Of a DNA stretch of 64,000 nucleotides, positions 1 to 64,000 are shown one piece after another. Below the pieces are notes generated by a model. That model did not search any database. It was not told the DNA's origin and was given only the letters and a program-made list of their open reading frames with translations. Within the stretch, counting starts at the first letter, position 1. Each line of letters opens with the position of its first letter. This DNA is from Deltaproteobacteria bacterium (lineage in GTDB: Bacteria > Desulfobacterota > Syntrophobacteria > Syntrophobacterales > Syntrophobacteraceae). The stretch lies in the NCBI GenBank assembly GCA_021777755.1, contig JAJYDE010000018.1, forward strand, positions 1-64,000. Reading direction: 5' to 3'. A program made the position numbers and the translations under genes.

Positions 1-184
1 CCGGTCTTCGCCGTATTCCACCTGGTGACAGCTACGCGATCTCATCATGTAAAATTCCCAGAACAAAAAATCTTTCATTTCATTTGCTCAGGCTTGCCGG
101 AAAGTCACAAAACACTCCCAAAAGGGGACTTCGACTTTTCGGGGTATCGGTTGGCTCCCAACGCTTGCCGCAGAGTTGGATACG

Positions 185-628
185 ATGGCGAAAGCCACCT
201 CGAATCAAGTAAGAGCACTCGAAACAGGCCTCGATTCTCCACATGTTTTTGACGACCAGGTCATAAATCACTCGGCCCGGGTCCACCGACAAGTGATCGA
301 GCATTGTATCCGAAACAGGAAGCAACTCGCCCGTTGGCTTTCGCAGGAACTCGACACCGGTCAGCGCAGCGAGGTCGAAAGACTCATCGAAGTTAATGAA
401 AGGGTTCTTGCCGGTAATGAGCGAGTCCTCGATCTTTGCAACCAAATTAAACGGAGTGCGATCGATGGAGTCATGGAAGAAGACGATTTCGACCTCGCGG
501 CCGCGGCGCTAACGGGCAAATACGGAATACCCGAATTCAATTCGCCCTCCATGGCCGCCCCCCTGATTCGAGACAGCTCTTGCGATCCACCAGTTTGTCG
601 AAGCGGTTTTGACCGGAGGGGGAGCTGA
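185..628 (+). CDS. hypothetical protein
   Basis: An open frame of 147 residues from ATG 185; a TTG at 176 would add three residues. The protein is hydrophilic and mostly helical in composition, has no signal peptide or membrane segment, and I recognise no family. Its stop overlaps the start of the next gene by one base, so the two are probably translated together. Both lie at the left edge of the mobile element, upstream of a Ros/MucR-like regulator. A competing frame on the other strand (80-445) is less convincing because it would not fit this coupled pair. Confidence 0.5.
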   Translation: MAKATSNQVRALETGLDSPHVFDDQVINHSARVHRQVIEHCIRNRKQLARWLSQELDTGQRSEVERLIEVNERVLAGNERVLDLCNQIKRSAIDGVMEEDDFDLAAAALTGKYGIPEFNSPSMAAPLIRDSSCDPPVCRSGFDRRGS

Positions 629-1488
629 TGATGATAATCGTCAATCACCCGGAGATGTATGCCATGCTGCTCATGAGAATCAGAGTGAGCGCCCAACGGG
701 AAGAGATCGACGGCCTGGTAAAGATGTTCTCAGGGGTGTTCTCAGGGGTTGACTATTTTGCAAAGCTCCTCGAGAATATGATCGAGATGCTGCAAAAATT
801 TAAAGGGCATGCAGATTCAAAGGCTTTCCACCCGCCCCACCGGAACAACGCATTAAAACACTCCGCGAAAAATCCTCCACCTCCACCGCGAAACACAATG
901 CCATTTTCCCTACCTCCGGAAATTACGGTTTCAAAAAAGAAGCTGCCACAGGGTTGGGCTTTTGTTTTCCGTCATAAAGAAATGGGCGAGCTTGGCCGTT
1001 TGCGCGTCCAGGAGGTCGGTGGAGAGACTCGGATCAGTTCCGAAGTCGTCGGAGATCCCGCAGACCCGATGACCGAAAGGCGCCGGGCCATCCTCGAACC
1101 TTTGACACGTGAAATCAGCTGCCAAATGGATCGACTTACCGGTGGGTCCGGAAGAACCATCCCGCCGGTTACGCCTCCCGAAGCCCCCGGGCAAGTCGTA
1201 GCCAGCAGATTGCTGCAATGCAACCACTGCGACGCTTTCGTGGCAATGCTTATTTTTGCGGACGATGCGCTTTCCCCTGATCGTCTCGAAGATTATGCAC
1301 GGATGATGTATAAAGAGTTCGCCCGACACAACCTTCCCACATGGGTGATCGGCGCCCCATTGGGGCCCGGGCCGGAAGCCCCGGCCTATATTTTGAAAGT
1401 TTGGCCCTCTAGTGAGTCGGCACAGTGTCTTAGTCCGGATGAATTCAATCCTGTGCTGGACAAGCTCCAGGTAAACCATTGCGGTTAA
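628..1488 (+). CDS. hypothetical protein with a CxxC pair
   Basis: A 286-residue frame whose ATG overlaps the stop of the preceding gene (TGATG). The N-terminal third is helical; a proline-rich linker lies at about residues 85-95. The C-terminal half is a compact-looking domain with one CNHC pair near residue 195 and the conserved-looking stretch PTWVIGAPLGPGPEAP. There is no signal peptide or transmembrane segment. I recognise no family. The link to the upstream gene suggests a two-protein unit, and the position at the element edge suggests cargo rather than transfer function; both are inference. Confidence 0.5.
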   Translation: MMIIVNHPEMYAMLLMRIRVSAQREEIDGLVKMFSGVFSGVDYFAKLLENMIEMLQKFKGHADSKAFHPPHRNNALKHSAKNPPPPPRNTMPFSLPPEITVSKKKLPQGWAFVFRHKEMGELGRLRVQEVGGETRISSEVVGDPADPMTERRRAILEPLTREISCQMDRLTGGSGRTIPPVTPPEAPGQVVASRLLQCNHCDAFVAMLIFADDALSPDRLEDYARMMYKEFARHNLPTWVIGAPLGPGPEAPAYILKVWPSSESAQCLSPDEFNPVLDKLQVNHCG

Positions 1489-1562
1489 TATTTCGTCCAT
1501 TACGCGAGAATTTTTATCGTAAAACGCATATGATTTGATCTGCCCTATTCAAAGGATCGGTA

Positions 1563-2096
1563 ATGTCAAAAAAACTCATAGAGATAGCCTCGGAAATCAT
1601 CCAGACCCAAGTATCTTTAACCGCCATGACGGCCACCGAGATCACAGAGTCTCTCCGGCAGGTCTTTACCACTCTAAATGAGCTGCAAAAGGCCGAGGCC
1701 GGCGAGATCGAGCTGCCCGAAATGGACAAAATGGCTCCAGCAGAGGCACTCACCCCGGAGAACTCCATTCAAAACGATAAAGTGATCTGCCTTGAATGCG
1801 GCGCCGAAATGAAGCAGCTTACCAAGTTACATCTTGTCTCCCACGGCATGACCGCGAAAGAGTACAAGAAAAAATACGGTTTTACGATGCGAACGCCGCT
1901 GGCTGCGAAATCTTTGACCAAGGCCAGAAGCAAGGCGGCAAAGAAAAGAGGACTGCCGGAAAACTTGCAAAAGTATATAGCGGAAAAACAGCAGGGCAAA
2001 GCCGAAGAAAAAGAATCGCCAACTCCGGAAACAACCGGACCGGCGGCCAAAAGAGCCAAAGAAGTGAAGCGGCTGTTTGGTCCGAAGAAAATGTAA
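1563..2096 (+). CDS. Ros/MucR-family transcriptional regulator
   Basis: A 177-residue protein. Residues about 75-135 match the Ros/MucR zinc-finger domain: a CLECG knuckle is followed by KQLTKLHLVSHGMTAKEYKKKYG and an AKSLTKARSKAAKKRG tail, the usual order in this family. These proteins bind AT-rich promoters and commonly silence or control transferred DNA, motility or exopolysaccharide genes. The N-terminal 70 residues are acidic and helical; the C-terminus is lysine-rich. It lies just before an HU gene on the same strand, so the pair may act as element-borne chromatin and expression regulators; that role is inferred. Confidence 0.85.
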   Translation: MSKKLIEIASEIIQTQVSLTAMTATEITESLRQVFTTLNELQKAEAGEIELPEMDKMAPAEALTPENSIQNDKVICLECGAEMKQLTKLHLVSHGMTAKEYKKKYGFTMRTPLAAKSLTKARSKAAKKRGLPENLQKYIAEKQQGKAEEKESPTPETTGPAAKRAKEVKRLFGPKKM

Positions 2097-2153
2097 AAGA
2101 TGGGGGGCGTTAAACGTTGACGGAATTTTTCATGGTTTAGAGGAGGAAGAGGC

Positions 2154-2426
2154 ATGACGAAGGATGAGTTGGTTACAAAAATCGCGAACGAAAGCGGGCT
2201 TACCAAAACACTGGCCGATAAGGCGCTGGATGGTTTTGTTGCCGCTGTTTCCAGGGCTCTGGAAAGCGCTGAGAGTGTTACTCTCGTAGGCTTTGGAACT
2301 TTTAGTATCGGCTCGAGGGCCGAGCGCGAAGGCCGCAATCCCAGGACCGGCGAAAAGATCAAGATTCCCGCCTCAAAGGTCGTTAAGTTCAAGGCCGGCA
2401 AGAATCTCAGCGAAAGGGTCAAATAA
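2154..2426 (+). CDS. hup: HU-family DNA-binding protein
   Basis: A 90-residue protein of normal HU length. It starts [11 protein letters not shown] and carries the beta-arm motif [15 protein letters not shown] at about residues 61-75, with the conserved [18 protein letters not shown] before it. HU dimers bend DNA and assist replication, recombination and nucleoid packing. A strong ribosome-binding site (AGGAGGAAG) precedes the ATG at 2154. A rho-independent terminator follows at 2454. It is carried on the accessory element and could help assembly of the integration or transfer complexes; that is inference. Confidence 0.93.
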
Positions 2427-2453
2427 GGGTTATCCAGGAAGACATTTCGGTGG

Positions 2454-2500
2454 AAAAGGACTGCTCAAGTGCATCGATGGCGGGCGGTCCTTTTCATTTC
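2454..2500 (+). terminator. terminator after hup
   Basis: An 11-bp stem (2454-2464 with 2484-2494, one G-T wobble) with a 19-nt loop. The 3' arm ends in TTTT and the next bases are CATTT. It lies 28 bases past the HU stop. Confidence 0.65.
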
Positions 2501-2695
2501 GGGGGGCATTCGAGGCGCATTCGGTGACAAAAAGCTCCAGGTCCTCGTCGCGATCCCGGCGAGCATGTCATCACCCTTTAGGGATAAACTTGCTTAGATA
2601 AGCCGATGCCTGATCGGCGGTTTTAAAAATCCGGCACAACCGTCCAGAACAGCCCGAAGAAACCACCCTTTGCCATTGTTTTTCGCGCGCCGAAA

Positions 2696-2731
2696 CGGAC
2701 TACGGCAACGATTCGTGCGTTATACTGCCAT
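2696..2731. repeat. inverted repeat, left copy (IS end)
   Basis: Bases 2704-2731 are a perfect 28-bp reverse complement of 2927-2954. Allowing two mismatches the match runs 36 bp (2696-2731). The right copy stands 20 bases before a truncated transposase gene, so the repeat is best read as an insertion-sequence end. This left copy points the opposite way, as the right-hand end of a second, lost copy. The stretch 2501-2695 between the terminator and this repeat shows no gene. Confidence 0.75.
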
Positions 2732-2926
2732 AGGAAGCATATTCATCAATCATTCTAGGCGATTACACGTGGTTTATCTTAAACTGCGAGTGCATAAAAG
2801 AAACATGGGAATAGGTTTTCATTAACAGGTTGCCGGATTGGCCTTGCCTGTTGCTCTGGCGTGAAACCCGATAACGACTGATAATACTTGGCCAACTACC
2901 TGCAAGCACAGCTATTTCATGTCCCA

Positions 2927-2962
2927 ATGGCAGTATAACGCACGAATCGTTGCCATGGTCCG
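2927..2962. repeat. inverted repeat, right copy (IS end)
   Basis: Perfect 28-bp inverted match to 2704-2731, extended with two mismatches to 2962. It directly precedes the transposase fragment that starts at 2974, as expected for the left terminal repeat of an insertion sequence. The 195 bp between the two repeats contains no convincing gene. Confidence 0.75.
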
Positions 2963-2973
2963 AGTTGTGGACG

Positions 2974-3168
2974 ATGAGCGACAAGGAGCTTTCGCGGTTT
3001 GAGGTGCTGCAACGTGTTATAGACCGGCGCATGACGCAAAGCCCGGCGGCGCAGGTTTTGGGTCTGACGCGCCGCCAGGTCTGCCGCGCTTTAAGGGCCG
3101 TGCATTCACAAGGCGCGGCGGGCCACATCTCAAAGAAGCGCGGCAAACGCAGTAACCGCCAGCTTTAG
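2974..3168 (+). pseudogene. truncated ISNCY-type transposase (N-terminal fragment)
   Basis: Only 64 codons remain. They encode the typical N-terminus of ISNCY-group transposases: MSDKELSRFEVLQRVIDRR, then a helix-turn-helix (SPAAQVLGLTRRQVCRALRA) and GAAGHISKKRGKRSNRQL. Intact family members are several hundred residues long and continue into a DDE domain, which is absent here; a stop follows at once. The gene sits just inside an inverted terminal repeat. This is a dead fragment left by deletion or by later insertion of other DNA. Confidence 0.8.
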
Positions 3169-3353
3169 ATCAATTCCAGAGCGCCGGTGCCACATCGAGA
3201 GCTGTGTGGTGAGGAGAGCTGCTGGAACGAGTTTTTGAAACGGGAGTAACCCCTATTTGCGAAGGCTCCAAGCACCGACACCCAGAATTTCGCACCTGGC
3301 GTGCACGTCTGTCAACCCCACCGGTGCCCCCTCGTGCAATGGACGGTCAACTG

Positions 3354-3480
3354 CGACTAAATTGCGATTGAATAATGAACCCATGACTGGTTCGAGAATA
3401 ATTAAAAAATCTTAAATCAGATTAAAAAAAAATAAAATCAAAATTAAACCAGAATAACATCGACTAAATACGACTAAACC
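3354..3480. repeat. AT-rich tract with CGACTAAA repeats
   Basis: An unusually AT-rich stretch in GC-rich DNA. It contains three copies of CGACTAAA (3354, 3461, 3471) and runs of A separated by TTAAA blocks. It lies immediately beside the oriT nick-like site on the side away from traK. It may be a protein-binding or easily melted, bent region of oriT; that is inference. Confidence 0.5.
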
Positions 3481-3494
3481 ACAATAACACCCAA

Positions 3495-3660
3495 GAATCT
3501 GGCAGGATGTGTGAAGATGGCCATCCGGATTCCCCGTCCGTCCCTCTTCACCCGCCTCTTATTCGCCTCCGGCTCAACGTGGCTCACCATCCTGGCAGGC
3601 GCTGCGCCCTGCACCCGCGAGCCGGCTACCGCCGCCGCAAAACTCCGGATCGCAACTCTT
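3495..3660. other. oriT: origin of transfer (oriT), RP4/IncP type
   Basis: The minus strand of 3501-3516 reads CTTCACACATCCTGCC, close to the RP4 nick region CTTCACCTATCCTGCC; the expected nick is between 3502 and 3503 on that strand. Downstream on the plus strand the order of RP4 oriT landmarks is kept: GTGAAG, then CTCTTCAC, TTATTCGC, GGCTCAACG, ATCCTG and GAGCCGGCTACCGCC. Position also fits, since RP4 oriT lies directly before traK. The relaxase and TraJ genes encoded at 36302-38547 are of the matching type. The RP4 comparison is from memory of that sequence, not an alignment run. Confidence 0.85.
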
Positions 3661-3715
3661 TTTTAATTAAAATTAAATTTGAATTTAATCGCGTTTGGGT
3701 TTAGATTCGATTCGC

Positions 3716-3744
3716 TTGACTTGCATTATTGTTTCCAATTAAAG
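3716..3744 (+). promoter_or_regulatory. possible traK promoter
   Basis: TTGACT at 3716-3721 is followed 17 bases later by TTAAAG, a weak -10 match. An AT-rich block (3658-3690, repeated AATTAAA) lies upstream and could bend DNA or bind TraK. Placement before traKLM is sensible, but the -10 is poor. Confidence 0.3.
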
Positions 3745-3769
3745 TGACCAACAGCAGGGAGTTTCCGAC

Positions 3770-4390
3770 TTGAAATTCGACCTATGCGAAGTTTTGATGG
3801 TGAAGTTTGGGGACTCCAAGAACGCCGGCAGCAAGGCCGTATTGCTTGCCCTGGCCGAACAGATTGAAAAAGCCGTCGATTCCGGATGGTCGAAGAAACT
3901 CATCTGGCAGGCGCTGCGCGAAGAAGGGAAAATAAATTGCTGCTACCTGACTTTTTTGCGGCATGTAAAAAGCATTATGGCTGCTCGCACATCCGCAATT
4001 TCGAAAACCGAGGAAGAATTGCCCGAGACGGCGTCCCCTGTTCAGGTACACCAGTCGCAAAAACAAAATTCGCCCCCGGACCCGCCTCCACCCGAATCGC
4101 GGCGACCGGAAAAGACGGGATCGAAAACACCGACGTCGAAACCCGATCCGAAGCCGAAGCGCAAATTCGATCCGAGGGGATACCCGTTCGAAGTCCCCGA
4201 CGAAACAACCGGCGAAACGAAAACCATGTGGTCCCAGGATGAGCGAGGGTGGGGCCACATCGTCCTGGATGAAAAATCCGGGGGGATAATCCGGGTCTTT
4301 CGACCCTATCCCCAGAAACAGGAAGATATACCTCAACGCCCGCGTCCGATGTACGCACCGGACGAGTGGGACCCTTATCCGTCCAAGTGA
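3770..4390 (+). CDS. traK: TraK-like oriT-binding protein
   Basis: A 206-residue protein. Residues about 15-75 resemble RP4 TraK: SKAVLLALAEQIEKAVDSGW, LIWQALREEGKI and YLTFLRHVKSI, the helical oriT-binding fold. RP4 TraK wraps oriT DNA to help the relaxase. Unlike the ~134-residue RP4 protein, this one has a long Pro/Lys-rich extension (about 85-140) and a C-terminal part ending near YAPDEWDPYP. The start is TTG 3770 with GGGAG eight bases upstream; an internal ATG at 3797 is the alternative. It heads the traK-traL-traM operon directly beside oriT, as in RP4. Confidence 0.8.
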   Translation: MKFDLCEVLMVKFGDSKNAGSKAVLLALAEQIEKAVDSGWSKKLIWQALREEGKINCCYLTFLRHVKSIMAARTSAISKTEEELPETASPVQVHQSQKQNSPPDPPPPESRRPEKTGSKTPTSKPDPKPKRKFDPRGYPFEVPDETTGETKTMWSQDERGWGHIVLDEKSGGIIRVFRPYPQKQEDIPQRPRPMYAPDEWDPYPSK

Positions 4391-4402
4391 GGAGAAATAG
4401 CA

Positions 4403-5164
4403 ATGGCGAGAGTCCACCTGGTGTTGCAAGGCAAGGGCGGAGTGGGAAAAACCTTTGCCGCGTCTCTCATGGCGCAGTATTGCGTCGAGAAAAACGTCCC
4501 TGCCGTATGCGTTGATACCGATCCTGTCAACTCGACCTTCGCGCAATACCATTTGGGAGTGCTCTCAATCAAAATCATGAACGCCGGCAAAATAGACGGG
4601 CATCGCTTCGACGATTTGATCGAGATGTTGGTCAATAAAGACGGCGCCGACTTCATCATCGATAACGGCGCTGCCACGTTCGTACCGCTCACAAATTACA
4701 TGGCTGAAAACGGAGTGATCGAAACCCTTGTAGAGGCGGGAAAACCCGTTGTCGTCCACACCGTGTTGACCGGAGGCCAGGGGGCTACGGACACGCAAAC
4801 CGGTTTCGAGCGCCTCTTGATACAGTTTGGCGAAAAAGCGAGTTTGGTCGTGTGGCTGAACGAATTCTTCGGTCAAATCCTGGTTGACGGGAAAGATTTC
4901 GAGGAATCGCCCCTCTATCTCAACAACAGAGACAGAATCTTCGGGATCGTTCGCATCATCCGAAGGAGCGAGGATACCTTCGGCAGGGACATGGAAAAGA
5001 TGCTGAACTCGAAAATGACCTTTGGCGAAGCCATCGAATCGTCGAAGTTTCAGTTTATGGCGAAAAAACGCCTGAAGATGGTGCGGGATGATCTTTTCGC
5101 TCAAATAAGCGCCTTATTCGAAACGGATCAGGCTGTCATAGGTGGTGCCCGTGGAACACACTGA
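4403..5164 (+). CDS. traL: TraL-like ATPase, copy 1
   Basis: A 253-residue ParA/MinD-type ATPase matching RP4 TraL in length and order of motifs. The deviant Walker A is LQGKGGVGKTFAAS (about residues 8-21). The DTDPVNSTF and IIDNGAATFVPLTNYM blocks and VVWLNEFFG are typical of TraL. TraL belongs to the transfer region next to oriT; its exact role in RP4 is poorly known. It starts 12 bases after traK. Its end overlaps a small frame (5151-5246). A second TraL gene follows at 5398, which is unusual. Confidence 0.9.
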   Translation: MARVHLVLQGKGGVGKTFAASLMAQYCVEKNVPAVCVDTDPVNSTFAQYHLGVLSIKIMNAGKIDGHRFDDLIEMLVNKDGADFIIDNGAATFVPLTNYMAENGVIETLVEAGKPVVVHTVLTGGQGATDTQTGFERLLIQFGEKASLVVWLNEFFGQILVDGKDFEESPLYLNNRDRIFGIVRIIRRSEDTFGRDMEKMLNSKMTFGEAIESSKFQFMAKKRLKMVRDDLFAQISALFETDQAVIGGARGTH

Positions 5165-5246
5165 AAATTTTTTGGACGAGTTGTGGAAGAAACTGCCCGA
5201 AGATGCGGCCAAGGCCGGCCATGAGATAGAAAGGGTACGGGATTGA
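5151..5246 (+). CDS. small hypothetical protein, possible antitoxin-side remnant
   Basis: A 31-codon frame from GTG 5151 that overlaps the traL stop and ends TGA at 5246, overlapping the TTG start of the zeta-like fragment. It encodes a charged helical peptide beginning VEHTENFLDELWKKLPEDAA. The tight overlaps on both sides suggest it was a real coupled gene. Being directly before a zeta-toxin remnant, it could be the partner protein of that toxin, but no family is recognised. Confidence 0.4.
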   Translation: MEHTENFLDELWKKLPEDAAKAGHEIERVRD

Positions 5247-5401
5247 GCCAGAGCCGGCCTCGTCCATGGATGGTCGCCGGCCCTAACGGCGCGGGCAAAA
5301 GCACACTTGTGAACCGGTACACCGATTCGCTGCCCGGTATCCAAAGGAATCAACCGGGGCACGAAAAAAAGAAGCATCGAGCCAGGGGAGTCTCCAGATG
5401 A
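5243..5401 (+). pseudogene. truncated zeta-toxin-like kinase fragment
   Basis: A 52-codon frame from TTG 5243. It has the N-terminus of zeta-toxin-type kinases, RPWMVAGPNGAGKSTLVNRY, with a full P-loop (GPNGAGKST). Zeta toxins phosphorylate UDP-N-acetylglucosamine and are normally 200 residues or more. Here the sequence breaks off after about 30 residues and runs into an unrelated lysine/arginine-rich tail. Its stop overlaps the ATG of the second traL. The fragment therefore looks like the scar of a deletion or recombination that joined two tra segments. Confidence 0.7.
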
Positions 5402-6120
5402 CCGGGGCGCACATGATTTTGGGCGGCAAGGGCGGTGTGGGCAAAAGCATCGTCGCATCACTGATCGCTCAATACGAGGATGCCAAGGGCAATCGTCCCC
5501 TTTGCGTCGATATAGACCCTGCCGGCGGTACATTGAGCGGATTCCGGGGCTTGGATGTCGGCAGGCTGTCCGTGATGGAGGGGAAAAGTGTCAATCGGCG
5601 GAAGTTCGACGACTTGGTGGATTTCATGGCACAACGGCGCGGCAGGGAGATGGTGGTGGACTGTGGAGCATCGATATTCATTCCGCTGGTGCATTACATG
5701 GCCGAAACCAAATTTACTGAAAATCTCGCCGACATCGGCCGTCGGTTGATCCTGCATACCGTCATCGTCGGTGGGCAGGCGTTGGAACCAAGCCTGGCAG
5801 GATTAATCGAGATTGCCGACGAGTTTCCCGACCAAGCGACGCTGGCCGTGTGGCTCAATCCCTATTTCGGGCACATAGAGCGCAGAGGACGTGGATTCGA
5901 AGACCTGGACGAATACACGGACAGAAAAGACCGGGTTGCGGCCATCATCAGGATGCCGAAGATGTCGCAACTGTTTCGACGGGACATCGAGGAGATGCTG
6001 CGGCGCAAACTCACGTTCGCTGAAATAGCCATGACGCCAGGCTTCCTTGTAGCTTCAAAACAGCGTCTCGCCATAATAAAACGACGATTCTTCGAACTCA
6101 TGTTCGCGGGGGGCTTATGA
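5398..6120 (+). CDS. traL: TraL-like ATPase, copy 2
   Basis: A 240-residue paralogue of the upstream TraL. The motifs line up one for one: LGGKGGVGKSIVASLIAQY (Walker A), CVDIDPAGGT, VVDCGASIFIPLVHYM, LHTVIVGGQAL and LAVWLNPYFGHIE. The two copies differ at most other positions, so this is not a recent duplication. The ATG overlaps the stop of the zeta-like fragment, and the end overlaps traM by four bases, so this copy is the one coupled to traM. Two TraL ATPases might form a mixed complex; that is inference. Confidence 0.88.
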   Translation: MTGAHMILGGKGGVGKSIVASLIAQYEDAKGNRPLCVDIDPAGGTLSGFRGLDVGRLSVMEGKSVNRRKFDDLVDFMAQRRGREMVVDCGASIFIPLVHYMAETKFTENLADIGRRLILHTVIVGGQALEPSLAGLIEIADEFPDQATLAVWLNPYFGHIERRGRGFEDLDEYTDRKDRVAAIIRMPKMSQLFRRDIEEMLRRKLTFAEIAMTPGFLVASKQRLAIIKRRFFELMFAGGL

Positions 6121-6536
6121 GCGACATAAACGAACGTATATCGGAAATCCTCATGGAATTCGGGATCGTGGCGGATGAGAAAGATCCACTGTTCGCATAC
6201 AGCAGAATCAATGATGCGATCGCCGCCGACAGTTTGGAAAAGCAGGAAAAAATAATCGGGAAATTCGAGGAAAGGTTGGAGTTGTTGGCGAACCGCCAGC
6301 ATCGGGATGCCGAGGAATCGGCCGAGAGAATTCTTCAAAACACGCTTAAGACACGTCGCAGGACCATGGAAGAGGATCTGCGGCGATCAACGGGCGAAGC
6401 CGCGCAGAAGATCGAAAAGAGCGTTGTCGCCGCCATGAAAGGCCCGATGACAATTGCAAGGGCCGTGTGCGTGGCAAATGTTATCGCCGCCCTGGTCGCG
6501 TTGTCGGCCGCGATTATTGCCGTCTACGCACGTTGA
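6117..6536 (+). CDS. traM: TraM-like transfer protein
   Basis: A 139-residue protein at the traM position and of similar length to RP4 TraM (about 145). It is strongly helical, probably coiled coil, for residues 1-110, and ends in one hydrophobic membrane anchor (about 115-137, AVCVANVIAALVALSAAI). RP4 TraM is needed for efficient transfer, with an unclear mechanism. The start ATGAGC overlaps the traL stop. The assignment rests mostly on gene order, length and topology rather than on a strong motif. Confidence 0.65.
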   Translation: MSDINERISEILMEFGIVADEKDPLFAYSRINDAIAADSLEKQEKIIGKFEERLELLANRQHRDAEESAERILQNTLKTRRRTMEEDLRRSTGEAAQKIEKSVVAAMKGPMTIARAVCVANVIAALVALSAAIIAVYAR

Positions 6537-6608
6537 ACCCGGACATGACGCGAAGGCTGTCCAGCTGGAACCGCAGGAGAAGAATATAAGGTAATCACCC
6601 GTATCGAT

Positions 6609-6700
6609 AACTTTTTCGTTCCCGTCCGATCAGCGGTTGAGCGATCCCGATAGAAACAGCCCGATTCGTAATTACGGCGAATCGGGCTGTTTTTGTCGGG
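6609..6700 (+). repeat. 90-bp hairpin repeat, copy 1 (terminator-like)
   Basis: Nearly identical to 17276-17372. The 5' half is a conserved unstructured block (about 6611-6645). The 3' half is a hairpin: a perfect 15-bp stem (6654-6668 with 6678-6692, loop 9), extendable with wobble pairs to 6646-6700. The stem ends in TTTTT. It works on paper as a terminator for traKLM and stands just before the trb operon. Confidence 0.85.
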
Positions 6701-6752
6701 GGATGGGACGATTTCAAAAGGAAGCGAACCAAGTGGCGACGGAGCAACCCAA

Positions 6753-7715
6753 GTGAGCGAGGACAAAGCGCTTAGCGAAAAACAAAGACGAGATAGGAAA
6801 ATGCTCCACGATCAGCTCGGCCCCGTGATTCTTGAGGCGCTGGCCGATCCGATGACCGTGGAAGTGTGCCTCAATGCCGACGGGACACTGTGGCACGAGC
6901 GCCTGGGCGAGGAAATGCGTCGGATTGGCCGGATGGACAAAGCCCGCGCCGAAGGGGCGATGCGTACGATAGCCGGCTGCTGGGGAGTGGAACTGAGAGC
7001 GGACAAGCCGCTTTTGGAGGGCGAGTTGCCCTTCGACGGAAGCCGGTTCGCAGGGCAGTTCCCGCCGGTGGTGCCCGCGCCGACCTGGGCCATCCGCAAG
7101 AGAGCGAGTTCCGTTTTCAGCCTGGTCGAATACACCAAGGCCGGCATCATGAGCGCACGCCAGGCGGAAATCATACGCGAGGCGGTGCGCGAACGAAGGA
7201 ACATCCTGGTGGTCGGTGGCACGGGAAGCGGGAAGACCACCCTCGTGAACGCGATCATCAAAGAGATGGTGGAGTCGGGACCGGATGAACGGTTGGTGAT
7301 AATCGAGGATACGGGCGAAATCCAGTGCGCGGCGGCGAATTACGTGCAGTACCATACGTCCGCCGAGGTATCGATGACCCGGCTGCTGAGAACTACTCTT
7401 CGGATGCGGCCCGACCGCATAATAGTGGGAGAGGTGCGGGGGGCGGAGGCGCTCGATTTGCTCAAGGCCTGGAATACGGGGCATCCGGGCGGGGTCGCCA
7501 CGATCCACGCGGACAGCGCGGTAAGTGGACTGTCCCGAATGGCCGAAATGATAAGCGAGAACCCGGACCATCCTCGGCCCATCGAGCCGATGATAGCCAG
7601 GGCGGCAAACAGAGTCATCTACATAGAGAAGGAGGATCGAGGGCGCCGAGTACAGGAAATCGTGCAAGTGAAAGGATTCGGACACGGGGAATATCTCATC
7701 GAAAAAATGGAATAG
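6753..7715 (+). CDS. trbB: TrbB, VirB11-type secretion ATPase
   Basis: A 320-residue hexameric traffic ATPase of the conjugative type IV secretion system, acting at the inner-membrane face. The Walker A motif is [10 protein letters not shown] (about residues 154-163), followed by the Asp box VIIEDTGEI, the Walker B-like [12 protein letters not shown] and the His box [10 protein letters not shown]. The GTG at 6753 is preferred: GGAG lies eight bases upstream and the protein then starts [16 protein letters not shown]. The longer TTG start at 6693 would fall inside the hairpin repeat. It is the first gene of the trb operon. Confidence 0.95.
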
Positions 7716-7724
7716 GAGAAAACT

Positions 7725-8066
7725 TTGAAAAAGACGAACGGAGCAATGGTGATTTTCAGATTTGTATGTTTTGCGGCGCTCCTGGCGGGTATGGTTTTGC
7801 CGCATGCGGCGCTGGCGAATTCCACCGGGGGCGGACTGCCCTACGAGACTTGGTTGACCAAACTTCAAACGTCGATGACCGGACCGGTAGCGATGGGAGT
7901 GAGCCTAGCGGGAATCCTGGGAGCCGGCGGAGCGTTGATTTTCGCCCACCAGGAATTGGGAGCTTTTCTCAAGACGTTGGTTTTCGTGGTTCTCGTGGCA
8001 GGGCTTTTGGTCGGAGCGACCACCGTGCTGACATGGATGGGCGGAAGCGCATGCGCGATCGGATAA
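7725..8066 (+). CDS. trbC: TrbC, conjugative pilin
   Basis: A 113-residue VirB2/TrbC-type pilin precursor. A cleavable signal peptide with a long hydrophobic core ends near HAALANS (about residues 26-33). Two further hydrophobic helices follow, separated by a short polar loop around FAHQELG. In RP4 the pilin is trimmed and made circular by the TraF peptidase; a TraF gene is present at 19594. The start is TTG 7725 with AGGAG upstream, nine bases after trbB. Confidence 0.92.
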   Translation: MKKTNGAMVIFRFVCFAALLAGMVLPHAALANSTGGGLPYETWLTKLQTSMTGPVAMGVSLAGILGAGGALIFAHQELGAFLKTLVFVVLVAGLLVGATTVLTWMGGSACAIG

Positions 8067-8070
8067 GTCG

Positions 8071-8364
8071 ATGCTAAGCGGGCATGCGATGCACAGAAGC
8101 CTTAACCGGCCGAGTCTTTTCATGGGCGGGGATCGCGAAATGACGATGTTCTCCGGGCTCCTGGCGGCCGCACTGATATTCGCGATTCATGCCTGGAGCG
8201 CGGCGATAACGGGCGGGTTGCTGTGGTTTTCGGCCCTTTACGTCCTGCGGTTGATGGCCAAAGCGGACCCGCAAATGAGGCCCGTCTACCTGAGACACAG
8301 GCGGTATAAACGATATTACGCCGCGCGTTCGACGCCCTGGCGGGTGAACCGGAGGGGATACTGA
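8071..8364 (+). CDS. trbD: TrbD, VirB3-like inner-membrane protein
   Basis: A 97-residue protein with the TrbD signature RPSLFMGGDREMTMFSGLL followed by a membrane hairpin (about 28-65) and a basic C-terminus. TrbD/VirB3 partners the VirB4-type ATPase TrbE. A second in-frame ATG at 8089 (MHRSLNRPS) fits other TrbD proteins slightly better; neither start has a clear ribosome-binding site. Its stop overlaps the trbE start. Confidence 0.9.
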   Translation: MLSGHAMHRSLNRPSLFMGGDREMTMFSGLLAAALIFAIHAWSAAITGGLLWFSALYVLRLMAKADPQMRPVYLRHRRYKRYYAARSTPWRVNRRGY

Positions 8365-10922
8365 TGCAACATTGGGCGGCGATTGCGACCATCGGCGCTC
8401 CGATCGTCACGGGCGTGATCGGAGCGGTCCTGACGTGCTTTCTGTACGGGCGGCTTCGCGAATCGGGAGAACATGCGAGGCTCGCGCGCCACCGATCAAA
8501 AAGCGAGGGCTTCATGGATCTGGTCCAGTGGGGATCGCTCATCGATGATGGAATCGTCATCAACAAAAACGGCTCCCTCATGGCCGGTTGGCGATACGTT
8601 GGCAAAGACGACGCGAGTTCTCTCGACGCAGAAAGAGAGATGGTTTCGGCGCGCCTGAACGAGGCCCTGCGCCCGTTGGGCGCGGGTTGGGCGATTCATG
8701 TCGATGCCATGAGGAAACCCGCGCCCGGATATCCGGAGCCTGGCTTGAGCCGTTTCGGGGACGCGATTTCACGCGGCCTGGACGAGGAGAGAAGACGTTG
8801 GTTCAACCGCCGGGGAACGATGTACGACGGTTATTACACGATTTGCGTCACATGGCTTCCACCGCTTGCCGTCCAGGAGAAATTCGTCGGGTTGATGTTC
8901 GAGGACGAAGGCGGAAAGCCCGACGCCAGAGGACGAATGATGGAACTCCTCGAACATTTCAAAAAGGAGGTCGCGAACCTGGAAACGCGCCTGTCGCTGG
9001 CTGTGAAGCTGACGAGGTTGAGCAGCTTCGAGGAGTTGGACGACGAGGGAAAGCCAAGAAAGTATGACGATCTGTTGAGACATCTGCAACAGTGCCTGAC
9101 CGGCAGGGACCATCTGGTGACGGTTCCGCGATCCGCGATGTGGATCGATGCGCTGCTCGGGGGCGAGGAGATGTGGGGAGGAGTGATACCACGCATCGGA
9201 CGCAAATTCGTTATGTGCGTCGCAATCGACGGATTTCCGGGGGAATCGCACCCCGGAATTCTGTCGTTTCTTACACAGATGCCGGTCGAGTGCCGGTGGT
9301 CCACGCGATATATCGCCATGGACCCGTGGGAGGCGCTGGGCCATGTGGTGAAATACCGCAAAATATGGAAACAGAAGGTCCGGGGGTTCCTGGACGTGAT
9401 GCTCAACAACCAGGGAGGCTCCGTAAACAGAGACGCGGCGGAGATGGTCGATGACGCGGAGGAAGCGGAAGCCGAAGTGCAGAGCGGGCTTGTGTCGGCC
9501 GGATATTACACGAGCGTCGTTATTCTCATGGACGAGGACCGAAAGACGCTCGAAGAGGCGGCGAACCGGGTGGCCAAGGCAATAATGAGCCTTGGATATG
9601 GCGCGCGGATAGAATCGGTAAACTCCCTTGACGCCTTTTTCGGCAGTCTTCCCGGGCACACCTCCGAAAACGTGCGCCGTCCGGTGATGAACACCCTGAA
9701 CCTTGCGGACATGCTTCCCGTCTCGACGATTTGGACGGGTGAAAAGACCGCGCCTTGCCCGATGTATGGATCGGGCAGACCTCCGCTCATGCAATGCGCG
9801 ACTACGGGATCGAGCCCGTTCTTTCTCAATTTGCATGTCGGTGACGTGGGACACACGATCGTGTTCGGGCCGACCGGGCGGGGAAAATCGACATTGCTTG
9901 CCACACTGGCCGCGCAGCTCCTGCGATATGACGGCATGAAGATATTCGCTTTCGACAAGGGGCTCTCCATGTACCCCTTGTGCGAGGCTGTGGGAGGCCG
10001 TCATTACGCGGTGGGCTCGGACGAATCGAACCTCGCGTTTTGTCCGCTCCAGTATCTGGACAGCCGTGAGGACCGCGCATGGGCGCTGGGCTGGATCGAT
10101 CGGCTCCTGCGGCTGAACGACACTGCGGCCAAACCGGCGGTGCTCAATGAAATAGCCCGCGCATTGGAGAGCATGCGGGAGACGGGCGCCCAAACGCTCA
10201 CGAATTTCGTGGGCATGGTACAGGACGCGGATGTGCGCGAGGCACTCAAGGCCTACACCGTGGAAGGCAGCATGGGGCATCTTCTCGACGCGGAAGAGGA
10301 TGGGCTGTCGCTTGCCGATTTCAACGTCTTCGAGGTCGAAGAGCTCATGAACCTCGGAGAAAGATACAGCCTGCCGGTGCTCCTGTATTTGTTCCGGCGA
10401 ATCGAGAAGGCTCTCAAGGGCGATCCGGCGGTCATATTCCTCGACGAGGCCTGGCTGCTCCTCGGCCACGACGTGTTTCGAGAAAAAATCCGCGAATGGC
10501 TCAAAGTCATGCGAAAAGCCAATTGCGCCGTGGTGATGGCAACTCAAAGTCTAAGCGACGCGGCCAGATCGGGCATACTCGATGTCATAAACGAAAATAC
10601 CGCGACCAAGATCTTTCTCCCCAACGAACAGGCAAGAGATGAGGACGCGAGCGTCCTCTATTCGCGGATGGGGCTCAACCGTCGTGAGATCGACATTCTC
10701 GCGGCCGCGGTGCCGAAGCGCGACTACTACTACGTTTCTTCCATGGGCCGCAGGCTGTTCAACCTGGCCCTGGGTCCGCTGGCGCTGAGCTTCGTCGGGA
10801 CGACCGACAAGAAGAGCATTGACGCGATCAGAACCCTCAAGGGAAAATTCGGCGAGGATTGGGCTCGCCAATGGTTGTCGATGAGGAATGTGGACACGGG
10901 ACTTTTGGAGGTCGAGCCGTGA
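8364..10922 (+). CDS. trbE: TrbE, VirB4-type secretion ATPase
   Basis: An 852-residue ATPase, the usual TrbE length. The N-terminus has one membrane helix (about 8-28). The Walker A motif GPTGRGKST lies at residues 502-510 and the Walker B VIFLDEAWLLL near 690-700; AVVMATQS and ENTATKIFLPN are typical downstream motifs. It powers pilus assembly and substrate transport in the conjugation channel. It is coupled by overlap to trbD before and to a membrane protein gene after it. Confidence 0.96.
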   Translation: MQHWAAIATIGAPIVTGVIGAVLTCFLYGRLRESGEHARLARHRSKSEGFMDLVQWGSLIDDGIVINKNGSLMAGWRYVGKDDASSLDAEREMVSARLNEALRPLGAGWAIHVDAMRKPAPGYPEPGLSRFGDAISRGLDEERRRWFNRRGTMYDGYYTICVTWLPPLAVQEKFVGLMFEDEGGKPDARGRMMELLEHFKKEVANLETRLSLAVKLTRLSSFEELDDEGKPRKYDDLLRHLQQCLTGRDHLVTVPRSAMWIDALLGGEEMWGGVIPRIGRKFVMCVAIDGFPGESHPGILSFLTQMPVECRWSTRYIAMDPWEALGHVVKYRKIWKQKVRGFLDVMLNNQGGSVNRDAAEMVDDAEEAEAEVQSGLVSAGYYTSVVILMDEDRKTLEEAANRVAKAIMSLGYGARIESVNSLDAFFGSLPGHTSENVRRPVMNTLNLADMLPVSTIWTGEKTAPCPMYGSGRPPLMQCATTGSSPFFLNLHVGDVGHTIVFGPTGRGKSTLLATLAAQLLRYDGMKIFAFDKGLSMYPLCEAVGGRHYAVGSDESNLAFCPLQYLDSREDRAWALGWIDRLLRLNDTAAKPAVLNEIARALESMRETGAQTLTNFVGMVQDADVREALKAYTVEGSMGHLLDAEEDGLSLADFNVFEVEELMNLGERYSLPVLLYLFRRIEKALKGDPAVIFLDEAWLLLGHDVFREKIREWLKVMRKANCAVVMATQSLSDAARSGILDVINENTATKIFLPNEQARDEDASVLYSRMGLNRREIDILAAAVPKRDYYYVSSMGRRLFNLALGPLALSFVGTTDKKSIDAIRTLKGKFGEDWARQWLSMRNVDTGLLEVEP

Positions 10923-11422
10923 AATGGCGCAATCACATGCTTATGTCCGGGTCCATCGCGGTGCTTTGCGGCTTTTCGCCGCTCGCGGTCGCGTATTGCG
11001 CGGGAGCGTCCGCCCTGCCCGACCAACTAGAAACGATCGGACCGATCAGGATCATCCCTCACAGAACGATCACGCACGAACTCGGGCTTTGGTTGGCGGG
11101 CATCGCCCTGGGAGCGTGGTTTCCGTTTTTGGAGCATTTGCCGCCCTTGCTGGCCGCAACTCTTTCCGGCATGGGGTTTCGCAGTTGGATGCTTTTTCTG
11201 CCCGGCGTGCTGCATCTTGCCGGAGACGCACTGACGCCGGGCGGAGTCCGCGTGTTCGGACGCAAGCTCGCCTTGGGACTTTTCCGGACGGGTGAACCCG
11301 TGGAATACGTGGTGGCGTTTGTATTTGCGGTTGCTGCCGGCATCGACATCTATTTCATCGTTCCGGATGTGCTCGACAGGGTGTCGATGATCAAGGCGAA
11401 ATTTTTCGGTTCATTCCAATAA
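10919..11422 (+). CDS. YdjM/DUF457-like membrane-bound metal-dependent hydrolase
   Basis: A 167-residue multi-helix membrane protein beginning at GTG 10919, which overlaps the trbE stop (GTGA). PHRTITHELGLWLAG (about residues 42-56) and HLAGDALTPGGV (about 98-109) match the HR-x-x-TH and H-x-x-GD-x-x-T metal-ligand pattern of the YdjM family. Its substrate is unknown. The position between trbE and trbF is not part of the RP4 order. It may act on lipid or envelope at the transfer channel, but that is guesswork. Confidence 0.7.
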   Translation: MKWRNHMLMSGSIAVLCGFSPLAVAYCAGASALPDQLETIGPIRIIPHRTITHELGLWLAGIALGAWFPFLEHLPPLLAATLSGMGFRSWMLFLPGVLHLAGDALTPGGVRVFGRKLALGLFRTGEPVEYVVAFVFAVAAGIDIYFIVPDVLDRVSMIKAKFFGSFQ

Positions 11423-11434
11423 GGAGGAGTCGCG

Positions 11435-11581
11435 ATCCTCGAACGCGGCAGTGATGAATTGGCGCAGAGGCTGTTGGAAGCGGACCATTTTAAAAAATTG
11501 AAAAAGAGCAATTCCAGGATGAAAGAACCGGAGCGTGACAAATTCCGCTCCCGGCTTTTCGGGAGGATTTTCAGGCGATGA
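11435..11581 (+). CDS. possible small basic protein with a non-standard start codon
   Basis: A frame of 48 codons fills the gap between the hydrolase gene and trbF and ends in an ATGA overlap with trbF. A perfect ribosome-binding site (AAGGAGG at 11421) lies eight bases before an ATC codon at 11435. The first standard start in frame is TTG 11459, which has no such site. The peptide is basic, with DHFKKLKKSNSRMKEPERDK and FGRIFRR at its end. Either ATC is used, as ATT is in infC, or the site belongs to a decayed start codon. Confidence 0.4.
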   Translation: MLERGSDELAQRLLEADHFKKLKKSNSRMKEPERDKFRSRLFGRIFRR

Positions 11582-12375
11582 ATTTCCCTTTTCACAAAAA
11601 GAAAAAGATGCGGATCGGCGGTGATTCCGCTGCGCTGGAGGCGTTGGAAACCCCGCAAATCGAACTCGATTCGAACGGCGACGATGCGGAGACCAAACCC
11701 TCAAGGACCGAAAACCCCTATTTGAGCAACCGGCGTGCTTGGGACGATCGAACGTCCGGGGTGGTCCAATCGCGCCAAACCTGGCAGTTGATAGGGCTGA
11801 TCAGCCTGTTCATGGCCGCCGCCGCAGTCGGGGGCATCATATACATAGGGTCCATGAGCAAGTACGTGCCCTACGTGGTCGAAGTGAACAAACTGGGCGA
11901 GGCCGTAGCGGCGGGTCCCGCCGATGCGGCGGCGCCGGTAGACGAGCGCGTCGTGCAGGCGTATGTCGCGGAATTCATAAGCGATGCGAGGATGGTCACG
12001 CCGGACATAACATTGCAGCGGCAGGCCGTGTTGCGGGTATACGCCATGTTGCGCACGCGGGACGCGGCCTACCAGCAAATGAACGCATGGCTGCAAAACG
12101 GCGACGGCAAAGGAACGCCGTTCAAGAGGGCGGCCAAGGAGATGGTTGCCGTGGCGGTTCAGAACGTTCTCAAAATGAGCCCGTCGAGTTGGCAGGTGGA
12201 TTGGACCGAAACCACCAGCGACCGGACCGGCGCGGTCGGGGCCAAAGCGCATATGCGCGCACTGGTGACAGTGTACGTGGCGCCTCCGGTGGCCGGAGAA
12301 TCGGCGGACGAAGTGAGAAAGAATCCCCTGGGTGTGTACGTCAAAACGTTCAGTTGGCAGCGTCAGGCGAATTGA
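11578..12375 (+). CDS. trbF: TrbF, VirB8-like channel protein
   Basis: A 265-residue bitopic inner-membrane protein. A cytoplasmic N-terminus with ENPYLSNRRAWDDR is followed by one membrane helix (about 65-85) and YVPYVVEVNKLGEA, the hallmark of VirB8/TrbF proteins, then the periplasmic domain with VRVYAMLRTRDAAY-like text and a closing NPLGVYVKTFSWQRQ. It is a scaffold of the secretion channel. The start overlaps the preceding small frame, and trbG follows 14 bases on. Confidence 0.94.
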   Translation: MNFPFHKKKKMRIGGDSAALEALETPQIELDSNGDDAETKPSRTENPYLSNRRAWDDRTSGVVQSRQTWQLIGLISLFMAAAAVGGIIYIGSMSKYVPYVVEVNKLGEAVAAGPADAAAPVDERVVQAYVAEFISDARMVTPDITLQRQAVLRVYAMLRTRDAAYQQMNAWLQNGDGKGTPFKRAAKEMVAVAVQNVLKMSPSSWQVDWTETTSDRTGAVGAKAHMRALVTVYVAPPVAGESADEVRKNPLGVYVKTFSWQRQAN

Positions 12376-12389
12376 GCGTGGAGCGCGCG

Positions 12390-13277
12390 ATGAAAAAAAT
12401 CGGTTCGATGTTGCTGATCGCGATGATGGTTCTTTCGGGAACGGCCTTCGGTAGCGATAAAAAGGCCAAGAAGCATCCCGAAAGTTGCGAAAACGAATTT
12501 CCGGGCAGGGACCACCGTCTCACCAAAGGCCAGGCGGCGGCTTTGCGCGCGGGAAGAAGATGGCGGCGCAATGTTCTGCCTCCCGTTGCCGCCCCCGCGG
12601 GGGCGGTCCGGTTCAGTTACGGGCTGGCTCCGGTGGACCTCGTTTGCGAACCGCTACAGATAACGGACGTCCAACTGGAAGCCGGAGAAAAAATCCAGAA
12701 CGTCAACGTCGGCGACCCTCGCTGGGACATAGAACCGGCCATGACGGGCGAAGGCGAGTCGGCTACACCGCATTTGATCATAAAGCCGCTGGACGTGGGG
12801 TTGGAAACGAGCCTCGTCATCACGACGAGCAGGCGAACCTATCATCTGCGCCTGCGCTCGGATCGCAAGGGATTCATGAGCTTTGTTACCTTCTTCTATC
12901 CGGAGGAGGAGGAAGCGAAGTGGAAGGCGATAGAGAAAAAGAACGAAGAACAAAAACAGAAGCTTCCGATACCCAAGGAGTACCTCGGAGATCTCGATTT
13001 CGGCTACGAGGTCAAGGGGAAAAGCCGCTGGAAACCTTTGCGGGTCTATAACGACGGCAAGAAAACGATAATCCAGATGCCAACCGTAATGAACGAAACA
13101 GAGGCACCGGCGCTTCTTATTTTGCGAGGCGGAAAGGAAACGCTTGCGAATTACCGTATACAGCAGGACCGCTACATAGTTGACACAGTATTCGACAAAG
13201 CGGTGCTGGTCGCCGGAACCGGGTGGCATCAGGAAAAAATCACAATTATACGCACCGATGCGGGGACGAGGCGATGA
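12390..13277 (+). CDS. trbG: TrbG, VirB9-like channel protein
   Basis: A 295-residue periplasmic protein with a signal peptide (about residues 1-20, cleavage near GTAFGS). Features of VirB9/TrbG are the N-terminal FSYGLAPVDLVCEPLQITDVQLEAGEKI region, the HLIIKP and YHLRLRSD strands, and a C-terminal FDKAVLVAGTGWHQEKITI part that contacts VirB7/VirB10 in relatives. Start ATG 12390 has GGAG upstream; GTG 12378 is an alternative. The stop overlaps trbI. No trbH lipoprotein gene follows, unlike RP4. Confidence 0.93.
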   Translation: MKKIGSMLLIAMMVLSGTAFGSDKKAKKHPESCENEFPGRDHRLTKGQAAALRAGRRWRRNVLPPVAAPAGAVRFSYGLAPVDLVCEPLQITDVQLEAGEKIQNVNVGDPRWDIEPAMTGEGESATPHLIIKPLDVGLETSLVITTSRRTYHLRLRSDRKGFMSFVTFFYPEEEEAKWKAIEKKNEEQKQKLPIPKEYLGDLDFGYEVKGKSRWKPLRVYNDGKKTIIQMPTVMNETEAPALLILRGGKETLANYRIQQDRYIVDTVFDKAVLVAGTGWHQEKITIIRTDAGTRR

Positions 13278-14575
13278 GGAAAACGGGCATGTCGCCGGAC
13301 GACTCGCCGGTAGACTGGGGGCGCGGTGGAATTCGACGCCTGAATAACGTTCCCGTCTGGCTGATATTTGGCGTAATCGTTATCGTTTTCGCCGTGGCCT
13401 TCTTCGCGGCGGAAAATCTGAAGCCGAAACCGAAAGGCAAGGCCGCGCAAAGCTCGGCGACCGAGGCGAACGGGAAGGAGAGGCTCAAGAGCATGTCCGC
13501 TCCCACCGGGCGGCTCACGCCTCCGGCTCCGACACCGGCGCAGCCTTCGGCGCCGGCGACGGTGAATCATCAGGTTGCAAGCGGTGGAACCGGATCGTAT
13601 CAGCCCGCAACGCCGCCTCCCCCATCCAAGGAGCAATTGCAAGAGGAAGCGCGCGAAAAAGCCCGGCGGGCGGAGTTCGCGGAGGCAGTCCACGCGAAAA
13701 CGGCCGTCTCCCTCTCCGGGGTCGGAAGCGGAGCGCCGGCGTCATCCCCGCTTGCCGCGAACCTTGCAATACCTCAAGCGTCCGGAGGATCGGAGGTCGA
13801 TCGGACTCTTGCCCAACTGCGAAAACGCATCGACGGGTTGCAACAAGGATCGTCCAAACCGGACCTCGCGGCCAGTCTCAAGACGTTCGATGCGGCTCCG
13901 AGCAAAGACAGGTGGAAACTCGCGTCCAAGGTACAGACGCCCGGCCCGTACGAATTGCGAGCAGGATCGGTGATACCGGCCATTATGGTATCGGGCATCA
14001 ATTCGGATCTTCCCGGGGAAATCCTGGCCCAGGTGAGCCAGGATGTGTACGACACGGCGACTGGCCGATATCTGCTGATTCCGCAGGGCTCTCGCCTGGT
14101 GGGATCTTATTCGGCCAATATCGGATACGGGCAGGAACGGATATTCGTGGTGTGGGAGCGCATCGTCTTTCCCGACGGCCGCGCCCTGGACATAGGCGCA
14201 ATGCCCGCTTCGGATGGAGCGGGCTACGGAGGGATGCACGATATGGTCAACAACCACTACCTGCGCACCTTCGGGTCCGCGCTCCTCATGTCCGTGGTGG
14301 TCGCGGCGATGGAATACAGCCAGGGGCCGAGCAATTTTACAGGAGGGGCAAGTTTGAATCAGCAGCAGGCTCAGAGCGCGGGAAGCTATCTCAGCCAGGC
14401 CCTCGGCCAGGAGATGGGACAAGCCATGTCGCAAATGATGGAAAAGAACCTGAATGTCAGCCCCACGCTCGAAATCAGGCCCGGATACCGCCTGAACGTC
14501 ATGGCGGTAAAGGACCTGAATTTCGGATCGCCGTACAGGTCTTTCGATTATGACGTCGCCGGAGGGCGGAGATGA
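13274..14575 (+). CDS. trbI: TrbI, VirB10-like channel protein
   Basis: A 433-residue protein that spans the envelope. One N-terminal membrane helix (about 25-45, VWLIFGVIVIVFAVAFF) is followed by a Pro/Ala-rich linker and the VirB10 C-terminal domain with AGSVIPAIMVSGINSDLPGE, IPQGSRLVGSY, VWERIVFPDGRAL and RPGYRLNVMAVKDL. It forms the outer-membrane core with TrbG. The start overlaps the trbG stop. The next gene on the left arm of the inverted repeat lies on the other strand. Confidence 0.95.
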   Translation: MRKTGMSPDDSPVDWGRGGIRRLNNVPVWLIFGVIVIVFAVAFFAAENLKPKPKGKAAQSSATEANGKERLKSMSAPTGRLTPPAPTPAQPSAPATVNHQVASGGTGSYQPATPPPPSKEQLQEEAREKARRAEFAEAVHAKTAVSLSGVGSGAPASSPLAANLAIPQASGGSEVDRTLAQLRKRIDGLQQGSSKPDLAASLKTFDAAPSKDRWKLASKVQTPGPYELRAGSVIPAIMVSGINSDLPGEILAQVSQDVYDTATGRYLLIPQGSRLVGSYSANIGYGQERIFVVWERIVFPDGRALDIGAMPASDGAGYGGMHDMVNNHYLRTFGSALLMSVVVAAMEYSQGPSNFTGGASLNQQQAQSAGSYLSQALGQEMGQAMSQMMEKNLNVSPTLEIRPGYRLNVMAVKDLNFGSPYRSFDYDVAGGRR

Positions 14576-14584
14576 AAATGGAGA

Positions 14585-14634
14585 TCAATCCCTGTAACCG
14601 CTCTCACCCAAAAGTGACGGGTCGGTTTTTTCCA
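14585..14634. repeat. 50-bp inverted repeat, left arm
   Basis: Matches the reverse complement of 15700-15749 at 48 of 50 positions. It encodes the last 16 residues of the minus-strand lipoprotein gene and its stop. The right arm encodes the same peptide at the end of TrbJ. The repeats bracket a 1.07-kb unit (trbK-like gene and trbJ, convergent outward). Confidence 0.95.
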
Positions 14635-14854
14635 ACCGGGCAGCGTTCAAATCCGCCTGGTGTTCGCGCCACGCCTTGTTCAACTCTTGTTGGTGCAGCG
14701 ATGCGGGATGCGGATACGGTAGGGACTTTCCGTTCAGCGCCCTGGCGTCTTCCTTCGCTTGTTGTTCCTTTCCGTGTCCGCATCCGGTGCATATGGATAC
14801 CGCGAATAAAGAGACAGCGAACAACGCGAACAACACCAATTTTTTCATGTTCAT
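14585..14854 (-). CDS. TrbK-like lipoprotein (candidate entry-exclusion protein)
   Basis: An 89-residue protein on the strand opposite to all other trb genes. The N-terminus is a signal peptide, MNMKKLVLFALFAVSLFAVS, then CTGCG with a probable lipid-attachment Cys near residue 25, although the -3 position is not a typical lipobox residue. The mature part is short and charged. RP4 has its entry-exclusion lipoprotein TrbK between trbJ and trbL, and this gene would fall exactly there if the segment between the 50-bp repeats were inverted. Its last 15 residues (KTDPSLLGESGYRD and neighbours) are shared with TrbJ. AGGAG lies six bases before the ATG at 14854. Confidence 0.65.
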   Translation of the reverse strand: MNMKKLVLFALFAVSLFAVSICTGCGHGKEQQAKEDARALNGKSLPYPHPASLHQQELNKAWREHQADLNAARLEKTDPSLLGESGYRD

Positions 14855-14981
14855 ATCCTGCTCCTGTGGATGGTGGTCGATTACGACGCATGCATCAATC
14901 GAGGTACGGATCGTACTCCAAGGTGTTTTTGCGTGTCAACAACCAAACAAATCCGAATCGCGAAGGCAAAGGAGAGAGCGA

Positions 14982-15749
14982 ATGAAACGAATATTTGTTA
15001 TTTCGGCGTGTGTCTGCGTCTGCCTTTGCGGCAGTCTCCCCGTGCGGGCGCAGTGGGCTACGGAGCACACTCAAATCCTCAATCACATCGAACTCGTAAC
15101 GCAATACGCCAGGCAGTTGCAACAGTACGCCGCCCAGTTGCGACAACTCGAAACGCAAATCCAGCAGTATGAGAACATGGTTACCAATACCATGGCTCCC
15201 TACACCTATGTATGGGACCAGGTCCGGCAGACGATGGCCCGGGTGATGGGTGTCTATCAGCAAATCCAGCAGTTCGAAAACATGAACGGGGGAAGTCTGG
15301 AAGGGTATCTGTCGAAGTTCGCCGATGCGACCACCTACGCAAACAATCCGTGCTTCGGACCTGGCGGATGTACGCAGGCGCAGCTCGACGCCCTGGCGAA
15401 GTCGCGCAATCTCGGGTCGAGCTCGCAATTACTCGCCAACAATGCGCTGTTCCAGTCGATCAAACAGGCCCAGACGCAGATTCAGCAGGATGCTGCGACG
15501 GTCAAGCTGGATCAGCAGCAGGCTCAGAGCGCCACGGGCCGCATGCAGGCGATTCAGGCCGGAAATCAATTGGCCGGCGAGCAGGCCATGCAGCTGCTCC
15601 AAATACGGGCGCTACTGGTCGCCCAGGCGCAGGCCCAGGGGGCCAAGCTGCAAAACGATGCCAACACCGAGGCGCAGAAGGATGCGGGAGATGCGCAACT
15701 GGAAAGAACCGACCCGTCACTTTTGGGTGAGAGCGGTTACAGGGACTGA
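14982..15749 (+). CDS. trbJ: TrbJ, VirB5-like pilus-associated protein
   Basis: A 255-residue exported protein. The signal peptide ends near LPVRAQ (residues 1-24). The mature protein is a long helical, Gln-rich coiled coil (QYARQLQQYAAQLRQLETQI, then TMARVMGVYQQIQ) with the TrbJ-like NPCFGPGGCTQAQ loop near residues 122-134. VirB5/TrbJ proteins sit at the pilus tip or base. AAGGAGAG precedes the ATG. The C-terminal ERTDPSLLGESGYRD lies inside the right arm of the 50-bp inverted repeat and is also found at the end of the divergent lipoprotein. Confidence 0.9.
   Translation: MKRIFVISACVCVCLCGSLPVRAQWATEHTQILNHIELVTQYARQLQQYAAQLRQLETQIQQYENMVTNTMAPYTYVWDQVRQTMARVMGVYQQIQQFENMNGGSLEGYLSKFADATTYANNPCFGPGGCTQAQLDALAKSRNLGSSSQLLANNALFQSIKQAQTQIQQDAATVKLDQQQAQSATGRMQAIQAGNQLAGEQAMQLLQIRALLVAQAQAQGAKLQNDANTEAQKDAGDAQLERTDPSLLGESGYRD
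15700..15749. repeat. 50-bp inverted repeat, right arm
   Basis: Forms the C-terminal coding end of trbJ and pairs with 14585-14634 (48 of 50). Only positions 7 and 47 differ. It ends with the trbJ stop codon, one base before the trbL start. Confidence 0.95.
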
Positions 15750-15750
15750 C

Positions 15751-16851
15751 ATGAAACGATTCAGAGTTTTTGCGGTCATGTTTTTCGGGATGGCATTTTT
15801 TTTCATTTTTTTCAACACGGCATCGGCCGCCCCGGCATCCGACGTGTTCCATACCATCCTCGCGAAATACCAGACCATCATGACCGGGTGGCTGTCGGTC
15901 ATCCGGTCCGGGGCGATGCGGCTGTTTTGGACGCTTGCAACCATCGGCCTCGTCTGGAACGGCGCGGATTTGATAATCAAACGGGGCGAGGTGGGAGATT
16001 TCTTCGCCATGTTCATGAAGTGGTTGGTCGTTACGGGCTTCTTTTGGTGGCTTTTGTTCAACAGTGTTGCGATAAGCCAGGCCGTCGTGGACGGGCTGAA
16101 ACAAATGGCCGGATTGGCGTCGGGAACGTCCGCGAACGTCGATATGGGACAACTCGTGGAAAACGGTTACACGATGTTCTCGAACGCCATCGATCGCATG
16201 TCGGCCATGCATCCCGTAACAGATCTCCTTTCCATCGTCCTCGCGCTCGCCGCGTTGGCGCTCCAAGCGCTCATGGCCGTGGATTACCTTATCGGCATGA
16301 CCAAGGCGTTCATGATGGAGTACGCGGGACTCGTCATTTTGGGGTTCGGGGGGTGCGACTGGACCAGGGATGTGGCGAAAAAATATTTTTGGGAGGTGAT
16401 ATCGCTCGGACTCAATCTGTTCAGCCTGATACTGCTCATCTCCGTGGCGACAACGATCATGCAGGGCTACAACGATCAAATACAACCCGGTATGACATAC
16501 CAGCAAATGGTCGCGTATATTCTGGCCTTGTTCATTTTGTACAAGCTCGTACACCAAGTTCCTCCGATGCTCGGCGGCCTGGTCGGATCGGCGGGCGGCG
16601 CGGGCGGTATGAGCACGGCGGTGTTCGCGGGAATGGTGGCCTCGATGGTGGTCGCCTCGCTTGCCAGCGGCGGACTTGCCGTAGCGGGTAAAGGGGTAAA
16701 GAAGCTCGGCAATCTCGCGGGATTGGGAGGCGGCGGGGGTGCGGGTGGCGACTCCGGAGGGAAGGGTGACGCCGGCGGAGAAAAAGAGAAGAAGTCGGCC
16801 CTGCCCGATCCGCCGAAGTTCGATGTCAACAGCCTCGGGGGCAAGGAATAA
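15751..16851 (+). CDS. trbL: TrbL, VirB6-like membrane channel protein
   Basis: A 366-residue polytopic inner-membrane protein. A signal-like N-terminus (to about 28) is followed by at least five further hydrophobic helices, among them LFWTLATIGLVWNGADLII, FVTGFFWWLLF-like and LLSIVLALAALALQALM segments. The Gly-rich hydrophilic tail (about 325-366) is typical of TrbL. It forms part of the inner-membrane pore of the conjugation channel. The ATG begins two bases after the trbJ stop, directly past the inverted repeat. Confidence 0.93.
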   Translation: MKRFRVFAVMFFGMAFFFIFFNTASAAPASDVFHTILAKYQTIMTGWLSVIRSGAMRLFWTLATIGLVWNGADLIIKRGEVGDFFAMFMKWLVVTGFFWWLLFNSVAISQAVVDGLKQMAGLASGTSANVDMGQLVENGYTMFSNAIDRMSAMHPVTDLLSIVLALAALALQALMAVDYLIGMTKAFMMEYAGLVILGFGGCDWTRDVAKKYFWEVISLGLNLFSLILLISVATTIMQGYNDQIQPGMTYQQMVAYILALFILYKLVHQVPPMLGGLVGSAGGAGGMSTAVFAGMVASMVVASLASGGLAVAGKGVKKLGNLAGLGGGGGAGGDSGGKGDAGGEKEKKSALPDPPKFDVNSLGGKE

Positions 16852-16907
16852 ACAGGTGCCCTCAGGCGCGGGGGCCAGGATTTCAAGGCATACGGGAAGG
16901 AGAAAAA

Positions 16908-17177
16908 ATGAAGACCGAACGCGAAATCGATGAAGGATGTGAGGAGCTGTCGAGAGTGGATCTCTCCGGGATGCGCGACACGCGCGATGATGAGACGATA
17001 TTGCGGGAAATGGTGACGGAAAAATTGGACGACATTCGGACGCCAGGGTTCGTTGCGGAATTCGATCCGGACGAGGCCGAAATGGCGGGCGCGTTCAGAG
17101 AGGACGCTCTTTCGGAGGGGGATGCGTTAGAAGCCATGTTCGATTCGTCCGATGACGATGAGGGCGTGCCCGCGTGA
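16908..17177 (+). CDS. small acidic hypothetical protein
   Basis: An 89-residue, very acidic protein (many Asp/Glu, SSDDDEG near the end) with no membrane segment or known motif. AAGGAG lies upstream of the ATG. It closes the trb operon before the second hairpin repeat. Acidic charge would suit a DNA-mimic or a binding partner of basic proteins, but nothing in the sequence proves this. Confidence 0.55.
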   Translation: MKTEREIDEGCEELSRVDLSGMRDTRDDETILREMVTEKLDDIRTPGFVAEFDPDEAEMAGAFREDALSEGDALEAMFDSSDDDEGVPA

Positions 17178-17275
17178 GCATGGCGATCCGATGGAACCGA
17201 AGGTGGAAAAAATCGAAAATCCTGTGAAATCCGAAAGCCGGAAGGAAGCGATATAGAGTAGCCAAACGAAGCCAA

Positions 17276-17372
17276 CAACCTTTTCGTTCCCGCCTGATCA
17301 GCGGTTGAGCGAACCCGACAGCACAAACAGCCCGATTCGTAATTACGGCGAATCGGGCTGTTTGTGTCGGGA
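17276..17372 (+). repeat. 90-bp hairpin repeat, copy 2 (terminator-like)
   Basis: Copy of 6609-6700. The conserved 5' block is at 17279-17313. The hairpin has a perfect 18-bp stem (17322-17339 with 17349-17366, the same 9-nt loop) and an outer CCCGAC/GTCGGG pair. Base changes relative to copy 1 keep the pairing, which argues that the RNA or cruciform structure matters. It lies 30 bases before the traC-like gene, at the border of two operons. Confidence 0.85.
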
Positions 17373-17401
17373 GAAGGTAACGAAATCGCGGGAGTTGAAC
17401 A

Positions 17402-19597
17402 GTGGAGAAAAAAGGGTACGTCGAAGAAGTGGCCGCAAAGCTGATAGAGCAATTGAAGGCGGGAACGGCGCCATGGCAGAAGCCTTGGGCTGCCGGGGTG
17501 CCGAACTCCTTTGCGCCGACAAATCCGGTAACCGGCAAGAGATATCGGGGAGCCAACTCGATCCGGCTCATGTGCGAGAACCGCGATGATTCGCGCTGGA
17601 TGACCTACAAGCAGGCGCAGGAGTCGGGTTGGCAGGTGAAGAAAGGCGAAAAGGGAACCAGAATCGAATACTGGAAGACGAGCGAAACTCGCCAACGCTT
17701 GGATGCCGTTGGAAAGCCCGTGCTTGACGACGAAGGCAAGGCCGTCGTGGACGAGGTGAGCTATGAACGTCCGCGGGTCTTCCGGGCGACGGTGTTCAAC
17801 GGATCGCAGATCGAAGGCATCCCTGTCGAAAAGGTCGAGGGAAAAACGCAGACGTGGGACCCGTCGCCGATTGCCGAAAGAATCCTTGCAGCATCGGGGG
17901 CGTCGATAAGCCACGATCAGCACGACCGCGCGTTTTATCGTCCGGGAGACGATACGATCCATCTGCCCGGGAGGAATCGGTTCGAGGAGGCCTCGGCGTA
18001 CTATGCGGTAGCGTTGCACGAGTTGGGCCACTGGACCGGACACGAATCGCGACTGCACCGGGATCTGTCCCACCCTTTCGGGAGCCAGGGATACGGGCGC
18101 GAAGAGCTTCGGGCCGAGATAGCGAGCCTCATGCTGGGCGACGAATTGGGCATCGGACACGATCCGGGACAGCACGCGGCATACGTGGACTCATGGATCG
18201 AGGTGTTGCGAAAAGATCCCTGCGAGATTTTCCGGGCTGCGGCTGCGGCCGAAAAAATCAGGGATTTCGTGGTGGAGCTGGAGCTGGAACGAGAAAGAGA
18301 GAAAGGCGTAGTCATGGAAGCGGAAAGGCAGCAGGAAGCCGGCATGGCGAGAAAACTCGATGAACGGGCGGAGAAGCAATCCTTGTCTACTCCAAGTGAG
18401 CGCGTTTGGCTGCAAGTCAAGTACGAGGATCGCCTGAGTGCTAAAAGCGCCGGGGCGAAATGGGATCGAGAAGAAAAGCGATGGTACGCCGGGCCGGACG
18501 CCGACATGAAGATACTCGAGCGGTTCCTGACGGAAAATGTACCGGTCCAAGGCCTCGCGATAACACCGAGAGAGGAGTTCGCGGCAACGCTCGAGAGCAT
18601 CGGCGCGATAGTAGACGGAGAGCATCCCGTAATGGACGGCAAACCCCACCGCATTAGGTGCGAAGGAGACAAGCAAGGCGAACGCGCGGGTTTTTACGTC
18701 GGTTTCCTGGACGGGCGTCCGAACGGATATTGCAAAAACAACCGTACGGGCACCGAACTCAGATGGAAGGCCACGGGTCATCGGTTGGCCCCGGAGCAAA
18801 AAATCGCGCTCCAGGCACAGGCCGAGCGAAGGAGAATCGATCGGGCAAAAGAAACGGAAGAAAGGTATGAACTCGCGGCCGAGCGAATCGAGAGGCAGAT
18901 CAAGGGCTTGAGCAAGCCGGAGCGCAAGACCCCCTACATGGAAAAGAAGGGTATCGCGATTACCGACGGGGTCCTGACGGAAGCCTCGGGGAAGGAGACC
19001 TGCGTGCCGGGCCATGACGCGGAAGGAAAAGTCTGGACGATGGAATACATCCAGGAAGACGGCCGGAAGCGGTTCGCCAAGGGAAGCCGGAAGGAGGGAT
19101 GTTTCCATCCGATCGCAGGGATGGCGGATTTGGCGGCCGCCGATGTTCTCGTCGTATGCGAGGGATACGCGACGGGAGTATCGCTGGAAGAATGCTTACG
19201 GGCCGAAGCAAGCGTCGTGTCGGCGTTCGATAGCGGAAATCTCATTCACGTGGCGAAGGCCCTGCGGGAAAGATTCCCGGACAAGATGATCGTGATTGCG
19301 GGAGACGACGACCGACGTTTGGAGCGCACGAAAGGGGTCAATCCGGGAAGGATCCACGCCGAGCAGGCTGCGGAAGCTGTCGGTGGCAGAGCGGTGTTTC
19401 CCGTTTTTGCGCCGGGAGAAGAAGATTTGACGGATTGGAACGACCTTGCGAACGGGAGCGCCCTTGGAAAGGACGGGGTGAAACGCCAGATCAACTTCGC
19501 GGTGATGGGAGCGTTGGTGGAAAGAAAGGCGGCAATGGAGCAACAACAGCAAGAACGGCGGCAAGATCCGATGCGCGGTCGAGGTTGGAGCCGATGA
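17402..19597 (+). CDS. traC: TraC-type primase with ArdC and toprim domains
   Basis: A 731-residue protein of the RP4 TraC type. Residues 1-125 are the ArdC ssDNA-binding domain (TAPWQKPWAAG, NPVTGKRYRGANSIRLM). A zincin domain follows with HELGHWTGHESR (about 202-213). A DUF5710-like block (VWLQVKYEDRLSAKSAGAKWD) precedes a toprim domain with VLVVCEGYATGVS, AFDSGNL and IVIAGDDDR. RP4 TraC makes primers for the transferred strand and is shipped to recipients; ArdC proteins can also blunt restriction. It is shorter than the long RP4 form (1061 residues). Start GTG 17402 with GGGAG upstream; it opens the traF-pil operon. Confidence 0.9.
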   Translation: MEKKGYVEEVAAKLIEQLKAGTAPWQKPWAAGVPNSFAPTNPVTGKRYRGANSIRLMCENRDDSRWMTYKQAQESGWQVKKGEKGTRIEYWKTSETRQRLDAVGKPVLDDEGKAVVDEVSYERPRVFRATVFNGSQIEGIPVEKVEGKTQTWDPSPIAERILAASGASISHDQHDRAFYRPGDDTIHLPGRNRFEEASAYYAVALHELGHWTGHESRLHRDLSHPFGSQGYGREELRAEIASLMLGDELGIGHDPGQHAAYVDSWIEVLRKDPCEIFRAAAAAEKIRDFVVELELEREREKGVVMEAERQQEAGMARKLDERAEKQSLSTPSERVWLQVKYEDRLSAKSAGAKWDREEKRWYAGPDADMKILERFLTENVPVQGLAITPREEFAATLESIGAIVDGEHPVMDGKPHRIRCEGDKQGERAGFYVGFLDGRPNGYCKNNRTGTELRWKATGHRLAPEQKIALQAQAERRRIDRAKETEERYELAAERIERQIKGLSKPERKTPYMEKKGIAITDGVLTEASGKETCVPGHDAEGKVWTMEYIQEDGRKRFAKGSRKEGCFHPIAGMADLAAADVLVVCEGYATGVSLEECLRAEASVVSAFDSGNLIHVAKALRERFPDKMIVIAGDDDRRLERTKGVNPGRIHAEQAAEAVGGRAVFPVFAPGEEDLTDWNDLANGSALGKDGVKRQINFAVMGALVERKAAMEQQQQERRQDPMRGRGWSR

Positions 19598-20121
19598 AAA
19601 CCACAAAAATCATATGCGGCGCGATATTGGCGATGACCGGATTGCTGGCTTTGTTGGGCGTTGCGGGTGCGCGCCTGAACACTACCTCAAGCCTGCCCGA
19701 AGGACTTTACTGGACCACCGGGGCGAAACCGCAAAAGGGGGACATCGTAATATTCTGCCCTCCTCGGTGCGCGGCCATTCGACTGGCGCGAGCCAGGGCG
19801 TATCTGGCCGGCGGTTTTTGCCCGGGAGGAAACGGGACGATGATGAAGCAGATCGCGGCCGTAGCCGGTGATCGAGTGGTGATTTCCGACTGCGGGGTCC
19901 GAGTCGGCGGAATTTTTTTGCGAAATAGCGAGCCCTTGAGCGAGGACCCGAAAGGCAGGCCCCTGCCGCGTCTGAGGGGCGATTTCACGCTGAAGAGCGG
20001 ACAAGTTTTGTTGATGTCGCAATATAACCCTCTTTCTTTCGACGGTCGGTATTTCGGGCCGTCTGCCGCCTCGGCCGTCAAAAGCGTGGTGAGGCCGGTG
20101 TACACATGGAATGTCAAATGA
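19594..20121 (+). CDS. traF: TraF, S26-family conjugative signal peptidase
   Basis: A 175-residue membrane-anchored protease. An N-terminal helix (about 5-25) precedes NTTSSLPEGLYW, which holds the catalytic Ser, and TMMKQIAAVAGD, which holds the expected Lys partner. In RP4 TraF removes the C-terminal end of TrbC and closes it into a ring. Here the gene lies 11 kb from trbC, between traC and the pil genes. The ATG overlaps the traC stop and the end overlaps the next gene. Confidence 0.92.
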   Translation: MKTTKIICGAILAMTGLLALLGVAGARLNTTSSLPEGLYWTTGAKPQKGDIVIFCPPRCAAIRLARARAYLAGGFCPGGNGTMMKQIAAVAGDRVVISDCGVRVGGIFLRNSEPLSEDPKGRPLPRLRGDFTLKSGQVLLMSQYNPLSFDGRYFGPSAASAVKSVVRPVYTWNVK

Positions 20122-21155
20122 CGAAAAGAATTGCCACACTGGGATTGGTTCTTTTGTTGACGGGTTGCGCGGGCGAGCAGGCGTCGCCGCCCCGATCCCA
20201 TGGCGTCACCGCATGCTATACGGTCCGCGACGATGCCGGACTCGGCGTGATCCGCGCGGTCGGTCTTAACGGAAACACGATCATTCAGATGCGGGACAAT
20301 TCGGACGGGGGCCTTGAGATTCTGACCCCGTCCGGGCGCGCGGTGAAATTCGACAGGTCCGGGCGGCACTACCTCACCGTGAAGGGTTTGCATCATGAAC
20401 TCGATGTGGTGGTTCTGGCGCATCCCGGAATGTCGAGCATCACGGCCGAGGGGATTGCCGCAACGCCTTCGGTGCCCATCGTTGCATCCTCCGGTTCCAC
20501 GATGAAAAGGCCGCAGGCCACGCGGGAACTTGCGCCCGACGAGCTTGCGCCCGAGGTGCCGGACTCGGCCCTCGATTCAGTCGCCAGTGGCGCAAAGACG
20601 GAGCCGGCCCGGCCCGTTCCGGACCAAGGGCATCCCGGCAAGAACGATCTTGCGCAGGCCGATGCGGTCCCGTCGTCCCCGCCCGCCGTCAATGCCGGGA
20701 AAAAGAGCGCAACCGCTGGGATCGAAAAGGAACCGAGCCTGCCAAAGGCGGGGGCGGACACGCATAAACCGGCATCCGGCAAAGGCAAGTCGGATGTTCC
20801 CGCTATCGCGAATGCGTCGAAGAGCCATGCGCCCGACGCGATACCGACGCCTGGAGCGAGGGATGTGATCCCATCTCCCCGGATCGTCCCCAGCCGAAAG
20901 GAGACCTGGTCGCTTTGCGCCAACCGGTCGATCGTCGAGCAATTGCAAGAGTGGAGCAAACGAGCCGGATGGAGACTCGTATGGCAGGCGGGAGACTGGA
21001 TAGCGGCAAGCGATGAGAGTTTCACGGGCGATTTCGGAGACGCTCTGTCGGATGTCGTGAAAGCTTTGGCATCCGCAGGCGCAAACATACAGCTGGTGTT
21101 GTACAGCAACAACGTTGCCGTGGTCGGGACAAAGGTGGAAGTTACTTTGCGATGA
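20118..21155 (+). CDS. pilL: PilL/TcpQ-like lipoprotein
   Basis: A 345-residue exported protein. The signal peptide ends at LLLTGCAG, a good lipobox (Cys about residue 17). A folded N-terminal part is followed by a long Pro/Ala/Lys-rich linker (about 120-250). The C-terminal 85 residues, with WSLCANRSIVEQLQEWSKRA, GWRLVW and FGDALSDVVKALA, match the TcpQ/PilL domain that helps secretin localisation in type IVb pili. It overlaps traF by four bases and opens the pil genes. Confidence 0.75.
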   Translation: MTKRIATLGLVLLLTGCAGEQASPPRSHGVTACYTVRDDAGLGVIRAVGLNGNTIIQMRDNSDGGLEILTPSGRAVKFDRSGRHYLTVKGLHHELDVVVLAHPGMSSITAEGIAATPSVPIVASSGSTMKRPQATRELAPDELAPEVPDSALDSVASGAKTEPARPVPDQGHPGKNDLAQADAVPSSPPAVNAGKKSATAGIEKEPSLPKAGADTHKPASGKGKSDVPAIANASKSHAPDAIPTPGARDVIPSPRIVPSRKETWSLCANRSIVEQLQEWSKRAGWRLVWQAGDWIAASDESFTGDFGDALSDVVKALASAGANIQLVLYSNNVAVVGTKVEVTLR

Positions 21156-21165
21156 GGAGAATGCG

Positions 21166-22794
21166 ATGAGAAATGAAGCCGCACCCAACGGTGTCCGACG
21201 ATTATTTTGCGCCGTGGCCGTCATGTGCGCACTGACTTCCTGCACGTCCTTCGACGAGGCGAACAGGATGACGACCGCCACTACGGCCAAAATCGAAAAA
21301 TCGAAGATGCCCGGCAGTTCCTCCGTTGTGCGAAAGCTGAACGCCCCGTATCTCATGGGACCGGCCGTAAAACCCGAAAAGCGGGTGGTCCCCGCCGTTT
21401 TGACGCAGGAAATAACCATCGTTTCGGCGGTTCCCATGACGCTGCGGGAAGTGGCCGGGCAAATCACGCTCATAACTTCCATCCCCTGCAACGTTCAGGA
21501 TTCGGATGCGGGAAAACAGGCAACGACAACGGCGAGCCGGCCACCGGCAGGCGATCGATCGGATCTCGGCCGAATGCTTTCGGACCTTGCCGACGTTTCC
21601 GGCGGTGCCGGAAATGCTGGAATCGTGCTCCATTACAAGGGGCCGCTCTCGGGTCTACTCGACGTGCTCCGCGCACGAAGCGGCTACTACTGGAAGTACC
21701 GGAACGGGAACCTGGATTTTTTTCGCACCGAGACGAAAACCTTCCTCGTGCCGGCCTTCGCGGGTAATACGCAAAGCACGAACAGCATCATGAGCAGTAA
21801 TGGATCCAGCGGAACGAGTACCGCGGGAGTCGGCGCGGCGGCACCGGCGGGCGCTTCGGGGGGAAGTGGTGGAGGAGGAGGTGCCTGTTCGATCACCGCC
21901 ACCAGCACCATAGATACCTGGAAAAACATGGAAAAGGTCGTAAAAACCGTTGCCGGCGGAGCGAAAGTTTTCGTCGATCCCTCGCTCGGGTCCGTGACCG
22001 TGACGGGGACCCCGCCTCAGGTGGACGCGGTTGGAGAATGGGTGGCGCAACTCGACCGGGAACTTTCGGGGCAAATCGCGCTGAAGGTGCATGTATACGA
22101 CGTGGCTCTCACCAACGAGCAAAACTACGGGATCAATCCCACCATAGCATTCAACGAATTGGCCGGCCGTTACGGAGTGGCTGTCCAAGGCGTAAACGCC
22201 CCCGCCGTGCTGTCCACCCAAGCCTCACCCCTGACCGTTGGAGCGAGCATCCTGTCGGGACAGTGGAAAGGGACCGGGGTCGTTTTGCAGGCACTGGCCA
22301 CGATGGGAAAAGTCGTTTCGAGCTACTCGAGGTCCGCGTGCACGATGAACGGCCAGCCCGCAGCCATCCAGGTGGCCACGAACACGGGCTACCTGGCGTC
22401 CACATCGACCATGCTGGCCGCGAACGTCGGATCCTCGGCATCCCTTACGCCCGGCATGGTCACCACCGGGTTTACCGCGATGATAACGCCTCGGATCATC
22501 GGGGCGAAAATCTATCTCGGGATCAATATGACGATTTCGAGTTTATTGAGCATGCAAACCATCACGTCCGCCGGGCAGTCGATACAGACGCCGCAAACGG
22601 CGTCATTCGCCGAACAGCAGAGCGCATCCCTCAAGTCGGGCGAAATCCTGGTCTTGACCGGTTACCAGGAGAAGAACGCGTCCGTGACTAAAAATGGCGT
22701 CGGGAGTCCGAATTTTCCACTCCTGGGCGGAGGGGCCGACGCAACGACCGGAAACAGGATGATCGTCATAACGGTTACAGCCACAACCATCTAG
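21166..22794 (+). CDS. pilN: PilN, outer-membrane secretin lipoprotein
   Basis: A 542-residue secretin of the R64 PilN type. The signal peptide with LTSCTSF marks a lipoprotein. An N-domain region (MTLREVAGQITLITSIPCN and LLDVLRARSGYYWKYRNG) is followed by a Ser/Gly-rich insert (about 200-235), the VDPSLGSVTVTGTPPQVD fold and the secretin barrel with FTAMITPRIIGAKIYLG and SLKSGEILVLTGYQEK. The ring lets the thin pilus cross the outer membrane. Start ATG 21166 has GAGGAG six bases upstream. Confidence 0.92.
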   Translation: MRNEAAPNGVRRLFCAVAVMCALTSCTSFDEANRMTTATTAKIEKSKMPGSSSVVRKLNAPYLMGPAVKPEKRVVPAVLTQEITIVSAVPMTLREVAGQITLITSIPCNVQDSDAGKQATTTASRPPAGDRSDLGRMLSDLADVSGGAGNAGIVLHYKGPLSGLLDVLRARSGYYWKYRNGNLDFFRTETKTFLVPAFAGNTQSTNSIMSSNGSSGTSTAGVGAAAPAGASGGSGGGGGACSITATSTIDTWKNMEKVVKTVAGGAKVFVDPSLGSVTVTGTPPQVDAVGEWVAQLDRELSGQIALKVHVYDVALTNEQNYGINPTIAFNELAGRYGVAVQGVNAPAVLSTQASPLTVGASILSGQWKGTGVVLQALATMGKVVSSYSRSACTMNGQPAAIQVATNTGYLASTSTMLAANVGSSASLTPGMVTTGFTAMITPRIIGAKIYLGINMTISSLLSMQTITSAGQSIQTPQTASFAEQQSASLKSGEILVLTGYQEKNASVTKNGVGSPNFPLLGGGADATTGNRMIVITVTATTI

Positions 22795-22808
22795 GCAAGG
22801 AGTGCGGC

Positions 22809-23435
22809 GTGAAGCGCGTGTATCGTTTGTTGCTGTTGTATCTTTTGTCCGCGTCGGCGCTGTTGCCCGCGTCCGCCTGTCCGGCGGCTTCCACACCGCC
22901 CGGCCAGTCCGTGAAAACCTCAGCTCCGCCCGCACAGTCGGGGCATGCGGACTCCGAACCCGAACAGCAAGGGGGCTGGACCCCCGCGCAGACGGTTGCC
23001 ACGGCATCGGAGCTTCAGCGACAAATCGAACTGCTGAAGCTGAAAGCTCAAATAGCGAAACTGGAAAAAGAGATTCGCGAAGCCGACAAGCCCGTGCAAA
23101 CGAAGAGGGTGGAGCCCGACGCTTCGCTGTCGGGCTCGTATTTTTCGCCGGGTTTCACCGGCGGGGCAATCAGGAATGGAAGCGGCGGAAAGTCGCTGCC
23201 GCAAATACTGAACATCGTCGGACATCCCGGACATCTCGTGGCGACACTGGTGATGGCCGGCGGCGGGACCATTACGGTTTCAGGCCCCGGCGCGGTCTCC
23301 GACGATGTACGGATACTCGCGATATCGGACCAGGGTGTCGGGGCTGTCGTGAACGGAAAGACGGTGCAACTGCCCTTTTATCGCAAGCAAAAACCTTCGC
23401 GAGGGTTTTTCCAGATGTCGGGAAGGAGGCGTTAG
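22809..23435 (+). CDS. pilP: PilP-like pilus assembly protein
   Basis: A 208-residue exported protein. The signal peptide ends near ASACPAAS. A Pro-rich stretch and a helix (SELQRQIELLKLKAQIAKLE, about 75-95) are followed by a compact beta domain with LPQILNIVGHPGHLVATLVM and GGGTITVSGPG. These features and the position after the secretin fit R64 PilP, the periplasmic partner of PilN and PilO. The stop directly precedes pilO. Confidence 0.8.
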   Translation: MKRVYRLLLLYLLSASALLPASACPAASTPPGQSVKTSAPPAQSGHADSEPEQQGGWTPAQTVATASELQRQIELLKLKAQIAKLEKEIREADKPVQTKRVEPDASLSGSYFSPGFTGGAIRNGSGGKSLPQILNIVGHPGHLVATLVMAGGGTITVSGPGAVSDDVRILAISDQGVGAVVNGKTVQLPFYRKQKPSRGFFQMSGRRR

Positions 23436-24632
23436 ATGCCGGTAACGGTAAGGGTGGGAGGCAAGGACTATGTTGCCGGATTGCATTGGGAACTGGTCGA
23501 GGTTGACAGGTTGGGGGCAGTGCGTGCGCGTCTGAAAAAGGATCTCGGATCAAAGGGGATCGTTTGTCACCGAAGGCACCGCGAATCCATTTCGCTCGGA
23601 TGGGCGGACACGGGCGGCGAGAACATAGCCGGCAATTCGCTCGCGCTCGCCATCGCGGATTGCCACGCCGAGCCGTGGATGGGAATTTTCGAGCTGCGGG
23701 AGGGACTCTGGTGGTACATCGCGATCAGCAAGGAAAAAGAGATCGTCTCCTCCAGTGACAAGGTCGGAACGAGGGCCGAGGTCGAACGGTTGATGTCCGA
23801 AAACCAGGGCCTCGGTGAATGGAGCGAAGTACTCGAAGGTGCCAGCGAGGACCTCGAAAGCCGGCTGGAAGACGCTCGAAAGCAAGACACGAAGTTGCAC
23901 AGGGTGCGCCGGTTGCAGGGGGACGCGCGCAGAAGGGCGATCGTGGTTGCGGCCGGGGTCTTCATGCTCGGCGGGGCCGTTGCCGGGTGGCAGTGGTACA
24001 GCCACCGGGCACAGGCTGAACGAGAACGGGAACGAATGATTCGGGAGAAGGAATCGGCGGCGGCACGACTCAAGGCTATGCCGTTGCCTTGGAGCATACC
24101 TCCCGATGGTGGGGAACTGATCGGGCAATGCCGCAAGACGGTGTCGCATTTGATGCTCGACGTAAAAGGCTGGAAACCCGCCGAGGCGACCTGTTCGAGT
24201 TCGGGGGCGACCGTGGTATGGAAGCGCGACGATTTCGGAAACGCGGCGGATGCTCCGGGCGTTCTCAGCACCACAGGTGACGGATCGTCGAGCTTTCATC
24301 CGTGGAGCTTGCAACACGCCGGCGGAAAAGCCCACGACGCGAAACCGTATGCGACGATCCAACGCGGCATGTACGCGATCGCGCAAAAAGATTTCGTCGG
24401 TTTCAGGCAGGCGGGTGCGGTTCCGTTCGGTGCCCGCCCTGGTGCCGGCGCGGACGCGAAGGCGCTTGAACCGCTCTATGTCAAGCATGTTTATGTCTTG
24501 CAAGTCAAGGGCATGTGGCAAATCGCGCCGTTTTTGCGCATACCGACCGCGAGGATCGAATCCATCAGGATCGTTGGTCTGGCGGACGAACGGAGAACCA
24601 CCGTGAGTCTGGCAGTTTGGAGCAAACCATGA
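23436..24632 (+). CDS. pilO: PilO-like pilus assembly protein
   Basis: A 398-residue bitopic inner-membrane protein. An N-terminal cytoplasmic domain (with WWYIAISKEKEIVS) precedes one membrane helix near residues 170-190 (AIVVAAGVFMLGGAVAGW), a charged coiled coil, and a periplasmic domain with C-terminal VWSKP. This matches the PilO2/PilO family of type IVb pili. GGAAGGAGG ribosome-binding site; the end overlaps pilQ. Confidence 0.8.
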   Translation: MPVTVRVGGKDYVAGLHWELVEVDRLGAVRARLKKDLGSKGIVCHRRHRESISLGWADTGGENIAGNSLALAIADCHAEPWMGIFELREGLWWYIAISKEKEIVSSSDKVGTRAEVERLMSENQGLGEWSEVLEGASEDLESRLEDARKQDTKLHRVRRLQGDARRRAIVVAAGVFMLGGAVAGWQWYSHRAQAERERERMIREKESAAARLKAMPLPWSIPPDGGELIGQCRKTVSHLMLDVKGWKPAEATCSSSGATVVWKRDDFGNAADAPGVLSTTGDGSSSFHPWSLQHAGGKAHDAKPYATIQRGMYAIAQKDFVGFRQAGAVPFGARPGAGADAKALEPLYVKHVYVLQVKGMWQIAPFLRIPTARIESIRIVGLADERRTTVSLAVWSKP

Positions 24633-26323
24633 TGATTGCCGAGTCGATCAGACATTTTCTGGGTCGGGCGGATAATGGTAATGGGCAGCAGACCCATGTT
24701 GCCACACGCGAGCAATTCGGCACCCCTCAAGTGCCCGACCGATTGAGGGAGGCCGTAAGCGTGTCGGTGGAACAGGCGGATGCGAAGGTCGTGCGCGTGG
24801 ACGCGCTCAATTCCTATCGTGGAGACATGTTCCTCCACAGTTATCTGGTTGCCCTCAAGCGTGAGGGATGGCTCGCGGAGGTCTCCTACCTCACGGGACC
24901 CGAAATCCGCAAACTCAAGGAGTCACGCAGCGCGGATGCCCAAGCCGGGGACGAAACGCTGCAAAGCCTGGTAATCAATGATCTCAAAACGATTTTCGCG
25001 GATGCCGCCAAGGTCGCGGCGAGCGACATACACTTCGACGTGACGGACCGGCAGGATTATCTGCAAGTGCGATTCCGGGTCGATGGAGGACTGGTCGCAT
25101 ACCAGGACTATCCCATGCAAAAAGCCGCAAGTATGCTGCGCGCGCTGTACGGAATCATGGCCGATGAAACCGACTACGACTATTTGAGACATGAGGACCA
25201 GGCGGGACAAATCCAGGGGGCGGACTTCCTGCCCGACGAAATAGGATCGATGCGGCTTCAACGCGGACCGCAGGCCGGCGGCGAGTTCGCCGTCCTGCGA
25301 CTCTTCATGCGCGAAAAACGGAAGGTCGAAGACGACTTGTCTCCCGATGACGCGCTCGAAGCGTTCGTTTCAGCCTGCCGGAGGTACGGCTACACCCGCC
25401 GGCAGACCCTGGCTCTGAGTCGGGCGGCACGCACGACGAACGGCGCGACGATATTTTCGGGCACCACCGGCTCGGGGAAGTCCACGGCGCTCAAAGTAAT
25501 CTTGACGCATCAGGCGATGATGTACCCCGAAAAGTCCTTCTTTTCGATCGAAGACCCGGTTGAATTCCGCATCAAGCGCGCACGGCAATTGTCCGTCGAT
25601 CAGCGCAAGGAGGAGACGCGAAGCGCTGCTTGGCTGCGAAAATTCCGGGTCGCGATGCGTAGCGATCCGGATGTCATCATGGTGGGGGAGCTGCGCGACG
25701 AAGCAACGGCCCAAACGGCCTTTCAAGCCGTGCTCTCCGGGCATCAACTGTGGACCACCACGCACGCCAAAGACGCTTTCTCCGTTTTGACGCGGCTCGT
25801 AAACGATTTTCACCTGAAAGCGGAGCATCTCATAAACGGGAACCTCCTGGTCGCCCTGGTCAATCAGAGCCTTTTGCCCGCGCTTTGCCCGAAATGTTCG
25901 ATCGGCTGGAACAGCGCGGGCAATCTACTCGACCATGATTCCCGACGCATAATCCAATATTGGAAAGATTCCGGCGTGCCGGTCGGCGGGATTCGCGTGC
26001 GCAACCCCGAAGGTTGCGACGAATGCTGCCGCGCCGGCGTCAAAGGTGCCGCGGGCGTAAAAGCCATTCCGGGGTTCAAGGGCCGGGCACTCGTGGCCGA
26101 GGTCGTGGAGATGACCAACGAGCTTACCGCGGATTTGGCGCGGGATTTTTACGATACGGTGCGCCGGTACAGAACCTCGGCCAACCACTTTTCCAAACTC
26201 ACTCATGCATTGCAGCGGCTGCTGCGCGGTGAGATAGCCCCGAGGTCGGTGATATCCGACGTGGGGAATCTCCCCGAACGGATAGACGACCAAATGGCCA
26301 TTATCGAACGCGAGGATCGATAA
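24629..26323 (+). CDS. pilQ: PilQ, type IVb pilus assembly ATPase
   Basis: A 564-residue GspE/PilB-superfamily ATPase. Walker A is GTTGSGKST (about residues 278-286), the Asp box FFSIEDPVEF, Walker B SDPDVIMVGELRD and the His box LWTTTHAKD. A zinc-binding region with CPKC and CDECC lies near residues 415-470, as in assembly ATPases. It drives pilin polymerisation at the inner membrane. The start overlaps pilO, and the stop overlaps pilR. Confidence 0.94.
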   Translation: MMIAESIRHFLGRADNGNGQQTHVATREQFGTPQVPDRLREAVSVSVEQADAKVVRVDALNSYRGDMFLHSYLVALKREGWLAEVSYLTGPEIRKLKESRSADAQAGDETLQSLVINDLKTIFADAAKVAASDIHFDVTDRQDYLQVRFRVDGGLVAYQDYPMQKAASMLRALYGIMADETDYDYLRHEDQAGQIQGADFLPDEIGSMRLQRGPQAGGEFAVLRLFMREKRKVEDDLSPDDALEAFVSACRRYGYTRRQTLALSRAARTTNGATIFSGTTGSGKSTALKVILTHQAMMYPEKSFFSIEDPVEFRIKRARQLSVDQRKEETRSAAWLRKFRVAMRSDPDVIMVGELRDEATAQTAFQAVLSGHQLWTTTHAKDAFSVLTRLVNDFHLKAEHLINGNLLVALVNQSLLPALCPKCSIGWNSAGNLLDHDSRRIIQYWKDSGVPVGGIRVRNPEGCDECCRAGVKGAAGVKAIPGFKGRALVAEVVEMTNELTADLARDFYDTVRRYRTSANHFSKLTHALQRLLRGEIAPRSVISDVGNLPERIDDQMAIIEREDR

Positions 26324-27387
26324 TGAATTTGCTTGGTCTGGAATACAAGGTTTTTGCGGGCGGTGACGCGCTGAACCGCCTGTTGGAGCGAATTTCCGTA
26401 CAGTTGCAATACGGGCACCGTGTGCTGGATGCGGTGGAGGAACTCTTGCACCGGGCGAAAAAACGAGGCATTGCGGGCCGAGCCGAAGCACTCATTCTCG
26501 AGCATTGCCGCACCATGCTCTACCGCGGCGGCAATGTCGCCGAAGGGCTCTCGCCCTGGCTGTCGCCCATCTGCGCGAGTTTACTCGCAAACGGGGCGAC
26601 GTCGGGCAAACTTCCCGAAGCGCTCAACCTGGCGGCAAGACTCAACCGACTGACCACGGGCATGACCAGGGAGGCACTTTCCGGTCTTGCGGAACCCGTC
26701 ATGTCCACGTTCCTCCTTTACTACTTTGCGGCCTATATTTCTCGCCAAATAACTGCGTCCCTCGGCCCCATGATAAAGGGGCATGTCGGCACATTGGCGG
26801 CCATAACGATGGGTATCGGGCGCATCGCTCAATCGAGCGCCATCTGGTTCGTGTTTTCGGCTGTCGTGTTGTCGATAGGAGTGGTGTCCTGGTCCATGCC
26901 GCGTTGGTGTGGGAAAGCCAGGATGGTACTGGATCGGGTGCTGCCCCCATATACGATTTACAGACGGCTCCAAGGGGCCGTTTGGCTGATATCTTACGCC
27001 GCCTTGATCGAATCGGGCATGTCCGTTACGAGCGCCATCCGGCGGATGCGGCAAACCGCATCCCCGTGGCTCGACGAACGATTGCGCGCCGCGCTTTCGG
27101 AGCTTGGGCGCGGATCCGATATCGGCAAAGCCCTGCGACTGTCCGGCCATACTTTCCCGAGCGACGACATTATCGCGGACATGGAGGTTTTCTCCAGATT
27201 CCCGAATCTCCAGGACAAACTCATGGTGCTTGCGGAACAGAGCCTGTCCGATACGAGGGAACGAGTGAGGGTGACCAACAAGATAATCTCGTCGGCGTCG
27301 AAAGCGGCCGTGTCGATAGTGTTCCTTGTAATGATGTTCGGGCTCATTTCAATAATTTCTGGAGTCGCCGCCTCGGCCGGACTCTAA
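26323..27387 (+). CDS. pilR: PilR, GspF-like platform protein
   Basis: A 354-residue inner-membrane platform protein of the GspF/PilC superfamily, R64 PilR type. Cytoplasmic helical domains alternate with hydrophobic segments near residues 125-145, 175-200 and a C-terminal helix (VSIVFLVMMFGLISIISGVA). The typical GSDIGKALRLSG and FPSDDIIADMEVFS motif is present. It couples PilQ movement to pilin extraction. The ATG overlaps the pilQ stop. Confidence 0.92.
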   Translation: MNLLGLEYKVFAGGDALNRLLERISVQLQYGHRVLDAVEELLHRAKKRGIAGRAEALILEHCRTMLYRGGNVAEGLSPWLSPICASLLANGATSGKLPEALNLAARLNRLTTGMTREALSGLAEPVMSTFLLYYFAAYISRQITASLGPMIKGHVGTLAAITMGIGRIAQSSAIWFVFSAVVLSIGVVSWSMPRWCGKARMVLDRVLPPYTIYRRLQGAVWLISYAALIESGMSVTSAIRRMRQTASPWLDERLRAALSELGRGSDIGKALRLSGHTFPSDDIIADMEVFSRFPNLQDKLMVLAEQSLSDTRERVRVTNKIISSASKAAVSIVFLVMMFGLISIISGVAASAGL

Positions 27388-27399
27388 AAGGAGAAAATC

Positions 27400-27945
27400 A
27401 TGGAAAAAATGATCACCTGGGGATTTTATTTCATTTTGACGATCGCGCTTCTGAGCGCCGCCATCATCCTCTACCAGAAGGCGCAGGCATCGTACAAGGA
27501 GACGGCCGCCATGAGCGAGGTGACCTCGATCGTATCGGGGGCCGAGGCGCTGTACTCCGGGCAACCCGCTTACACGGGGCTCACAAACACTTTGATGATC
27601 AACGCGGAGAAAATCCCGGATAACATCATTACGGACGCGGCGTCGGGAACCATCACGAATCCGTGGGGAGGGCAGATAGTGGTAGCCTGCGACGATGCGG
27701 CGCCCGCTTCCGGGCTCAACACTCCCTCGCCCGCTTATTTCGACGTGGATCTGTCCGGACTGCCCAAAGGTGCCTGCATCCAACTGGCGACGGGTTTTTC
27801 CACCGGGAACTTCCAGGGAGTGAACATCAACGGCACCATATTCCCCTCCATCGCCAACGGCGGAGCGCAGATCACGCCGGCACAGGCCGATGCGGCGTGT
27901 TCCAACGGGTCCAACGGGAACACTCTCAGTTTTGCTTTCAATTGA
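27400..27945 (+). CDS. pilS: PilS-like major pilin
   Basis: A 181-residue type IVb pilin. The hydrophobic helix starts at once (MITWGFYFILTIALLSAAII) and continues into a helical spine, followed by a globular part with NPWGGQIVV, as in PilS pilins, and two Cys near the C-terminus likely to form the usual disulfide. The normal basic leader before the cleavage Gly is almost absent: only seven residues precede Gly8, with no cluster of Lys/Arg and no Glu at +5. AAAGGAG precedes the ATG. Confidence 0.85.
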   Translation: MEKMITWGFYFILTIALLSAAIILYQKAQASYKETAAMSEVTSIVSGAEALYSGQPAYTGLTNTLMINAEKIPDNIITDAASGTITNPWGGQIVVACDDAAPASGLNTPSPAYFDVDLSGLPKGACIQLATGFSTGNFQGVNINGTIFPSIANGGAQITPAQADAACSNGSNGNTLSFAFN

Positions 27946-27965
27946 GCTGGTCGAAAGGAGAAACA

Positions 27966-29372
27966 GTGAACAGACCCGTATATTTCGTTGGGGGCAACAA
28001 GGGCGGGGTGGGTAAATCCCTGATCGTCAAAGGGATCGTTGACCGACTTTTCGCGCGCGGAGATGGCGTGATAGTCGTTGAAGCCGACATGCAGAACCCC
28101 GACGTGTGGACAGCCTGCCAGGGTTTGGCCACCACGGTGAAGGTGGACCTTGATCGAGCGGACGGCTGGATGAGGCTGGTGGACGCATGCGACGAGCATC
28201 CCCGATACCCCGTCGTAGTCAATACGGCTCCGGGCCTGAATCGGGGTGCCAGGGCGCACGGGAATCTCCTCGGGGGGGCTCTCGCCGAGCTTGATCGACG
28301 GCTGATCGTCTTTTGGCCGCTCGGAAAGGATGACAAGGGTATCGGCATGCTCGAAGAATTCATGCTGCTTTTGCCCGAAGCGGAATTCCATCCAATGAGA
28401 AACCTCTTTTTCGGAAATATCGACGAATTCGAGTACGACCAGTCGGAACTACGAAAAGCTGTTGAATCGGCCGGATGGTTGTCGCTCACATTCCCTCGCC
28501 TGGCAGGCGCCATTACCGATCAAATCGAGCGTTGCGGAGGCGCTGTCGATTGCGGATGGGCGGAACGGCCTCTGGGCGCACGCCGCGAAGTGTCGCGGTG
28601 GCGGCAGGGAATAGATGAAATATTGATAGCTGTTGACGAGTGGCCCGACCGCATGAATTCGAAGGCGGTCGATACCGCTCCTCGCAAAGCTGTGGCCGGA
28701 GCGGAGGCAAAACAGCGGACGACATCGGAGAACAAATCGCCCGAATTGGCGATGATCGCAAGTCCGGCCCGAACTCTTGAGCAAGCGGAAATCGACGAAA
28801 GTCGGAACGGGACTTCGCACATTTTTGAAGAAGGAACGTCCGATGTTGTGCAACTCCTCGAATCCGACACCCCTAAGACGGAGGAGATCGAAACGCCGCC
28901 GGAAGAACAAACTGTTAACCCGGCGCTGGAAGATCCGCCCAAAATGGAATCCTTCGAAGCCGAGCAGGAAAGTCGCCGAATGGAGGAGGAATTTTTCGGA
29001 TTGACCTGCCGGCTCAAGGGAATCGAGGCTCAAATCCGCATACACGATTCGATGAAGCCGTCCGCCGGATACCACACCACGATGTCGGAGGACCAAGCCG
29101 CGCGGATGCTGCCCTCGTGGCAAGCACGCATGGACGAATTGAGCCGCGAGGAGGCCGATCTGTCGAGACCTCTCAAAAGCCTCCTGGATCGGATGGAAAC
29201 CGAAGGCCCCAGAGTCGGTTCGGATTTGGTGAATACGGCGCGGCGCCTCATAGACCTCATGGACGCAAGGGACGCTGATCCTGTCGAACCGGTGGAAAAG
29301 GCCCCGGCCGTTGTACAAGCCACGAAAAGCCAGGCGACATTCAACAAGGCACTGGCGCTCGAAGATATCTGA
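27966..29372 (+). CDS. MinD/ParA-like ATPase inside the pilus operon
   Basis: A 468-residue protein. Residues 1-230 form a deviant Walker A ATPase: FVGGNKGGVGKSLIVKGIVD, VVEADMQNPDVW and VVVNTAPGLN. The C-terminal half (about 230-468) is acidic, Pro/Glu-rich and then helical, with no known domain. Such ATPases place large assemblies in the cell; TadZ of tad pili and related proteins mark the pilus pole. R64-type pil operons are not known to me to include one. The start is GTG 27966 with AAGGAG five bases upstream. A role in placing the thin pilus or the transfer channel is inference. Confidence 0.75.
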   Translation: MNRPVYFVGGNKGGVGKSLIVKGIVDRLFARGDGVIVVEADMQNPDVWTACQGLATTVKVDLDRADGWMRLVDACDEHPRYPVVVNTAPGLNRGARAHGNLLGGALAELDRRLIVFWPLGKDDKGIGMLEEFMLLLPEAEFHPMRNLFFGNIDEFEYDQSELRKAVESAGWLSLTFPRLAGAITDQIERCGGAVDCGWAERPLGARREVSRWRQGIDEILIAVDEWPDRMNSKAVDTAPRKAVAGAEAKQRTTSENKSPELAMIASPARTLEQAEIDESRNGTSHIFEEGTSDVVQLLESDTPKTEEIETPPEEQTVNPALEDPPKMESFEAEQESRRMEEEFFGLTCRLKGIEAQIRIHDSMKPSAGYHTTMSEDQAARMLPSWQARMDELSREEADLSRPLKSLLDRMETEGPRVGSDLVNTARRLIDLMDARDADPVEPVEKAPAVVQATKSQATFNKALALEDI

Positions 29373-29415
29373 TGATGGCAAACAGGAAGCGACGGAAGGG
29401 AAGGAGGCGTAGGCC

Positions 29416-29922
29416 GTGTGGTTGATGATCGAAACAGGTCTGTGCATTGTTTTGTACCTCGCCGGTGCCGGGGCCTACCAGCATTACGCGGTGCAGATGC
29501 GGCGGGAGGCGGCGCTGGAGCGGGTCGAAAGCCAAACGGCCGAAGTGTGGTACGAAATGGGGGAAGCCATGCATGCTTACGCGAAAGCCCTTGGAAGCGG
29601 CATGCCCGACACGGTGACCTGTCAGAGCCTCCAGGCCGGCGGATACCTTTCGACATCGTTTGGCGGCGGCAACTGTACCGATCCGACCGGAACGCAGTTG
29701 ATGGCTACCGCGACCGCGACGTCCTGGGCCGTCTCGGCATCCGGGGTGCCTTCCAGGGATTTTCTGGCAAGATTCGGGATATCCGTGGGGAATGATTCCT
29801 GGAAGGCCTTCCTGACGGCCGTGGCCGTCGATTTAAACAGCATGAGGCAGAACGATTTCGTGGCAATCGTCGCACCGGCTGCCCAGGGTTGGACTCTGTT
29901 CGAGCGCAATGCAACGAACTGA
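29416..29922 (+). CDS. PilV-like minor pilin, short
   Basis: A 168-residue pilin-like protein starting at GTG 29416 after GAAGGAGG. An N-terminal hydrophobic helix (MWLMIETGLCIVLYLAGAGAY) with Glu at position 6 continues into an amphipathic spine. The rest resembles PilV N-terminal domains: TCQSLQAGGYLSTSFGGGNC, then TDPTGTQLMATAT. There is no basic leader and no cleavage Gly before the helix. It lacks the C-terminal adhesin part of PilV. It is paralogous to the next gene. Confidence 0.7.
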   Translation: MWLMIETGLCIVLYLAGAGAYQHYAVQMRREAALERVESQTAEVWYEMGEAMHAYAKALGSGMPDTVTCQSLQAGGYLSTSFGGGNCTDPTGTQLMATATATSWAVSASGVPSRDFLARFGISVGNDSWKAFLTAVAVDLNSMRQNDFVAIVAPAAQGWTLFERNATN

Positions 29923-29977
29923 GACCAAACCGGTCGGCGATCGAGTTCTCCGCGAGACGTGGATCAAGGGATAGAGC

Positions 29978-31324
29978 ATGGCGTGGTTGATCGAAGTTTT
30001 CATGGCGATAGTACTGATAGCGAGTGGCATGGCGACATATAGCGAGGTCGCGATTCACGTGAACCGGCAGGGAAACGTCGCGCACCTGGCGGCGCAGACC
30101 GCCGCGTTTTGGACGAACATCTCTTCGGCTGCCAACGCATACATTCAGGCCAACGGTTCGAGTCTTGGATCCGGCGGCGTGCTGAGTTGCTCCAACCCGC
30201 AGTTTTTCGCCTTGTTGGGCAATTCGACCTCCGGTTGTACCGATCCTTTGGGCCAAACGCTTGCCGTGTATGTACCCTCGTCGTCCCAGGGCGGCCCGAA
30301 TTCCTACGTCGTGCTGGCCACGGCCCCTCCCTCCCCGGCAGTTATCCAACACTACGGTCTCGGGACGCACTCCGCGAGTTCGCCCGGTTCACCAACCCCC
30401 TGGGAATCGTTCGCGATGCAGGCGGCCCGCGAAATCACGGTGCGCGGCACATCGTCAAATACGGGCTTGGTGCTGCAAACGGCGGTAAACAACCAGGGAT
30501 ATCCCATGCCGCATCCGGGGGCGCTGATGGTTCCGGATTCGCAACAGGGATACGCAACGACTCTGGCCGGATACTTCCCCCAGGAGGGGGCCGATCCCCA
30601 GGCGGTCCCGCCCGTGTACGGCTACGACGGCTACGCTCTCGTAATGTCCGCGCAGGCCGGCACGGCCCTTCCAGGGCCGTGCGACCTGACGCTTTCCGTC
30701 GCGCCCGAGGGCATCGTCTACGGGCAATCGACCACAGTGAGCTGGTCGCAGCCCGACGCGACGTCGTGCGATCTCAAATACACCATGAATGGCACAACCG
30801 GGGACTTCCCCGGCCTGTCGGCCAGCGGGACCCGAACATACACGCCCGCGCAGGCCGGGGTTCTAACCGTAACCGCTTCATGCTCCGGCTCTGCCGGCGT
30901 ATGCCGGCAGAGCGCCACAGTTGCCGTCAATTTCACCGTCACTCTCGAGCCGGAGAGTTCCAGGCTTGACTGCCCTCCAAGTACAATTTCAGTCCCCAAC
31001 GGGGACCCCTGGATATTTGCGGACACTTCCGGGGCTGCCGGGGTGCAGTGTGTGTGGACCATAGATGCGGGTTGCGTCGGATTCCCTCTCCAGGAAATCG
31101 CCACCACTTCCACTTCCGGTTTAAACCTACTGGATATGCGTCCGTATGAAAGTGTTGTGAACGCTTGCAACGGCAGCGAACCGGCAATGATCGAAACGGT
31201 TGCTTGCACATCCGCGGACGGACTTCTATCGACCGTAGGGATCGAACATATATCGCTCCTTCCAATGCCGTTTACCACACCTACCGTCTATTGCCCGGAA
31301 TACCAATCACCGGGCATCAGATAA
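29978..31324 (+). CDS. pilV: PilV-like tip protein with C-terminal beta domains
   Basis: A 448-residue protein. Residues 1-215 are a PilV-like minor pilin: helix MAWLIEVFMAIVLIASGMAT, then SCSNPQFFALLGNSTSGCTD. Residues about 228-312 form an Ig/PKD-like module (VSWSQPDATSCDLKYTMNG, TYTPAQAGVLTVTASC). A further Cys-rich domain follows to the end. R64 PilV selects recipients through its variable C-terminus. No shufflon recombinase gene or sfx-like repeat set follows, but two perfect dyads lie at the module borders (30660-30682, 30888-30913). Again there is no prepilin leader. Confidence 0.75.
   Translation: MAWLIEVFMAIVLIASGMATYSEVAIHVNRQGNVAHLAAQTAAFWTNISSAANAYIQANGSSLGSGGVLSCSNPQFFALLGNSTSGCTDPLGQTLAVYVPSSSQGGPNSYVVLATAPPSPAVIQHYGLGTHSASSPGSPTPWESFAMQAAREITVRGTSSNTGLVLQTAVNNQGYPMPHPGALMVPDSQQGYATTLAGYFPQEGADPQAVPPVYGYDGYALVMSAQAGTALPGPCDLTLSVAPEGIVYGQSTTVSWSQPDATSCDLKYTMNGTTGDFPGLSASGTRTYTPAQAGVLTVTASCSGSAGVCRQSATVAVNFTVTLEPESSRLDCPPSTISVPNGDPWIFADTSGAAGVQCVWTIDAGCVGFPLQEIATTSTSGLNLLDMRPYESVVNACNGSEPAMIETVACTSADGLLSTVGIEHISLLPMPFTTPTVYCPEYQSPGIR
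30660..30682. repeat. perfect DNA dyad inside pilV, left
   Basis: A 10-bp perfect stem (30660-30669 with 30673-30682) with a 3-base loop. It falls at the border between the pilin part and the Ig-like module. Confidence 0.8.
30888..30913. repeat. perfect DNA dyad inside pilV, right
   Basis: An 11-bp perfect stem (30888-30898 with 30903-30913) with a 4-base loop. It falls at the end of the Ig-like module, 206 bp from the left dyad. The two dyads differ in sequence. Confidence 0.8.
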
Positions 31325-31338
31325 TTAGTGAGACCTGT

Positions 31339-31965
31339 ATGTACGTAATGACAATCCTTTTGTGCGTTCTAGCCTTGATGACATCCGCCTTGACCTCCCT
31401 TAACGAGGCGGCCGATGCGGCAAGAAAGCGTGCGGTCGCGTGCAGGATCGCCATCGAGGCGCAGGAGTTGAGAACGTTCGCCCTTGCGGCGCTGGGGTTT
31501 GCCATGCAGACGCCCATCGGGTCGGGCACGGTGCGTACCATCGATGTGGGAATGCTCTCACCGTCGTCGTATCCGCCGCCCTCCCCGTTATCCCCCTTCG
31601 GGGAAGCCTGGTGCGGGTACTACACGCGCGATTCGGCGACAGGCAACTACGAGCTGGCGGTATGGCCGGGCAACTACGCGGGCGGATCACCCTCCGGAGT
31701 GACGCAAACTCTGGAGGGGCTGTCGAAACAGTATGTCGCAATCCAAGTCCTGGATGAATTGACGACGATGCAAAATCGTCTGGGAAATAGCGGCTTTCTG
31801 CCGGGTCTTTCGAATGTTTCGGGGGCGCAAATCTACCTGGGCACAGCGGCAGGGGAAGTTTTGACGACCCTCGGGGGCACCGCGACAGTAATCGTATCGT
31901 CGGCGCAGGGATCGGGCGTTGTTTCGCAAGAGCCGGTCCTGCTCGTTATCTGGCCGGGCTCGTGA
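31339..31965 (+). CDS. pilin-like minor protein
   Basis: A 208-residue protein. It opens with a hydrophobic helix (MYVMTILLCVLALMTSALTS) with no leader, then an amphipathic helix with EAADAARKRAVACRI and a Gly/Ser/Pro-rich globular part. Length, topology and position after two PilV-like genes suggest a third minor pilin. Sequence motifs are weak. The upstream site (GTGAG) is poor; ATG 31348 is an alternative start. Confidence 0.55.
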   Translation: MYVMTILLCVLALMTSALTSLNEAADAARKRAVACRIAIEAQELRTFALAALGFAMQTPIGSGTVRTIDVGMLSPSSYPPPSPLSPFGEAWCGYYTRDSATGNYELAVWPGNYAGGSPSGVTQTLEGLSKQYVAIQVLDELTTMQNRLGNSGFLPGLSNVSGAQIYLGTAAGEVLTTLGGTATVIVSSAQGSGVVSQEPVLLVIWPGS

Positions 31966-31980
31966 TAGACGGGGAATCCG

Positions 31981-32958
31981 ATGATCAAGCAACAATTTTC
32001 GTCCATGTGGCTCTACGAAAATCCGGCTCAATGCCGGTATCGTCCATTGGAACCCCGCGACATGCAACTTCTGTCCTTCGGGGACGAGGACCGCGAAGAA
32101 CTGGGGCAATTGTACCGGGAATTACGGGATTACCAGTTGTCGCGCTGCCGTATCGGGGACGTTCCTTGTCGCGTCCAAAAGGTGCGCACGTCGTACGGGT
32201 TGTCATTCGCGATAAGGGCTCTGGTCGTCTCTCCTCGGCCGCTGCTCGAATTGGGGGTCCCGAAAGGCGTGCGGGACATCCTGATGATGAAAGGGAAAAT
32301 TCCGGGTCTGGTTTTGGTGTGTGGCGCGATGCGTTCGGGGAAAACCACCATCGCGGCAAGTTTGGTATTGGAAAGGATTTCCTCCTACGGCGGCGCGGCG
32401 CAAATGATCGAGGAACCAACGGAAATGGAATTGGATGGCTGTTACGGAGGAGGTTTGATCCAGCAGATCGACGTGCATGAGTCGGGCTCCGGCCTGCGCA
32501 TCGAAGATCGCGTGGCCACGCTCGCGGCCGACTCCCTTCGCTCCGATGTGGACATTCTGTTCATCGGGGAGGTTCGGCGGCCGGCGGATGCCCGTGCCGT
32601 GATCGCAGTGGCGGCCATAGGCGCCACGGTGATTACCACCATCCACTCGACCAATTTGGAAACGGCCGTAGAGCGGCTCATCTCTCTGGCGGCCGCACAC
32701 TCCAATTCGGATGAAGCCGCCGCAATGGTCGCAAACGCTCTTTTCGCGGTGATCCACGTAAGTCTTGCTCCTACCACGATCAACACGCCGGGCGGCAACG
32801 AACTGCGGCAGACTCTGCGCGTAAGACCGTGCTTTTTCGTCGGCCCGGACGCCGACGGCTTGCGCGGCAGCGTTCGCAAACAGCATTTCGCTCAATACGT
32901 AAACCAGGTGGGCGAGATGCAAGTGCAAAAAATTATAAACGGGAGATCTATTCTATAG
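31981..32958 (+). CDS. PilT/DotB-like secretion or retraction ATPase
   Basis: A 325-residue hexameric ATPase of the GspE/PilT/DotB superfamily, smaller than PilQ and without its zinc region. Walker A is VCGAMRSGKTTIAAS (about 117-131), the Asp box is altered to QMIEEPTEMEL, Walker B is SDVDILFIGEVRRPADA and the His box VITTIHSTNLETA. A second ATPase next to PilQ suggests pilus retraction or a separate step. R64 pil operons have only PilQ, so this is an addition. Confidence 0.85.
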   Translation: MIKQQFSSMWLYENPAQCRYRPLEPRDMQLLSFGDEDREELGQLYRELRDYQLSRCRIGDVPCRVQKVRTSYGLSFAIRALVVSPRPLLELGVPKGVRDILMMKGKIPGLVLVCGAMRSGKTTIAASLVLERISSYGGAAQMIEEPTEMELDGCYGGGLIQQIDVHESGSGLRIEDRVATLAADSLRSDVDILFIGEVRRPADARAVIAVAAIGATVITTIHSTNLETAVERLISLAAAHSNSDEAAAMVANALFAVIHVSLAPTTINTPGGNELRQTLRVRPCFFVGPDADGLRGSVRKQHFAQYVNQVGEMQVQKIINGRSIL

Positions 32959-33001
32959 CGGGCGCGGACCAAACGTTCGCGCCGGAAACGGAGAAGATCA
33001 A

Positions 33002-33577
33002 ATGCGCAAGAGGGCGGCAAGATGCATGGTGGTGGGGTGCATCGCAATCATGTCGTACATTCCGGTGCCGGCGCGGGCGGGGATTCGGAAGGACGTGCGC
33101 GCCTACATAGCGAACAAGAGGACCGTGGACTGGGAAACAGCGTCGCGGATCGCGGCGGCGCTTGTCGCAAGTGCGCAAAGGCTTGCCCGCAGCCATGGGG
33201 AAAGGGACGAGATGTTCTGGCTGGGCGTCCTTGTCGGTATCGCCCAGACCGAATCGAATTTCTCGCCGGTCGCAGTATCCGGTAAGGACGCCCTGGGCGT
33301 CATGCAAGTGCACTGGCCGACTTGGGGCAGGAAGATGGAGGCCTACGGCTTCGGGCGCGAAGCGCTCTTCGATCCCGCCATCAACGTGCTGTGCGGCTCG
33401 GCGATCTACTCCGATTGCGTGTCCGGGGCGGGTGAAGACGTTGTGGGAGGACTTTACCGATATTATGGAGCCCCCGACCGGGGATACGCTGTAAAGGTCC
33501 TCCGACACGCGGTTGAATTTACCGTAGCGCAGAAGCGGATGAATGCATCGCAAGATGCGAATCGACAAACGGAATGA
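33002..33577 (+). CDS. pilT: PilT-type lytic transglycosylase
   Basis: A 191-residue exported muramidase of the SLT family (R64 PilT, not the retraction ATPase of the same name). The signal peptide ends near VPARAG. The catalytic Glu is in IAQTESNFSPVAVSGKDALG (about residues 81-100), followed by GVMQVHWPTWG and YYGAPDRGYAVKVL. It opens peptidoglycan for pilus or channel assembly. The stop overlaps ATG 33574, in frame with the next small gene. Confidence 0.9.
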   Translation: MRKRAARCMVVGCIAIMSYIPVPARAGIRKDVRAYIANKRTVDWETASRIAAALVASAQRLARSHGERDEMFWLGVLVGIAQTESNFSPVAVSGKDALGVMQVHWPTWGRKMEAYGFGREALFDPAINVLCGSAIYSDCVSGAGEDVVGGLYRYYGAPDRGYAVKVLRHAVEFTVAQKRMNASQDANRQTE

Positions 33578-33588
33578 GGGGATTGGCG

Positions 33589-33855
33589 ATGGGAAAAGCG
33601 GAATATACGTCCGAAAAAGTGAAAGAAATGATGGCGGAAATGGATGCTATTCCGCCGAAGACAAAAATATTGTCAACCTTTGCCATGATACAGGAGATAT
33701 CGGCTCAGATATTGGGAATGGTAGAAAAAGGGTATGGCTATGAAGAAATTGCACAATATTTAACTGAAAATGAAATCCCGATCAAAGTGAATACCCTGAA
33801 AAACTATTTAATGAAAGCCAAGGCGAAAAAAAAGAAACCTGATGAAGGACATTGA
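33589..33855 (+). CDS. small basic HTH-like protein
   Basis: An 88-residue protein with a helical N-terminus and a segment (GYGYEEIAQYLTENEIPIKV, then NTLKNYLMKAKAKKKK) that looks like a helix-turn-helix of the kind seen in plasmid mobilisation and TraK-type proteins. ATG 33589 has AGGGG about seven bases upstream; ATG 33574 overlaps the preceding stop. The bases here are more AT-rich than in neighbouring genes. A role as a DNA-binding transfer accessory or regulator is likely but not proven. Confidence 0.6.
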   Translation: MGKAEYTSEKVKEMMAEMDAIPPKTKILSTFAMIQEISAQILGMVEKGYGYEEIAQYLTENEIPIKVNTLKNYLMKAKAKKKKPDEGH

Positions 33856-33875
33856 CGCCGAAAGCGGAGGGGAAA

Positions 33876-36305
33876 GTGGTGAGAACACTCATTATCACGG
33901 AAAAACCATCGGTGGCCGGGGATTTTGCGAAAGCGCTCGGGGTGAGCGACAAAAGAGATGGGTACATCGAGGGTAATGGTTACGCAATCGCGTGGGCGTT
34001 CGGACATCTGACCGAACTCAAAGAACCTCACGATTACGAGGATGAATATCGAGACTGGAATATGGACGTTCTGCCGATCCTGCCGGAAAAGGTCGAGTAC
34101 AAAGCGCTTGCAAGCGGCAGGAAGCAGCTTTCGACCATCGGGAAATTGCTCAAAGGCGATTTTTCCCGGGTGGTCATCGCAACCGACGCCGGGCGGGAGG
34201 GAGAGGTGATAGCCCGGACGATCCTTCAGGCCTGCGGCTTCGAGGACCGTCGGAAACTGTACAGGTTCTGGTCTTCTCAAGCACTCACCCCCGAGGTTGT
34301 AAGAGCCGGGATGGAAATGCTCAAGCCCGCCGCCGACTACGACCGGCTCTGGGAGGCGGGACAAGCCAGACAGATCGCGGACTGGCTGGTCGGCATAAAC
34401 GGGACGCGCGCCGCAACTCTGCGGTGGCGCGGCCCGGTCGGCTCGCAAACATACTCGGTCGGCAGGGTGCAAACGGCCGTTTTGTCGCTTCTGGTGGACC
34501 GAAAGCGAGAGCGGGAGCATTTCACGTCTGTGCCTTACTGGACCGTCGAATGCGGTTTCAAGAAAAACGCGGACGCCTGGCGAGGCACATGGTTCAAGGT
34601 CGATGAGACCCGGTTTTCCTCGGAAAAAGAAGCCCGGAGCATTCTCGAAAAAATCGGCGGGAAAACTGGCGAAGTTACGGAGGTGAAGCGCGAAAGGAAA
34701 AAGGAGCCGCCTCCCCTGCTCTATTCGCTTACGGAACTTCAGCAGGACGCGAACCGCAAACACGGTTTCACGGCGCAAAGGACGCTCGATCTCGCCCAGA
34801 AACTCTACGAGGAGCGCAAGTGCCTGTCGTATCCCCGGACCGATTCGCGGGTCCTGGGCAGTCAATGCGTGACGCTGGCGAAGGAAATCATCGAAAAACT
34901 CACTCCCGGTCACACAAGGCTTTTCGCGGGAGTGCGGGCGGGACTCGTAACGCTTGCGAACAAACGTGTCTTTAACGACGCGAAGCTTACAGACCATCAC
35001 GCTCTCATTCCGCTAGCGGAGTGTCCGAGGGATGCCGGAAACGACGAAAGGACCATTTGGGAAATGGTCTTGAAACGCTTCGCGGAAAGCTTCCATGCCG
35101 ACTGCGAGTACGAAAGCGTCGAAGTGGTGACGACGGTCGAGTGCGAAACCTTCAGAACCAGGGGCAAGACGATTCTCCTTCCGGGATGGCGGGAGATCCA
35201 TGGCAGCCGTGAGGACGACGAAGAGGACGCCGACGAGGAAAATGTGATGGTCCCTCTTCTGGCAAAGGGCGAGACGTGCCTGGCGCAGGACGCCGGAATC
35301 GGGGCCGGCAAAACGACACCACCGCCTGAATATAGCGAAGCTCTGCTCCTGAAGGATATGACGAATCCGTCCCGGTATGTCGAGGAAACGGAGTTCAAGG
35401 AGCTTTTCCGGGGCGAGATCGGCTTGGGCACGCAGGCCACCAGGGCCGAGTGCATCGAAAAGCTCGTCAAGCGAGGATATGCGGAGCGCAAAAAAAGGAC
35501 GCTTCTTGCGACCGATCGAGGATGTTTCCTGGTCGATTCGCTGCGCAAATGCCCGATGGCGAGCGCGCTCGCGTCTGCCAGGGAGACCGCCAGCTGGGAG
35601 GGGCAACTTGAAAAGATCGCGCTGGGTGCCGAGACTGCGGTGGACTTTTCCGAGAATATGCGGGGATTTGTAAAACGAATGGTCGAGGAGATAAGAATGA
35701 GCGAAGCGCCCGAACATGCGACTGGAATCATTGGCCAATGCCCCGTTTGCAAGGGTAGGGTGAAGGAAGGGGGCAAGGGATTCTATTGCGAGAATGGCAA
35801 GGAGGAAAACGGCGCCAAATGCCGGTTCGTCGTTTGGAAGGACATCGCGGGCAAAAACCTGGCACCGGAGGAAGGCGCCGCCCTCCTGGACGGCAAAACG
35901 ATAGGACCCTTCAAATTGACGAACAGGGAGAAAAAAAGCTTCACGGCGAACCTGGCGCTTCGCGAGGAAAACGGGCAATGGAAGGTCCGCATGGTATTCG
36001 ATGAGAGAAAAGCGATCGGCAAGTGTCCGAACTGCGGTGCGCCGGTCGTCGAAAACCCCAAGAGCTACGGGTGCTCAAAGTTCAAGGAAACGGGATGCAA
36101 GTTCGTGATTTGGAAGGAGATGAGCGGGAAAAAGATCACGGCCAAAATGGCCGCGGACATCCTTGCCGGTAAATGCGGGGTCTTGAAGGGATTCAAAAGC
36201 AAGAGCGGAAATGCCTTTTGCGCCCGTCCCAAGCTCGAAAGAAAAGAAGACGGCGGCCACGTCGTCGGGTTCGAGTTCGAGCAAAAGCAGGAACAGGCGG
36301 TATGA
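33876..36305 (+). CDS. topB: DNA topoisomerase III-like type IA topoisomerase
   Basis: An 809-residue type IA topoisomerase. The toprim start is MVRTLIITEKPSVAGDFAKALG with DAGREGEVIAR; the active Tyr lies in LSYPRTDSRVL, and QRTLDLAQKLYEERK is typical of TopB/TraE-type enzymes. The C-terminus has zinc-ribbon-like repeats (CPVCKGRVKEGGKGFYC, CPNCGAPV). RP4 carries such an enzyme as TraE. GTG starts at 33876 and 33879 follow GGAGGGG. It begins the relaxosome/coupling operon; the stop overlaps traJ. Confidence 0.93.
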   Translation: MVRTLIITEKPSVAGDFAKALGVSDKRDGYIEGNGYAIAWAFGHLTELKEPHDYEDEYRDWNMDVLPILPEKVEYKALASGRKQLSTIGKLLKGDFSRVVIATDAGREGEVIARTILQACGFEDRRKLYRFWSSQALTPEVVRAGMEMLKPAADYDRLWEAGQARQIADWLVGINGTRAATLRWRGPVGSQTYSVGRVQTAVLSLLVDRKREREHFTSVPYWTVECGFKKNADAWRGTWFKVDETRFSSEKEARSILEKIGGKTGEVTEVKRERKKEPPPLLYSLTELQQDANRKHGFTAQRTLDLAQKLYEERKCLSYPRTDSRVLGSQCVTLAKEIIEKLTPGHTRLFAGVRAGLVTLANKRVFNDAKLTDHHALIPLAECPRDAGNDERTIWEMVLKRFAESFHADCEYESVEVVTTVECETFRTRGKTILLPGWREIHGSREDDEEDADEENVMVPLLAKGETCLAQDAGIGAGKTTPPPEYSEALLLKDMTNPSRYVEETEFKELFRGEIGLGTQATRAECIEKLVKRGYAERKKRTLLATDRGCFLVDSLRKCPMASALASARETASWEGQLEKIALGAETAVDFSENMRGFVKRMVEEIRMSEAPEHATGIIGQCPVCKGRVKEGGKGFYCENGKEENGAKCRFVVWKDIAGKNLAPEEGAALLDGKTIGPFKLTNREKKSFTANLALREENGQWKVRMVFDERKAIGKCPNCGAPVVENPKSYGCSKFKETGCKFVIWKEMSGKKITAKMAADILAGKCGVLKGFKSKSGNAFCARPKLERKEDGGHVVGFEFEQKQEQAV

Positions 36306-36679
36306 TCCGTGATCTGGAAACGGGTGTGATTCGTGTGACGCGGAAAACATGTCGGCGGTTGCGTGTTCCCGTGCTGCCCGAGGAGGAAGAGAAAATCAAG
36401 GCGCTTGCAAAGAAGGGGAATATGACGGTCTCCGAATTTTTGAGGAGGCTGGCTTTGGGCTGCAAAATAAAAACGGTCCCGGATCGTGAGGCCGTGCGGC
36501 AATTGGCGGAAATAAACGCGGACCAGTCGCGGCTTGTGAACCTGTTCAAAATGTGGATGACGAAAGATGATCGTTTTTTCAGGATGACTCTTGCGGAGCG
36601 TAAGGAGGAAATCGGGAGGGTTCTCGCGGACATAAGGAGACTCCAGGAAAAGATGAGAGAGAAGGTGGAAAATCTCTGA
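36302..36679 (+). CDS. traJ: TraJ-like oriT-recognition protein
   Basis: A 125-residue ribbon-helix-helix accessory protein. VPVLPEEEEKIKALAKKGNMTVSEFLRRLALG (about residues 22-53) is the DNA-binding part and VRQLAEINADQSRLVNLFKMWM matches RP4 TraJ strongly. RP4 TraJ binds an oriT arm and recruits the relaxase TraI. Here it overlaps topB and traI, so all are made together. Its presumed target oriT is 33 kb away at the other end of the element. Confidence 0.9.
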   Translation: MIRDLETGVIRVTRKTCRRLRVPVLPEEEEKIKALAKKGNMTVSEFLRRLALGCKIKTVPDREAVRQLAEINADQSRLVNLFKMWMTKDDRFFRMTLAERKEEIGRVLADIRRLQEKMREKVENL

Positions 36680-38547
36680 TGATCGCCAAGCATGTTCAAA
36701 TATCCAAGGTCAGCGCGAGCAGCTTCAGGCGTCTCGCCAAATACCTCCTCGACAGCCAGGGTAAGGCGAATCGCGTGGGAGAAGTTCGTGTGACGAATTG
36801 CGGATCGGATGAGAACGATCCGATGTGGGCGGTGGCGGAAGTGGAAGCCGTTCAACGCGCCAACACCAGGGCTCGAACCGATAAAACCTATCATCTGACT
36901 TTATCGTTTCGCGCCGGGGAAGAGCCGGACCCGCAAGTGTTGAAGGAATTGGAAGACAGGGTTTGCGAAAAGCTCGGCTACCGCGAACATCAACGGATAA
37001 GCGTTATCCACCGCGATACCGAGCATCTCCACATTCACATCGCGATCAACAAGATACATCCCCGCAAGCTCACGATACTCGACCCTTATTACGGACAATT
37101 CAAGCTTGGAGAAATATGCGCCAGCCTTGAAGATGAATATCGCCTCGAACCGGACAATCACGCATGCAGAAAAAAGGAGAGACGGAGCAGAACGGACTCG
37201 ATGGAACGGGCCGGAGGTGTCGAAAGCGTGATTGGATTCATTCGACGTGAATGCGCCGACAAACTGAGGGTCGCAAATACGTGGGAAGAGTTGCTGGGCG
37301 TGTTGGCTGAACATGACCTGGAGGCAAAAACGAGGGGAAATGGCCTGGTCATATGCGCACCTGACGGAGTCTCGGTCAAGGCCAGTTCGATCGCACGCGA
37401 CTTTTCGATTGGAAAACTCGAAGAGCGGTTGGGTATCTTCCCTGCGGAGTCGGGAATCAAGAGTGAACAAGCCAAGCCGAAACCCGGCGAAAAAACTTAC
37501 CGAAAACGGCCGATGCCGATGCGGACCGATACCGGTTCGCTGTGGACGAAATACAGACAGGAAATGGATGCGAAGAGGGACCGAAGAGCTTCCGAACGGG
37601 CGAGGTTGAGACAAGAGAGGCAGAACCGAGTAAAAGCGGCCAAGAGTCGAGCCAAATTGGCTCGGATGGCGGCAAGGCTTGTTCGCGGAAAGTTCGCCAG
37701 GAAAGTGCTGTGTGCGTCGGCAAGGTCGAAACTGAGACGCAACCTGGAAGAAATAAATGAAAGTTATGGAATGTCCGCGAAAAAACTGAGCGATGAAACC
37801 AGGCGGACGTCATGGATCGATTGGTTGCGCGATCGCGCAACCGGGGGGGACCAGGAGGCGCTGAAGGCACTTCGTGCCCGCCAGGCTGGCGAAGTCCGGG
37901 GAAACATTTTCGAAAGGAAGGTCGGTGCGTCGAGAAACACCGGAAAGTCCTCCGAGCCCGTCGAAACCGTGACCAGAAAGGGCGGCCTCATATACCGGCT
38001 GGAAGGCGTATCGCTGAGAGACGACGGTAAACGATTGCAAGTCGGCGGGGGAGCGAGCCGGGAAGGATTGAAAAAAGCCCTCGAAATGGCAGTGGAGCGG
38101 TATGGAGAGGAGTTGTCGGTCAGGGGAAGCAACGAATTCAAGGAAGCCGTTATCCGGGCTGCAGTCGAAGCGGACTTTGAAGTGAGGTTCACCGACGAAG
38201 CAGTCGAAAAACGCCGTCTTGCTCTGGTGGCGCAAAAGGCGGCGAAAGAAGGGGCTGCCGGCAAATACGCCGAGGAGAGGAATTCGAAGAGGTGGAAAAT
38301 CCGGGACATCGAAGAACACAGGGTTTTTTCAGCGAAGGACGCCGGGGTTTACGTCTTCGGCGGACTGCGCCGAGTTGACGGCGAAGCCCTCGCGCTGCTT
38401 GAAAAGGACGGGGTGGTATTCGTCACTCCGGTACTCGCCGCGACGGAGGCGAGGTTGAAGCGTTGCGGGCTTGGAGAAATGGTTTCCGTATCCGATACGG
38501 GACATGTCGAAAGGCGAGGTCGCAAACGAGAAGGAGCAAGCTTGTGA
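36679..38547 (+). CDS. traI: TraI, MOBP-type relaxase
   Basis: A 622-residue relaxase. The first 300 residues match RP4 TraI closely: MIAKHVQISKVSASSFRRLA, catalytic Tyr22 in LAKYLLDSQGK, RVTNCGSD, KTYHLTLSFRAGE, and the metal-binding HRDTEHLHIHIAINKIHP motif. It nicks oriT and stays bound to the 5' end. After a basic linker, the C-terminal part (about 410-600) resembles large polyvalent protein-associated domains. It is shorter than RP4 TraI (732). The ATG overlaps the traJ stop. Confidence 0.95.
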   Translation: MIAKHVQISKVSASSFRRLAKYLLDSQGKANRVGEVRVTNCGSDENDPMWAVAEVEAVQRANTRARTDKTYHLTLSFRAGEEPDPQVLKELEDRVCEKLGYREHQRISVIHRDTEHLHIHIAINKIHPRKLTILDPYYGQFKLGEICASLEDEYRLEPDNHACRKKERRSRTDSMERAGGVESVIGFIRRECADKLRVANTWEELLGVLAEHDLEAKTRGNGLVICAPDGVSVKASSIARDFSIGKLEERLGIFPAESGIKSEQAKPKPGEKTYRKRPMPMRTDTGSLWTKYRQEMDAKRDRRASERARLRQERQNRVKAAKSRAKLARMAARLVRGKFARKVLCASARSKLRRNLEEINESYGMSAKKLSDETRRTSWIDWLRDRATGGDQEALKALRARQAGEVRGNIFERKVGASRNTGKSSEPVETVTRKGGLIYRLEGVSLRDDGKRLQVGGGASREGLKKALEMAVERYGEELSVRGSNEFKEAVIRAAVEADFEVRFTDEAVEKRRLALVAQKAAKEGAAGKYAEERNSKRWKIRDIEEHRVFSAKDAGVYVFGGLRRVDGEALALLEKDGVVFVTPVLAATEARLKRCGLGEMVSVSDTGHVERRGRKREGASL

Positions 38548-40367
38548 GTAAAACAAATGGATGGTTGACGGATGCGGTTGCAGTATCGGTTTTGATGCTG
38601 GCAGGCATGGCCGCGGCCACTCAAACGTTCGCTTATCTGCTCGGATATCATGCGGACTTGGGCGTGAGATGGGGGACGCTCTACCGGCCTTGGGAAATAT
38701 TCGTCTGGTATGCCCGTTGGAAAGGCGCGGGCCTGCAAGCGCAGTTCATGAAGTCCGCAAGCGTGGGGCTTGTCTGCTCGGCGCTGGGGCTCCTCGGCTT
38801 TCTTTGGTATTCGATCAACCGGGCCAACACCGCGAAAGCCGATGAAACCATCCACGGGTCCGCACGCTGGGCGGAAAGAAACGATATCGAAAAGGCCAGT
38901 TTGATCGGAAAGGAAGGCGTATATGTCGGCGCCGTTTACAGCCGTCATCGGCTGTTCCGGAAGAGATTGCAATACCTCCGCCACAACGGCCCCGAACACG
39001 TGCTTTGCTACGCACCGACACGAAGCGGCAAGGGTGTCGGGCTGGTCATCCCGACACTGCTGAGCTGGCCGCACAGCGCCGTCGTCACGGACCTCAAGGG
39101 TGAACTCTGGGCGCTCACCTCGGGATGGCGCAAGGAACACGCCGAAAATCTGGTCCTGAGATTCGAGCCGGCGGCGCACGGGTCCGTAAAATGGAATCCC
39201 CTCGACGAGATACGGACGGATAGGGGCAAAATCGTGGGCGATGTGCAAAACCTCGCCAATCTCATCGTGGATCCCGACGGACGAGGCCTCGTGGACCACT
39301 GGCAGAAAACGAGTTGGGCGCTGCTTACCGGCGTAATGCTCTATATGCTCTACAGGCGCGAAAAAGACGGGACCGAGGCGAGTCTGGCGGAATTGGACAG
39401 AATCCTTTCCGACCCGAAAAAACCGGCGGCGGAGCTTTGGCAGGACATGATCGATTTCAGGGATGGACACCCCGATGTCCTGAGGAATATAACGGGCACG
39501 GGACGAGATATGGCCGACCGCCCGGAAAACGAGGCCGGATCGGTGCTTTCGACCGCCAAAAGCTATTTGTCTTTGTATCGCGATCCCGTTGTAAGCGACA
39601 ACACCGGGACGAGCGAATTCAGCATTTCCGATCTGATGCATCATGACCGCGCGGTCACCCTCTACATCGTCACCGCGCCCACGGACAAGGGCCGGCTGAG
39701 ACCTCTCGTGCGTGTACTCGTGAACATGATCGTGAGGATACTCGCCGAAAAGCTGGAGTTTGAAAAGGGACGACCCGTGGCGAAATACAAGCACCGACTG
39801 CTGCTCATGATGGACGAGTTCGCCAGTCTTGGTAAACTGGAAATAATGCAGGAATCGCTCGCCTACCTGGCGGGTTACGGAATCAAAGCGTATTTGATTC
39901 TACAGGACATAGGGCAGCTTAACAGTGAGAAAAGCGGATACGGTGCGGACGAAAGCATATCGAGCAATTGTCACGTTCAGTGCGCATTTCCCCCGAACAG
40001 AATCGAGACGGCGGAACATCTTTCCAAACTTACGGGCACGACTACGATAGTCAAAAGGCAAATCAGCGAGAGCGGCGGAAGGACATCCGTTACGCTGGGA
40101 CATGCCTCCCACACGATGCAAGAGATCCAGAGGCCTTTAATGACTCCGGACGAAACAATGAGAATGAAGGGACCGATCAAGGACAAGGATGGCACCATCA
40201 AGGAGCCTGGCGAAATGTTGATCTTTTGCGCCGGCTTTCCAGCCGTTCGCGGCGTTCAGCCGCTCTATTTTCAAGATCCGGTTTTCGACCGGCGAGCTGA
40301 AATCGAAGCGCCCGAGGTAACGGACAGGACGGCGGAAAACGAAGGGGAAAAAGCCACGGACAGCTAA
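38544..40367 (+). CDS. traG: TraG, type IV coupling protein
   Basis: A 607-residue VirD4/TraG coupling ATPase. Two N-terminal membrane helices (about 12-32 and 73-95) precede HGSARWAERNDI, Walker A YAPTRSGKGVGLVIPTL (about 156-172), KLVLTDLKGELW-like text and Walker B LLLMMDEFASLGKL (about 415-430). It joins the relaxosome to the Trb channel. Start GTG 38544 overlaps traI, with AAGGAG seven bases upstream. It is the last gene of the element before tRNA-Thr. Confidence 0.95.
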   Translation: MSKTNGWLTDAVAVSVLMLAGMAAATQTFAYLLGYHADLGVRWGTLYRPWEIFVWYARWKGAGLQAQFMKSASVGLVCSALGLLGFLWYSINRANTAKADETIHGSARWAERNDIEKASLIGKEGVYVGAVYSRHRLFRKRLQYLRHNGPEHVLCYAPTRSGKGVGLVIPTLLSWPHSAVVTDLKGELWALTSGWRKEHAENLVLRFEPAAHGSVKWNPLDEIRTDRGKIVGDVQNLANLIVDPDGRGLVDHWQKTSWALLTGVMLYMLYRREKDGTEASLAELDRILSDPKKPAAELWQDMIDFRDGHPDVLRNITGTGRDMADRPENEAGSVLSTAKSYLSLYRDPVVSDNTGTSEFSISDLMHHDRAVTLYIVTAPTDKGRLRPLVRVLVNMIVRILAEKLEFEKGRPVAKYKHRLLLMMDEFASLGKLEIMQESLAYLAGYGIKAYLILQDIGQLNSEKSGYGADESISSNCHVQCAFPPNRIETAEHLSKLTGTTTIVKRQISESGGRTSVTLGHASHTMQEIQRPLMTPDETMRMKGPIKDKDGTIKEPGEMLIFCAGFPAVRGVQPLYFQDPVFDRRAEIEAPEVTDRTAENEGEKATDS

Positions 40368-40649
40368 CACTCCATCGTTCTCAAAGGAGTATCCGCAGGG
40401 CTGCTCCGAAAACAATTTCCAGAGTTGGAAAAGAGATACTGGAAAGGGGTACTCTGGTCGCCGAGCTATTTCCCTTCGTCTTGCGGCAGGGCTCCCATAT
40501 CCATAATCCGGCAGTACATCGATCACATCCAATAAATGGGTGCAAACCGGGCGCAAACAGCACCCAAAATCGGGCCGATTTGCGGCGGCTTGCGGACATC
40601 CACAAAAAAGAGGGGCGGTCCGAAGTGTCGTCCCTCTTGATTTTCCTAA
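40368..40649. other. right end of the element (att region)
   Basis: No gene is visible. Near the tRNA it has a perfect 15-bp dyad (40567-40581, AAATCGG-G-CCGATTT) and a pair of near-repeats GTGCAAAC/GCGCAAAC at about 40540-40556, of the kind found as recombinase arm sites. The tRNA terminator is at 40604-40638. The 3' end of tRNA-Thr is the likely integration site; the left copy lies outside the window. Confidence 0.55.
40604..40638 (-). terminator. tRNA-Thr terminator
   Basis: On the minus strand AAGAGGG pairs with CCCTCTT (40632-40638 with 40608-40614) and is followed by a T run (40604-40609 read on the minus strand). It begins 12 bases after the tRNA 3' end. Confidence 0.75.
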
Positions 40650-40721
40650 AGCCGGCGATGGGATTTGAACCCGCGGCCTGCTGATTACGAATCAGCTGCT
40701 CTACCCCTGAGCTACGCCGGC
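40650..40721 (-). tRNA. tRNA-Thr (CGT)
   Basis: A 72-nt cloverleaf. The acceptor stem pairs GCCGGCG with CGCCGGC, the T arm contains GGTTCAAATCC, and the anticodon loop TTCGTAA gives CGT (Thr). The CCA end is not encoded. The gene 3' end faces the mobile element, the normal geometry for tRNA-targeting integrases. The element starts just past it. Confidence 0.96.
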
Positions 40722-40738
40722 GACGAGCGTAAGAGATT

Positions 40739-40767
40739 TATGTATCACAGGTCTTTGCGGAAATCAA
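40739..40767 (-). promoter_or_regulatory. promoter of tRNA-Thr
   Basis: On the minus strand TTGATT (40762-40767) and TACATA (40739-40744) are 17 bases apart, about 18 bases before the tRNA 5' end. Confidence 0.6.
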
Positions 40768-40829
40768 CTCCGCACATTTGCCCCGGTTCGTCCCCCGAAT
40801 CTGGCTCTTCGGAAGGCAGTGTTGCCGCT

Positions 40830-41327
40830 TCATTGAATCTTATCACTATTTTCCCCGTGTTCGCAGGGGCGCAAAAATTCAAGCTCCTCGGCATGCGCGG
40901 GCCTAACAAACACCACGGCGATATCGTAATGGAGGTCTTTTCCAGCCAAAGGATGATTGTAGTCCACCGTAATGGTCGAATCGGTTTTTTCCTTCACGAA
41001 ATAGCTGTACTGCGACCCTGTGCCGCTATTTTTTGCTATCGCCCATTTTCCCGCAACCAAGTCGCGGCCGGCGGGGAATTCGGATAGCTCATAGGTTTTC
41101 ACCTGGTCATGGTCGAGTTCGCCAAACGCCTCGCCCGCGGGGATGGTCAATTCCAGCCTCGCCCCCTGCTCGAGCCCGGTCAGGGCTTCTTCCAGGGCCG
41201 CAATGAGTTGGCCGTAGCCCACTATGAAATTCATCGACGCGGCTTCCTTTTCGCCTTTTACGTAGGAGCCGTCGCTCAGCCTAAGGCTGTATTCGATCAC
41301 CACAAAACTGTTTCGGGCAATTTTCAT
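40830..41327 (-). CDS. slyD: SlyD-like FKBP-type peptidyl-prolyl isomerase
   Basis: A 165-residue FKBP/SlyD-family isomerase. It has the SlyD order of FKBP half (VVIEYSLRLSDGSYVKG, FIVGYGQLIAALEEALTGLEQG), the IF flap (LTIPAGEAFGELDHDQV) and the second FKBP half (VDYNHPLAGKDLHYDIAVVFV). The His-rich metal tail of E. coli SlyD is missing; only EHGE remains near the end. A cytoplasmic folding helper. It belongs to the chromosome side of the tRNA. Confidence 0.92.
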   Translation of the reverse strand: MKIARNSFVVIEYSLRLSDGSYVKGEKEAASMNFIVGYGQLIAALEEALTGLEQGARLELTIPAGEAFGELDHDQVKTYELSEFPAGRDLVAGKWAIAKNSGTGSQYSYFVKEKTDSTITVDYNHPLAGKDLHYDIAVVFVRPAHAEELEFLRPCEHGENSDKIQ

Positions 41328-41356
41328 CTCTGTCTCGCTGTTGCCTGACCCTTGGA

Positions 41357-41962
41357 TTAGTTCTCACTTGCCATATAGCCGAGTTCGCGAGCCGCACGCG
41401 CGTGTTCTTCGGCCTCCACCTCTTCGCCCATGGCCCGAAGAGCTATGGACAGGTTGAAGTGCGCGGCCCCCGTGAAGAGACCCTCCTGGATCATTTTGCG
41501 GGAAAGTTCGACCGAGGCTTCAAGTTGCCCGGCCTCGATGTGGGCGGCGGCAAGCAACTGATAGGCCCTGGGCGAGCCGGGCATGAGTTCGAGCGCCCTT
41601 TCGCCGTGAATGACGGCTTTTTCCGGCAGGCCGCCTCGAAGATAACCGAAGGCGAGGTTGCTGTGAGCCGGGCCGAGGTCGGGGTTGATCTCGAGTGCCT
41701 TGAGGTTTGCCTCGATGCTCTTTTCCGGTTCACCCTCGGCATAAAGCCCCCCGAGGTTGACATAGGCCTCCGCCAATTCAGGGTCGCACTCGATCGCCTG
41801 TTTGAATTCGGAGACGGCCTCCGCGGTCAATCCCTTGTGCGAGTAGGCCAGGCCGAGATTATAATGTACGGCCGCCGACTGCGGTTCGAAGGCCAGTTGC
41901 TCTTTGAGAAACTTGATGTAGAGGTTGAGTTTGGCATTACTCTCGTGGCCGGTATTTGTCAT
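41357..41962 (-). CDS. tetratricopeptide-repeat protein
   Basis: A 201-residue protein made of about five 34-residue TPR units; typical text is AVHYNLGLAYSHKGLTAEAV, ELAEAYVNLGGLYAEGE and GPAHSNLAFGYLRGGLPEKA. It has no signal peptide and so is probably cytoplasmic, a protein-binding scaffold. It is on the same strand as slyD, 29 bases before it, so the two may share a transcript. The partner is unknown. Confidence 0.85.
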   Translation of the reverse strand: MTNTGHESNAKLNLYIKFLKEQLAFEPQSAAVHYNLGLAYSHKGLTAEAVSEFKQAIECDPELAEAYVNLGGLYAEGEPEKSIEANLKALEINPDLGPAHSNLAFGYLRGGLPEKAVIHGERALELMPGSPRAYQLLAAAHIEAGQLEASVELSRKMIQEGLFTGAAHFNLSIALRAMGEEVEAEEHARAARELGYMASEN

Positions 41963-42214
41963 TGTGTTTTCTTTCTCCTTGGGGTATATAGCCTGGATTC
42001 AAGTGGAAAAGTGCGGAAAACCCTGAAATTCATGGACCTTCCGCTTGGAGCGCAATCCGGATGCCGGTTTGCCTCCCCCCTTCGAGGCGTAAAAAAAACC
42101 ATTTTAACTCAAGGGGGCTTGGTTGGAAAGCTTTTCGATGCGCGAGGCGCCGAGTCTCGGTTGATCCAGTCCATCCATGACCTTGATGGTGCTGAAATAT
42201 CGGGATTTTTTTTG

Positions 42215-42243
42215 TTGACAAAGATTTTTCGCGGAGTTAACTG
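42215..42243 (+). promoter_or_regulatory. candidate dsr promoter
   Basis: A perfect TTGACA at 42215-42220 is followed 17 bases later by TAACTG. The -35 is strong and the -10 weak, so an activator may help. About 100 bases lie between it and dsrD. The rest of 41963-42343 has no gene. Confidence 0.45.
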
Positions 42244-42282
42244 GCGAAAATCGGATGAGCTCCGTAGAGATATGGAAATCCA

Positions 42283-42313
42283 AGCGGGGGGTTGCGGTGC
42301 TGGCCCCCTTTTT
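42283..42313 (+). terminator. leader terminator or attenuator before dsrD
   Basis: GGGGG (42287-42291) pairs with CCCCC (42304-42308), then TTTTT. It stands between the candidate promoter and dsrD, 30 bases before the start, so transcription into dsr would need read-through. Confidence 0.55.
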
Positions 42314-42343
42314 ATCAAGGCTAACGGCAGAGGAGATCCACCC

Positions 42344-42580
42344 ATGAGCGCAGAGGCAAAGGATAAAATCATCGAGTACGTAAAGCAGCAGAAGAAGAGC
42401 AAACTCTATTTCAACGATCTTTGCAAAGCCGTTCCGGAAATCAAGATGATGCAGGCTAAAAAGCTCGTAAACGAACTGGTGAGCGAAGGCAAGCTCAAGT
42501 ACTGGTCGAGCGGCAGCACGACCATGTACATGCTTCCCAGCGAAGGCGATGTAGCGAAAGAAGAAGAGGGAATGAATTAG
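42344..42580 (+). CDS. dsrD: DsrD, sulfite reductase-associated winged-helix protein
   Basis: A 78-residue protein of normal DsrD length, with the family sequence KDKIIEYVKQQKKSKLYFND, LCKAVPEIKMMQAKKLVNEL and GKLKYWSSGSTTMYMLP. DsrD stimulates sulfite reduction by DsrAB in reductive-type systems. AGGAG lies eight bases before ATG 42344. In most sulfate reducers dsrD follows dsrB; here it precedes dsrA by 184 bases. Its presence supports a reductive, not sulfur-oxidising, Dsr pathway. Confidence 0.93.
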   Translation: MSAEAKDKIIEYVKQQKKSKLYFNDLCKAVPEIKMMQAKKLVNELVSEGKLKYWSSGSTTMYMLPSEGDVAKEEEGMN

Positions 42581-42764
42581 CCCTGCCCTTCCTGACCTGC
42601 CGATGAGTTCTTTCCATTGGGTATTTGAACGAATACCGGAATCCGAGATATTCGACAAGATGAATACGCACTGTGAAAGGGAGGTGAGGAGAAGTTACCC
42701 GACGGGTCCTGTGGCAAATCGTGTAAAAGTGGAAGTCTAAAGTGACACTAACGGAGGTAAACGA

Positions 42765-44039
42765 ATGGCGCTGAAACATGCAACCCCTATGCTTGACGAG
42801 CTGGAAAAGGGCCCATGGCCTAGCTTCGTAAGTGATGTGAAACGACTGGCGGCCAAAGGCAACAAGATGTGTGAAGATTGGCTTGGCCTGATGGAACTGT
42901 CCTTCAAGGAAAAAGAAGGTCACTGGAAACACGGCGGTATCGTCGGCGTTTTCGGTTACGGCGGAGGCGTTATCGGCCGCTACTGCGATCGCCCCGACCT
43001 TTTCCCCAATGTGGCCCATTTTCACACCATGCGTGTTAACCAGCCTTCGAGCAAGTACTACAGCTCGGACGTTCTGCGCAAAATCTGCGATTTGTGGGAC
43101 GCAAAAGGCAGCGGTTTGACCAACATGCACGGGTCGACCGGGGATATCGTACTGCTGGGGACCACCACCGACCAGCTCGAGCCCCTCTTCTATGAGTTGA
43201 CTCATGAATTGGGCATGGATCTTGGCGGCTCGGGCTCAAACCTTCGCAGCCCCGAAGGCTGCCTTGGAATGTCGCGTTGTGAATGGGCCTGCATCAATAC
43301 CCAGGACATCATTTACGATCTGACCCAGGAATTCCAGGATGCCCTTCACCGGCCGATGTTCCCCTATAAATTCAAGTTCAAGTCCTCGGGCTGCCCGATG
43401 GACTGCGTAGCGGCCATCGCCCGCGCCGACTGCTCCATCATCGGAACCTGGCGTGACGATATCCGTATCGACCAGGACGCCGTAAAAGGCTACGTCGGCG
43501 GTGAAATCGTTCCTCACGGCGGTGCCGGTGGCGCCCGCAAAGATTTCGACATCCAGGCCGAAGTCATCAATCTTTGCCCCACCAATTGCATGGCCTATGA
43601 CGGCAAGACCTTGAAGATCGAAAACAAGGATTGCGTTCGCTGCATGCACTGTATCCGTGTCATGCCCAGGGCTCTTCGCCCCGGCGTTGATACCGGAGCG
43701 ACCATCCTTTTGGGCGCCAAGGCCCCGATTCTCGAAGGCGCACAGCTTTCGAGCGTTGTGATTCCGTTTATCAAGATGGAGTCCCCTTACACCGAGTTCA
43801 AGGAATTCGTTGAAAAGCTCTGGGATTGGTGGATGGAAAACGGCAAGAACCGTGAGCGCCTCGGTGAAATGATCCAGCGCCTCAGCCTGCGCGAACTCCT
43901 CAAGGCCGTCGAGTTGGAACCCGATCCACGCATGGTCAATACCCCCAGATACAACCCCTACATTTTCTACGATCCAGCGGGTGTCCCCGGCGGTTGGGAA
44001 CACGACGCGGTTGAATATCGCAAACGGCATCAGGCTTAG
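42765..44039 (+). CDS. dsrA: DsrA, dissimilatory sulfite reductase alpha subunit
   Basis: A 424-residue subunit of the siroheme enzyme that reduces sulfite in the cytoplasm. Cluster ligands are in CLGMSRC (Cys166, Cys172) and CPMDC (Cys210, Cys214), the expected C-x5-C and C-x3-C pair. An inserted ferredoxin domain carries CPTNC and CVRCMHC (about 275-305). ACGGAGG precedes the ATG. It pairs with DsrB, encoded 12 bases downstream, in the alpha2-beta2 complex. It is strongly conserved and unlikely to be misassigned. Confidence 0.98.
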   Translation: MALKHATPMLDELEKGPWPSFVSDVKRLAAKGNKMCEDWLGLMELSFKEKEGHWKHGGIVGVFGYGGGVIGRYCDRPDLFPNVAHFHTMRVNQPSSKYYSSDVLRKICDLWDAKGSGLTNMHGSTGDIVLLGTTTDQLEPLFYELTHELGMDLGGSGSNLRSPEGCLGMSRCEWACINTQDIIYDLTQEFQDALHRPMFPYKFKFKSSGCPMDCVAAIARADCSIIGTWRDDIRIDQDAVKGYVGGEIVPHGGAGGARKDFDIQAEVINLCPTNCMAYDGKTLKIENKDCVRCMHCIRVMPRALRPGVDTGATILLGAKAPILEGAQLSSVVIPFIKMESPYTEFKEFVEKLWDWWMENGKNRERLGEMIQRLSLRELLKAVELEPDPRMVNTPRYNPYIFYDPAGVPGGWEHDAVEYRKRHQA

Positions 44040-44051
44040 GAGGTGTGAAAA

Positions 44052-45152
44052 ATGGCTTTTGATCCAAACAATGTGATGCAAGACCGAATCACCGATATTG
44101 GTCCCCCCAAATATGATTCGTTTTTTCCGCCGGTCATCAAAGAGAATTTCGGCAAGTGGAAATATCACGAAATCCTCGAACCCGGTGTGCTGATGCATGT
44201 CGCCGAATCCGGCGCGGCCATCTACTCGGTTAGAGTCGGCTCCGCCCGTTTGATCAGCACCGAATACATTCGCGAAGCGTGCGCCATCGCCGACAAGTTC
44301 TGCGACGGCCACCTGCGGTGGACCACCAGGAACAACATCGAATTTCTCGTCAGCGACAAGGCCAAACTGCAGCCGCTTTTGACCGACCTTCGCGGCAGAG
44401 GTTCCTGGTTCCCCATTGGCGGTACCGGAAACAGCATCACCAATATCGTCCACACCCAGGGCTGGGCCCACTGCCACACGCCGGCCATCGACGCCTCCGG
44501 CGTGGTCAAGGCCGCCATGGATGAACTCTTCGAGTATTTCGGAAGCCACAAGCTGCCGGCCCAGGTGCGTATCGCCCTGGCCTGCTGCCTCAATATGTGC
44601 GGCGCCGTCCACTGCTCGGACATCTCCATTTTGGGCGTTCACAGAAAACCGCCCTTCGTCGAAGATGAACGCGTTCAGAACGTATGCGAGATTCCCCTGG
44701 TAATCGCCGCATGCCCGACCGCCGCGATCAAACCGAAGAAGTTCGGCGAGCGCAAAAGCGTCGAGATCAACAACAACCGCTGCATGTTCTGCGGTAACTG
44801 CTACACCATGTGCCCGGCGCTTCCTCTGGCCGACGCCGAAGGCGACGGTATCGCTCTTTGGGTGGGCGGCAAGGTTTCCAACGTGAAATCGGCCCCCATG
44901 TTCTCGAAGCTTGCCGTTCCCTATATTCCCAACGAGCCGCCCAGGTGGCCCACCACCGTCCAGACGATCAAAAAGATCGTCGAGGCCTACGCGGCCGGCG
45001 GACGCCGTTATGAAAGAGTCGGCGAGTGGATCAACCGCATCGGTTGGGAACGGTTCTTCGAAAAGACGGGTCTCGAGTTCAATCATGAGCACATTGACGA
45101 CTATCGTCTGGCCATGACCACCTGGAGAACCACCACGCAGTTCAAGTTTTAG
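44052..45152 (+). CDS. dsrB: DsrB, dissimilatory sulfite reductase beta subunit
   Basis: A 366-residue subunit that pairs with DsrA and carries the catalytic siroheme in known enzymes. The signature [19 protein letters not shown] lies at about 177-195 and an inserted ferredoxin domain with [12 protein letters not shown] at about 245-256. AGGAGG is found just before the start. It is followed by a hairpin and dsrN. Confidence 0.98.
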
Positions 45153-45159
45153 TTGATCA

Positions 45160-45213
45160 GGAGCGGGAAGCCAGAAGCGGCGACTTAGACCGCTTCCTGC
45201 CTCCCGCTCCGGA
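45160..45213 (+). promoter_or_regulatory. dsrB-dsrN intergenic hairpin
   Basis: GGAGCGGGA near 45161 pairs with TCCCGCTCC near 45204, with a second inner pair AAGCGG/CCGCTT. No T run follows. It may set relative mRNA levels by protecting the dsrAB message. Confidence 0.6.
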
Positions 45214-45222
45214 GTTTTACCC

Positions 45223-46689
45223 ATGGAGCTAAAAAGATCGCGCCTCCTTGTTGCCGCCATGCGCGGCGGTGGCGGTAAGACCGTAATTTCGCTCGGGCTT
45301 GCCGCTGCGTGGAAGCGCTCTTCGGGGTTGCGCGTCTCGGCCTTCAAAAAAGGCCCCGACTTCATCGACTCCGGATGGCTCTCTGCGGCCTCGGGCGGCC
45401 CCTGTTACAACCTCGACCCGTTTCTGATGACTCCCGAGCAGATCGTGCGCTCTTTTGCCGTGCGCTCTGCGGGCAGTGATATCAGCCTGATCGAGGGAAA
45501 CCGGGGCATCCATGACGGCGTTGATCCCCAAGGAAGCTATTCGACCGCCGAACTGGCCAAGCTTCTGGCTTGCCCGGTGGTTTTGGTGGTTGACGCCTCA
45601 AAGGTGACGCGCACGGCCGCAGCCATGGTCATGGGATGTCAGAAGCTCGATGAAACCGTCAATATTGCCGCCGTCATTTTGAACCAGGTGGCGGGCAAAA
45701 GGCACGAAACCGTGCTCAGGCAATCTATTGAACAGTTTTGTCACATCCCGGTCCTTGGCGTGGTTCCCAGACAAACCAGGAACTTTTTTCCCGAAAGGCA
45801 TCTGGGGCTGGTTCCAGCCGAGGAAGCCGAGGATGTCCTGGAAGCTGTCCTGGCCGCGGCGGACCTCATGGGCCGCTGCCTTGATCTCGGGGCGTTGCGG
45901 GAAGTGGCCGACTCGGCTTCTCCTCTCGCCTGCCCCGTGCCCTCCGGGCCTGCTGGTGCTCTCGACGCCGCCCGGGGAGTTAGAATCGGAATAATCCGGG
46001 ATTCCGCCTTCCAGTTTTACTACCCGGAAAATCTCGAAGCTCTTGAAGCCCACGGGGCGTCCCTGGTCTGGATTTCCAGCCTGGAAAAGGCACCCGTACC
46101 CGAGATTGACGCCCTCTATATTGGAGGCGGATTCCCTGAAACCCATCTCGAAAAACTTACCGCCAACAAAATCTTTCGCGATTCCATCAGGTCTGCCGTC
46201 GAATCCGGCTTGCCTGTCTACGCGGAGTGCGGCGGACTGATGTTTTTGTGTCGTGGGATTCAAACCGGGGATGGCGTTTTTCCCATGGTCGGCGTCTTTC
46301 CTTTCGATGTAACTCTCGGGTCCAAGCCTCAGGGGCATGGATATACCATAATGCGTTGTGTGGGCGTCAATCCGTTCTTTCCGGTCGGGTCGGTTCTTCG
46401 CGGACATGAATTCCACTATTCGGGAATTTCCGGCTCCATCGACCCTGGCTCTTTCCCCTTCGTCTTTAAACTGGAGAAAGGTCATGGTGCCGTAGCTGGC
46501 TGGGACGGTTTGTGCTATAAGAATGTTCTTGCATCGTATTCGCATCTTCACGCTGGGGGCGACCAAACCTGGGCTCGCTCCCTGGTCGAGGCTGCGATAT
46601 CATTCAAGAGGCTTAAAACCACAACTTCTGTCGATTCCGGACGGGACATCCTCCGGCCGGAATCCTGGAGCTTACCTGCGGTCTATTGA
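45223..46689 (+). CDS. dsrN: DsrN, cobyrinic/hydrogenobyrinic a,c-diamide synthase family
   Basis: A 488-residue CbiA/CobB-family amidase. An N-terminal P-loop-like ATP site (MRGGGGKTVISLGLAAAWK, then FKKGPDFIDSGWL) and a C-terminal glutamine amidotransferase domain (YIGGGFPETHLEKL, VYAECGGLMFL with the nucleophile Cys) are complete. In dsr clusters this gene (dsrN) is thought to amidate siroheme to make the siroheme amide of DsrAB. Its place between dsrB and dsrC supports that reading over a role in cobalamin synthesis. Confidence 0.93.
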   Translation: MELKRSRLLVAAMRGGGGKTVISLGLAAAWKRSSGLRVSAFKKGPDFIDSGWLSAASGGPCYNLDPFLMTPEQIVRSFAVRSAGSDISLIEGNRGIHDGVDPQGSYSTAELAKLLACPVVLVVDASKVTRTAAAMVMGCQKLDETVNIAAVILNQVAGKRHETVLRQSIEQFCHIPVLGVVPRQTRNFFPERHLGLVPAEEAEDVLEAVLAAADLMGRCLDLGALREVADSASPLACPVPSGPAGALDAARGVRIGIIRDSAFQFYYPENLEALEAHGASLVWISSLEKAPVPEIDALYIGGGFPETHLEKLTANKIFRDSIRSAVESGLPVYAECGGLMFLCRGIQTGDGVFPMVGVFPFDVTLGSKPQGHGYTIMRCVGVNPFFPVGSVLRGHEFHYSGISGSIDPGSFPFVFKLEKGHGAVAGWDGLCYKNVLASYSHLHAGGDQTWARSLVEAAISFKRLKTTTSVDSGRDILRPESWSLPAVY

Positions 46690-46702
46690 AGGAGGACAAT
46701 TA

Positions 46703-47020
46703 ATGGGCCAGATTGAATTCAAAGGCAAAAATTTCGAAATTGACGAAGATGGCTTCATTGCCAGTTTCGACGCGTGGTGTCCTGAATGGGTTGATTATGT
46801 AAAGACCTCCGAAGGGATCGCCGACCTGACCGACGAGCACTGGGCTGTCATTCACGTGCTTCAGGACTACTACAGAAAACACGGCATCGCCCCCATGGTC
46901 CGTATTCTGACCAAGGTCACCGGCTACAAGCTCAAGTACATCTATGAGCTGTTCCCATCGGGACCGGGCAAGGGCGCCTGCAAGATGGCCGGTTTGCCCA
47001 AACCGACCGGTTGCGTCTAA
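46703..47020 (+). CDS. dsrC: DsrC, sulfur-carrier protein
   Basis: A 105-residue DsrC/TusE-family protein. The C-terminal arm GKGACKMAGLPKPTGCV has both redox Cys (about 94 and 104), which marks a true DsrC that carries the trisulfide product of DsrAB to the membrane. GAAGGAGG precedes the ATG at 46703, 13 bases after dsrN. A strong terminator follows at 47041. DsrC is often encoded away from dsrAB in sulfate reducers, but here it is in line. Confidence 0.97.
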   Translation: MGQIEFKGKNFEIDEDGFIASFDAWCPEWVDYVKTSEGIADLTDEHWAVIHVLQDYYRKHGIAPMVRILTKVTGYKLKYIYELFPSGPGKGACKMAGLPKPTGCV

Positions 47021-47040
47021 TCGCTCCATGAAGTCTTACA

Positions 47041-47096
47041 CGAAGTGATATTTCGACGCGAAATTTTTTTCCGTCGAAATATCACTCGTTTTTTCC
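47041..47096 (+). terminator. terminator of the dsr cluster
   Basis: A 17-bp stem (47041-47058 with 47072-47088, one bulged A) followed by TTTTTT. It ends the dsrD-A-B-N-C unit. The remaining bases to 47356 show no gene. Confidence 0.92.
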
Positions 47097-47356
47097 GTAC
47101 GATAAACTCCGGTTACCCTCCGTATTCACCTCACCCCATCATTTGGTCTCACGACTCATATTGCCTTCAGCCTTTTTCAGCTTTTCGCCGCCTTGGGCCT
47201 TGCCCTTAAGCAGTCCGCATATTTTCCCATTTCCGGCTTGACTTTGACTTTCGATGGGGGTACGAAAAGGCGTGCCGGCGAGCGGAAACAATGGAATGGA
47301 CCGTGATTCCTGTCGCGTGGATGTTTTGAATTCCATAAAACCTACTGGAGGAACAA

Positions 47357-47545
47357 ATGAGCTTCAAAGTGACGGTGGATAAGGACAAGTGCACTGGTGA
47401 CGCCGAATGCGTGGATGTATGCCCTGTGGATGTATATGAGTTGGTTGACGGTAAAGCCGAAGCGGTGAACGAGGACGAGTGCCTGGGCTGCGAAAGCTGC
47501 GTCGAGGTTTGTGAACAGGGCGCGATCACGGTGGAAGAAATTTAG
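47357..47545 (+). CDS. 2[4Fe-4S]-type ferredoxin
   Basis: A 62-residue ferredoxin. The first motif CTGDAECVDVCPVD has C-x5-C-x3-CP spacing and the second, CLGCESCVEVCEQ, the full C-x2-C-x2-C-x3-C. The first therefore lacks the usual first pair spacing (Asp-Ala in place of a Cys), so it may bind a [3Fe-4S] cluster. GGAGG precedes the ATG. It is a cytoplasmic electron carrier and, next to dsr, may feed electrons to sulfite reduction; that link is inference. Confidence 0.92.
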   Translation: MSFKVTVDKDKCTGDAECVDVCPVDVYELVDGKAEAVNEDECLGCESCVEVCEQGAITVEEI

Positions 47546-47572
47546 TCTGCATTGTCCTTGTTGCAGGACTTC

Positions 47573-47615
47573 AAGGGCCGCCTGTTCCTCAGGAACAAGC
47601 GGCCCTTTTTTTTCC
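47573..47615 (+). terminator. ferredoxin terminator
   Basis: AAGGGCCGC pairs with GCGGCCCTT, with an inner GTTCC/GGAAC stem, and ends in a run of T (47606-47613). Confidence 0.93.
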
Positions 47616-47644
47616 GGTAACCACCACCCCCCCATTCCACCAGC

Positions 47645-49570
47645 TTACCGCACCATCACACTTTGCGAAGCATTCGACGGGCAACTGGTTCCGAATCTGT
47701 TGGTGGCTGTGACAGTAAAGGTGTAAGCCTTGGTCGCCGAAAGCCCCTTGACCGTGATCGGACTCGTTGTTCCGCTTGCTTTCCGGCCCGAACTCGAGGT
47801 TACCGTATAGGATGAAATATTGCTCCCGTCGCTTGAGGCCGGGGCCTTGAAGCTGATCCGCGCCTGCCCCTTTCCACTTTTTACGCCGAGCAGCCGCGGG
47901 GCGTCCGGGGCACTCCCCGGGGTAACGCCCTTCGAAAGCTGCGAAGCGGGACCGGCGCCAACCGAGTTGGCCGCAGAGACTTTGAAGGTGTAGGAGGCCC
48001 CGTTTCGCAAATCCGAGACGCGAATCGGACTGCCCGGGCGGCTGGTCTTCATGCCCCCCGGTTCAGAAGTTACCGTGCACACCTTGATTGGCTTGCCTCC
48101 GTCACTTGAGGGCAGTTTGAAATTGACCAGAGCCTGGGAGTTCCCGGGCGTTACCACCACAATCGTTGGCGCTCCGGGCACGGTGGCGGCTTTTGCGGGC
48201 TGCCGGGCTTGAGTGCCGGGCAGCGGCGCGCGGGCAGCCGAACTTGCCCCGCTGGCAGCCGCCGATGAGCCGGTCCTCTGCTCGGACTGCATTCCCGTCT
48301 TCTCTTTTTCCGTCATACCGGCGTTCTTAAGAGTGCCGCCAAGGCCAGGCCCGGACGCCGGGCTAGATCCGGCGGAGGGGCTCGATCCGGGTGCGGGACT
48401 CGATCCGGGTGCCGAAAAACCGGCGCCCGAACCCGTGGAACCGTAAGCCCCGGCCGCCGAGGAATCATAGGGCGTCTGCCCGGTTGACCAGGTGGCGTCC
48501 GCCCCCGTACCCAGAGCCGACGAACTCCCGTTTGTCAGAATTGTCATTTGCCGGGTCGCCCCGTCCGACCATGTGTTCGTTAAAACCATGACATCCACGT
48601 TGGCATCAACGAAACCAACGGACGAAGAACCGAGTTTGAGCGTTATCACGCCGTTGTTTGAAACCGACACCGAACCGGTCTGGCTGATCGAGGTCTCGCT
48701 GCTCGAAGTTGCGGTCAGAGAACATGTTCCGTCGGTGTTGACAAAGAGGAGGCCGCTTTCCCACCATGGTCCGCCAGGACCCGTGGCGATGCTGCTCAGT
48801 TCCCAGATGCCCACCAGTCCGGCGACCGAGTATGAAGCGGCCTGCCGGGTCAGAACACCGAGGTTTGCGTCTTGCGCGGACGAGGCCGCCCCGCTTGTTC
48901 CCACCAAAACGGTGGCAGCCGGGTTTACAACCGATGCGTAAGTCGAATCGACACAAGCCCCCGAGGCGCAAGTCACGACGCCGTCGGCTGAAATCGCCAA
49001 AGTCCCCGAGGTCCCTCCGGTTGTTCCGTCGCTTTTCGTGTACGTCTGTGTAAAGGTCCCGTCGGAATTGATGGTTTGGCTCACCTGTTGCCACGAAGGT
49101 GAGGGCCCGGAGGACAAGACGGCCCCTTTCCACGTGCCGGCCAGGTTGGCAAGCGAAGTCGAGGTCGACTCCTGTGACAATACGACCAGATCGGCTGAGC
49201 CGTCGGATAAGCTCGCCGAGCAACTAATCATGGAATTGCTCGAATCGGTCATGCAAAGCGACGTGGAAAACTCGCCGTTAAGGCTCATGGCTATCCCGTT
49301 GGCGGAAACGGAAAAAGCACCCGTCGGACTCGAAGAGCCGCCAGTGCTATTTTGGGACGAACCGGTGAAGGTTCCGTCCTGGGCAACCGTCAAGGTGCCC
49401 CTTTCCCACCTCGGCGCCCCCGGACCCGAAAGAAAGCTGTTAAAATTCCAGACGCCAGTGAAATTATAATTCTGCGCCCGGGCGGGGAAGGCAAACAAGA
49501 GAGAAAAATAGATGGCGAAAAGAGAAGCGAAAAATCCGTACAAACGAGTCGATGAATTAACGGTGCGCAT
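47645..49570 (-). CDS. secreted fibronectin type III repeat protein
   Basis: A 641-residue exported protein. The signal peptide ends near FPARAQN (about residue 33). The N-terminal half holds three similar beta units of about 110 residues, each with text like GVWNFNSFLSGPGAPRWERG or GTWKGAVLSSGPSPSWQQ. A Pro/Ser/Gly linker (about 385-420, repeated GSSPAPGSSP) leads to a charged segment and two FN3 domains (VPGAPTIVVVTPGNSQALV and APDAPRLLGVKSGKGQARI). No anchor is visible. Function unknown; surface binding or matrix is likely. Confidence 0.85.
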   Translation of the reverse strand: MRTVNSSTRLYGFFASLFAIYFSLLFAFPARAQNYNFTGVWNFNSFLSGPGAPRWERGTLTVAQDGTFTGSSQNSTGGSSSPTGAFSVSANGIAMSLNGEFSTSLCMTDSSNSMISCSASLSDGSADLVVLSQESTSTSLANLAGTWKGAVLSSGPSPSWQQVSQTINSDGTFTQTYTKSDGTTGGTSGTLAISADGVVTCASGACVDSTYASVVNPAATVLVGTSGAASSAQDANLGVLTRQAASYSVAGLVGIWELSSIATGPGGPWWESGLLFVNTDGTCSLTATSSSETSISQTGSVSVSNNGVITLKLGSSSVGFVDANVDVMVLTNTWSDGATRQMTILTNGSSSALGTGADATWSTGQTPYDSSAAGAYGSTGSGAGFSAPGSSPAPGSSPSAGSSPASGPGLGGTLKNAGMTEKEKTGMQSEQRTGSSAAASGASSAARAPLPGTQARQPAKAATVPGAPTIVVVTPGNSQALVNFKLPSSDGGKPIKVCTVTSEPGGMKTSRPGSPIRVSDLRNGASYTFKVSAANSVGAGPASQLSKGVTPGSAPDAPRLLGVKSGKGQARISFKAPASSDGSNISSYTVTSSSGRKASGTTSPITVKGLSATKAYTFTVTATNRFGTSCPSNASQSVMVR

Positions 49571-49776
49571 TTCGATTCACCCTCCGCAGGTGGTTTCCGG
49601 GCAAGTGAGATATGCGGCAATTAAAACAACGCGGGAGCAAGACGGGTTACCGATACTTGTAACAATATAGATCATAATAAAGGAAAAAGGAGATTTTGTC
49701 AATGGTCCACACGGAGAGCTTTTTCGAGGAGAACACGGTTCCGATTGAGATTTTTCGAGCCGGCGGGCAAACAACT

Positions 49777-49825
49777 CAGGGGCCGGAGGCCCCTGGAGCG
49801 GTGCGGGGGGAACAGCCCCCCGCAC
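49777..49825. repeat. two strong hairpins
   Basis: An 8-bp stem (49777-49784 with 49788-49795) and a perfect 10-bp stem (49801-49810 with 49816-49825). No T run is next to either. They lie downstream of the cytochrome gene and may protect its mRNA 3' end. Confidence 0.7.
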
Positions 49826-49850
49826 TTGAATCTTTATCCAACAGCGGTGT

Positions 49851-50300
49851 CTATTTGGCCGCTGCCGGTTTATGGCATCCGTTACACACGATGGGAGCGT
49901 TGGCCGTTGGCTTCTGGTTTTTGACCTTGCGGTGACAGCCAATGCAAAGAGTGTGAAAGGAGAGCTTCAAATTGAGCTTCTTTTTGTCCGGAGGCAGCGT
50001 GAATTCACCCTTGGTGGTCGGTTCGTTATGGCACTTCTCGCACTTTTCGACCGGATCGCCTTCTTTCCAGACGTTCTTGCCATCTTTATAGACCATGTGG
50101 CACTGACTACAGGCGATCTTGTCCTCGGTCACGTGCTTTTTGTGGCTGAACGTGACGGGCGGCATGCTGAGCTTGTTCCAAATGGAAGGTTTGATGGTGA
50201 TCGTTTCGGGCGGTTGCTGTGCGGCAAAAACGAGCAACGTTGCCGATAGGACAACTGCGGCCGTGACGGCCAGACACGAAATAAACTTCCCCTTTTTCAT
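49851..50300 (-). CDS. tetraheme class III cytochrome c (c3-like)
   Basis: A 149-residue periplasmic cytochrome. The signal peptide ends near LLVFAAQ (residue 25). Four heme-binding motifs are present: CSQCH, CEKCH, CIGCH and CNGCH, with distal His in FSHKKH and LSFHTL. Cytochromes of this type carry electrons between hydrogenases or formate dehydrogenases and membrane complexes in sulfate reducers. The ATG at 50300 is chosen because AGGAGG lies upstream and a signal peptide begins there. Confidence 0.92.
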   Translation of the reverse strand: MKKGKFISCLAVTAAVVLSATLLVFAAQQPPETITIKPSIWNKLSMPPVTFSHKKHVTEDKIACSQCHMVYKDGKNVWKEGDPVEKCEKCHNEPTTKGEFTLPPDKKKLNLKLSFHTLCIGCHRKVKNQKPTANAPIVCNGCHKPAAAK

Positions 50301-50429
50301 CCCGGAACCCCTCCTTTTTAAAGCCGACCATAATGAACAAACAGACCACTGGAAATTAGCCAATTGTAAGAATCGCCATTTTAGTTGTATTCTTTTTTCA
50401 ACGCAAGCAAATTTGCCGGGCAAATTTAT

Positions 50430-50461
50430 TTGCCAAAGATGATTAAAGTTCTTTTTATAAT
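50430..50461 (+). promoter_or_regulatory. possible promoter for the hydrolase-OsmC gene
   Basis: A perfect TATAAT at 50456-50461 with a TTGCCA 20 bases upstream (50430-50435), a spacing that is too long for a strong promoter. A palindromic GCAAATTTGC lies just before. Confidence 0.35.
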
Positions 50462-50496
50462 GGAACCGCTCAAGCTAACCTGGCGGAGGAAAACCC

Positions 50497-51720
50497 ATGC
50501 AGTCTCAAAAACTCGATTTCACCAACCGGGACGGACAACGCCTGGCGGCTCGCCTGGACCTGCCCCTTGACGACAAACCGAGCGCTTTTGCTATTTTTGC
50601 CCACTGTTTTACCTGCACCAAAGACTTTAATGCAGTCGTAAACATCAACAGGGCGCTGGCTGCGCAGGGGATTGCGGTCCTTAGATTCGATTTCACCGGT
50701 TTGGGGGAGAGCGAGGGGGATTTTGCGGAAACGAATTTTTCGACAAATGTGGCCGACCTGGTTTACGCGGCGCGATTTTTGGCTCGCAACCATGAACCCC
50801 CAAGGCTTTTGATCGGGCACTCACTTGGTGGGGCGGCCGTTATTCAGGCGGCCCGCGAAATCGATTCCGTCCAAGCCGTTGCCACCATAGCCGCGCCGGC
50901 GGAACTCGGAGGTCTGCTAAGCTTCATGGACTCGGCTTCCCTTGAAAACCTCGACCATGCCGGCGAGACCTCGATCAATGTGGGGGGAAACAATTTCAAA
51001 ATCAGGAAACAGTTCGTCGATTCCCTCCGGGCCGAAAACATGGAGCAAGCCATTCACGGCCTGAGAAAACCCCTTCTCATCTTTCACTCTCCGGTCGATC
51101 GCGTCGTTTCCGTTGACAACGCCGCAAAAATCTTTATGAGGGCAAGGCACCCGAAAAGCTTCATCTCCCTTGACCAGGCCGATCACCTGCTCTCAAGGCG
51201 ACAGGATTCCCTCTACGTGGGTCAGCTGCTCGCCGCCTGGGCGAGCAAATATCTCGACATTTCGCAGCGAAAATTTGCCCGCTTCCAACCCGCGGATAAC
51301 CGCGTTACCGCCTATACCGGAAAGACGGGATTTCGCACCGATATTGTTGCCAACGGCCACAAGCTGATTGCCGACGAACCCCTGGAGGTCGGAGGGGCAA
51401 ATAGCGGCCCCTCGCCCTACGACCTTCTGGCCGCGGCCCTCGGGGCATGCACCGGCATGACCCTCAGAATGTATGCGGACCGCAAGAAGTTGCCCCTCGA
51501 CGCGGCGATCGTTCGAGTCAGCCACAGCAAAATTCACCTCGAAGACTGTCAGGATTGTGAAGATCCGCAAAGCAGAATAGATTATATTGAAAGGGAAATC
51601 GACCTGAAGGGCGACCTCGATCCTGCGACCAGACAGAGGCTGCTCGAGATCGCCAACCGGTGTCCCGTTCACCGAACCCTGGAATCGCGGAGCAGGATTG
51701 TTTCCAAACTTAAAGAATAA
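50497..51720 (+). CDS. alpha/beta-hydrolase and OsmC fusion protein
   Basis: A 407-residue two-domain protein. Residues 1-245 are an alpha/beta hydrolase: [13 protein letters not shown], the oxyanion region, nucleophile motif [11 protein letters not shown] (Ser about 110), the acid in [10 protein letters not shown] and the His in LDQADHLLS. Residues 265-407 are an OsmC/Ohr domain with [20 protein letters not shown] and [10 protein letters not shown], including the two Cys used for peroxide reduction. The fusion is common. It likely breaks ester and peroxide groups in oxidative stress. AGGAGG-like site before the ATG. Confidence 0.92.
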
Positions 51721-51815
51721 CTTTCAGGCTGCCGAAGCAATGAGTAAACCCTCGCGGTCGATCCGCGCTCCCGCGCAGGGCTGTATCCACATCAACAAGC
51801 ATCGAGGAGAATCTT

Positions 51816-52346
51816 ATGAAAATGCCCCTGGAGATCAGTGCGCGCGACGTGAGCGTGAACGAGGAAACCGAAGAGTTCATTCGGGATAAAGCGTCCAAAC
51901 TGGACAGAATCTACGATCAAATCATCGGTTGCCGGGTCAGGATAGACAGACCTCACCGCAGCCAGCGAAGCGGAATGACTTACAGCGTCAGTATAGACAT
52001 GACTGTGCCGGGCGGAGAGTTGATAGTCAAAAGGGAATCGGACCAGGATCTGCGGGTCGCGCTGTCAAACGGCTTTGAAACCGCTCAGCGCCGGCTCAAA
52101 GGTTACGGGGAACGAAAGAGAGGAGAGATCAAAACCCATTTCGAAAAACCCGTGGCAAGGGTGGTGCGGCTTTTTACCGAAGAGGGGTACGGCTTTCTTG
52201 CAACTCCCGAGGGCCGTGAGGTCTACTTCCACGAAAATGCCGTTCTGGGGGGAAAATTCGAAGGTCTTAATATCGGGACCGCGGTGACCTTTATCGAAGA
52301 GCAGGGGGACAAGGGGGCACAGGCGGTCTCCGTGACTCCGGCTTGA
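51816..52346 (+). CDS. HPF-type ribosome hibernation factor fused to a cold-shock domain
   Basis: A 176-residue fusion. Residues 1-100 are an HPF/YfiA domain (PLEISARDVSVNEETEEFIRDKA, ending with DLRVALSNGFETAQRRLKGYGE). Residues 112-176 form a cold-shock domain: VARVVRLFTEEGYGFLATPEGREVYFHENAV and an RNA-binding FxF-like set. The pair suggests a ribosome- and RNA-binding stress protein. Start ATG 51816 follows CGAGGAG. The following gene is 170 bases on. Confidence 0.92.
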   Translation: MKMPLEISARDVSVNEETEEFIRDKASKLDRIYDQIIGCRVRIDRPHRSQRSGMTYSVSIDMTVPGGELIVKRESDQDLRVALSNGFETAQRRLKGYGERKRGEIKTHFEKPVARVVRLFTEEGYGFLATPEGREVYFHENAVLGGKFEGLNIGTAVTFIEEQGDKGAQAVSVTPA

Positions 52347-52516
52347 AAACGGTGGCGGACACCCCCGCCGGATAAGAGCGGGCATTGGCCCACGCGGTTT
52401 TACAAAACCTTGGCAATGGCCCCGGCAGTCTCAAAGCCGGGGTCCACCATCACATTAGCTTCAACCGAATCGTTTTCGCTGCACATCGGCGCTCTCCCGC
52501 CGATCTGGAAGGGCAG

Positions 52517-53833
52517 ATGGGCTGGGTAATCCTGTACCTCGTAATCCTCCTGTTTCTTATCCTCGTAAACGGCTTTCTAGCCATGTCCGAACTCGCGGTC
52601 ATGTCTTCCAACAAGACCCGTTTGCAGAGGCGGGCAGAGGCGGAAGAAAACTCCAATGCCGCCCGGGCACTCGAACTGGCCCGAAACCCGCATCGCTTCC
52701 TGGCAACCGTTCAGATCGGCATCACCCTGGTCGGGGTCTTGAGCGGCGCGTTCGGTGGAGCACGCCTTGCCGGCAGCCTCGCTCGAAAGATGTCCTCGCT
52801 CCCCTACGTTGGACCCTATTCGGGCTCTATCGCCATGGCCGTCGTTGTGAGCCTGATCACCTACCTGTCGCTTCTCGCCGAGCTCATCCCCAAAAAAATT
52901 GCCGTCTACGCCCCCGAAACCATAGCCGCGGCCGTTTCCGGCCCGATGGCCAAACTCTCCCGGCTGGCTTCGCCCTTTATTCGTGTGCTCAATGCTTCCA
53001 CCGACTTCGCCCTCAGGCTGTCGCGGTTCCGCCAGACCAAACAGGCCCCCCTCACCCAGGAGGAAATCCGCATTCTCCTGGATCAGGCCACGGCCGCCGG
53101 GGTCTTCGAAGAGGCCGAACATGACATAGTCGAAAGGGTCTTTCGGCTCGCAGACCGCCCCGTGGGCGCGCTCATGACCCCGCGACGGGAGATCGTGTGG
53201 CTCGACTTGGTCGAATCGTTGGAGAAAACGAAAAGGAAAATCGCCAAATACCCCTATGACATATTTCCCGTAGGGCTCAAAGGGGGCAATATCCATGGAG
53301 TGGTCCAGGTACGCGACCTCGCGGTCAGTTGCCTGGCGGGTAAACCCTTCGACCTCAAGGCCTCCATGCGCAAACCGCTCTTCGTTCATGAACGCGCAAA
53401 CGCTTTGAAAGTTCTCGAAAGCTTCAGGCTGTCGGGTCTGCGCCTGGCCGTGGTCGTAGACGAATACGGAACCATCGAGGGGCTCGTTACCCTTACGGAC
53501 ATCCTGCAAGCCGTGATCGGCGATATGACATCGGCCGAATTGCCCGAAGAGCCCGACATCGTGCCCGCGGCAAAGGACAGTTGGTTCGTGGAAGGCACAT
53601 TGCCCGTCGATGAGCTGACGGCTTTTCTACATATCCGCAAACTGCCGGGTAAGAACACCGGCCTTTTTCACACCCTTGGCGGATTCGTCATGACCCACCT
53701 GAGGAAAGTCCCCTTGGTCGGCGACTTTTTCGAGTGCTGCGGCTATCGATTTGAAGTGGTGGAAATGGAGGGCCGAAGGGTCGGCAAGGTCCTGGTCTCT
53801 AAAATCGCCGCACCCGGAGCGCCTGAAGAGTGA
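52517..53833 (+). CDS. CNNM/CorC-type membrane protein with CBS domains
   Basis: A 438-residue protein of the hemolysin-C/CNNM family. The N-terminal DUF21 domain has four membrane helices (ILYLVILLFLILVNGFLAMSELAV at the start). Two CBS domains follow (LMTPRREIVWLDL, GLRLAVVVDEYGTIEGLVTL) and a CorC-type C-terminal domain (PDIVPAAKDSWFVEGTLPVDEL). Members export Mg or related cations. The frame extends upstream to 52385, but ATG 52517 is preferred: it begins the first helix and has GGAAGGG just before it. Confidence 0.9.
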   Translation: MGWVILYLVILLFLILVNGFLAMSELAVMSSNKTRLQRRAEAEENSNAARALELARNPHRFLATVQIGITLVGVLSGAFGGARLAGSLARKMSSLPYVGPYSGSIAMAVVVSLITYLSLLAELIPKKIAVYAPETIAAAVSGPMAKLSRLASPFIRVLNASTDFALRLSRFRQTKQAPLTQEEIRILLDQATAAGVFEEAEHDIVERVFRLADRPVGALMTPRREIVWLDLVESLEKTKRKIAKYPYDIFPVGLKGGNIHGVVQVRDLAVSCLAGKPFDLKASMRKPLFVHERANALKVLESFRLSGLRLAVVVDEYGTIEGLVTLTDILQAVIGDMTSAELPEEPDIVPAAKDSWFVEGTLPVDELTAFLHIRKLPGKNTGLFHTLGGFVMTHLRKVPLVGDFFECCGYRFEVVEMEGRRVGKVLVSKIAAPGAPEE

Positions 53834-54097
53834 TACGGATTCCAAGAAAAAAAACCCTCCTTGTCTTGGCAAGGGAAAAACCGCTCCGTGTTTCGGCAAT
53901 GGATAAGTTCGGTTTTGGCGAACAAATTTTCCCTCTTCCCCGGGCAATCGCAAGAAATTCATAGAATACCCGCATCCCCGCTTTTGCAATTATGGCCGAT
54001 CCGGCGAGATTATCGTGCTGTTGCTTAGAAATTTTTTTTCGACCCATTTTGCTATCATGCTGAATTAAGGCATATTCCAGCATTTTTGGGTAAAAAA

Positions 54098-54191
54098 TAA
54101 CAGCATGGATAACAGCATGGGAACAGCGTGGATAACAGCAGAGTTATCAGCATTGGGAACAGCATGATAACAGCGTGGGAACAGCATGGGG
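54098..54191. repeat. short tandem repeats (AACAGCATGG-like)
   Basis: About eight imperfect copies of an 11-13-bp unit with the core AACAGC(A/G)TGG, one of them inverted in part (GTTATCAGC). It lies between the CNNM-type gene and the broken beta-family gene. Otherwise 53834-54427 has no convincing gene. Confidence 0.8.
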
Positions 54192-54427
54192 GGAAATGGG
54201 CTAAAAACGAAGGTGAAGACCGAAGTGCGAAAATAGGCGATAGGAAAGGAGGGCGGATGAAAATCGGCGTTTTCGACGCTCGCCGGGTGGAAGAGAGCAC
54301 CTGTGCAAGGGTTTTCCCTTGAGGCGGGACGAATGGAATCGGATATTTGTTTTTCAAAGAGCCCTTGTCATCGGGTCCGCGGGTCGAAAGGCCCTGGGCG
54401 GTCGATAACGGTGGAATCCACGGGATT

Positions 54428-55285
54428 TTATATCACAAAGGGTTTCGGAACCGCAAAGCGGCGTCCTGAAGCGGCAAATAGGGGCGGCAATATAAGCGGC
54501 AACCAGAAGCGGATAGTTGCAGATGGCTTTACCAGCCGCATGTCCATCTGTGGGACATCCTTGTGGTTGATTCCGTAGTCTCCGAACGTCGGGATCCGTG
54601 CGCCCTGTTTCGCTAATTTCGCAGCAAGCGTTTTGTATAGGAGCCATTCCCATCGAGGAAGCGAAGCAGGGCTACTCCCAACCTCGGCCATCGTCTCCGG
54701 GAAAGACGTGCCCATGATTGTGATCGCCTGCCAGCTATTTTGGTACGGCAGGCTGGACAACAGGGCTTGGACCAGCTTCGTGAAACCGTCGACGGGCTCA
54801 AAATTCGGGGCAGCAAGATCCAACACGACGGCACACTCGTTCGGACGCACGTTTAGCGCGCCCATGAGCGCATCCAGCCTCCCCTTTACGTCTGGCTTTG
54901 CGGCCTCAGCCAGGGTGACCCGAATGCAGACTCCGGGGTTGTCCGCGGAAATGACACCACCGATTGCCCGCTGGTACTTTTGGTCTCTTACCAGGCCAGT
55001 GACTGGAGTAGCAGAGCACTTACGTGTACGAAGTTCGTCGAAAACCCGGGTGACGGGATGCGCTCCATCAGCCATGACCTCCCTGGCAGGCATGTGGATC
55101 AAGTCAACGAGGCATGGCCGCCCCCATTTGTCCGCCATCCGCTTTCCGAAAGCCTTGATGTGCTCCTCAAGGGTCTTCCTATCGGACCACGTCTCGAAAT
55201 CAAACCCAATCTCGGGCACCTCGATCAGCGGAGTAACTCGTTCGCGAGAAGCTGCGGATAGCGCCGCGCATTGCCGGCCGACCAT
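54428..55285 (-). pseudogene. beta-family protein, degraded
   Basis: A 285-codon frame with the core of the phage T4-type beta-protein family found in bacteria: RVTPLIEVPEIGFDFET near the start, then RLDALMGAL and PRWEWLLYKTLAAKLA, GDYGINH near the end. Family proteins begin about 20-30 residues earlier; here a stop codon lies in frame upstream and the expected N-terminus is broken. The C-terminus diverges after SATIR into FWLPLILPPL, which looks like a frameshift. The 3' end overlaps a GCGGCAA-rich repeat tract (54470-54520). Confidence 0.6.
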
Positions 55286-55737
55286 GAACTCCGGGCTTCA
55301 TGGGTCCGCCGGGAAGTGGTGACCCGCCGAGACTGAATGCCGGAAGGTGATATGGTTGCCGGCGGCCCGTGATGACATTGCAGCTTGCGCGGGTTCATCG
55401 AGCCCGATGCTTCGGAGGCCGCCGGACGCGCAACCGAGAGGCTGAAGAAGGCGCTCATCCATTTTGGTGCGGGCAACAGGCCCGAAGGACGGCAAGATCC
55501 ACCTTTTGAAAAGCACGGCCATATCAAGTATCGGTCCGGAAACCGCGGGATTGGGAGGGCGTTTGGAAAGGCGGGCTTCAGGGGATTGGAAAATCAAGCT
55601 GAATTTCGTGCCATTGCCCCGCGCCTCTTCCAGTCCCGGCTTTACAAAAACTAAGAATCGTTCTAAATTTTCAATGTCCGAAAAATTGGATTGCCCGATG
55701 ATCGGTTTCCCCCATCGTTTCCCACGGAGTCGAATCA
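55286..55737. other. no convincing gene
   Basis: Several short frames overlap on both strands, but none has a good start, a known motif or a ribosome-binding site. The end near 55290 on the minus strand continues the broken beta-family reading. The last bases hold the GGAG site of the next gene. Confidence 0.5.
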
Positions 55738-56976
55738 ATGCTCGAGCTTTACAACACCATGAGCCGCACGAAGGAACTCTTTCGGCCGATCAGCAGCCCG
55801 GTCAAGATGTTTACTTGTGGCCCCTCCATCTATTCCGCCCCCCATGTTGGAAATTACCGGACCTTTATCTGGGAGGATGTGCTCCAAAGGTATCTCGAGT
55901 ATCTCGGACACGATGTCAAACGGGTGATAAACCTCACAGACGTTGAAGACAAGGCCATAGAAGAAGCGCTTGGACGCGGAATGCCGGTCGGGGAGTTGAC
56001 GGGTGGAAACGCCGAGCGTTTTATCGCTGAAGCCGCGCGGTTGCGCATCAAATTGCCCGAACGCATCCCCCGCGCCTCCACAAGTGTTGACCAGGCGGCC
56101 CACCTCATTGGCCTACTGCTGAAAAAAGGGGTTGCCTACCGGCACAATGGCGATATTTTCTTCGACCCCCTCAAATTCGAGGGTTTCGGGAAACTGTTCC
56201 GACTGGATATGACCAAATGGCCGAAGGTTAAAAAACGCTTCAAACTCGATACCTATCCGGGACGCAGGTGGAACCTGGGCGATTTCATCCTCTGGCATGC
56301 ATGCGGAGATGACGACGATGTTTGCTGGGAAACTGAAATAGGCAGGGGAAGACCTTCCTGGAATATTCAAGACCCGGCGATGATATCCGAAGAGCTGGGC
56401 TATTCGCTCGATATATTTTGCGGCGGCATAGACAACATCTACAGGCATCACGATTATAATATCGCCGTCATGGAATCGGTATCGGGCGTGGAACTGGCCC
56501 GATACTGGATACACGGCGAACATGTCCTGGTCGATGGAAGGAAGATGTCAAAGAGTCTTGGCAATATCGTCTATCCGGGCGATATGGTCGAGCGGGGGTT
56601 TTCCTGGGAACAGATTCGATTCTATCTGCTGTCCAAGCAACACCGCAAAAGGCTAAATCTCAATTTGGACACCGCCGCCGAACTGGGCGTGCGCCTCGAT
56701 GCACTTCGGGAAATGGCAAGGGAACTGGTATCGGGGACGGGCGGCCGGCAAACTCTTCGGGAGCAAAGCGTGGAAAGCCTCATCGACTCCATCAAGGTCT
56801 CATTTGAAGAAGCGATGGATAACGACCTGGATGTACCCGCCGCGGTCGAGGGCCTTTCGGAGACAATCCGGCGTTTGCAGAACCTCCATAAAGCCGGCGC
56901 CCTCGGCGAAGGAGATATCCGCATGATCGAAAAAGGGTTGCGAAAAGTGGACTCGGTGCTTCAGTTTTTATTTTAA
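55738..56976 (+). CDS. cysteinyl-tRNA synthetase paralogue with altered metal site
   Basis: A 412-residue class I synthetase-like protein. The HIGH-like motif is FTCGPSIYSAPHVGN (about 25-39), and KMSKSLGN is intact (about 267-274). In CysRS zinc is held by Cys28, Cys209, His234 and Glu238 (E. coli numbers). Here the first Cys is kept (Cys27), but the second is Asp (WNIQDPAM, Asp212) and the Glu is Asn (HHDYN). The tRNA-binding end is shorter than in CysRS (about 460 residues). It probably is not the housekeeping enzyme; the true substrate is unknown. GGAG lies eight bases before the ATG. Confidence 0.75.
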   Translation: MLELYNTMSRTKELFRPISSPVKMFTCGPSIYSAPHVGNYRTFIWEDVLQRYLEYLGHDVKRVINLTDVEDKAIEEALGRGMPVGELTGGNAERFIAEAARLRIKLPERIPRASTSVDQAAHLIGLLLKKGVAYRHNGDIFFDPLKFEGFGKLFRLDMTKWPKVKKRFKLDTYPGRRWNLGDFILWHACGDDDDVCWETEIGRGRPSWNIQDPAMISEELGYSLDIFCGGIDNIYRHHDYNIAVMESVSGVELARYWIHGEHVLVDGRKMSKSLGNIVYPGDMVERGFSWEQIRFYLLSKQHRKRLNLNLDTAAELGVRLDALREMARELVSGTGGRQTLREQSVESLIDSIKVSFEEAMDNDLDVPAAVEGLSETIRRLQNLHKAGALGEGDIRMIEKGLRKVDSVLQFLF

Positions 56977-59240
56977 ACCGGGTTCGGGGTGCATACCTGA
57001 ACGGTTTTTTCGGCGGCAACCCTTTTTAGCTGCTGGAGGTCCGTCATCCCTCTCAGGACCTTCCATGCGCCGTCCTGACGCAAGCTTCTCATGCCGTCCG
57101 CAATGGCTTGAGACTGGAGCCTGGACGCCTCGCATTTCATCGATATAAGCTGTCGCATCTCGGGGGTGACCAGCAGCAATTCATGAATTCCGGTGCGCCC
57201 CCTGTAGCCGGACCCTCCGCATTCGGCACAGCCCGCCGCCTTGTAGAGCTCCACTTCAGCGGGGTGGATTTTGAGTTCGGGGAAAAATTGCGCGCCGTAA
57301 ATCTTGATCAGTTCAACGATCTCTTCCCGGCCGGGCCGGTACTTCTCTTTGCAATTGGGACACAAAGTGCGCACGAGCCTCTGGGAGAGGACCCCCAGCA
57401 GTGCATCGGCGAAGTTTCTGGGGTCCAGGCCGAAATCCAGGAGCCGGGTCACCGTCTCGGAGGCCGAGTTGGTGTGAAGTGTTGAAAACACGAGATGTCC
57501 GGTCAATGAGGCCTCGATGCAACTGTGGGCCGTTTCGGCGTCCCGGGTCTCTCCTATCAGGATCACATCGGGGTCGGCGCGAAGAAATGCGCGCAGGGCG
57601 GCGGCGAAATTCAACCCTATCTTCGGTTCCACCTGGACCTGCTGGAGGCCCGGCTGCGTGATTTCCACCGGGTCTTCGACCGTCCATATCTTTCTGTCCG
57701 CCGTGTTGATATGACCTAGAATGGCGTGCAGGGTGGTCGTCTTTCCCGAACCCGTGGGCCCCACCACCAGGAAAAGGCCGTGCGGACTTTGAGCCAGCTC
57801 CCTGGTTGCACGTTCGTTTCTCTCCGAGAGGTTCAGCTTGCCGAGCGGCAATGCCCCGCCCGGGGGAAGCAGGCGCAAAACAGCGCTTTCCCCGTGAATG
57901 GTGGGAATTGTGGCCACACGCAGTTCGAGCGGGTTCATTTTCATTCTGGCCATGAACTTTCCGTCCTGCGGTTTTCGCCTCTCGGCGATGTCCATTCTGG
58001 ACAAAACCTTGATCCTGGCTATGACGGCCCGAATATGGCTTTGGGGGAGTTTTAGCACCTCACGGCAGACTCCGTCGATTCTCATTCGGATCACGCAGGG
58101 CCTTTTGCTGTCGCCGGGCTCGACATGGACGTCCGAGGCCCCGAGTCTATGCGCATCCATTATCACTTTATTGACAAGCTGAACGATTGTCGCCGCATTC
58201 TCATCCAATGCCGGATCGGCCAGGGCCTCGTCCTCACAGGCCGCATCGCTTTCGAGCCTGCCCACCAATTCCTCAAGCTCGGATGCCATCCCCCGGCATC
58301 CATCCCCATCAACCCCCAGAAACCGGAGGATGTCTTCCCGGAACCCTACCCGGAACTCGTAGCCGCGGGCATTGAGGATCTTTTCTATTTCCATTATGCG
58401 TTCGACGTCGCTTGGATCATCGATCAGCACAACCGCCCTGTCGTTTGCAACCGACAGGGGCACCCACAAGTTGGACCTCAGGTAGTCGAGATTGAGCTTT
58501 TTTAAAAGCTCCAGGGGCAATTGGACGTCCGGACCGTAGGCTGCAAAGGGGACCTGGTAATGAAGCTCGAGCGAGGCTCCGACCTCTTCCGGGGACAGTT
58601 TCAATTCGCTTATGAGAAGGTGAGCCACCGAGACATTTTCTTCCGCAGCCCTTTGCTTTAGCTGCTCGATCTTCTCGGCCGATACTTTCCTGCTCTGGAT
58701 CAGGTGCTCGAAAGGTCCCTGCGTGCAGTTCAGTTCATAGCGAAACTTCTGGGCGATAATTTCAGCCACTTCGGAGGCCTGCTTAACATCCACATAGGTA
58801 AATGAACCGTTTTTCTTGTTAAGGAGCTGAAGCACGCCGATAAGGACATTGGAATATTTTATAGGCAAAACCAGCATCGAGCGTGTACGAAATCCAGAGC
58901 GCCTGTCAAAATGGTTGTCGAACCTCAAATCGGGATGTATGGCGACAATGGAGTCGGAGTCGTAGACATCGTCCAGGCGAATGGTTCGCTGCGACATGGC
59001 GACGTAGCCAGCGATCGAAGACATGCTCAAGGGCAGCCGTATCTCATCTACTTCATTTCCGATTTTAAACCTTGAAACTATTTCCCCGTCGTGACGGCCT
59101 CGCTGATAAACCGTAATACGCTCGGCGTCGAGTTGCTCGAGAATCAATCGGGAAAGCTCCGGAAGCGCCTCAACAAAGCTCCTTGCCTCATGGATGCATT
59201 TGTAGAGCTGATTGAGTCTGGCGCTGAAGTCGGCAGCCAT
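56973..59240 (-). CDS. GspE/PilB-type ATPase with GAF and MshEN domains
   Basis: A 755-residue ATPase. Residues about 15-160 form a GAF domain (LDAERITVYQRGRHDGE, GVLQLLNKKNG). An MshEN/T2SSE N-domain follows (LLISELKLSPEEVGASL, about 200-330, with c-di-GMP-binding-type repeats possible), then the motor: Walker A VVGPTGSGKTTTLHA, Asp box WTVEDPVEI, Walker B RADPDVILIGETRD, and zinc CPNC/CAECGGSG. The start at ATG 59240 is supported by GGAGGG. It powers a pilus or type II secretion. A GAF sensor on the same chain is less common. The end overlaps the CysRS-like gene. Confidence 0.88.
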   Translation of the reverse strand: MAADFSARLNQLYKCIHEARSFVEALPELSRLILEQLDAERITVYQRGRHDGEIVSRFKIGNEVDEIRLPLSMSSIAGYVAMSQRTIRLDDVYDSDSIVAIHPDLRFDNHFDRRSGFRTRSMLVLPIKYSNVLIGVLQLLNKKNGSFTYVDVKQASEVAEIIAQKFRYELNCTQGPFEHLIQSRKVSAEKIEQLKQRAAEENVSVAHLLISELKLSPEEVGASLELHYQVPFAAYGPDVQLPLELLKKLNLDYLRSNLWVPLSVANDRAVVLIDDPSDVERIMEIEKILNARGYEFRVGFREDILRFLGVDGDGCRGMASELEELVGRLESDAACEDEALADPALDENAATIVQLVNKVIMDAHRLGASDVHVEPGDSKRPCVIRMRIDGVCREVLKLPQSHIRAVIARIKVLSRMDIAERRKPQDGKFMARMKMNPLELRVATIPTIHGESAVLRLLPPGGALPLGKLNLSERNERATRELAQSPHGLFLVVGPTGSGKTTTLHAILGHINTADRKIWTVEDPVEITQPGLQQVQVEPKIGLNFAAALRAFLRADPDVILIGETRDAETAHSCIEASLTGHLVFSTLHTNSASETVTRLLDFGLDPRNFADALLGVLSQRLVRTLCPNCKEKYRPGREEIVELIKIYGAQFFPELKIHPAEVELYKAAGCAECGGSGYRGRTGIHELLLVTPEMRQLISMKCEASRLQSQAIADGMRSLRQDGAWKVLRGMTDLQQLKRVAAEKTVQVCTPNPV

Positions 59241-59373
59241 AAAATCCCTCCAGCCATGAGTTGGGCAAAAACCGGGAAGTGCAAAAGTAATACTGAACAA
59301 CATAATAATAGAAAGTGGATGAATAACCGAACATATTTTCTGCCACACGGGGCGGCCGTTGCCCGGTTTTTGG

Positions 59374-60984
<1,611 letters not shown>

Positions 60985-61066
60985 CTACAGGAAGCGGCCT
61001 TGAAATGATAGATTCCGGACCCAGGATATGGCGGGATGCCCCCTTTTTCGCCGATGCAATAATGGG

Positions 61067-61095
61067 TTGATTATCCAAGGCTTTTGATTTACTTT
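61067..61095 (+). promoter_or_regulatory. possible thiC promoter
   Basis: TTGATT (61067-61072) and TACTTT (61090-61095) are 17 bases apart. The implied start lies just before the riboswitch P1 stem. Confidence 0.4.
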
Positions 61096-61107
61096 CAGAG
61101 TTGAATA

Positions 61108-61193
61108 TAGCCGGGGGGTGCTCTCCATAAGGGGAGAGCTGAGAACGATACCCTTGGAACCTGACCCAGTTAATGCTGGCGGAGGAACGGCTA
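61108..61193 (+). ncRNA. TPP riboswitch (THI element)
   Basis: Closing stem TAGCCG (61108-61113) pairs with CGGCTA (61188-61193). Conserved parts are GGGGTGCTC, CTGAGAA, ACCCTTGGAACCTGACCC and AATGCTGGCGGAGGAA, all in order. Thiamine pyrophosphate binding is expected to reduce thiC expression. Confidence 0.95.
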
Positions 61194-61208
61194 AGAGATG
61201 TTTTCAGG

Positions 61209-61245
61209 AGGCTGTTCTTTTTTGTGAACAGCCTTTACCTTTTTT
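61209..61245 (+). terminator. riboswitch-controlled terminator
   Basis: AGGCTGTTC (61209-61217) pairs with GAACAGCCT (61226-61234), followed by TTACCTTTTTT. It lies between the TPP riboswitch and thiC and is the likely expression platform. Confidence 0.8.
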
Positions 61246-61309
61246 AAGGCGCCGCAAACTCGCTTTCGAACCTCGCGAGTTCCCGGCCCTTTCCCACGGA
61301 GAGAGCACT

Positions 61310-62581
61310 ATGGCTACGCAGCTTGAATCTGCCAGGGCAGGCATTATTACCGATGAGATGAGAAAGGCGGTCGAAAACGAGCCGGTTTCCGCCGAGCAAC
61401 TCAGGGAGGCGATTGCCGCCGGGGTTGCCGTGCTTCCCAAGAACGTGAATCGTTCGTTTTCATCTCCAAGGGCGGTCGGGAAAGGTCTTAAGACCAAGGT
61501 GAACGCCAACCTCGGGACAAGCGGCGAATGTTGTTCGATGGACCTCGAAAGGGAAAAGCTCGACGCGGCCCTGAGAGGTGGGGCCGATTCCATCATGGAT
61601 TTGTCCACGGGCACGGCTCTGCCCGCTTTCAGAGATTTTTACCTCGAAAATTCCCCGGTAATGGTCGGGGCGGTTCCGATCTACTGGGTGGCGGCCGAAT
61701 TGGTTCAACAGCACCGCGGACTCGATACGATGACCGGCGAGGAACTCCTTGGAAGCATCGAAAAGCAGTGCGCTCATGGAATCGACTACATAACGGTCCA
61801 TTGCGGGGTGACCCTCGAGTCGGTAAAAAAACTCGAAGCCTACGAGCGGATCATGCCCTGCGTAAGCCGCGGCGGCTCGATTCTCATGCACTGGATGCGC
61901 AAAAACGGCAGGCAAAATCCGCTTTTCGAATACTATGACGATCTGCTGGACATCGCTTACAAATACGATGTGACCCTGAGTCTGGGAGACGGCTTCAGGC
62001 CGGGAGCCATAAATGATGCCACCGACGGTCCGCAACTGGAAGAATTGATGATTCTTGGAGAACTCGCCAAAAGGGCGAGCAAAAGAAACGTCCAGGTCAT
62101 GATCGAGGGGCCGGGGCACGTTCCTCTCAATCAGATCACCGCCAATATCCTTCTTCAGAAAAGACTCTGCGACGGCGCACCCTTCTACATCCTCGGCCCT
62201 CTTCCCACCGATATCGCCGCGGGCTACGATCACATCACCGCGGCCATAGGGGGCGCGATTGCAGGCGCCGCCGGCGCCGACTACCTCTGCTATGTCACCC
62301 CGGCCGAACACCTGGGCCTTCCCACTGCCGACGACGTCTACCAGGGGGTTATGGCCTCGCGCATCGCGGGCCATGTGGCCGATATCGCCAAGGGGCTTCC
62401 GGGGGCCGCGGAGGCCGACCGGCGCATGTCCATCGCCCGGCGCGATCTCGACTGGGACGCCATGGTGCGGGAAGCCATAGACCCCGAGCTGGTGAAAAAA
62501 CGGCTCCAAATTACCCAGGACCGCGAAGGCTGCTCCATGTGCGGAAAGCTTTGCGCCGTAAAAATCAGCCGTTCGGTTTGA
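61310..62581 (+). CDS. thiC: ThiC, HMP-P synthase
   Basis: A 423-residue radical SAM enzyme that turns aminoimidazole ribotide into the pyrimidine of thiamine. The body has the ThiC motifs NANLGTSGECC, MDLSTG, LSLGDGFRPGA and MIEGPGHVPLNQI. The C-terminal cluster motif is CSMCGKLC, with C-x2-C-x3-C spacing as in the short archaeal and related forms, instead of the C-x2-C-x4-C of E. coli. GGAGAGAG precedes the ATG. It is under a TPP riboswitch. Confidence 0.96.
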   Translation: MATQLESARAGIITDEMRKAVENEPVSAEQLREAIAAGVAVLPKNVNRSFSSPRAVGKGLKTKVNANLGTSGECCSMDLEREKLDAALRGGADSIMDLSTGTALPAFRDFYLENSPVMVGAVPIYWVAAELVQQHRGLDTMTGEELLGSIEKQCAHGIDYITVHCGVTLESVKKLEAYERIMPCVSRGGSILMHWMRKNGRQNPLFEYYDDLLDIAYKYDVTLSLGDGFRPGAINDATDGPQLEELMILGELAKRASKRNVQVMIEGPGHVPLNQITANILLQKRLCDGAPFYILGPLPTDIAAGYDHITAAIGGAIAGAAGADYLCYVTPAEHLGLPTADDVYQGVMASRIAGHVADIAKGLPGAAEADRRMSIARRDLDWDAMVREAIDPELVKKRLQITQDREGCSMCGKLCAVKISRSV

Positions 62582-62592
62582 CCGAACGGCCC
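62568..62592 (+). terminator. hairpin at the thiC end
   Basis: GCCGTTCGGT and ACCGAACGGC form a perfect 10-bp stem across the thiC stop codon. There is no T run, but a second G/C hairpin follows. Confidence 0.5.
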
Positions 62593-62636
62593 GAGGGGGG
62601 GTTCCCCCGGGCGCGAACAATTTGTTTCAGGGCGCC

Positions 62637-62933
62637 TCACACACTCTTTAGCCCTGTCTTTTTTCGCCCCGTACCGTGGAACACATCCCATTTGAGCTTG
62701 AGATACAATGTGCAGCTCAGGGGAAGAAAGGAAACGCAGTTGGCCACGATAACGGGCACGTCGGATATGGCGAAACCGTATGCGATCCACAGGGCGACAC
62801 CCGAGAGGATGACGGTCAAGTAGCCAAGCGACAAATCCTTCGTGGACTTGGTCCTGTAGGATTTCAACAGCTGAGGGAAAGCGGAGCTGGTCGTAAGGAA
62901 ACCGGCCAAAAGTCCCAGATAGATACTCTTCAT
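62637..62933 (-). CDS. SemiSWEET-type (PQ-loop) transporter
   Basis: A 98-residue protein with three membrane helices and the PQ-loop, here FPQLLKSYRTKSTKDLSLGY (about 19-38). SemiSWEET proteins work as dimers and move sugars or similar small molecules. The start ATG 62933 (MKSIYLGLLAGFL) begins the first helix; upstream codons in the same frame are not plausible. The ribosome-binding site is weak. Confidence 0.88.
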   Translation of the reverse strand: MKSIYLGLLAGFLTTSSAFPQLLKSYRTKSTKDLSLGYLTVILSGVALWIAYGFAISDVPVIVANCVSFLPLSCTLYLKLKWDVFHGTGRKKTGLKSV

Positions 62934-63016
62934 TTTTTGTCCCGGATGTTCAGTTTCGAGGGGCGCCACGGCCCTTGTGGCGCCGGAAAAATCATTTTAC
63001 TGCCGGAGGTCGTCGG

Positions 63017-63331
63017 ATGAAGCTGATCGAAATTTTCGAAAACGGGTTTTCCGAACTCAATTTCAGAAACTTTCTGGTCCATGACTCGCCCTATTTCAAA
63101 ATACTCAACTTCAACTTCAAAGCCGGTCAGGAGCTCCCCATTCATTCACACCAGATCGAGGGGCAGTTGAGCATCGTGATACTTGAAGGCGAGGGCGAGT
63201 TTGTCGGAGAAAACGGCGCCAGTTTGCCGGCAAAACCCGGCAGCGTTCTTGTCTCGGACATCTCAGAGCCCCACGGCCTCAAGGCCAAAACCGATATGCG
63301 CGCACTGGTGACAATCGCTCCGCCGATTTGA
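63017..63331 (+). CDS. small cupin-domain protein
   Basis: A 104-residue single cupin. The metal motif is LPIHSHQIEGQLSIVILEGEGEF, with His-x-His and a following Glu, and the second motif is GSVLVSDISEPHGLKA with a His. GGAGG lies seven bases before ATG 63017. Such proteins may be sensors, isomerases or small dioxygenases; the substrate is not visible. Two convergent or divergent neighbours give no clear context. Confidence 0.85.
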   Translation: MKLIEIFENGFSELNFRNFLVHDSPYFKILNFNFKAGQELPIHSHQIEGQLSIVILEGEGEFVGENGASLPAKPGSVLVSDISEPHGLKAKTDMRALVTIAPPI

Positions 63332-63376
63332 GAGGCGAAATCGGCTCCACGCATGCATCCAACCGCAGCTTTCGCC

Positions 63377-64000
63377 TCAAAGCCCCCTCATCCATTCAGG
63401 TTTGAGGGCGGTTTCCCCCCTCAGGGCGCTATCGAGCATGGAGACGGCTTTATCCTTGTCCGCGGGCATTTTGACCCTTAGCGGCAGATAATTGGATGCG
63501 TGGTTGGCAATGAAGATGCCTCGGCTCATGTTCGTATGAACGAGCATTTCCCGCAGCTCTTCGAGCATCTCCCGGGGGGTGAGGAGTTCGAAACGGCCGC
63601 CCTTTACCTGCTGCTCAAGAGGTGTGCCGGGGTGAATCATGAGCGTCAGCACTCCGGCATAATTGGGGTCGATTGCCGAAAGGGCCCGCCCGGTTGCGCG
63701 GGCATGTTCGCTAGACCTCTTAGGCCCGGCAAGCCCCAGGATGACCATGGTCGAAAGCTTCATGCCCGCAGCCCGAACCTTTCGCCCCGCCTCTATCATG
63801 CGCTCGGGCGACTGCTGCTTTCCGATCTCCCGCAGGACCTGAGCGTCTCCGCTTTCCAGGCCGAAATAAATTATCCCGAGGCCAAGCTCCCGAAGCCTCG
63901 CCAGTTCCTCGTCGGTTTTTCCCAAAATCGCCCCGGCCCCCGCGTAGCTCCCCACCCGTTGAACCCAAGGCATCTTTTCCCGAATGCGCGACAATATCCT
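63377..64000 (-). CDS. radical SAM protein, C-terminal part (cut by window)
   Basis: At least 207 residues, open at the right edge of the window. The visible part contains the radical SAM barrel end: IIYFGLESGDAQVLREIGK, MVILGLAGP and LTLMIHPGTPLEQQ. The N-terminal CxxxCxxC cluster motif lies outside. The pattern is like B12-independent elongator/HemN-like radical SAM proteins of unknown substrate. Confidence 0.85.
   Translation of the reverse strand, partial: RILSRIREKMPWVQRVGSYAGAGAILGKTDEELARLRELGLGIIYFGLESGDAQVLREIGKQQSPERMIEAGRKVRAAGMKLSTMVILGLAGPKRSSEHARATGRALSAIDPNYAGVLTLMIHPGTPLEQQVKGGRFELLTPREMLEELREMLVHTNMSRGIFIANHASNYLPLRVKMPADKDKAVSMLDSALRGETALKPEWMRGL

What the first reader, a model, noticed from the sequence alone, without database searches (positions are those of the whole stretch)
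14585..15749. Possible invertible segment swapping a TrbK-like exclusion lipoprotein and TrbJ
Two 50-bp arms (14585-14634 and 15700-15749) are inverted and 48 of 50 identical. Each arm is the coding end of a gene: a minus-strand lipoprotein and the plus-strand trbJ. Both proteins therefore end in the same 15-16 residues, and inversion would leave both reading frames whole. In RP4 the entry-exclusion lipoprotein TrbK lies between trbJ and trbL; inversion here would put the lipoprotein directly before trbL and take trbJ off the operon strand. The layout looks like a switch between transfer-ready and exclusion states, or the scar of one inversion. No recombinase gene is in the window, so recA-dependent or element-external recombination would be needed.
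Basis: partly seen in the sequence, partly recalled or inferred. Interest (0 to 1): 0.8.

Follow-up and report, generated by a model that had tools for sequence, protein, structure and literature searches.

The report
Exclusion lipoprotein copying TrbJ's tail
The inverted repeat is not a DNA switch: a small membrane lipoprotein next to the conjugation gene trbJ carries a copy of TrbJ's last residues, and the same matched pairing, with different peptides in different elements, recurs across many conjugative plasmids, which suggests how an element recognises and keeps out its own kind.

Summary
In detail: 14585-14634 and 15700-15749 are inverted, 48/50 identical, and two genes end in the same peptide. 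The switch reading is not supported. A same-genus relative has the standard order trbI-trbJ-lipoprotein-trbL on one strand, and its TrbJ and lipoprotein also share a peptide, a different one (SSFPDTTDESGWSFE), as a direct repeat. The match is between proteins. Across IncP, Ti-type and other trb loci the C-terminus of the exclusion protein TrbK resembles the hypervariable C-terminus of its own TrbJ (VirB5 family) and tracks it: cognate score 54 against 23 for mismatched pairs; annotation-free test 47 against 25; partial correlation 0.69-0.75 after removing relatedness. In most pairs the codons are randomised, so the peptide is maintained; in the window the DNA was copied recently. Published data fit: TrbK's C-terminus is needed for exclusion (PMC8923210); RP4 trbJ and trbK were the only tested transfer genes that each protect a recipient (PMC11045733). 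Best explanation: peptide mimicry for self-recognition in entry exclusion. IncN/IncW matches are weaker, some loci lack a match, and nothing here was bench-tested.

The parts
14585..14854 (-). Small secreted, probably lipid-anchored protein (89 aa, P0001); proposed exclusion protein (TrbK analogue) on the strand opposite to the trb operon
   Evidence: ORF with a good ribosome site (AGGAG) and signal peptide; C-terminus copies TrbJ. No family model match.
14585..14634 (-). Arm 1: last 16 codons plus stop of the lipoprotein gene
   Evidence: 48/50 identical to arm 2, inverted
14982..15749 (+). trbJ (VirB5 family, 255 aa, P0002)
   Evidence: TIGR02780 134.8 bits, over its cut-off; conserved core, hypervariable last 15 residues
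15700..15749 (+). Arm 2: last 16 codons plus stop of trbJ, the tail that is copied
   Evidence: in the low-confidence model the tail follows the last long helix (184-242)
15751..16851 (+). trbL (VirB6 family), directly after trbJ with no trbK between
   Evidence: TIGR02783 170.4 bits, over its cut-off
13223..14575 (+). trbI (VirB10 family), ends 10 nt from the lipoprotein gene's stop
   Evidence: Pfam TrbI 205.8 bits
14855..14981 (.). 127-bp region between the two divergent start codons; one promoter-like match for the lipoprotein gene, no more than chance predicts

Best explanation
The lipoprotein is the element's entry-exclusion protein, a TrbK analogue. It displays, from the recipient's membrane into the periplasm, a copy of the C-terminal tail of TrbJ, the VirB5-type subunit at the base and tip of the conjugation machine. 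Shown here: the copied tail in the window; the same pairing with different peptides in many MPF-T elements; co-variation of the two tails beyond relatedness; retention of the peptide after the DNA has diverged. Inferred: the tail of an incoming TrbJ must dock somewhere during transfer (most likely on TrbL/VirB6, on neighbouring TrbJ subunits, or on a recipient factor), and the TrbK tail occupies that site or pairs with TrbJ, so only machines with the same tail are blocked. In the window the tail was copied recently at DNA level, by duplication or gene conversion, between trbJ and a gene that lies antisense; that made the inverted repeat.
For: Relative G003/L004 shares a different exact peptide in the canonical gene order. 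Survey: pTiC58 TrbJ ...DIRGGQTMEPRW / TrbK ...DVRGGQEMKPRW; EbN1 ...GSYRASSGQTW / ...GDFKSSSGKTY; L090 ...DMGEPTDRSENRGF / ...DMGEPTDRSKNKGF; and many more. Over 30 dissimilar TrbK proteins the cognate score is 53.9 against 23.1 (0 of 10,000 permutations); in 29 of 30 the best local match of mature TrbK within TrbJ lies at TrbJ's C-terminal end. Annotation-free test in 44 loci: 47.1 against 25.1, permutation maximum 30.8. Partial Mantel 0.75 controlling TrbJ core and TrbK body, 0.69 adding TrbI. Near-identical TrbJ cores with switched tails have switched TrbK tails (L090/L106). The TrbJ tail is the least conserved part (0.26 against up to 0.86 in the core). Same-codon count 165 of 333, expected 153, outside window and G003. 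The last 25 positions of an NCBIfam TrbJ model match pTiC58 TrbK (E 0.0028). Published: C-terminal truncation of pKPC_UVA01 TrbK abolishes exclusion (PMC8923210); only trbJ or trbK, among the tra2 genes tested and traF, protects a recipient from the RP4 machine, and R388 or R6K do not (PMC11045733).
Against: No activity has been tested for the window's protein. IncN (R46) and IncW (R388) matches are weak and not convincing alone, though other EexN-family loci (L117, L119, L121) match clearly. The IncP-1 alpha pair is only moderate (z 2.6). Several Desulfobacterota trbJ loci (the ...DPF group, L012, L018, L026, L027) show no matching tail within the 4-17 kb stretches examined. One Shewanella locus has no gene between trbJ and trbL and one Vibrio gene does not match. 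pKPC_UVA01 TrbK is also needed in the donor and excludes R751 and R46 in one direction only (PMC8923210), which simple decoy logic does not predict.
Confidence: 0.72

Rival explanations
1. Invertible DNA segment: recombination at the two arms flips trbJ and the lipoprotein gene, switching between transfer and exclusion states.
For: Inverted, 48/50 identical arms that would keep both frames open.
Against: Direct repeat in G003; convergent genes with overlapping stops in L015 and L016, no segment between; no tyrosine or serine recombinase on the contig; arms end exactly at the stop codons and the match exists as a protein match across elements. The divergent pair would carry its own upstream region with it, so inversion need not silence trbJ.
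Confidence: 0.05
2. The shared tail is a common handling signal: TrbJ and TrbK are bound by the same assembly factor, protease or chaperone of the element, and exclusion does not depend on it.
For: Same data on tail matching; both are secreted proteins of one operon; the tail differs between elements and would co-vary with an element-specific factor.
Against: Such a signal would be expected in other secreted Trb proteins; no other ORF on the window or on 50 kb of pTiC58 matches the TrbK tail comparably. trbK is dispensable for transfer, and trbJ and trbK share exactly the recipient-protection phenotype (PMC8923210, PMC11045733).
Confidence: 0.15
3. Neutral history: 3' ends of neighbouring genes are duplicated now and then, leaving look-alike tails without function.
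For: Window and G003 show recent DNA-level copying (15/18 and 12/16 identical codons, expected 7.1 and 6.9).
Against: Elsewhere codons are randomised while the peptides still match; tails switch together in elements with near-identical cores; the best match sits at the C-terminus in almost every pair.
Confidence: 0.05

Closest known systems
TrbK / TrbJ of IncP plasmids (RP4, R751, pBS228) and TrbK/TrbJ of Ti-type plasmids
   Same: Small membrane-anchored exclusion protein next to trbJ and trbL; its tail resembles the cognate TrbJ tail.
   Different: Window protein has no TrbK family match, lies upstream of trbJ on the other strand, and its tail is a near-exact DNA copy. The tail matching was not mentioned in the passages I could read.
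EexN lipoproteins of IncN (R46/pKM101) and IncW (R388) plasmids
   Same: Lipoprotein gene between virB5-like and virB6-like genes; tail match clear in some members (L117, L119, L121).
   Different: R46 and R388 themselves match only weakly.
TraS-TraG (F), Eex-TraG (SXT), ExcA-TraY (IncI)
   Same: Cognate recognition between recipient exclusion protein and donor machine protein (PMC11493245).
   Different: There the donor target is TraG (VirB6 homologue) or TraY; I know of no tail copy of a donor subunit in those systems (not tested here).
Sfx-TraN (IncC)
   Same: An exclusion protein thought to interfere with a donor adhesin (PMC12624023).
   Different: Not described there as peptide mimicry; different proteins.

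Membership tests
TrbK entry-exclusion lipoprotein | Match to TrbK sequence models (TIGR04359 / TIGR04361) | tested here: not met
   No TrbK hit for P0001 in NCBIfam or Pfam
TrbK entry-exclusion lipoprotein | Small protein with lipoprotein signal | tested here: inconclusive
   89 aa, signal peptide and Cys, but lipobox CTGC is atypical at -3
TrbK entry-exclusion lipoprotein | Gene between trbJ and trbL on the same strand | tested here: not met
   Window gene lies between trbI and trbJ, antisense; the relative G003 has the standard place
TrbK entry-exclusion lipoprotein | C-terminal tail resembling cognate TrbJ (feature found here) | tested here: met
   16-residue match, rank 1 of 44 TrbJ tails
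TrbK entry-exclusion lipoprotein | Blocks entry of the cognate element when made in the recipient | not testable with these tools
   Needs mating assays
TrbJ (P-type, VirB5 family) | Match to TIGR02780 over its cut-off and trb operon context | tested here: met
   134.8 bits, cut-off 100.55; trbI upstream, trbL downstream
Invertible DNA switch | Inverted repeats flanking a segment | tested here: met
Invertible DNA switch | Dedicated recombinase nearby | tested here: not met
   No PF00589 or PF00239 match on the contig
Invertible DNA switch | Both orientations occur | not testable with these tools
   No reads; one assembly; no other copy in viral contigs. Relatives differ in arrangement, but these are different genes and elements.

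The most novel reading that the evidence does not exclude
Entry exclusion in the MPF-T class of conjugative elements works by peptide mimicry: each element has a hypervariable TrbJ/VirB5 tail as an identity tag, and its exclusion protein displays a copy of that tag in the recipient to jam only machines of the same kind. Tail matching would predict exclusion groups and find unannotated exclusion genes from sequence.
Probability: 0.6. Interest if true: 0.9.

Novelty: new variant of a known kind. Interest (0 to 1): 0.8.

Why it matters
[quoted passage not shown] A copied TrbJ/VirB5 tail names the donor part, explains why recipient-made trbJ and trbK both protect (PMC11045733), gives a simple rule for predicting who excludes whom, and points to a short peptide site that might be used to block conjugation.

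Tried and rejected
DNA switch (see rivals). Looked for the arm in viral contigs: none. Lipoprotein of G003 by tblastn in plasmids: none. PDB search with an IncP TrbK (pAKD4) and with the TrbJ profile gave no true relative. TrbJ-VirB5 profile comparison matched only the N-terminal region, so that homology rests on Pfam (sub-threshold) and the literature (PMC12624023). The AlphaFold model is poor (pLDDT 59.7); I used it only for 'tail follows the last long helix' and ran no fold search. Tried to find the docking partner by co-variation of the TrbJ tail with TrbL or TrbI: TrbL weak (about 0.3), TrbI 0.7 but 0.33 once the TrbK tail is controlled, so no partner is named. Centring searches on other phyla and fetching an RP4-type record by one accession failed; pBS228, with an IncP-alpha-type TrbK of RP4's length, stood in. 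Haase 1996 (TrbK of RP4) is not held, so an earlier mention of the tail likeness cannot be ruled out.

Full report
What is there. The window holds an IncP-like trb operon in a contig that runs into cobalamin-biosynthesis genes, so the element is probably integrated. A same-genus relative proves to be a Syntrophobacteraceae MAG. Between trbI (13223-14575) and trbJ (14982-15749) lies an antisense ORF for an 89-residue secreted protein (14585-14854). Its last 50 nt, stop codon included, are an inverted 48/50 copy of the last 50 nt of trbJ. The genome has no further copy.

Why it is not a switch. In the same-genus relative G003 (L004, 48% identical TrbJ) the order is trbI, trbJ, small lipoprotein, trbL, all on one strand. 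There too TrbJ and the lipoprotein share a peptide, SSFPDTTDESGWSFE, unlike the window's TDPSLLGESGYRD, and the DNA is a direct repeat. In L015 and L016 the matching small gene converges on trbJ with overlapping stop codons, and the two 3' ends match at 57-59 of 90 nt. So the DNA orientation is free while the protein match stays. No tyrosine or serine recombinase lies on the contig.

The rule. I collected TrbJ loci from plasmids, named genomes and the window's phylum. In most, the C-terminus of the small protein between trbJ and trbL resembles the C-terminus of TrbJ from the same element: pTiC58 DIRGGQTMEPRW / DVRGGQEMKPRW; Pseudomonas APTQAPKNWLDMNR / QPTEQPKNWLELN; Thauera DMGSPINRSKAKGY / DMGGPTDRQKSKGY; L089 EPVDRSRSKEY / GPVDRSKSKEY; Labrenzia PVTGGKEMEVDF / PTTGGKEMSVDF; Nitrosomonas RIRNSKDTGF / RIRNSKDAGF. 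Several of the small proteins are annotated only as hypothetical. In a Neisseria gonorrhoeae plasmid the ORF is not annotated in the collection's gene table; it was named TrbK earlier because of place, size and lipoprotein signal, although its mature part did not resemble known TrbK (PMC2848598); its end VLKRPYKRKE resembles its TrbJ end ILKHPYRRGQ.

Statistics. Thirty dissimilar TrbK proteins: mean local score of the TrbJ tail against the cognate protein 53.9, against non-cognates 23.1, none of 10,000 permutations as high; the best match of mature TrbK along the whole TrbJ lies at TrbJ's C-terminal end in 29 of 30, the exception being L082, whose ORF is short. An annotation-free test used every ORF within 1.5 kb of 44 dissimilar TrbJ genes: 47.1 own, 25.1 permuted, maximum 30.8; own tail ranked first in 23 of 44. 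Similarity of TrbJ tails predicts similarity of TrbK tails after removing TrbJ-core and TrbK-body similarity (r 0.75, p 0.0005, 60 pairs), also with TrbI added as a further measure of relatedness (r 0.69, 24 pairs). L090 and L106 have nearly identical TrbJ cores but different tails, and their TrbK tails differ in the same way. In 32 aligned TrbJ proteins the last 15 residues are the least conserved block (0.26; best core block 0.86).

Age. Outside the window and G003, identical residues in the two tails use the same codon 165 times in 333, expected 153 from local usage: the DNA likeness has gone, the peptide has been kept. The window (15 of 18, expected 7.1) and G003 (12 of 16, expected 6.9) are recent copies. 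That is why this window shows a striking inverted DNA repeat.

Mechanism. VirB5 proteins sit on VirB6 at the base and later at the pilus tip; [quoted passage not shown] Exclusion lipoproteins act in the recipient. In pKPC_UVA01, C-terminal truncation of TrbK abolishes exclusion (PMC8923210). With the RP4 machine, of the tra2 genes tested and traF, expressed singly in the recipient, only trbJ and trbK protect, and R388 or R6K in the recipient do not (PMC11045733). These two proteins are the ones that share the tail, although the IncP-alpha pair itself is only moderately alike (GSYRASPSKTW / GGFKPSEKKEW, z 2.6). The simplest reading is that the tail is the recognised element: a copy in the recipient occupies the tail's docking site on the incoming machine, or pairs with TrbJ. 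The docking partner is unknown; co-variation did not identify it.

Limits. The window's protein has no TrbK model match, an imperfect lipobox and no functional test. R46 and R388 match only weakly, although related EexN loci match well. A group of Desulfobacterota TrbJ proteins has no matching small protein within the stretches examined. Papers under other licences, including the original TrbK study, could not be read; none of the papers that I searched and opened describes the tail match.

Noticed in passing
window 6645-6695 and 17322-17372: A 51-nt element, itself a palindrome (CCCGATTCGTAATTACGGCGAATCGGG), occurs as an 80% inverted pair on either side of the trb region; REP-like or regulatory intergenic repeat.
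   Followed up: no
window 2696-2734 and 2924-2962: Inverted repeat of 39 nt, 92% matched, 189 nt apart, in a region without a clear gene.
   Followed up: no
window 4403-5164 and 5398-6120: Two adjacent ParA/StbB-like ATPase genes that look like an old tandem duplication.
   Followed up: no
L150 (G420:C19) 7449-7721 and 9230-9490: Two TrbK-like proteins flank one trbJ, one with a near-identical tail, one with a related but different tail; could be an element carrying two exclusion specificities.
   Followed up: partly
L015, L016 (convergent genes at the trbJ stop): trbJ and the matching small gene overlap at their stop codons on opposite strands, giving a long imperfect palindrome at the 3' ends.
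   Followed up: partly
L127 about 2136-2291 (Neisseria gonorrhoeae plasmid): Small lipoprotein ORF between trbJ and trbL missing from the collection's gene table, with a tail like its TrbJ.
   Followed up: partly
L120 2151-2489 (Xanthomonas albilineans plasmid): EexN lipoprotein with an internal repeat (ADHSINITPNR / ADHSIDITPKR) and only a weak resemblance to the VirB5 tail.
   Followed up: no

Follow-up and report, generated by a model that had tools for sequence, protein, structure and literature searches.

Thin-pilus subunits probably made already mature on an IncP/Trb-type conjugative element of a Syntrophobacteraceae bacterium

How could a thin pilus be built from pilins that carry no leader, by an operon that encodes no peptidase to cleave one? 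This question is raised by a 64,000-nt stretch of DNA (the window: GCA_021777755.1, contig JAJYDE010000018.1, positions 1-64,000, forward strand) from a Deltaproteobacteria bacterium of the Syntrophobacteraceae. The host of the element is a sulfate-reducing bacterium. Within a single region, ending at a tRNA-Thr, are both IncP-like transfer genes (TraK/TraM, Trb, TraI, TraG) and a complete R64-type thin-pilus operon (Table 1). The Trb set, the TraI relaxase and the TraG coupling protein identify the former as IncP-like (MPF_T/Trb), while the R64-type core is present in one cluster: PilO2 (PF06864), PilS (PF08805), TcpQ/PilL, the PilN secretin, PilQ and PilR. The best explanation of this gene content is an IncP/Trb-type conjugative element that would also build an R64-type (type IVb) thin pilus.

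The first-pass annotation had likewise read the region as one element with both systems, which stands. The traC, traF and pilL, N, P, O, Q, R and S genes that it named were found by Pfam or NCBIfam, whereas its PilV rests on position and N-terminus. The short junction overlaps that it described are real (4 bases at traC/traF, traF/pilL and pilO/pilQ, 1 base at pilQ/pilR), their lengths depending on the start chosen for each gene; that of pilL was read from the sequence. The ParA-like ATPase gene sits between pilS and the minor pilin genes, and the PilT-like ATPase gene is 3' of PilV. The pil operon does not run on directly from trb: between trbL and traC lie ~550 bp that contain a small ORF and a perfect inverted repeat. 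A recent insertion of the pil block with its own borders was rejected because GC content is uniform across 6-36 kb of the window and no repeats framing the block were found there, those present being short and mostly partial.

Table 1. Position of the element's features in the window and the evidence for each assignment
Feature	Coordinates	Strand	Evidence
TraK-like protein (DUF5338)	3770..4390	+	PF17273 E 1.6e-10; start unchecked
TraM-like transcriptional activator	6117..6536	+	PF11657 E 2.2e-18
trbB, trbC, trbE, trbF, trbG, trbI, trbL	6693..16851	+	Pfam T2SSE, TrbC, CagE_TrbE_VirB, VirB8, CagX, TrbI, TrbL
Perfect 18-nt inverted repeat, 9-nt loop, in trbL-traC gap	17322..17366	.	repeat search
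TraC-like protein	17402..19597	+	ArdC-N, MPTase, DUF5710, Toprim_3 domains
TraF-like S26 peptidase	19594..20121 (about)	+	PF10502 E 4.1e-15; ATG and Shine-Dalgarno at 19594
pilL (TcpQ domain)	20118..21155	+	PF10671 E 1.9e-16; ORF opens 20106, ATG 20118 overlaps traF stop
pilN secretin	21166..22794	+	PF00263; TIGR02520 275 bits, just below cut-off 287.65
pilP, 5' of pilO	22809..23435	+	TIGR03021 49 bits, above cut-off 34.65
pilO	23436..24632	+	PF06864 E 3.3e-26
pilQ extension ATPase (T2SSE)	24629..26323	+	PF00437 E 2.7e-55
pilR platform protein (T2SSF)	26323..27387	+	PF00482 E 4.8e-18
pilS, leaderless major pilin, starts MEKMITWGFYFILTIALL	27400..27945	+	PF08805 E 4.2e-24, Bundlin E 7.2e-19
ParA/MinD-like ATPase, KGGVGKS P-loop	27966..29372 (about)	+	sequence; no Pfam match
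Minor pilin-like, leaderless (MWLMIETG), GTG start	29416..29922	+	position and N-terminus
PilV-like, leaderless (MAWLIEV)	29978..31324	+	named by position and N-terminus; stop-to-start gap 1 codon
Third pilin-like protein, leaderless (MYVMTILL)	31339..31965	+	position and N-terminus; no acidic residue near N-terminus
PilT-like ATPase, presumed retraction	31981..32958	+	PF00437 E 4.2e-14; TIGR01420 73 bits, under cut-off
Lytic transglycosylase (role of R64 PilT)	33002..33577	+	PF01464 E 8.9e-13
Type IA topoisomerase	33852..36305	+	PF01131 E 5.8e-109
NikA/TraJ-like accessory protein	36173..36679	+	PF21983 E 2.2e-17
TraI relaxase with LPD7	36679..38547	+	PF03432 E 3.5e-31
TraG coupling protein	38463..40367	+	PF02534 E 1.2e-124; likely start GTG 38544
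tRNA-Thr(CGT), 3' end towards element	40650..40721	-	tRNA prediction

The window pilins lack a class III signal peptide, i.e. a leader that ends in Gly or Ala and precedes a hydrophobic stretch carrying Glu5. The pilS start is preceded by a strong Shine-Dalgarno, and only four codons lie between it and the upstream in-frame stop. Judged from sequence, translation of the window pilins starts where the mature pilin is expected to begin. A Pfam scan of the operon's proteins revealed no prepilin peptidase (PilU), and the sole A24 peptidase match of the host genome is located on a different contig. With no N-terminal leader on these pilins, the pilus may therefore be built without a processing step. 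The globular pilin domain of PilS is recognised through PF08805, Bundlin and PDB profile matches, while its single-sequence AlphaFold model is poor (mean pLDDT 46). PilV and the two other small pilin-like proteins gave no Pfam or NCBIfam match, nor any BLASTp match in the compared loci.

Leaderless pilins recur across R64-type clusters. From 53 scanned loci, 13 were dropped because no PilQ in them reached 330 bits (a leadered PilS is present in part of this set), as were L190 (duplicate of L128) and L143 (no PilS called). The resulting 38 clusters retain the near-duplicates L154/L155, L131/L147, L140/L146, L182/L184 and L179/L180. Leader state was assigned by eye first and then tested by motif; L137 (Enterobacter), whose plasmid has an A24 match, was counted as leadered despite an atypical motif. 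Window scores against the PilS and PilV profile models are not independent, since these contain the window's own sequences. PilS is leaderless in 20 clusters and leadered in 18, and PilV shares the state of PilS wherever testable. The class III motif occurs in 17/18 PilS and 10/12 PilV of the leadered set (the L149 PilV has no motif match but an N_methyl match), and in 0/20 PilS and 0/18 PilV of the leaderless set, longest ORFs included. These sequence facts are strong. On a PilQ+PilR tree, the window falls in a group with 15 leaderless loci (98/97), and the trait requires 3 changes, whereas shuffling the labels 1000 times never gave fewer than 8 (mean 12.9); the leader was thus probably lost about three times. 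PilQ scans of genome contigs and of viral sequences returned mostly PilB/GspE-type ATPases, none reaching 330 bits among the matches listed, and no R64-type PilQ was found in G041 or L145.

Several pieces of evidence suggest that the window's R64-type thin-pilus subunits are made already mature, on an IncP/Trb-type element, and assembled without a prepilin peptidase step, a reading to which we give a probability of roughly 0.75. Since the leaderless gene begins where the mature pilin would start, its product would already be mature when made. The short N-terminus may serve as an uncleaved signal anchor that keeps the terminus inside while the globular domain faces the periplasm, and mature residue 1 would be replaced by the initiator Met or the next residue. 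PilQ, PilR, PilO, PilP and PilN would then assemble the filament with no peptidase step, and the thin pilus presumably holds mating pairs before Trb transfers DNA. Such a pilus would be independent of a compatible prepilin peptidase in a new host; R64 carries its own PilU and PAPI-1-type elements use the host PilD (PMC3984277). In the CFA/III pilin chain, residue 1 is where the first position of a profile built from leaderless sequences alone aligns, and the first five residues of the L128 PilS (MSLLE) are identical to the first five of that chain. An acidic residue lies inside the first 6 positions of 31/38 leaderless pilins, with none early in the other seven. The signal-anchor view is countered by the charge of these N-termini: over residues 1-8 the net charge is 0 to -2, without the positive charge expected to hold the terminus inside. 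It is likely that a widespread type IVb class on conjugative elements does without prepilin processing, its pilins being translated mature after some three losses, with at least one peptidase-free host.

An unlikely alternative is that a short trimming persists, whether methionine aminopeptidase is the only enzyme involved or an A24 peptidase removes an ultra-short leader (such as Met or Met-Gly). Removal of Met would give the window PilV-like protein (M-AWLIE) a Glu5, the L179 and L180 pilins start with MG before the hydrophobic run, and A24 is present in 7/8 hosts of leaderless loci. In most leaderless pilins, however, the hydrophobic run is not preceded by Gly, and known leaders are 6-26 residues long and end in Gly, archaea excepted (PMC4471445). 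Furthermore, no Peptidase_A24 match occurs in G188, which carries two leaderless loci and is 100% complete with 1% contamination, although this is a draft genome, in which such an absence is not proof; in its family, 14/39 sampled genomes have no A24 match, 8/32 among the near-complete ones. As the seven other hosts have A24, G188 alone points to true peptidase independence. Among 11 plasmid records, A24 is carried by one Enterobacter plasmid and by none of the 5 leaderless and 5 other leadered ones. A peptidase within the cluster is thus not universal in the R64-type family, and a missing pilU was rejected as a marker of leaderless pilins because plasmids with leadered pilins mostly lack A24 too.

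It is improbable that the leaderless proteins are pilin-like but form no filament, acting as anchor or pseudopilin with a true leadered pilin encoded elsewhere. In the window, pilins are assigned from sequence, the minor ones weakly so. Against this rival, the leaderless PilS occupy the canonical position after pilR and are the PilS homologues found in those loci; of 16 scanned, 14 match PF08805 and 10 match Bundlin. The leaderless-only profile also matches BfpA, PilS, TcpA and CFA/III pilin in the PDB, which together with the family matches makes PilS identity independent of the N-terminus. The G188 genome has no N_methyl match, i.e. no canonical leadered pilin was detected.

That leaders exist and start sites were misread (non-ATG start, frameshift or misannotation) is very improbable: the frame extends upstream beyond 8 codons without a stop in 12/38 leaderless pilins, but a stop lies within 8 codons in the other 26, leaving no room for a type IVb leader of 13-30 residues (PMC9045228), none of the 38 longest ORFs has the class III motif, the chosen starts are often preceded by a Shine-Dalgarno, and the leaderless state is conserved by clade. 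Equally improbable is the proposal of the first-pass annotation, a rare combination of an IncP transfer system with an IncI pilus as an adaptation to a sediment host; both gene sets are present in the window, but its rarity is refuted by sequence comparison, the pairing being widespread on named plasmids.

R64-type pil genes have Trb or VirB genes as neighbours in C. metallidurans Ni-2, C. necator pHG1, pA506, Polaromonas JS666 plasmid 1, Methylovorus pMsip01, A. carolinensis, C. oxalaticus and others. G260, a genome from the window's phylum, has its pil block within the trb operon (BLASTp order traL-trbB-trbE-trbL-trbF-trbG-[pilL-N-Q-R-S-PilT-like]-trbI-traG-traF-traC-topo). The combination is therefore not unusual, and the order is largely that of a known type; the striking feature lies in the leaderless pilins. 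The first-pass annotation had left out both the missing peptidase and the missing leaders.

Among the closest known parallels are pHG1, C. oxalaticus T2, C. metallidurans Ni-2 and A. carolinensis pACP4.3, which share with the window Trb/VirB genes beside pil, the order N-P-O-Q and leaderless PilS and PilV. They differ in being other replicons with no ParA-like gene 3' of pilS, and most of their compared pil proteins are 25-40% identical to those of the window. R64 has an I-type transfer system instead of Trb, the order N-O-P-Q and a PilU that cleaves its PilS (PMC3984277), pilU being missing from the window. PAPI-1/pKLC102 also has an R64-type cluster for a conjugative type IVb pilus without its own peptidase, but its pilins are leadered, its transfer system is MPF_G, and PilS2 is cleaved by the host PilD (PMC3984277). 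With the type IV filament superfamily the window shares ATPase, platform, secretin and pilin family, but not the class III signal peptide by which, together with a dedicated prepilin peptidase, reviews define type IV pilins (PMC4471445, PMC10191384).

Removal of the leader by a prepilin peptidase counts as a defining, ancestral step of type IV filaments and serves to identify pilins. Were there a natural class without this step, the definition would change, and the absence of peptidase genes from leaderless loci, for which borrowing from other systems has been assumed (PMC3984277, PMC6668835), would be explained. One could then ask directly what assembly requires of maturation (a free N-terminus, methylation or Glu5), and conjugative elements would gain host-independent mating pili. 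Tools that search for class III signals would miss such pilins. Literature searches, whose scope excluded subscription papers, turned up no account of leaderless type IV pilins, nor is there one in the available parts of PMC4471445, PMC3984277, PMC6668835, PMC10191384, PMC6370655, PMC6232867, PMC9045228 and PMC8546353.

A presumed mating-pair role is common to the window pilus, the R64/IncI1 thin pilus (type IVb) and its IncI2 relative TP114. PilS and PilV of TP114 are important for its conjugation in broth and in the gut, but not when mating takes place on a solid support (PMC9045228); by analogy, the window pilus could plausibly act in liquid mating. To note, the contig begins inside the element, whose right end abuts the tRNA-Thr; a 25-mer from the 3' end of this tRNA occurs once in the whole genome, and tRNA-Thr(CGT) is a possible integration site.

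The pilins encoded by the window's pil cluster are the part of this locus worth following, as their genes appear to specify, on the evidence of sequence, a new form of type IVb pilus. These pilins are leaderless: translation starts where the mature pilin would start, without a class III leader. The PilS N-terminus is MEKMITWGFYFILTIALL, its start codon is preceded by a strong Shine-Dalgarno sequence, and an in-frame stop upstream leaves just 4 codons before it. The PilV-like protein begins MAWLIEVFMAIVLI, with a single codon between the upstream stop and the start, and the remaining two pilin-like proteins of the cluster are likewise leaderless. The cluster contains no PilU, the prepilin peptidase of R64, and the sole Peptidase_A24 (A24) match of the genome lies on contig C96. 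The first-pass annotation overlooked both the leaderless starts and the missing PilU.

Its gene list, joining IncP-type transfer functions to the pil genes, is correct after some corrections, and the observation is sound; its claim that the combination is rare does not stand, since trb or virB genes adjoin a pil block in many annotated plasmid and genome regions. The window PilO matches 31 plasmid records by tblastn, and that of C. metallidurans 35. Annotated examples include C. metallidurans Ni-2, Paraburkholderia, pHG1, pA506, Polaromonas, Methylovorus, A. carolinensis, B. contaminans, Hydrogenophaga and C. oxalaticus; other pil clusters are partnered with Dot/Icm-like systems or MPF_G. Few genomes of the window's phylum have R64-type pil genes: PilO matches 2 of 97 relatives, the one above cut-off being the window's own genome, and PilS 3 of 297, own genome counted. 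Two other genomes of the phylum resemble the window in placing R64-type pil genes with trb genes (BLASTp): in G188, traL and trbB precede the pil genes and trbE follows them; in G260, trbG and trbI flank the pil block.

HMMs derived from annotated members were applied to 53 loci, 40 of which encode an R64-type PilQ; removal of one duplicate and of one locus without a called PilS left 38 clusters, 20 leaderless and 18 leadered. The class III motif, sought in the longest ORF of each pilin, was not found in any of the 20 PilS or 18 PilV from leaderless clusters but was found in 17/18 PilS and 10/12 PilV from leadered ones, indicating that the leader state is common to both pilins of a cluster. 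The two PilV misses are L149, whose PilV has an N_methyl match (the mark of canonical leadered pilins), and L137, atypical in both pilins. The latter, from an Enterobacter plasmid that also has a weak A24 match, carries an odd MQVTDAQIGWG N-terminal stretch in place of the motif in PilS and PilV (6236-6748 and 7720-9027). For 26 of the 38 leaderless pilins (PilS and PilV together), no more than 8 codons separate the start from an in-frame stop upstream. Plasmid clusters show the same leaderless starts in PilS (MEGIL, MSEIL, MQDLM, MSELV, MDGIL, MDEIM, MDSIL) and PilV (MEAIL, MSEVL, MGDLL, MDAIL); others have classical leaders, for example KQAG^FGALE (pA506) and QAG^VTLME (Methylovorus).

In a PilQ+PilR tree (LG+G4, 493+351 columns), the window falls in a clade with 15 other leaderless loci, whose hosts include Beta- and Alphaproteobacteria (SH-aLRT/UFBoot 98/97; 96/98 for the 15 without the window). 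Within this 16-locus clade pilP precedes pilO wherever the order is readable. A second leaderless group, L126, L127 and L128 (100/100), comes from two genomes of the window's phylum. This group has the leadered cluster of Nitratidesulfovibrio vulgaris pDsulf-L2-2 as its sister (99.8/100) and, as judged from intergenic gaps, retains the N-O-P-Q order. The third case, L150, belongs to genome G580, which also has the leadered L149 as a separate locus. Parsimony gives 3 changes of leader state, compared with at least 8 (mean 12.9) in 1000 label shuffles; because rooting relied on a weakly supported outgroup, the number and direction of changes are provisional.

The start Met of leaderless pilins may replace the mature N-terminus. 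Met can be the first residue of mature type IVb pilins (PMC9045228), so translation starting there would copy the processed product. Among solved structures, a profile built from leaderless sequences alone matches BfpA, PilS, TcpA and the CFA/III pilin; position 1 of the profile is aligned to residue 1 in the filament chain of CFA/III, whose first five residues are also those of L128 PilS. The pilins of L126 and L128 have Glu at position 5, initiator Met counted (MNMMEV, MSLLET, MKLIEV); most pilins of the window's clade have their acidic residue at position 2 or 3, and 7 of the 38 leaderless pilins lack an early one. Two loci of one genome, L179 and L180 (G790), have pilins that open with Met-Gly, possibly a two-residue leader, right before the hydrophobic run and without an early acidic residue. 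The leaderless N-terminus has no net positive charge, and its membrane orientation therefore needs explaining. Structure prediction of PilS without an alignment was too poor in quality for use.

A24 peptidases occur in 14 of the 15 host genomes searched, including all 7 with leadered clusters only. G188 alone gave no match: in this genome (100% complete, 1% contamination), which contains two leaderless clusters (L126, L127), neither an A24 nor an N_methyl match was found; the 7 remaining leaderless hosts, of 8 in total, all have an N_methyl match. In the family of G188, A24 is matched in 25/39 sampled genomes and 24/32 near-complete ones, and its absence is not odd there. Through the single genome G188, the host pattern fits pilins that are independent of the peptidase.

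Features of the element and its surroundings in the window
Feature	Position	Description
Conjugative element genes	~3.8-40.4 kb	all on the plus strand
Element, first part		in order: TraK-like, ParA/TraL-like, TraM-like, TrbB, C, E, F, G, I, L
Element, after the Trb set		in order: TraC-like protein, TraF-like peptidase, pil genes, lytic transglycosylase
Element, right part		in order: topoisomerase, NikA-like protein, TraI relaxase, TraG
Inverted repeat	17322-17366	perfect, 18 nt, with a loop of 9 nt; immediately before traC, between trb and pil operons; candidate terminator or regulatory site
ParA/MinD-like ATPase	27966-29372	intact KGGVGKS P-loop; in pil operon between pilS and minor pilins
tRNA-Thr	40650-40721	directly after the element end
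Tandem repeat	54097-54190	imperfect, units of 12 and 35 bp; past tRNA-Thr

The window begins inside the element, a possible integrative and conjugative element (ICE) whose left end is off contig C69 (genome of 4.2 Mb in 103 contigs), and no second copy of a 25-mer from the tRNA-Thr 3' end was found in the genome assembly. On the far side of this tRNA gene from the element, an ORF with a DsrD domain points to a sulfate reducer as host. TadZ positions Tad pili, and by analogy the ParA/MinD-like ATPase of the pil operon could position the pilus.
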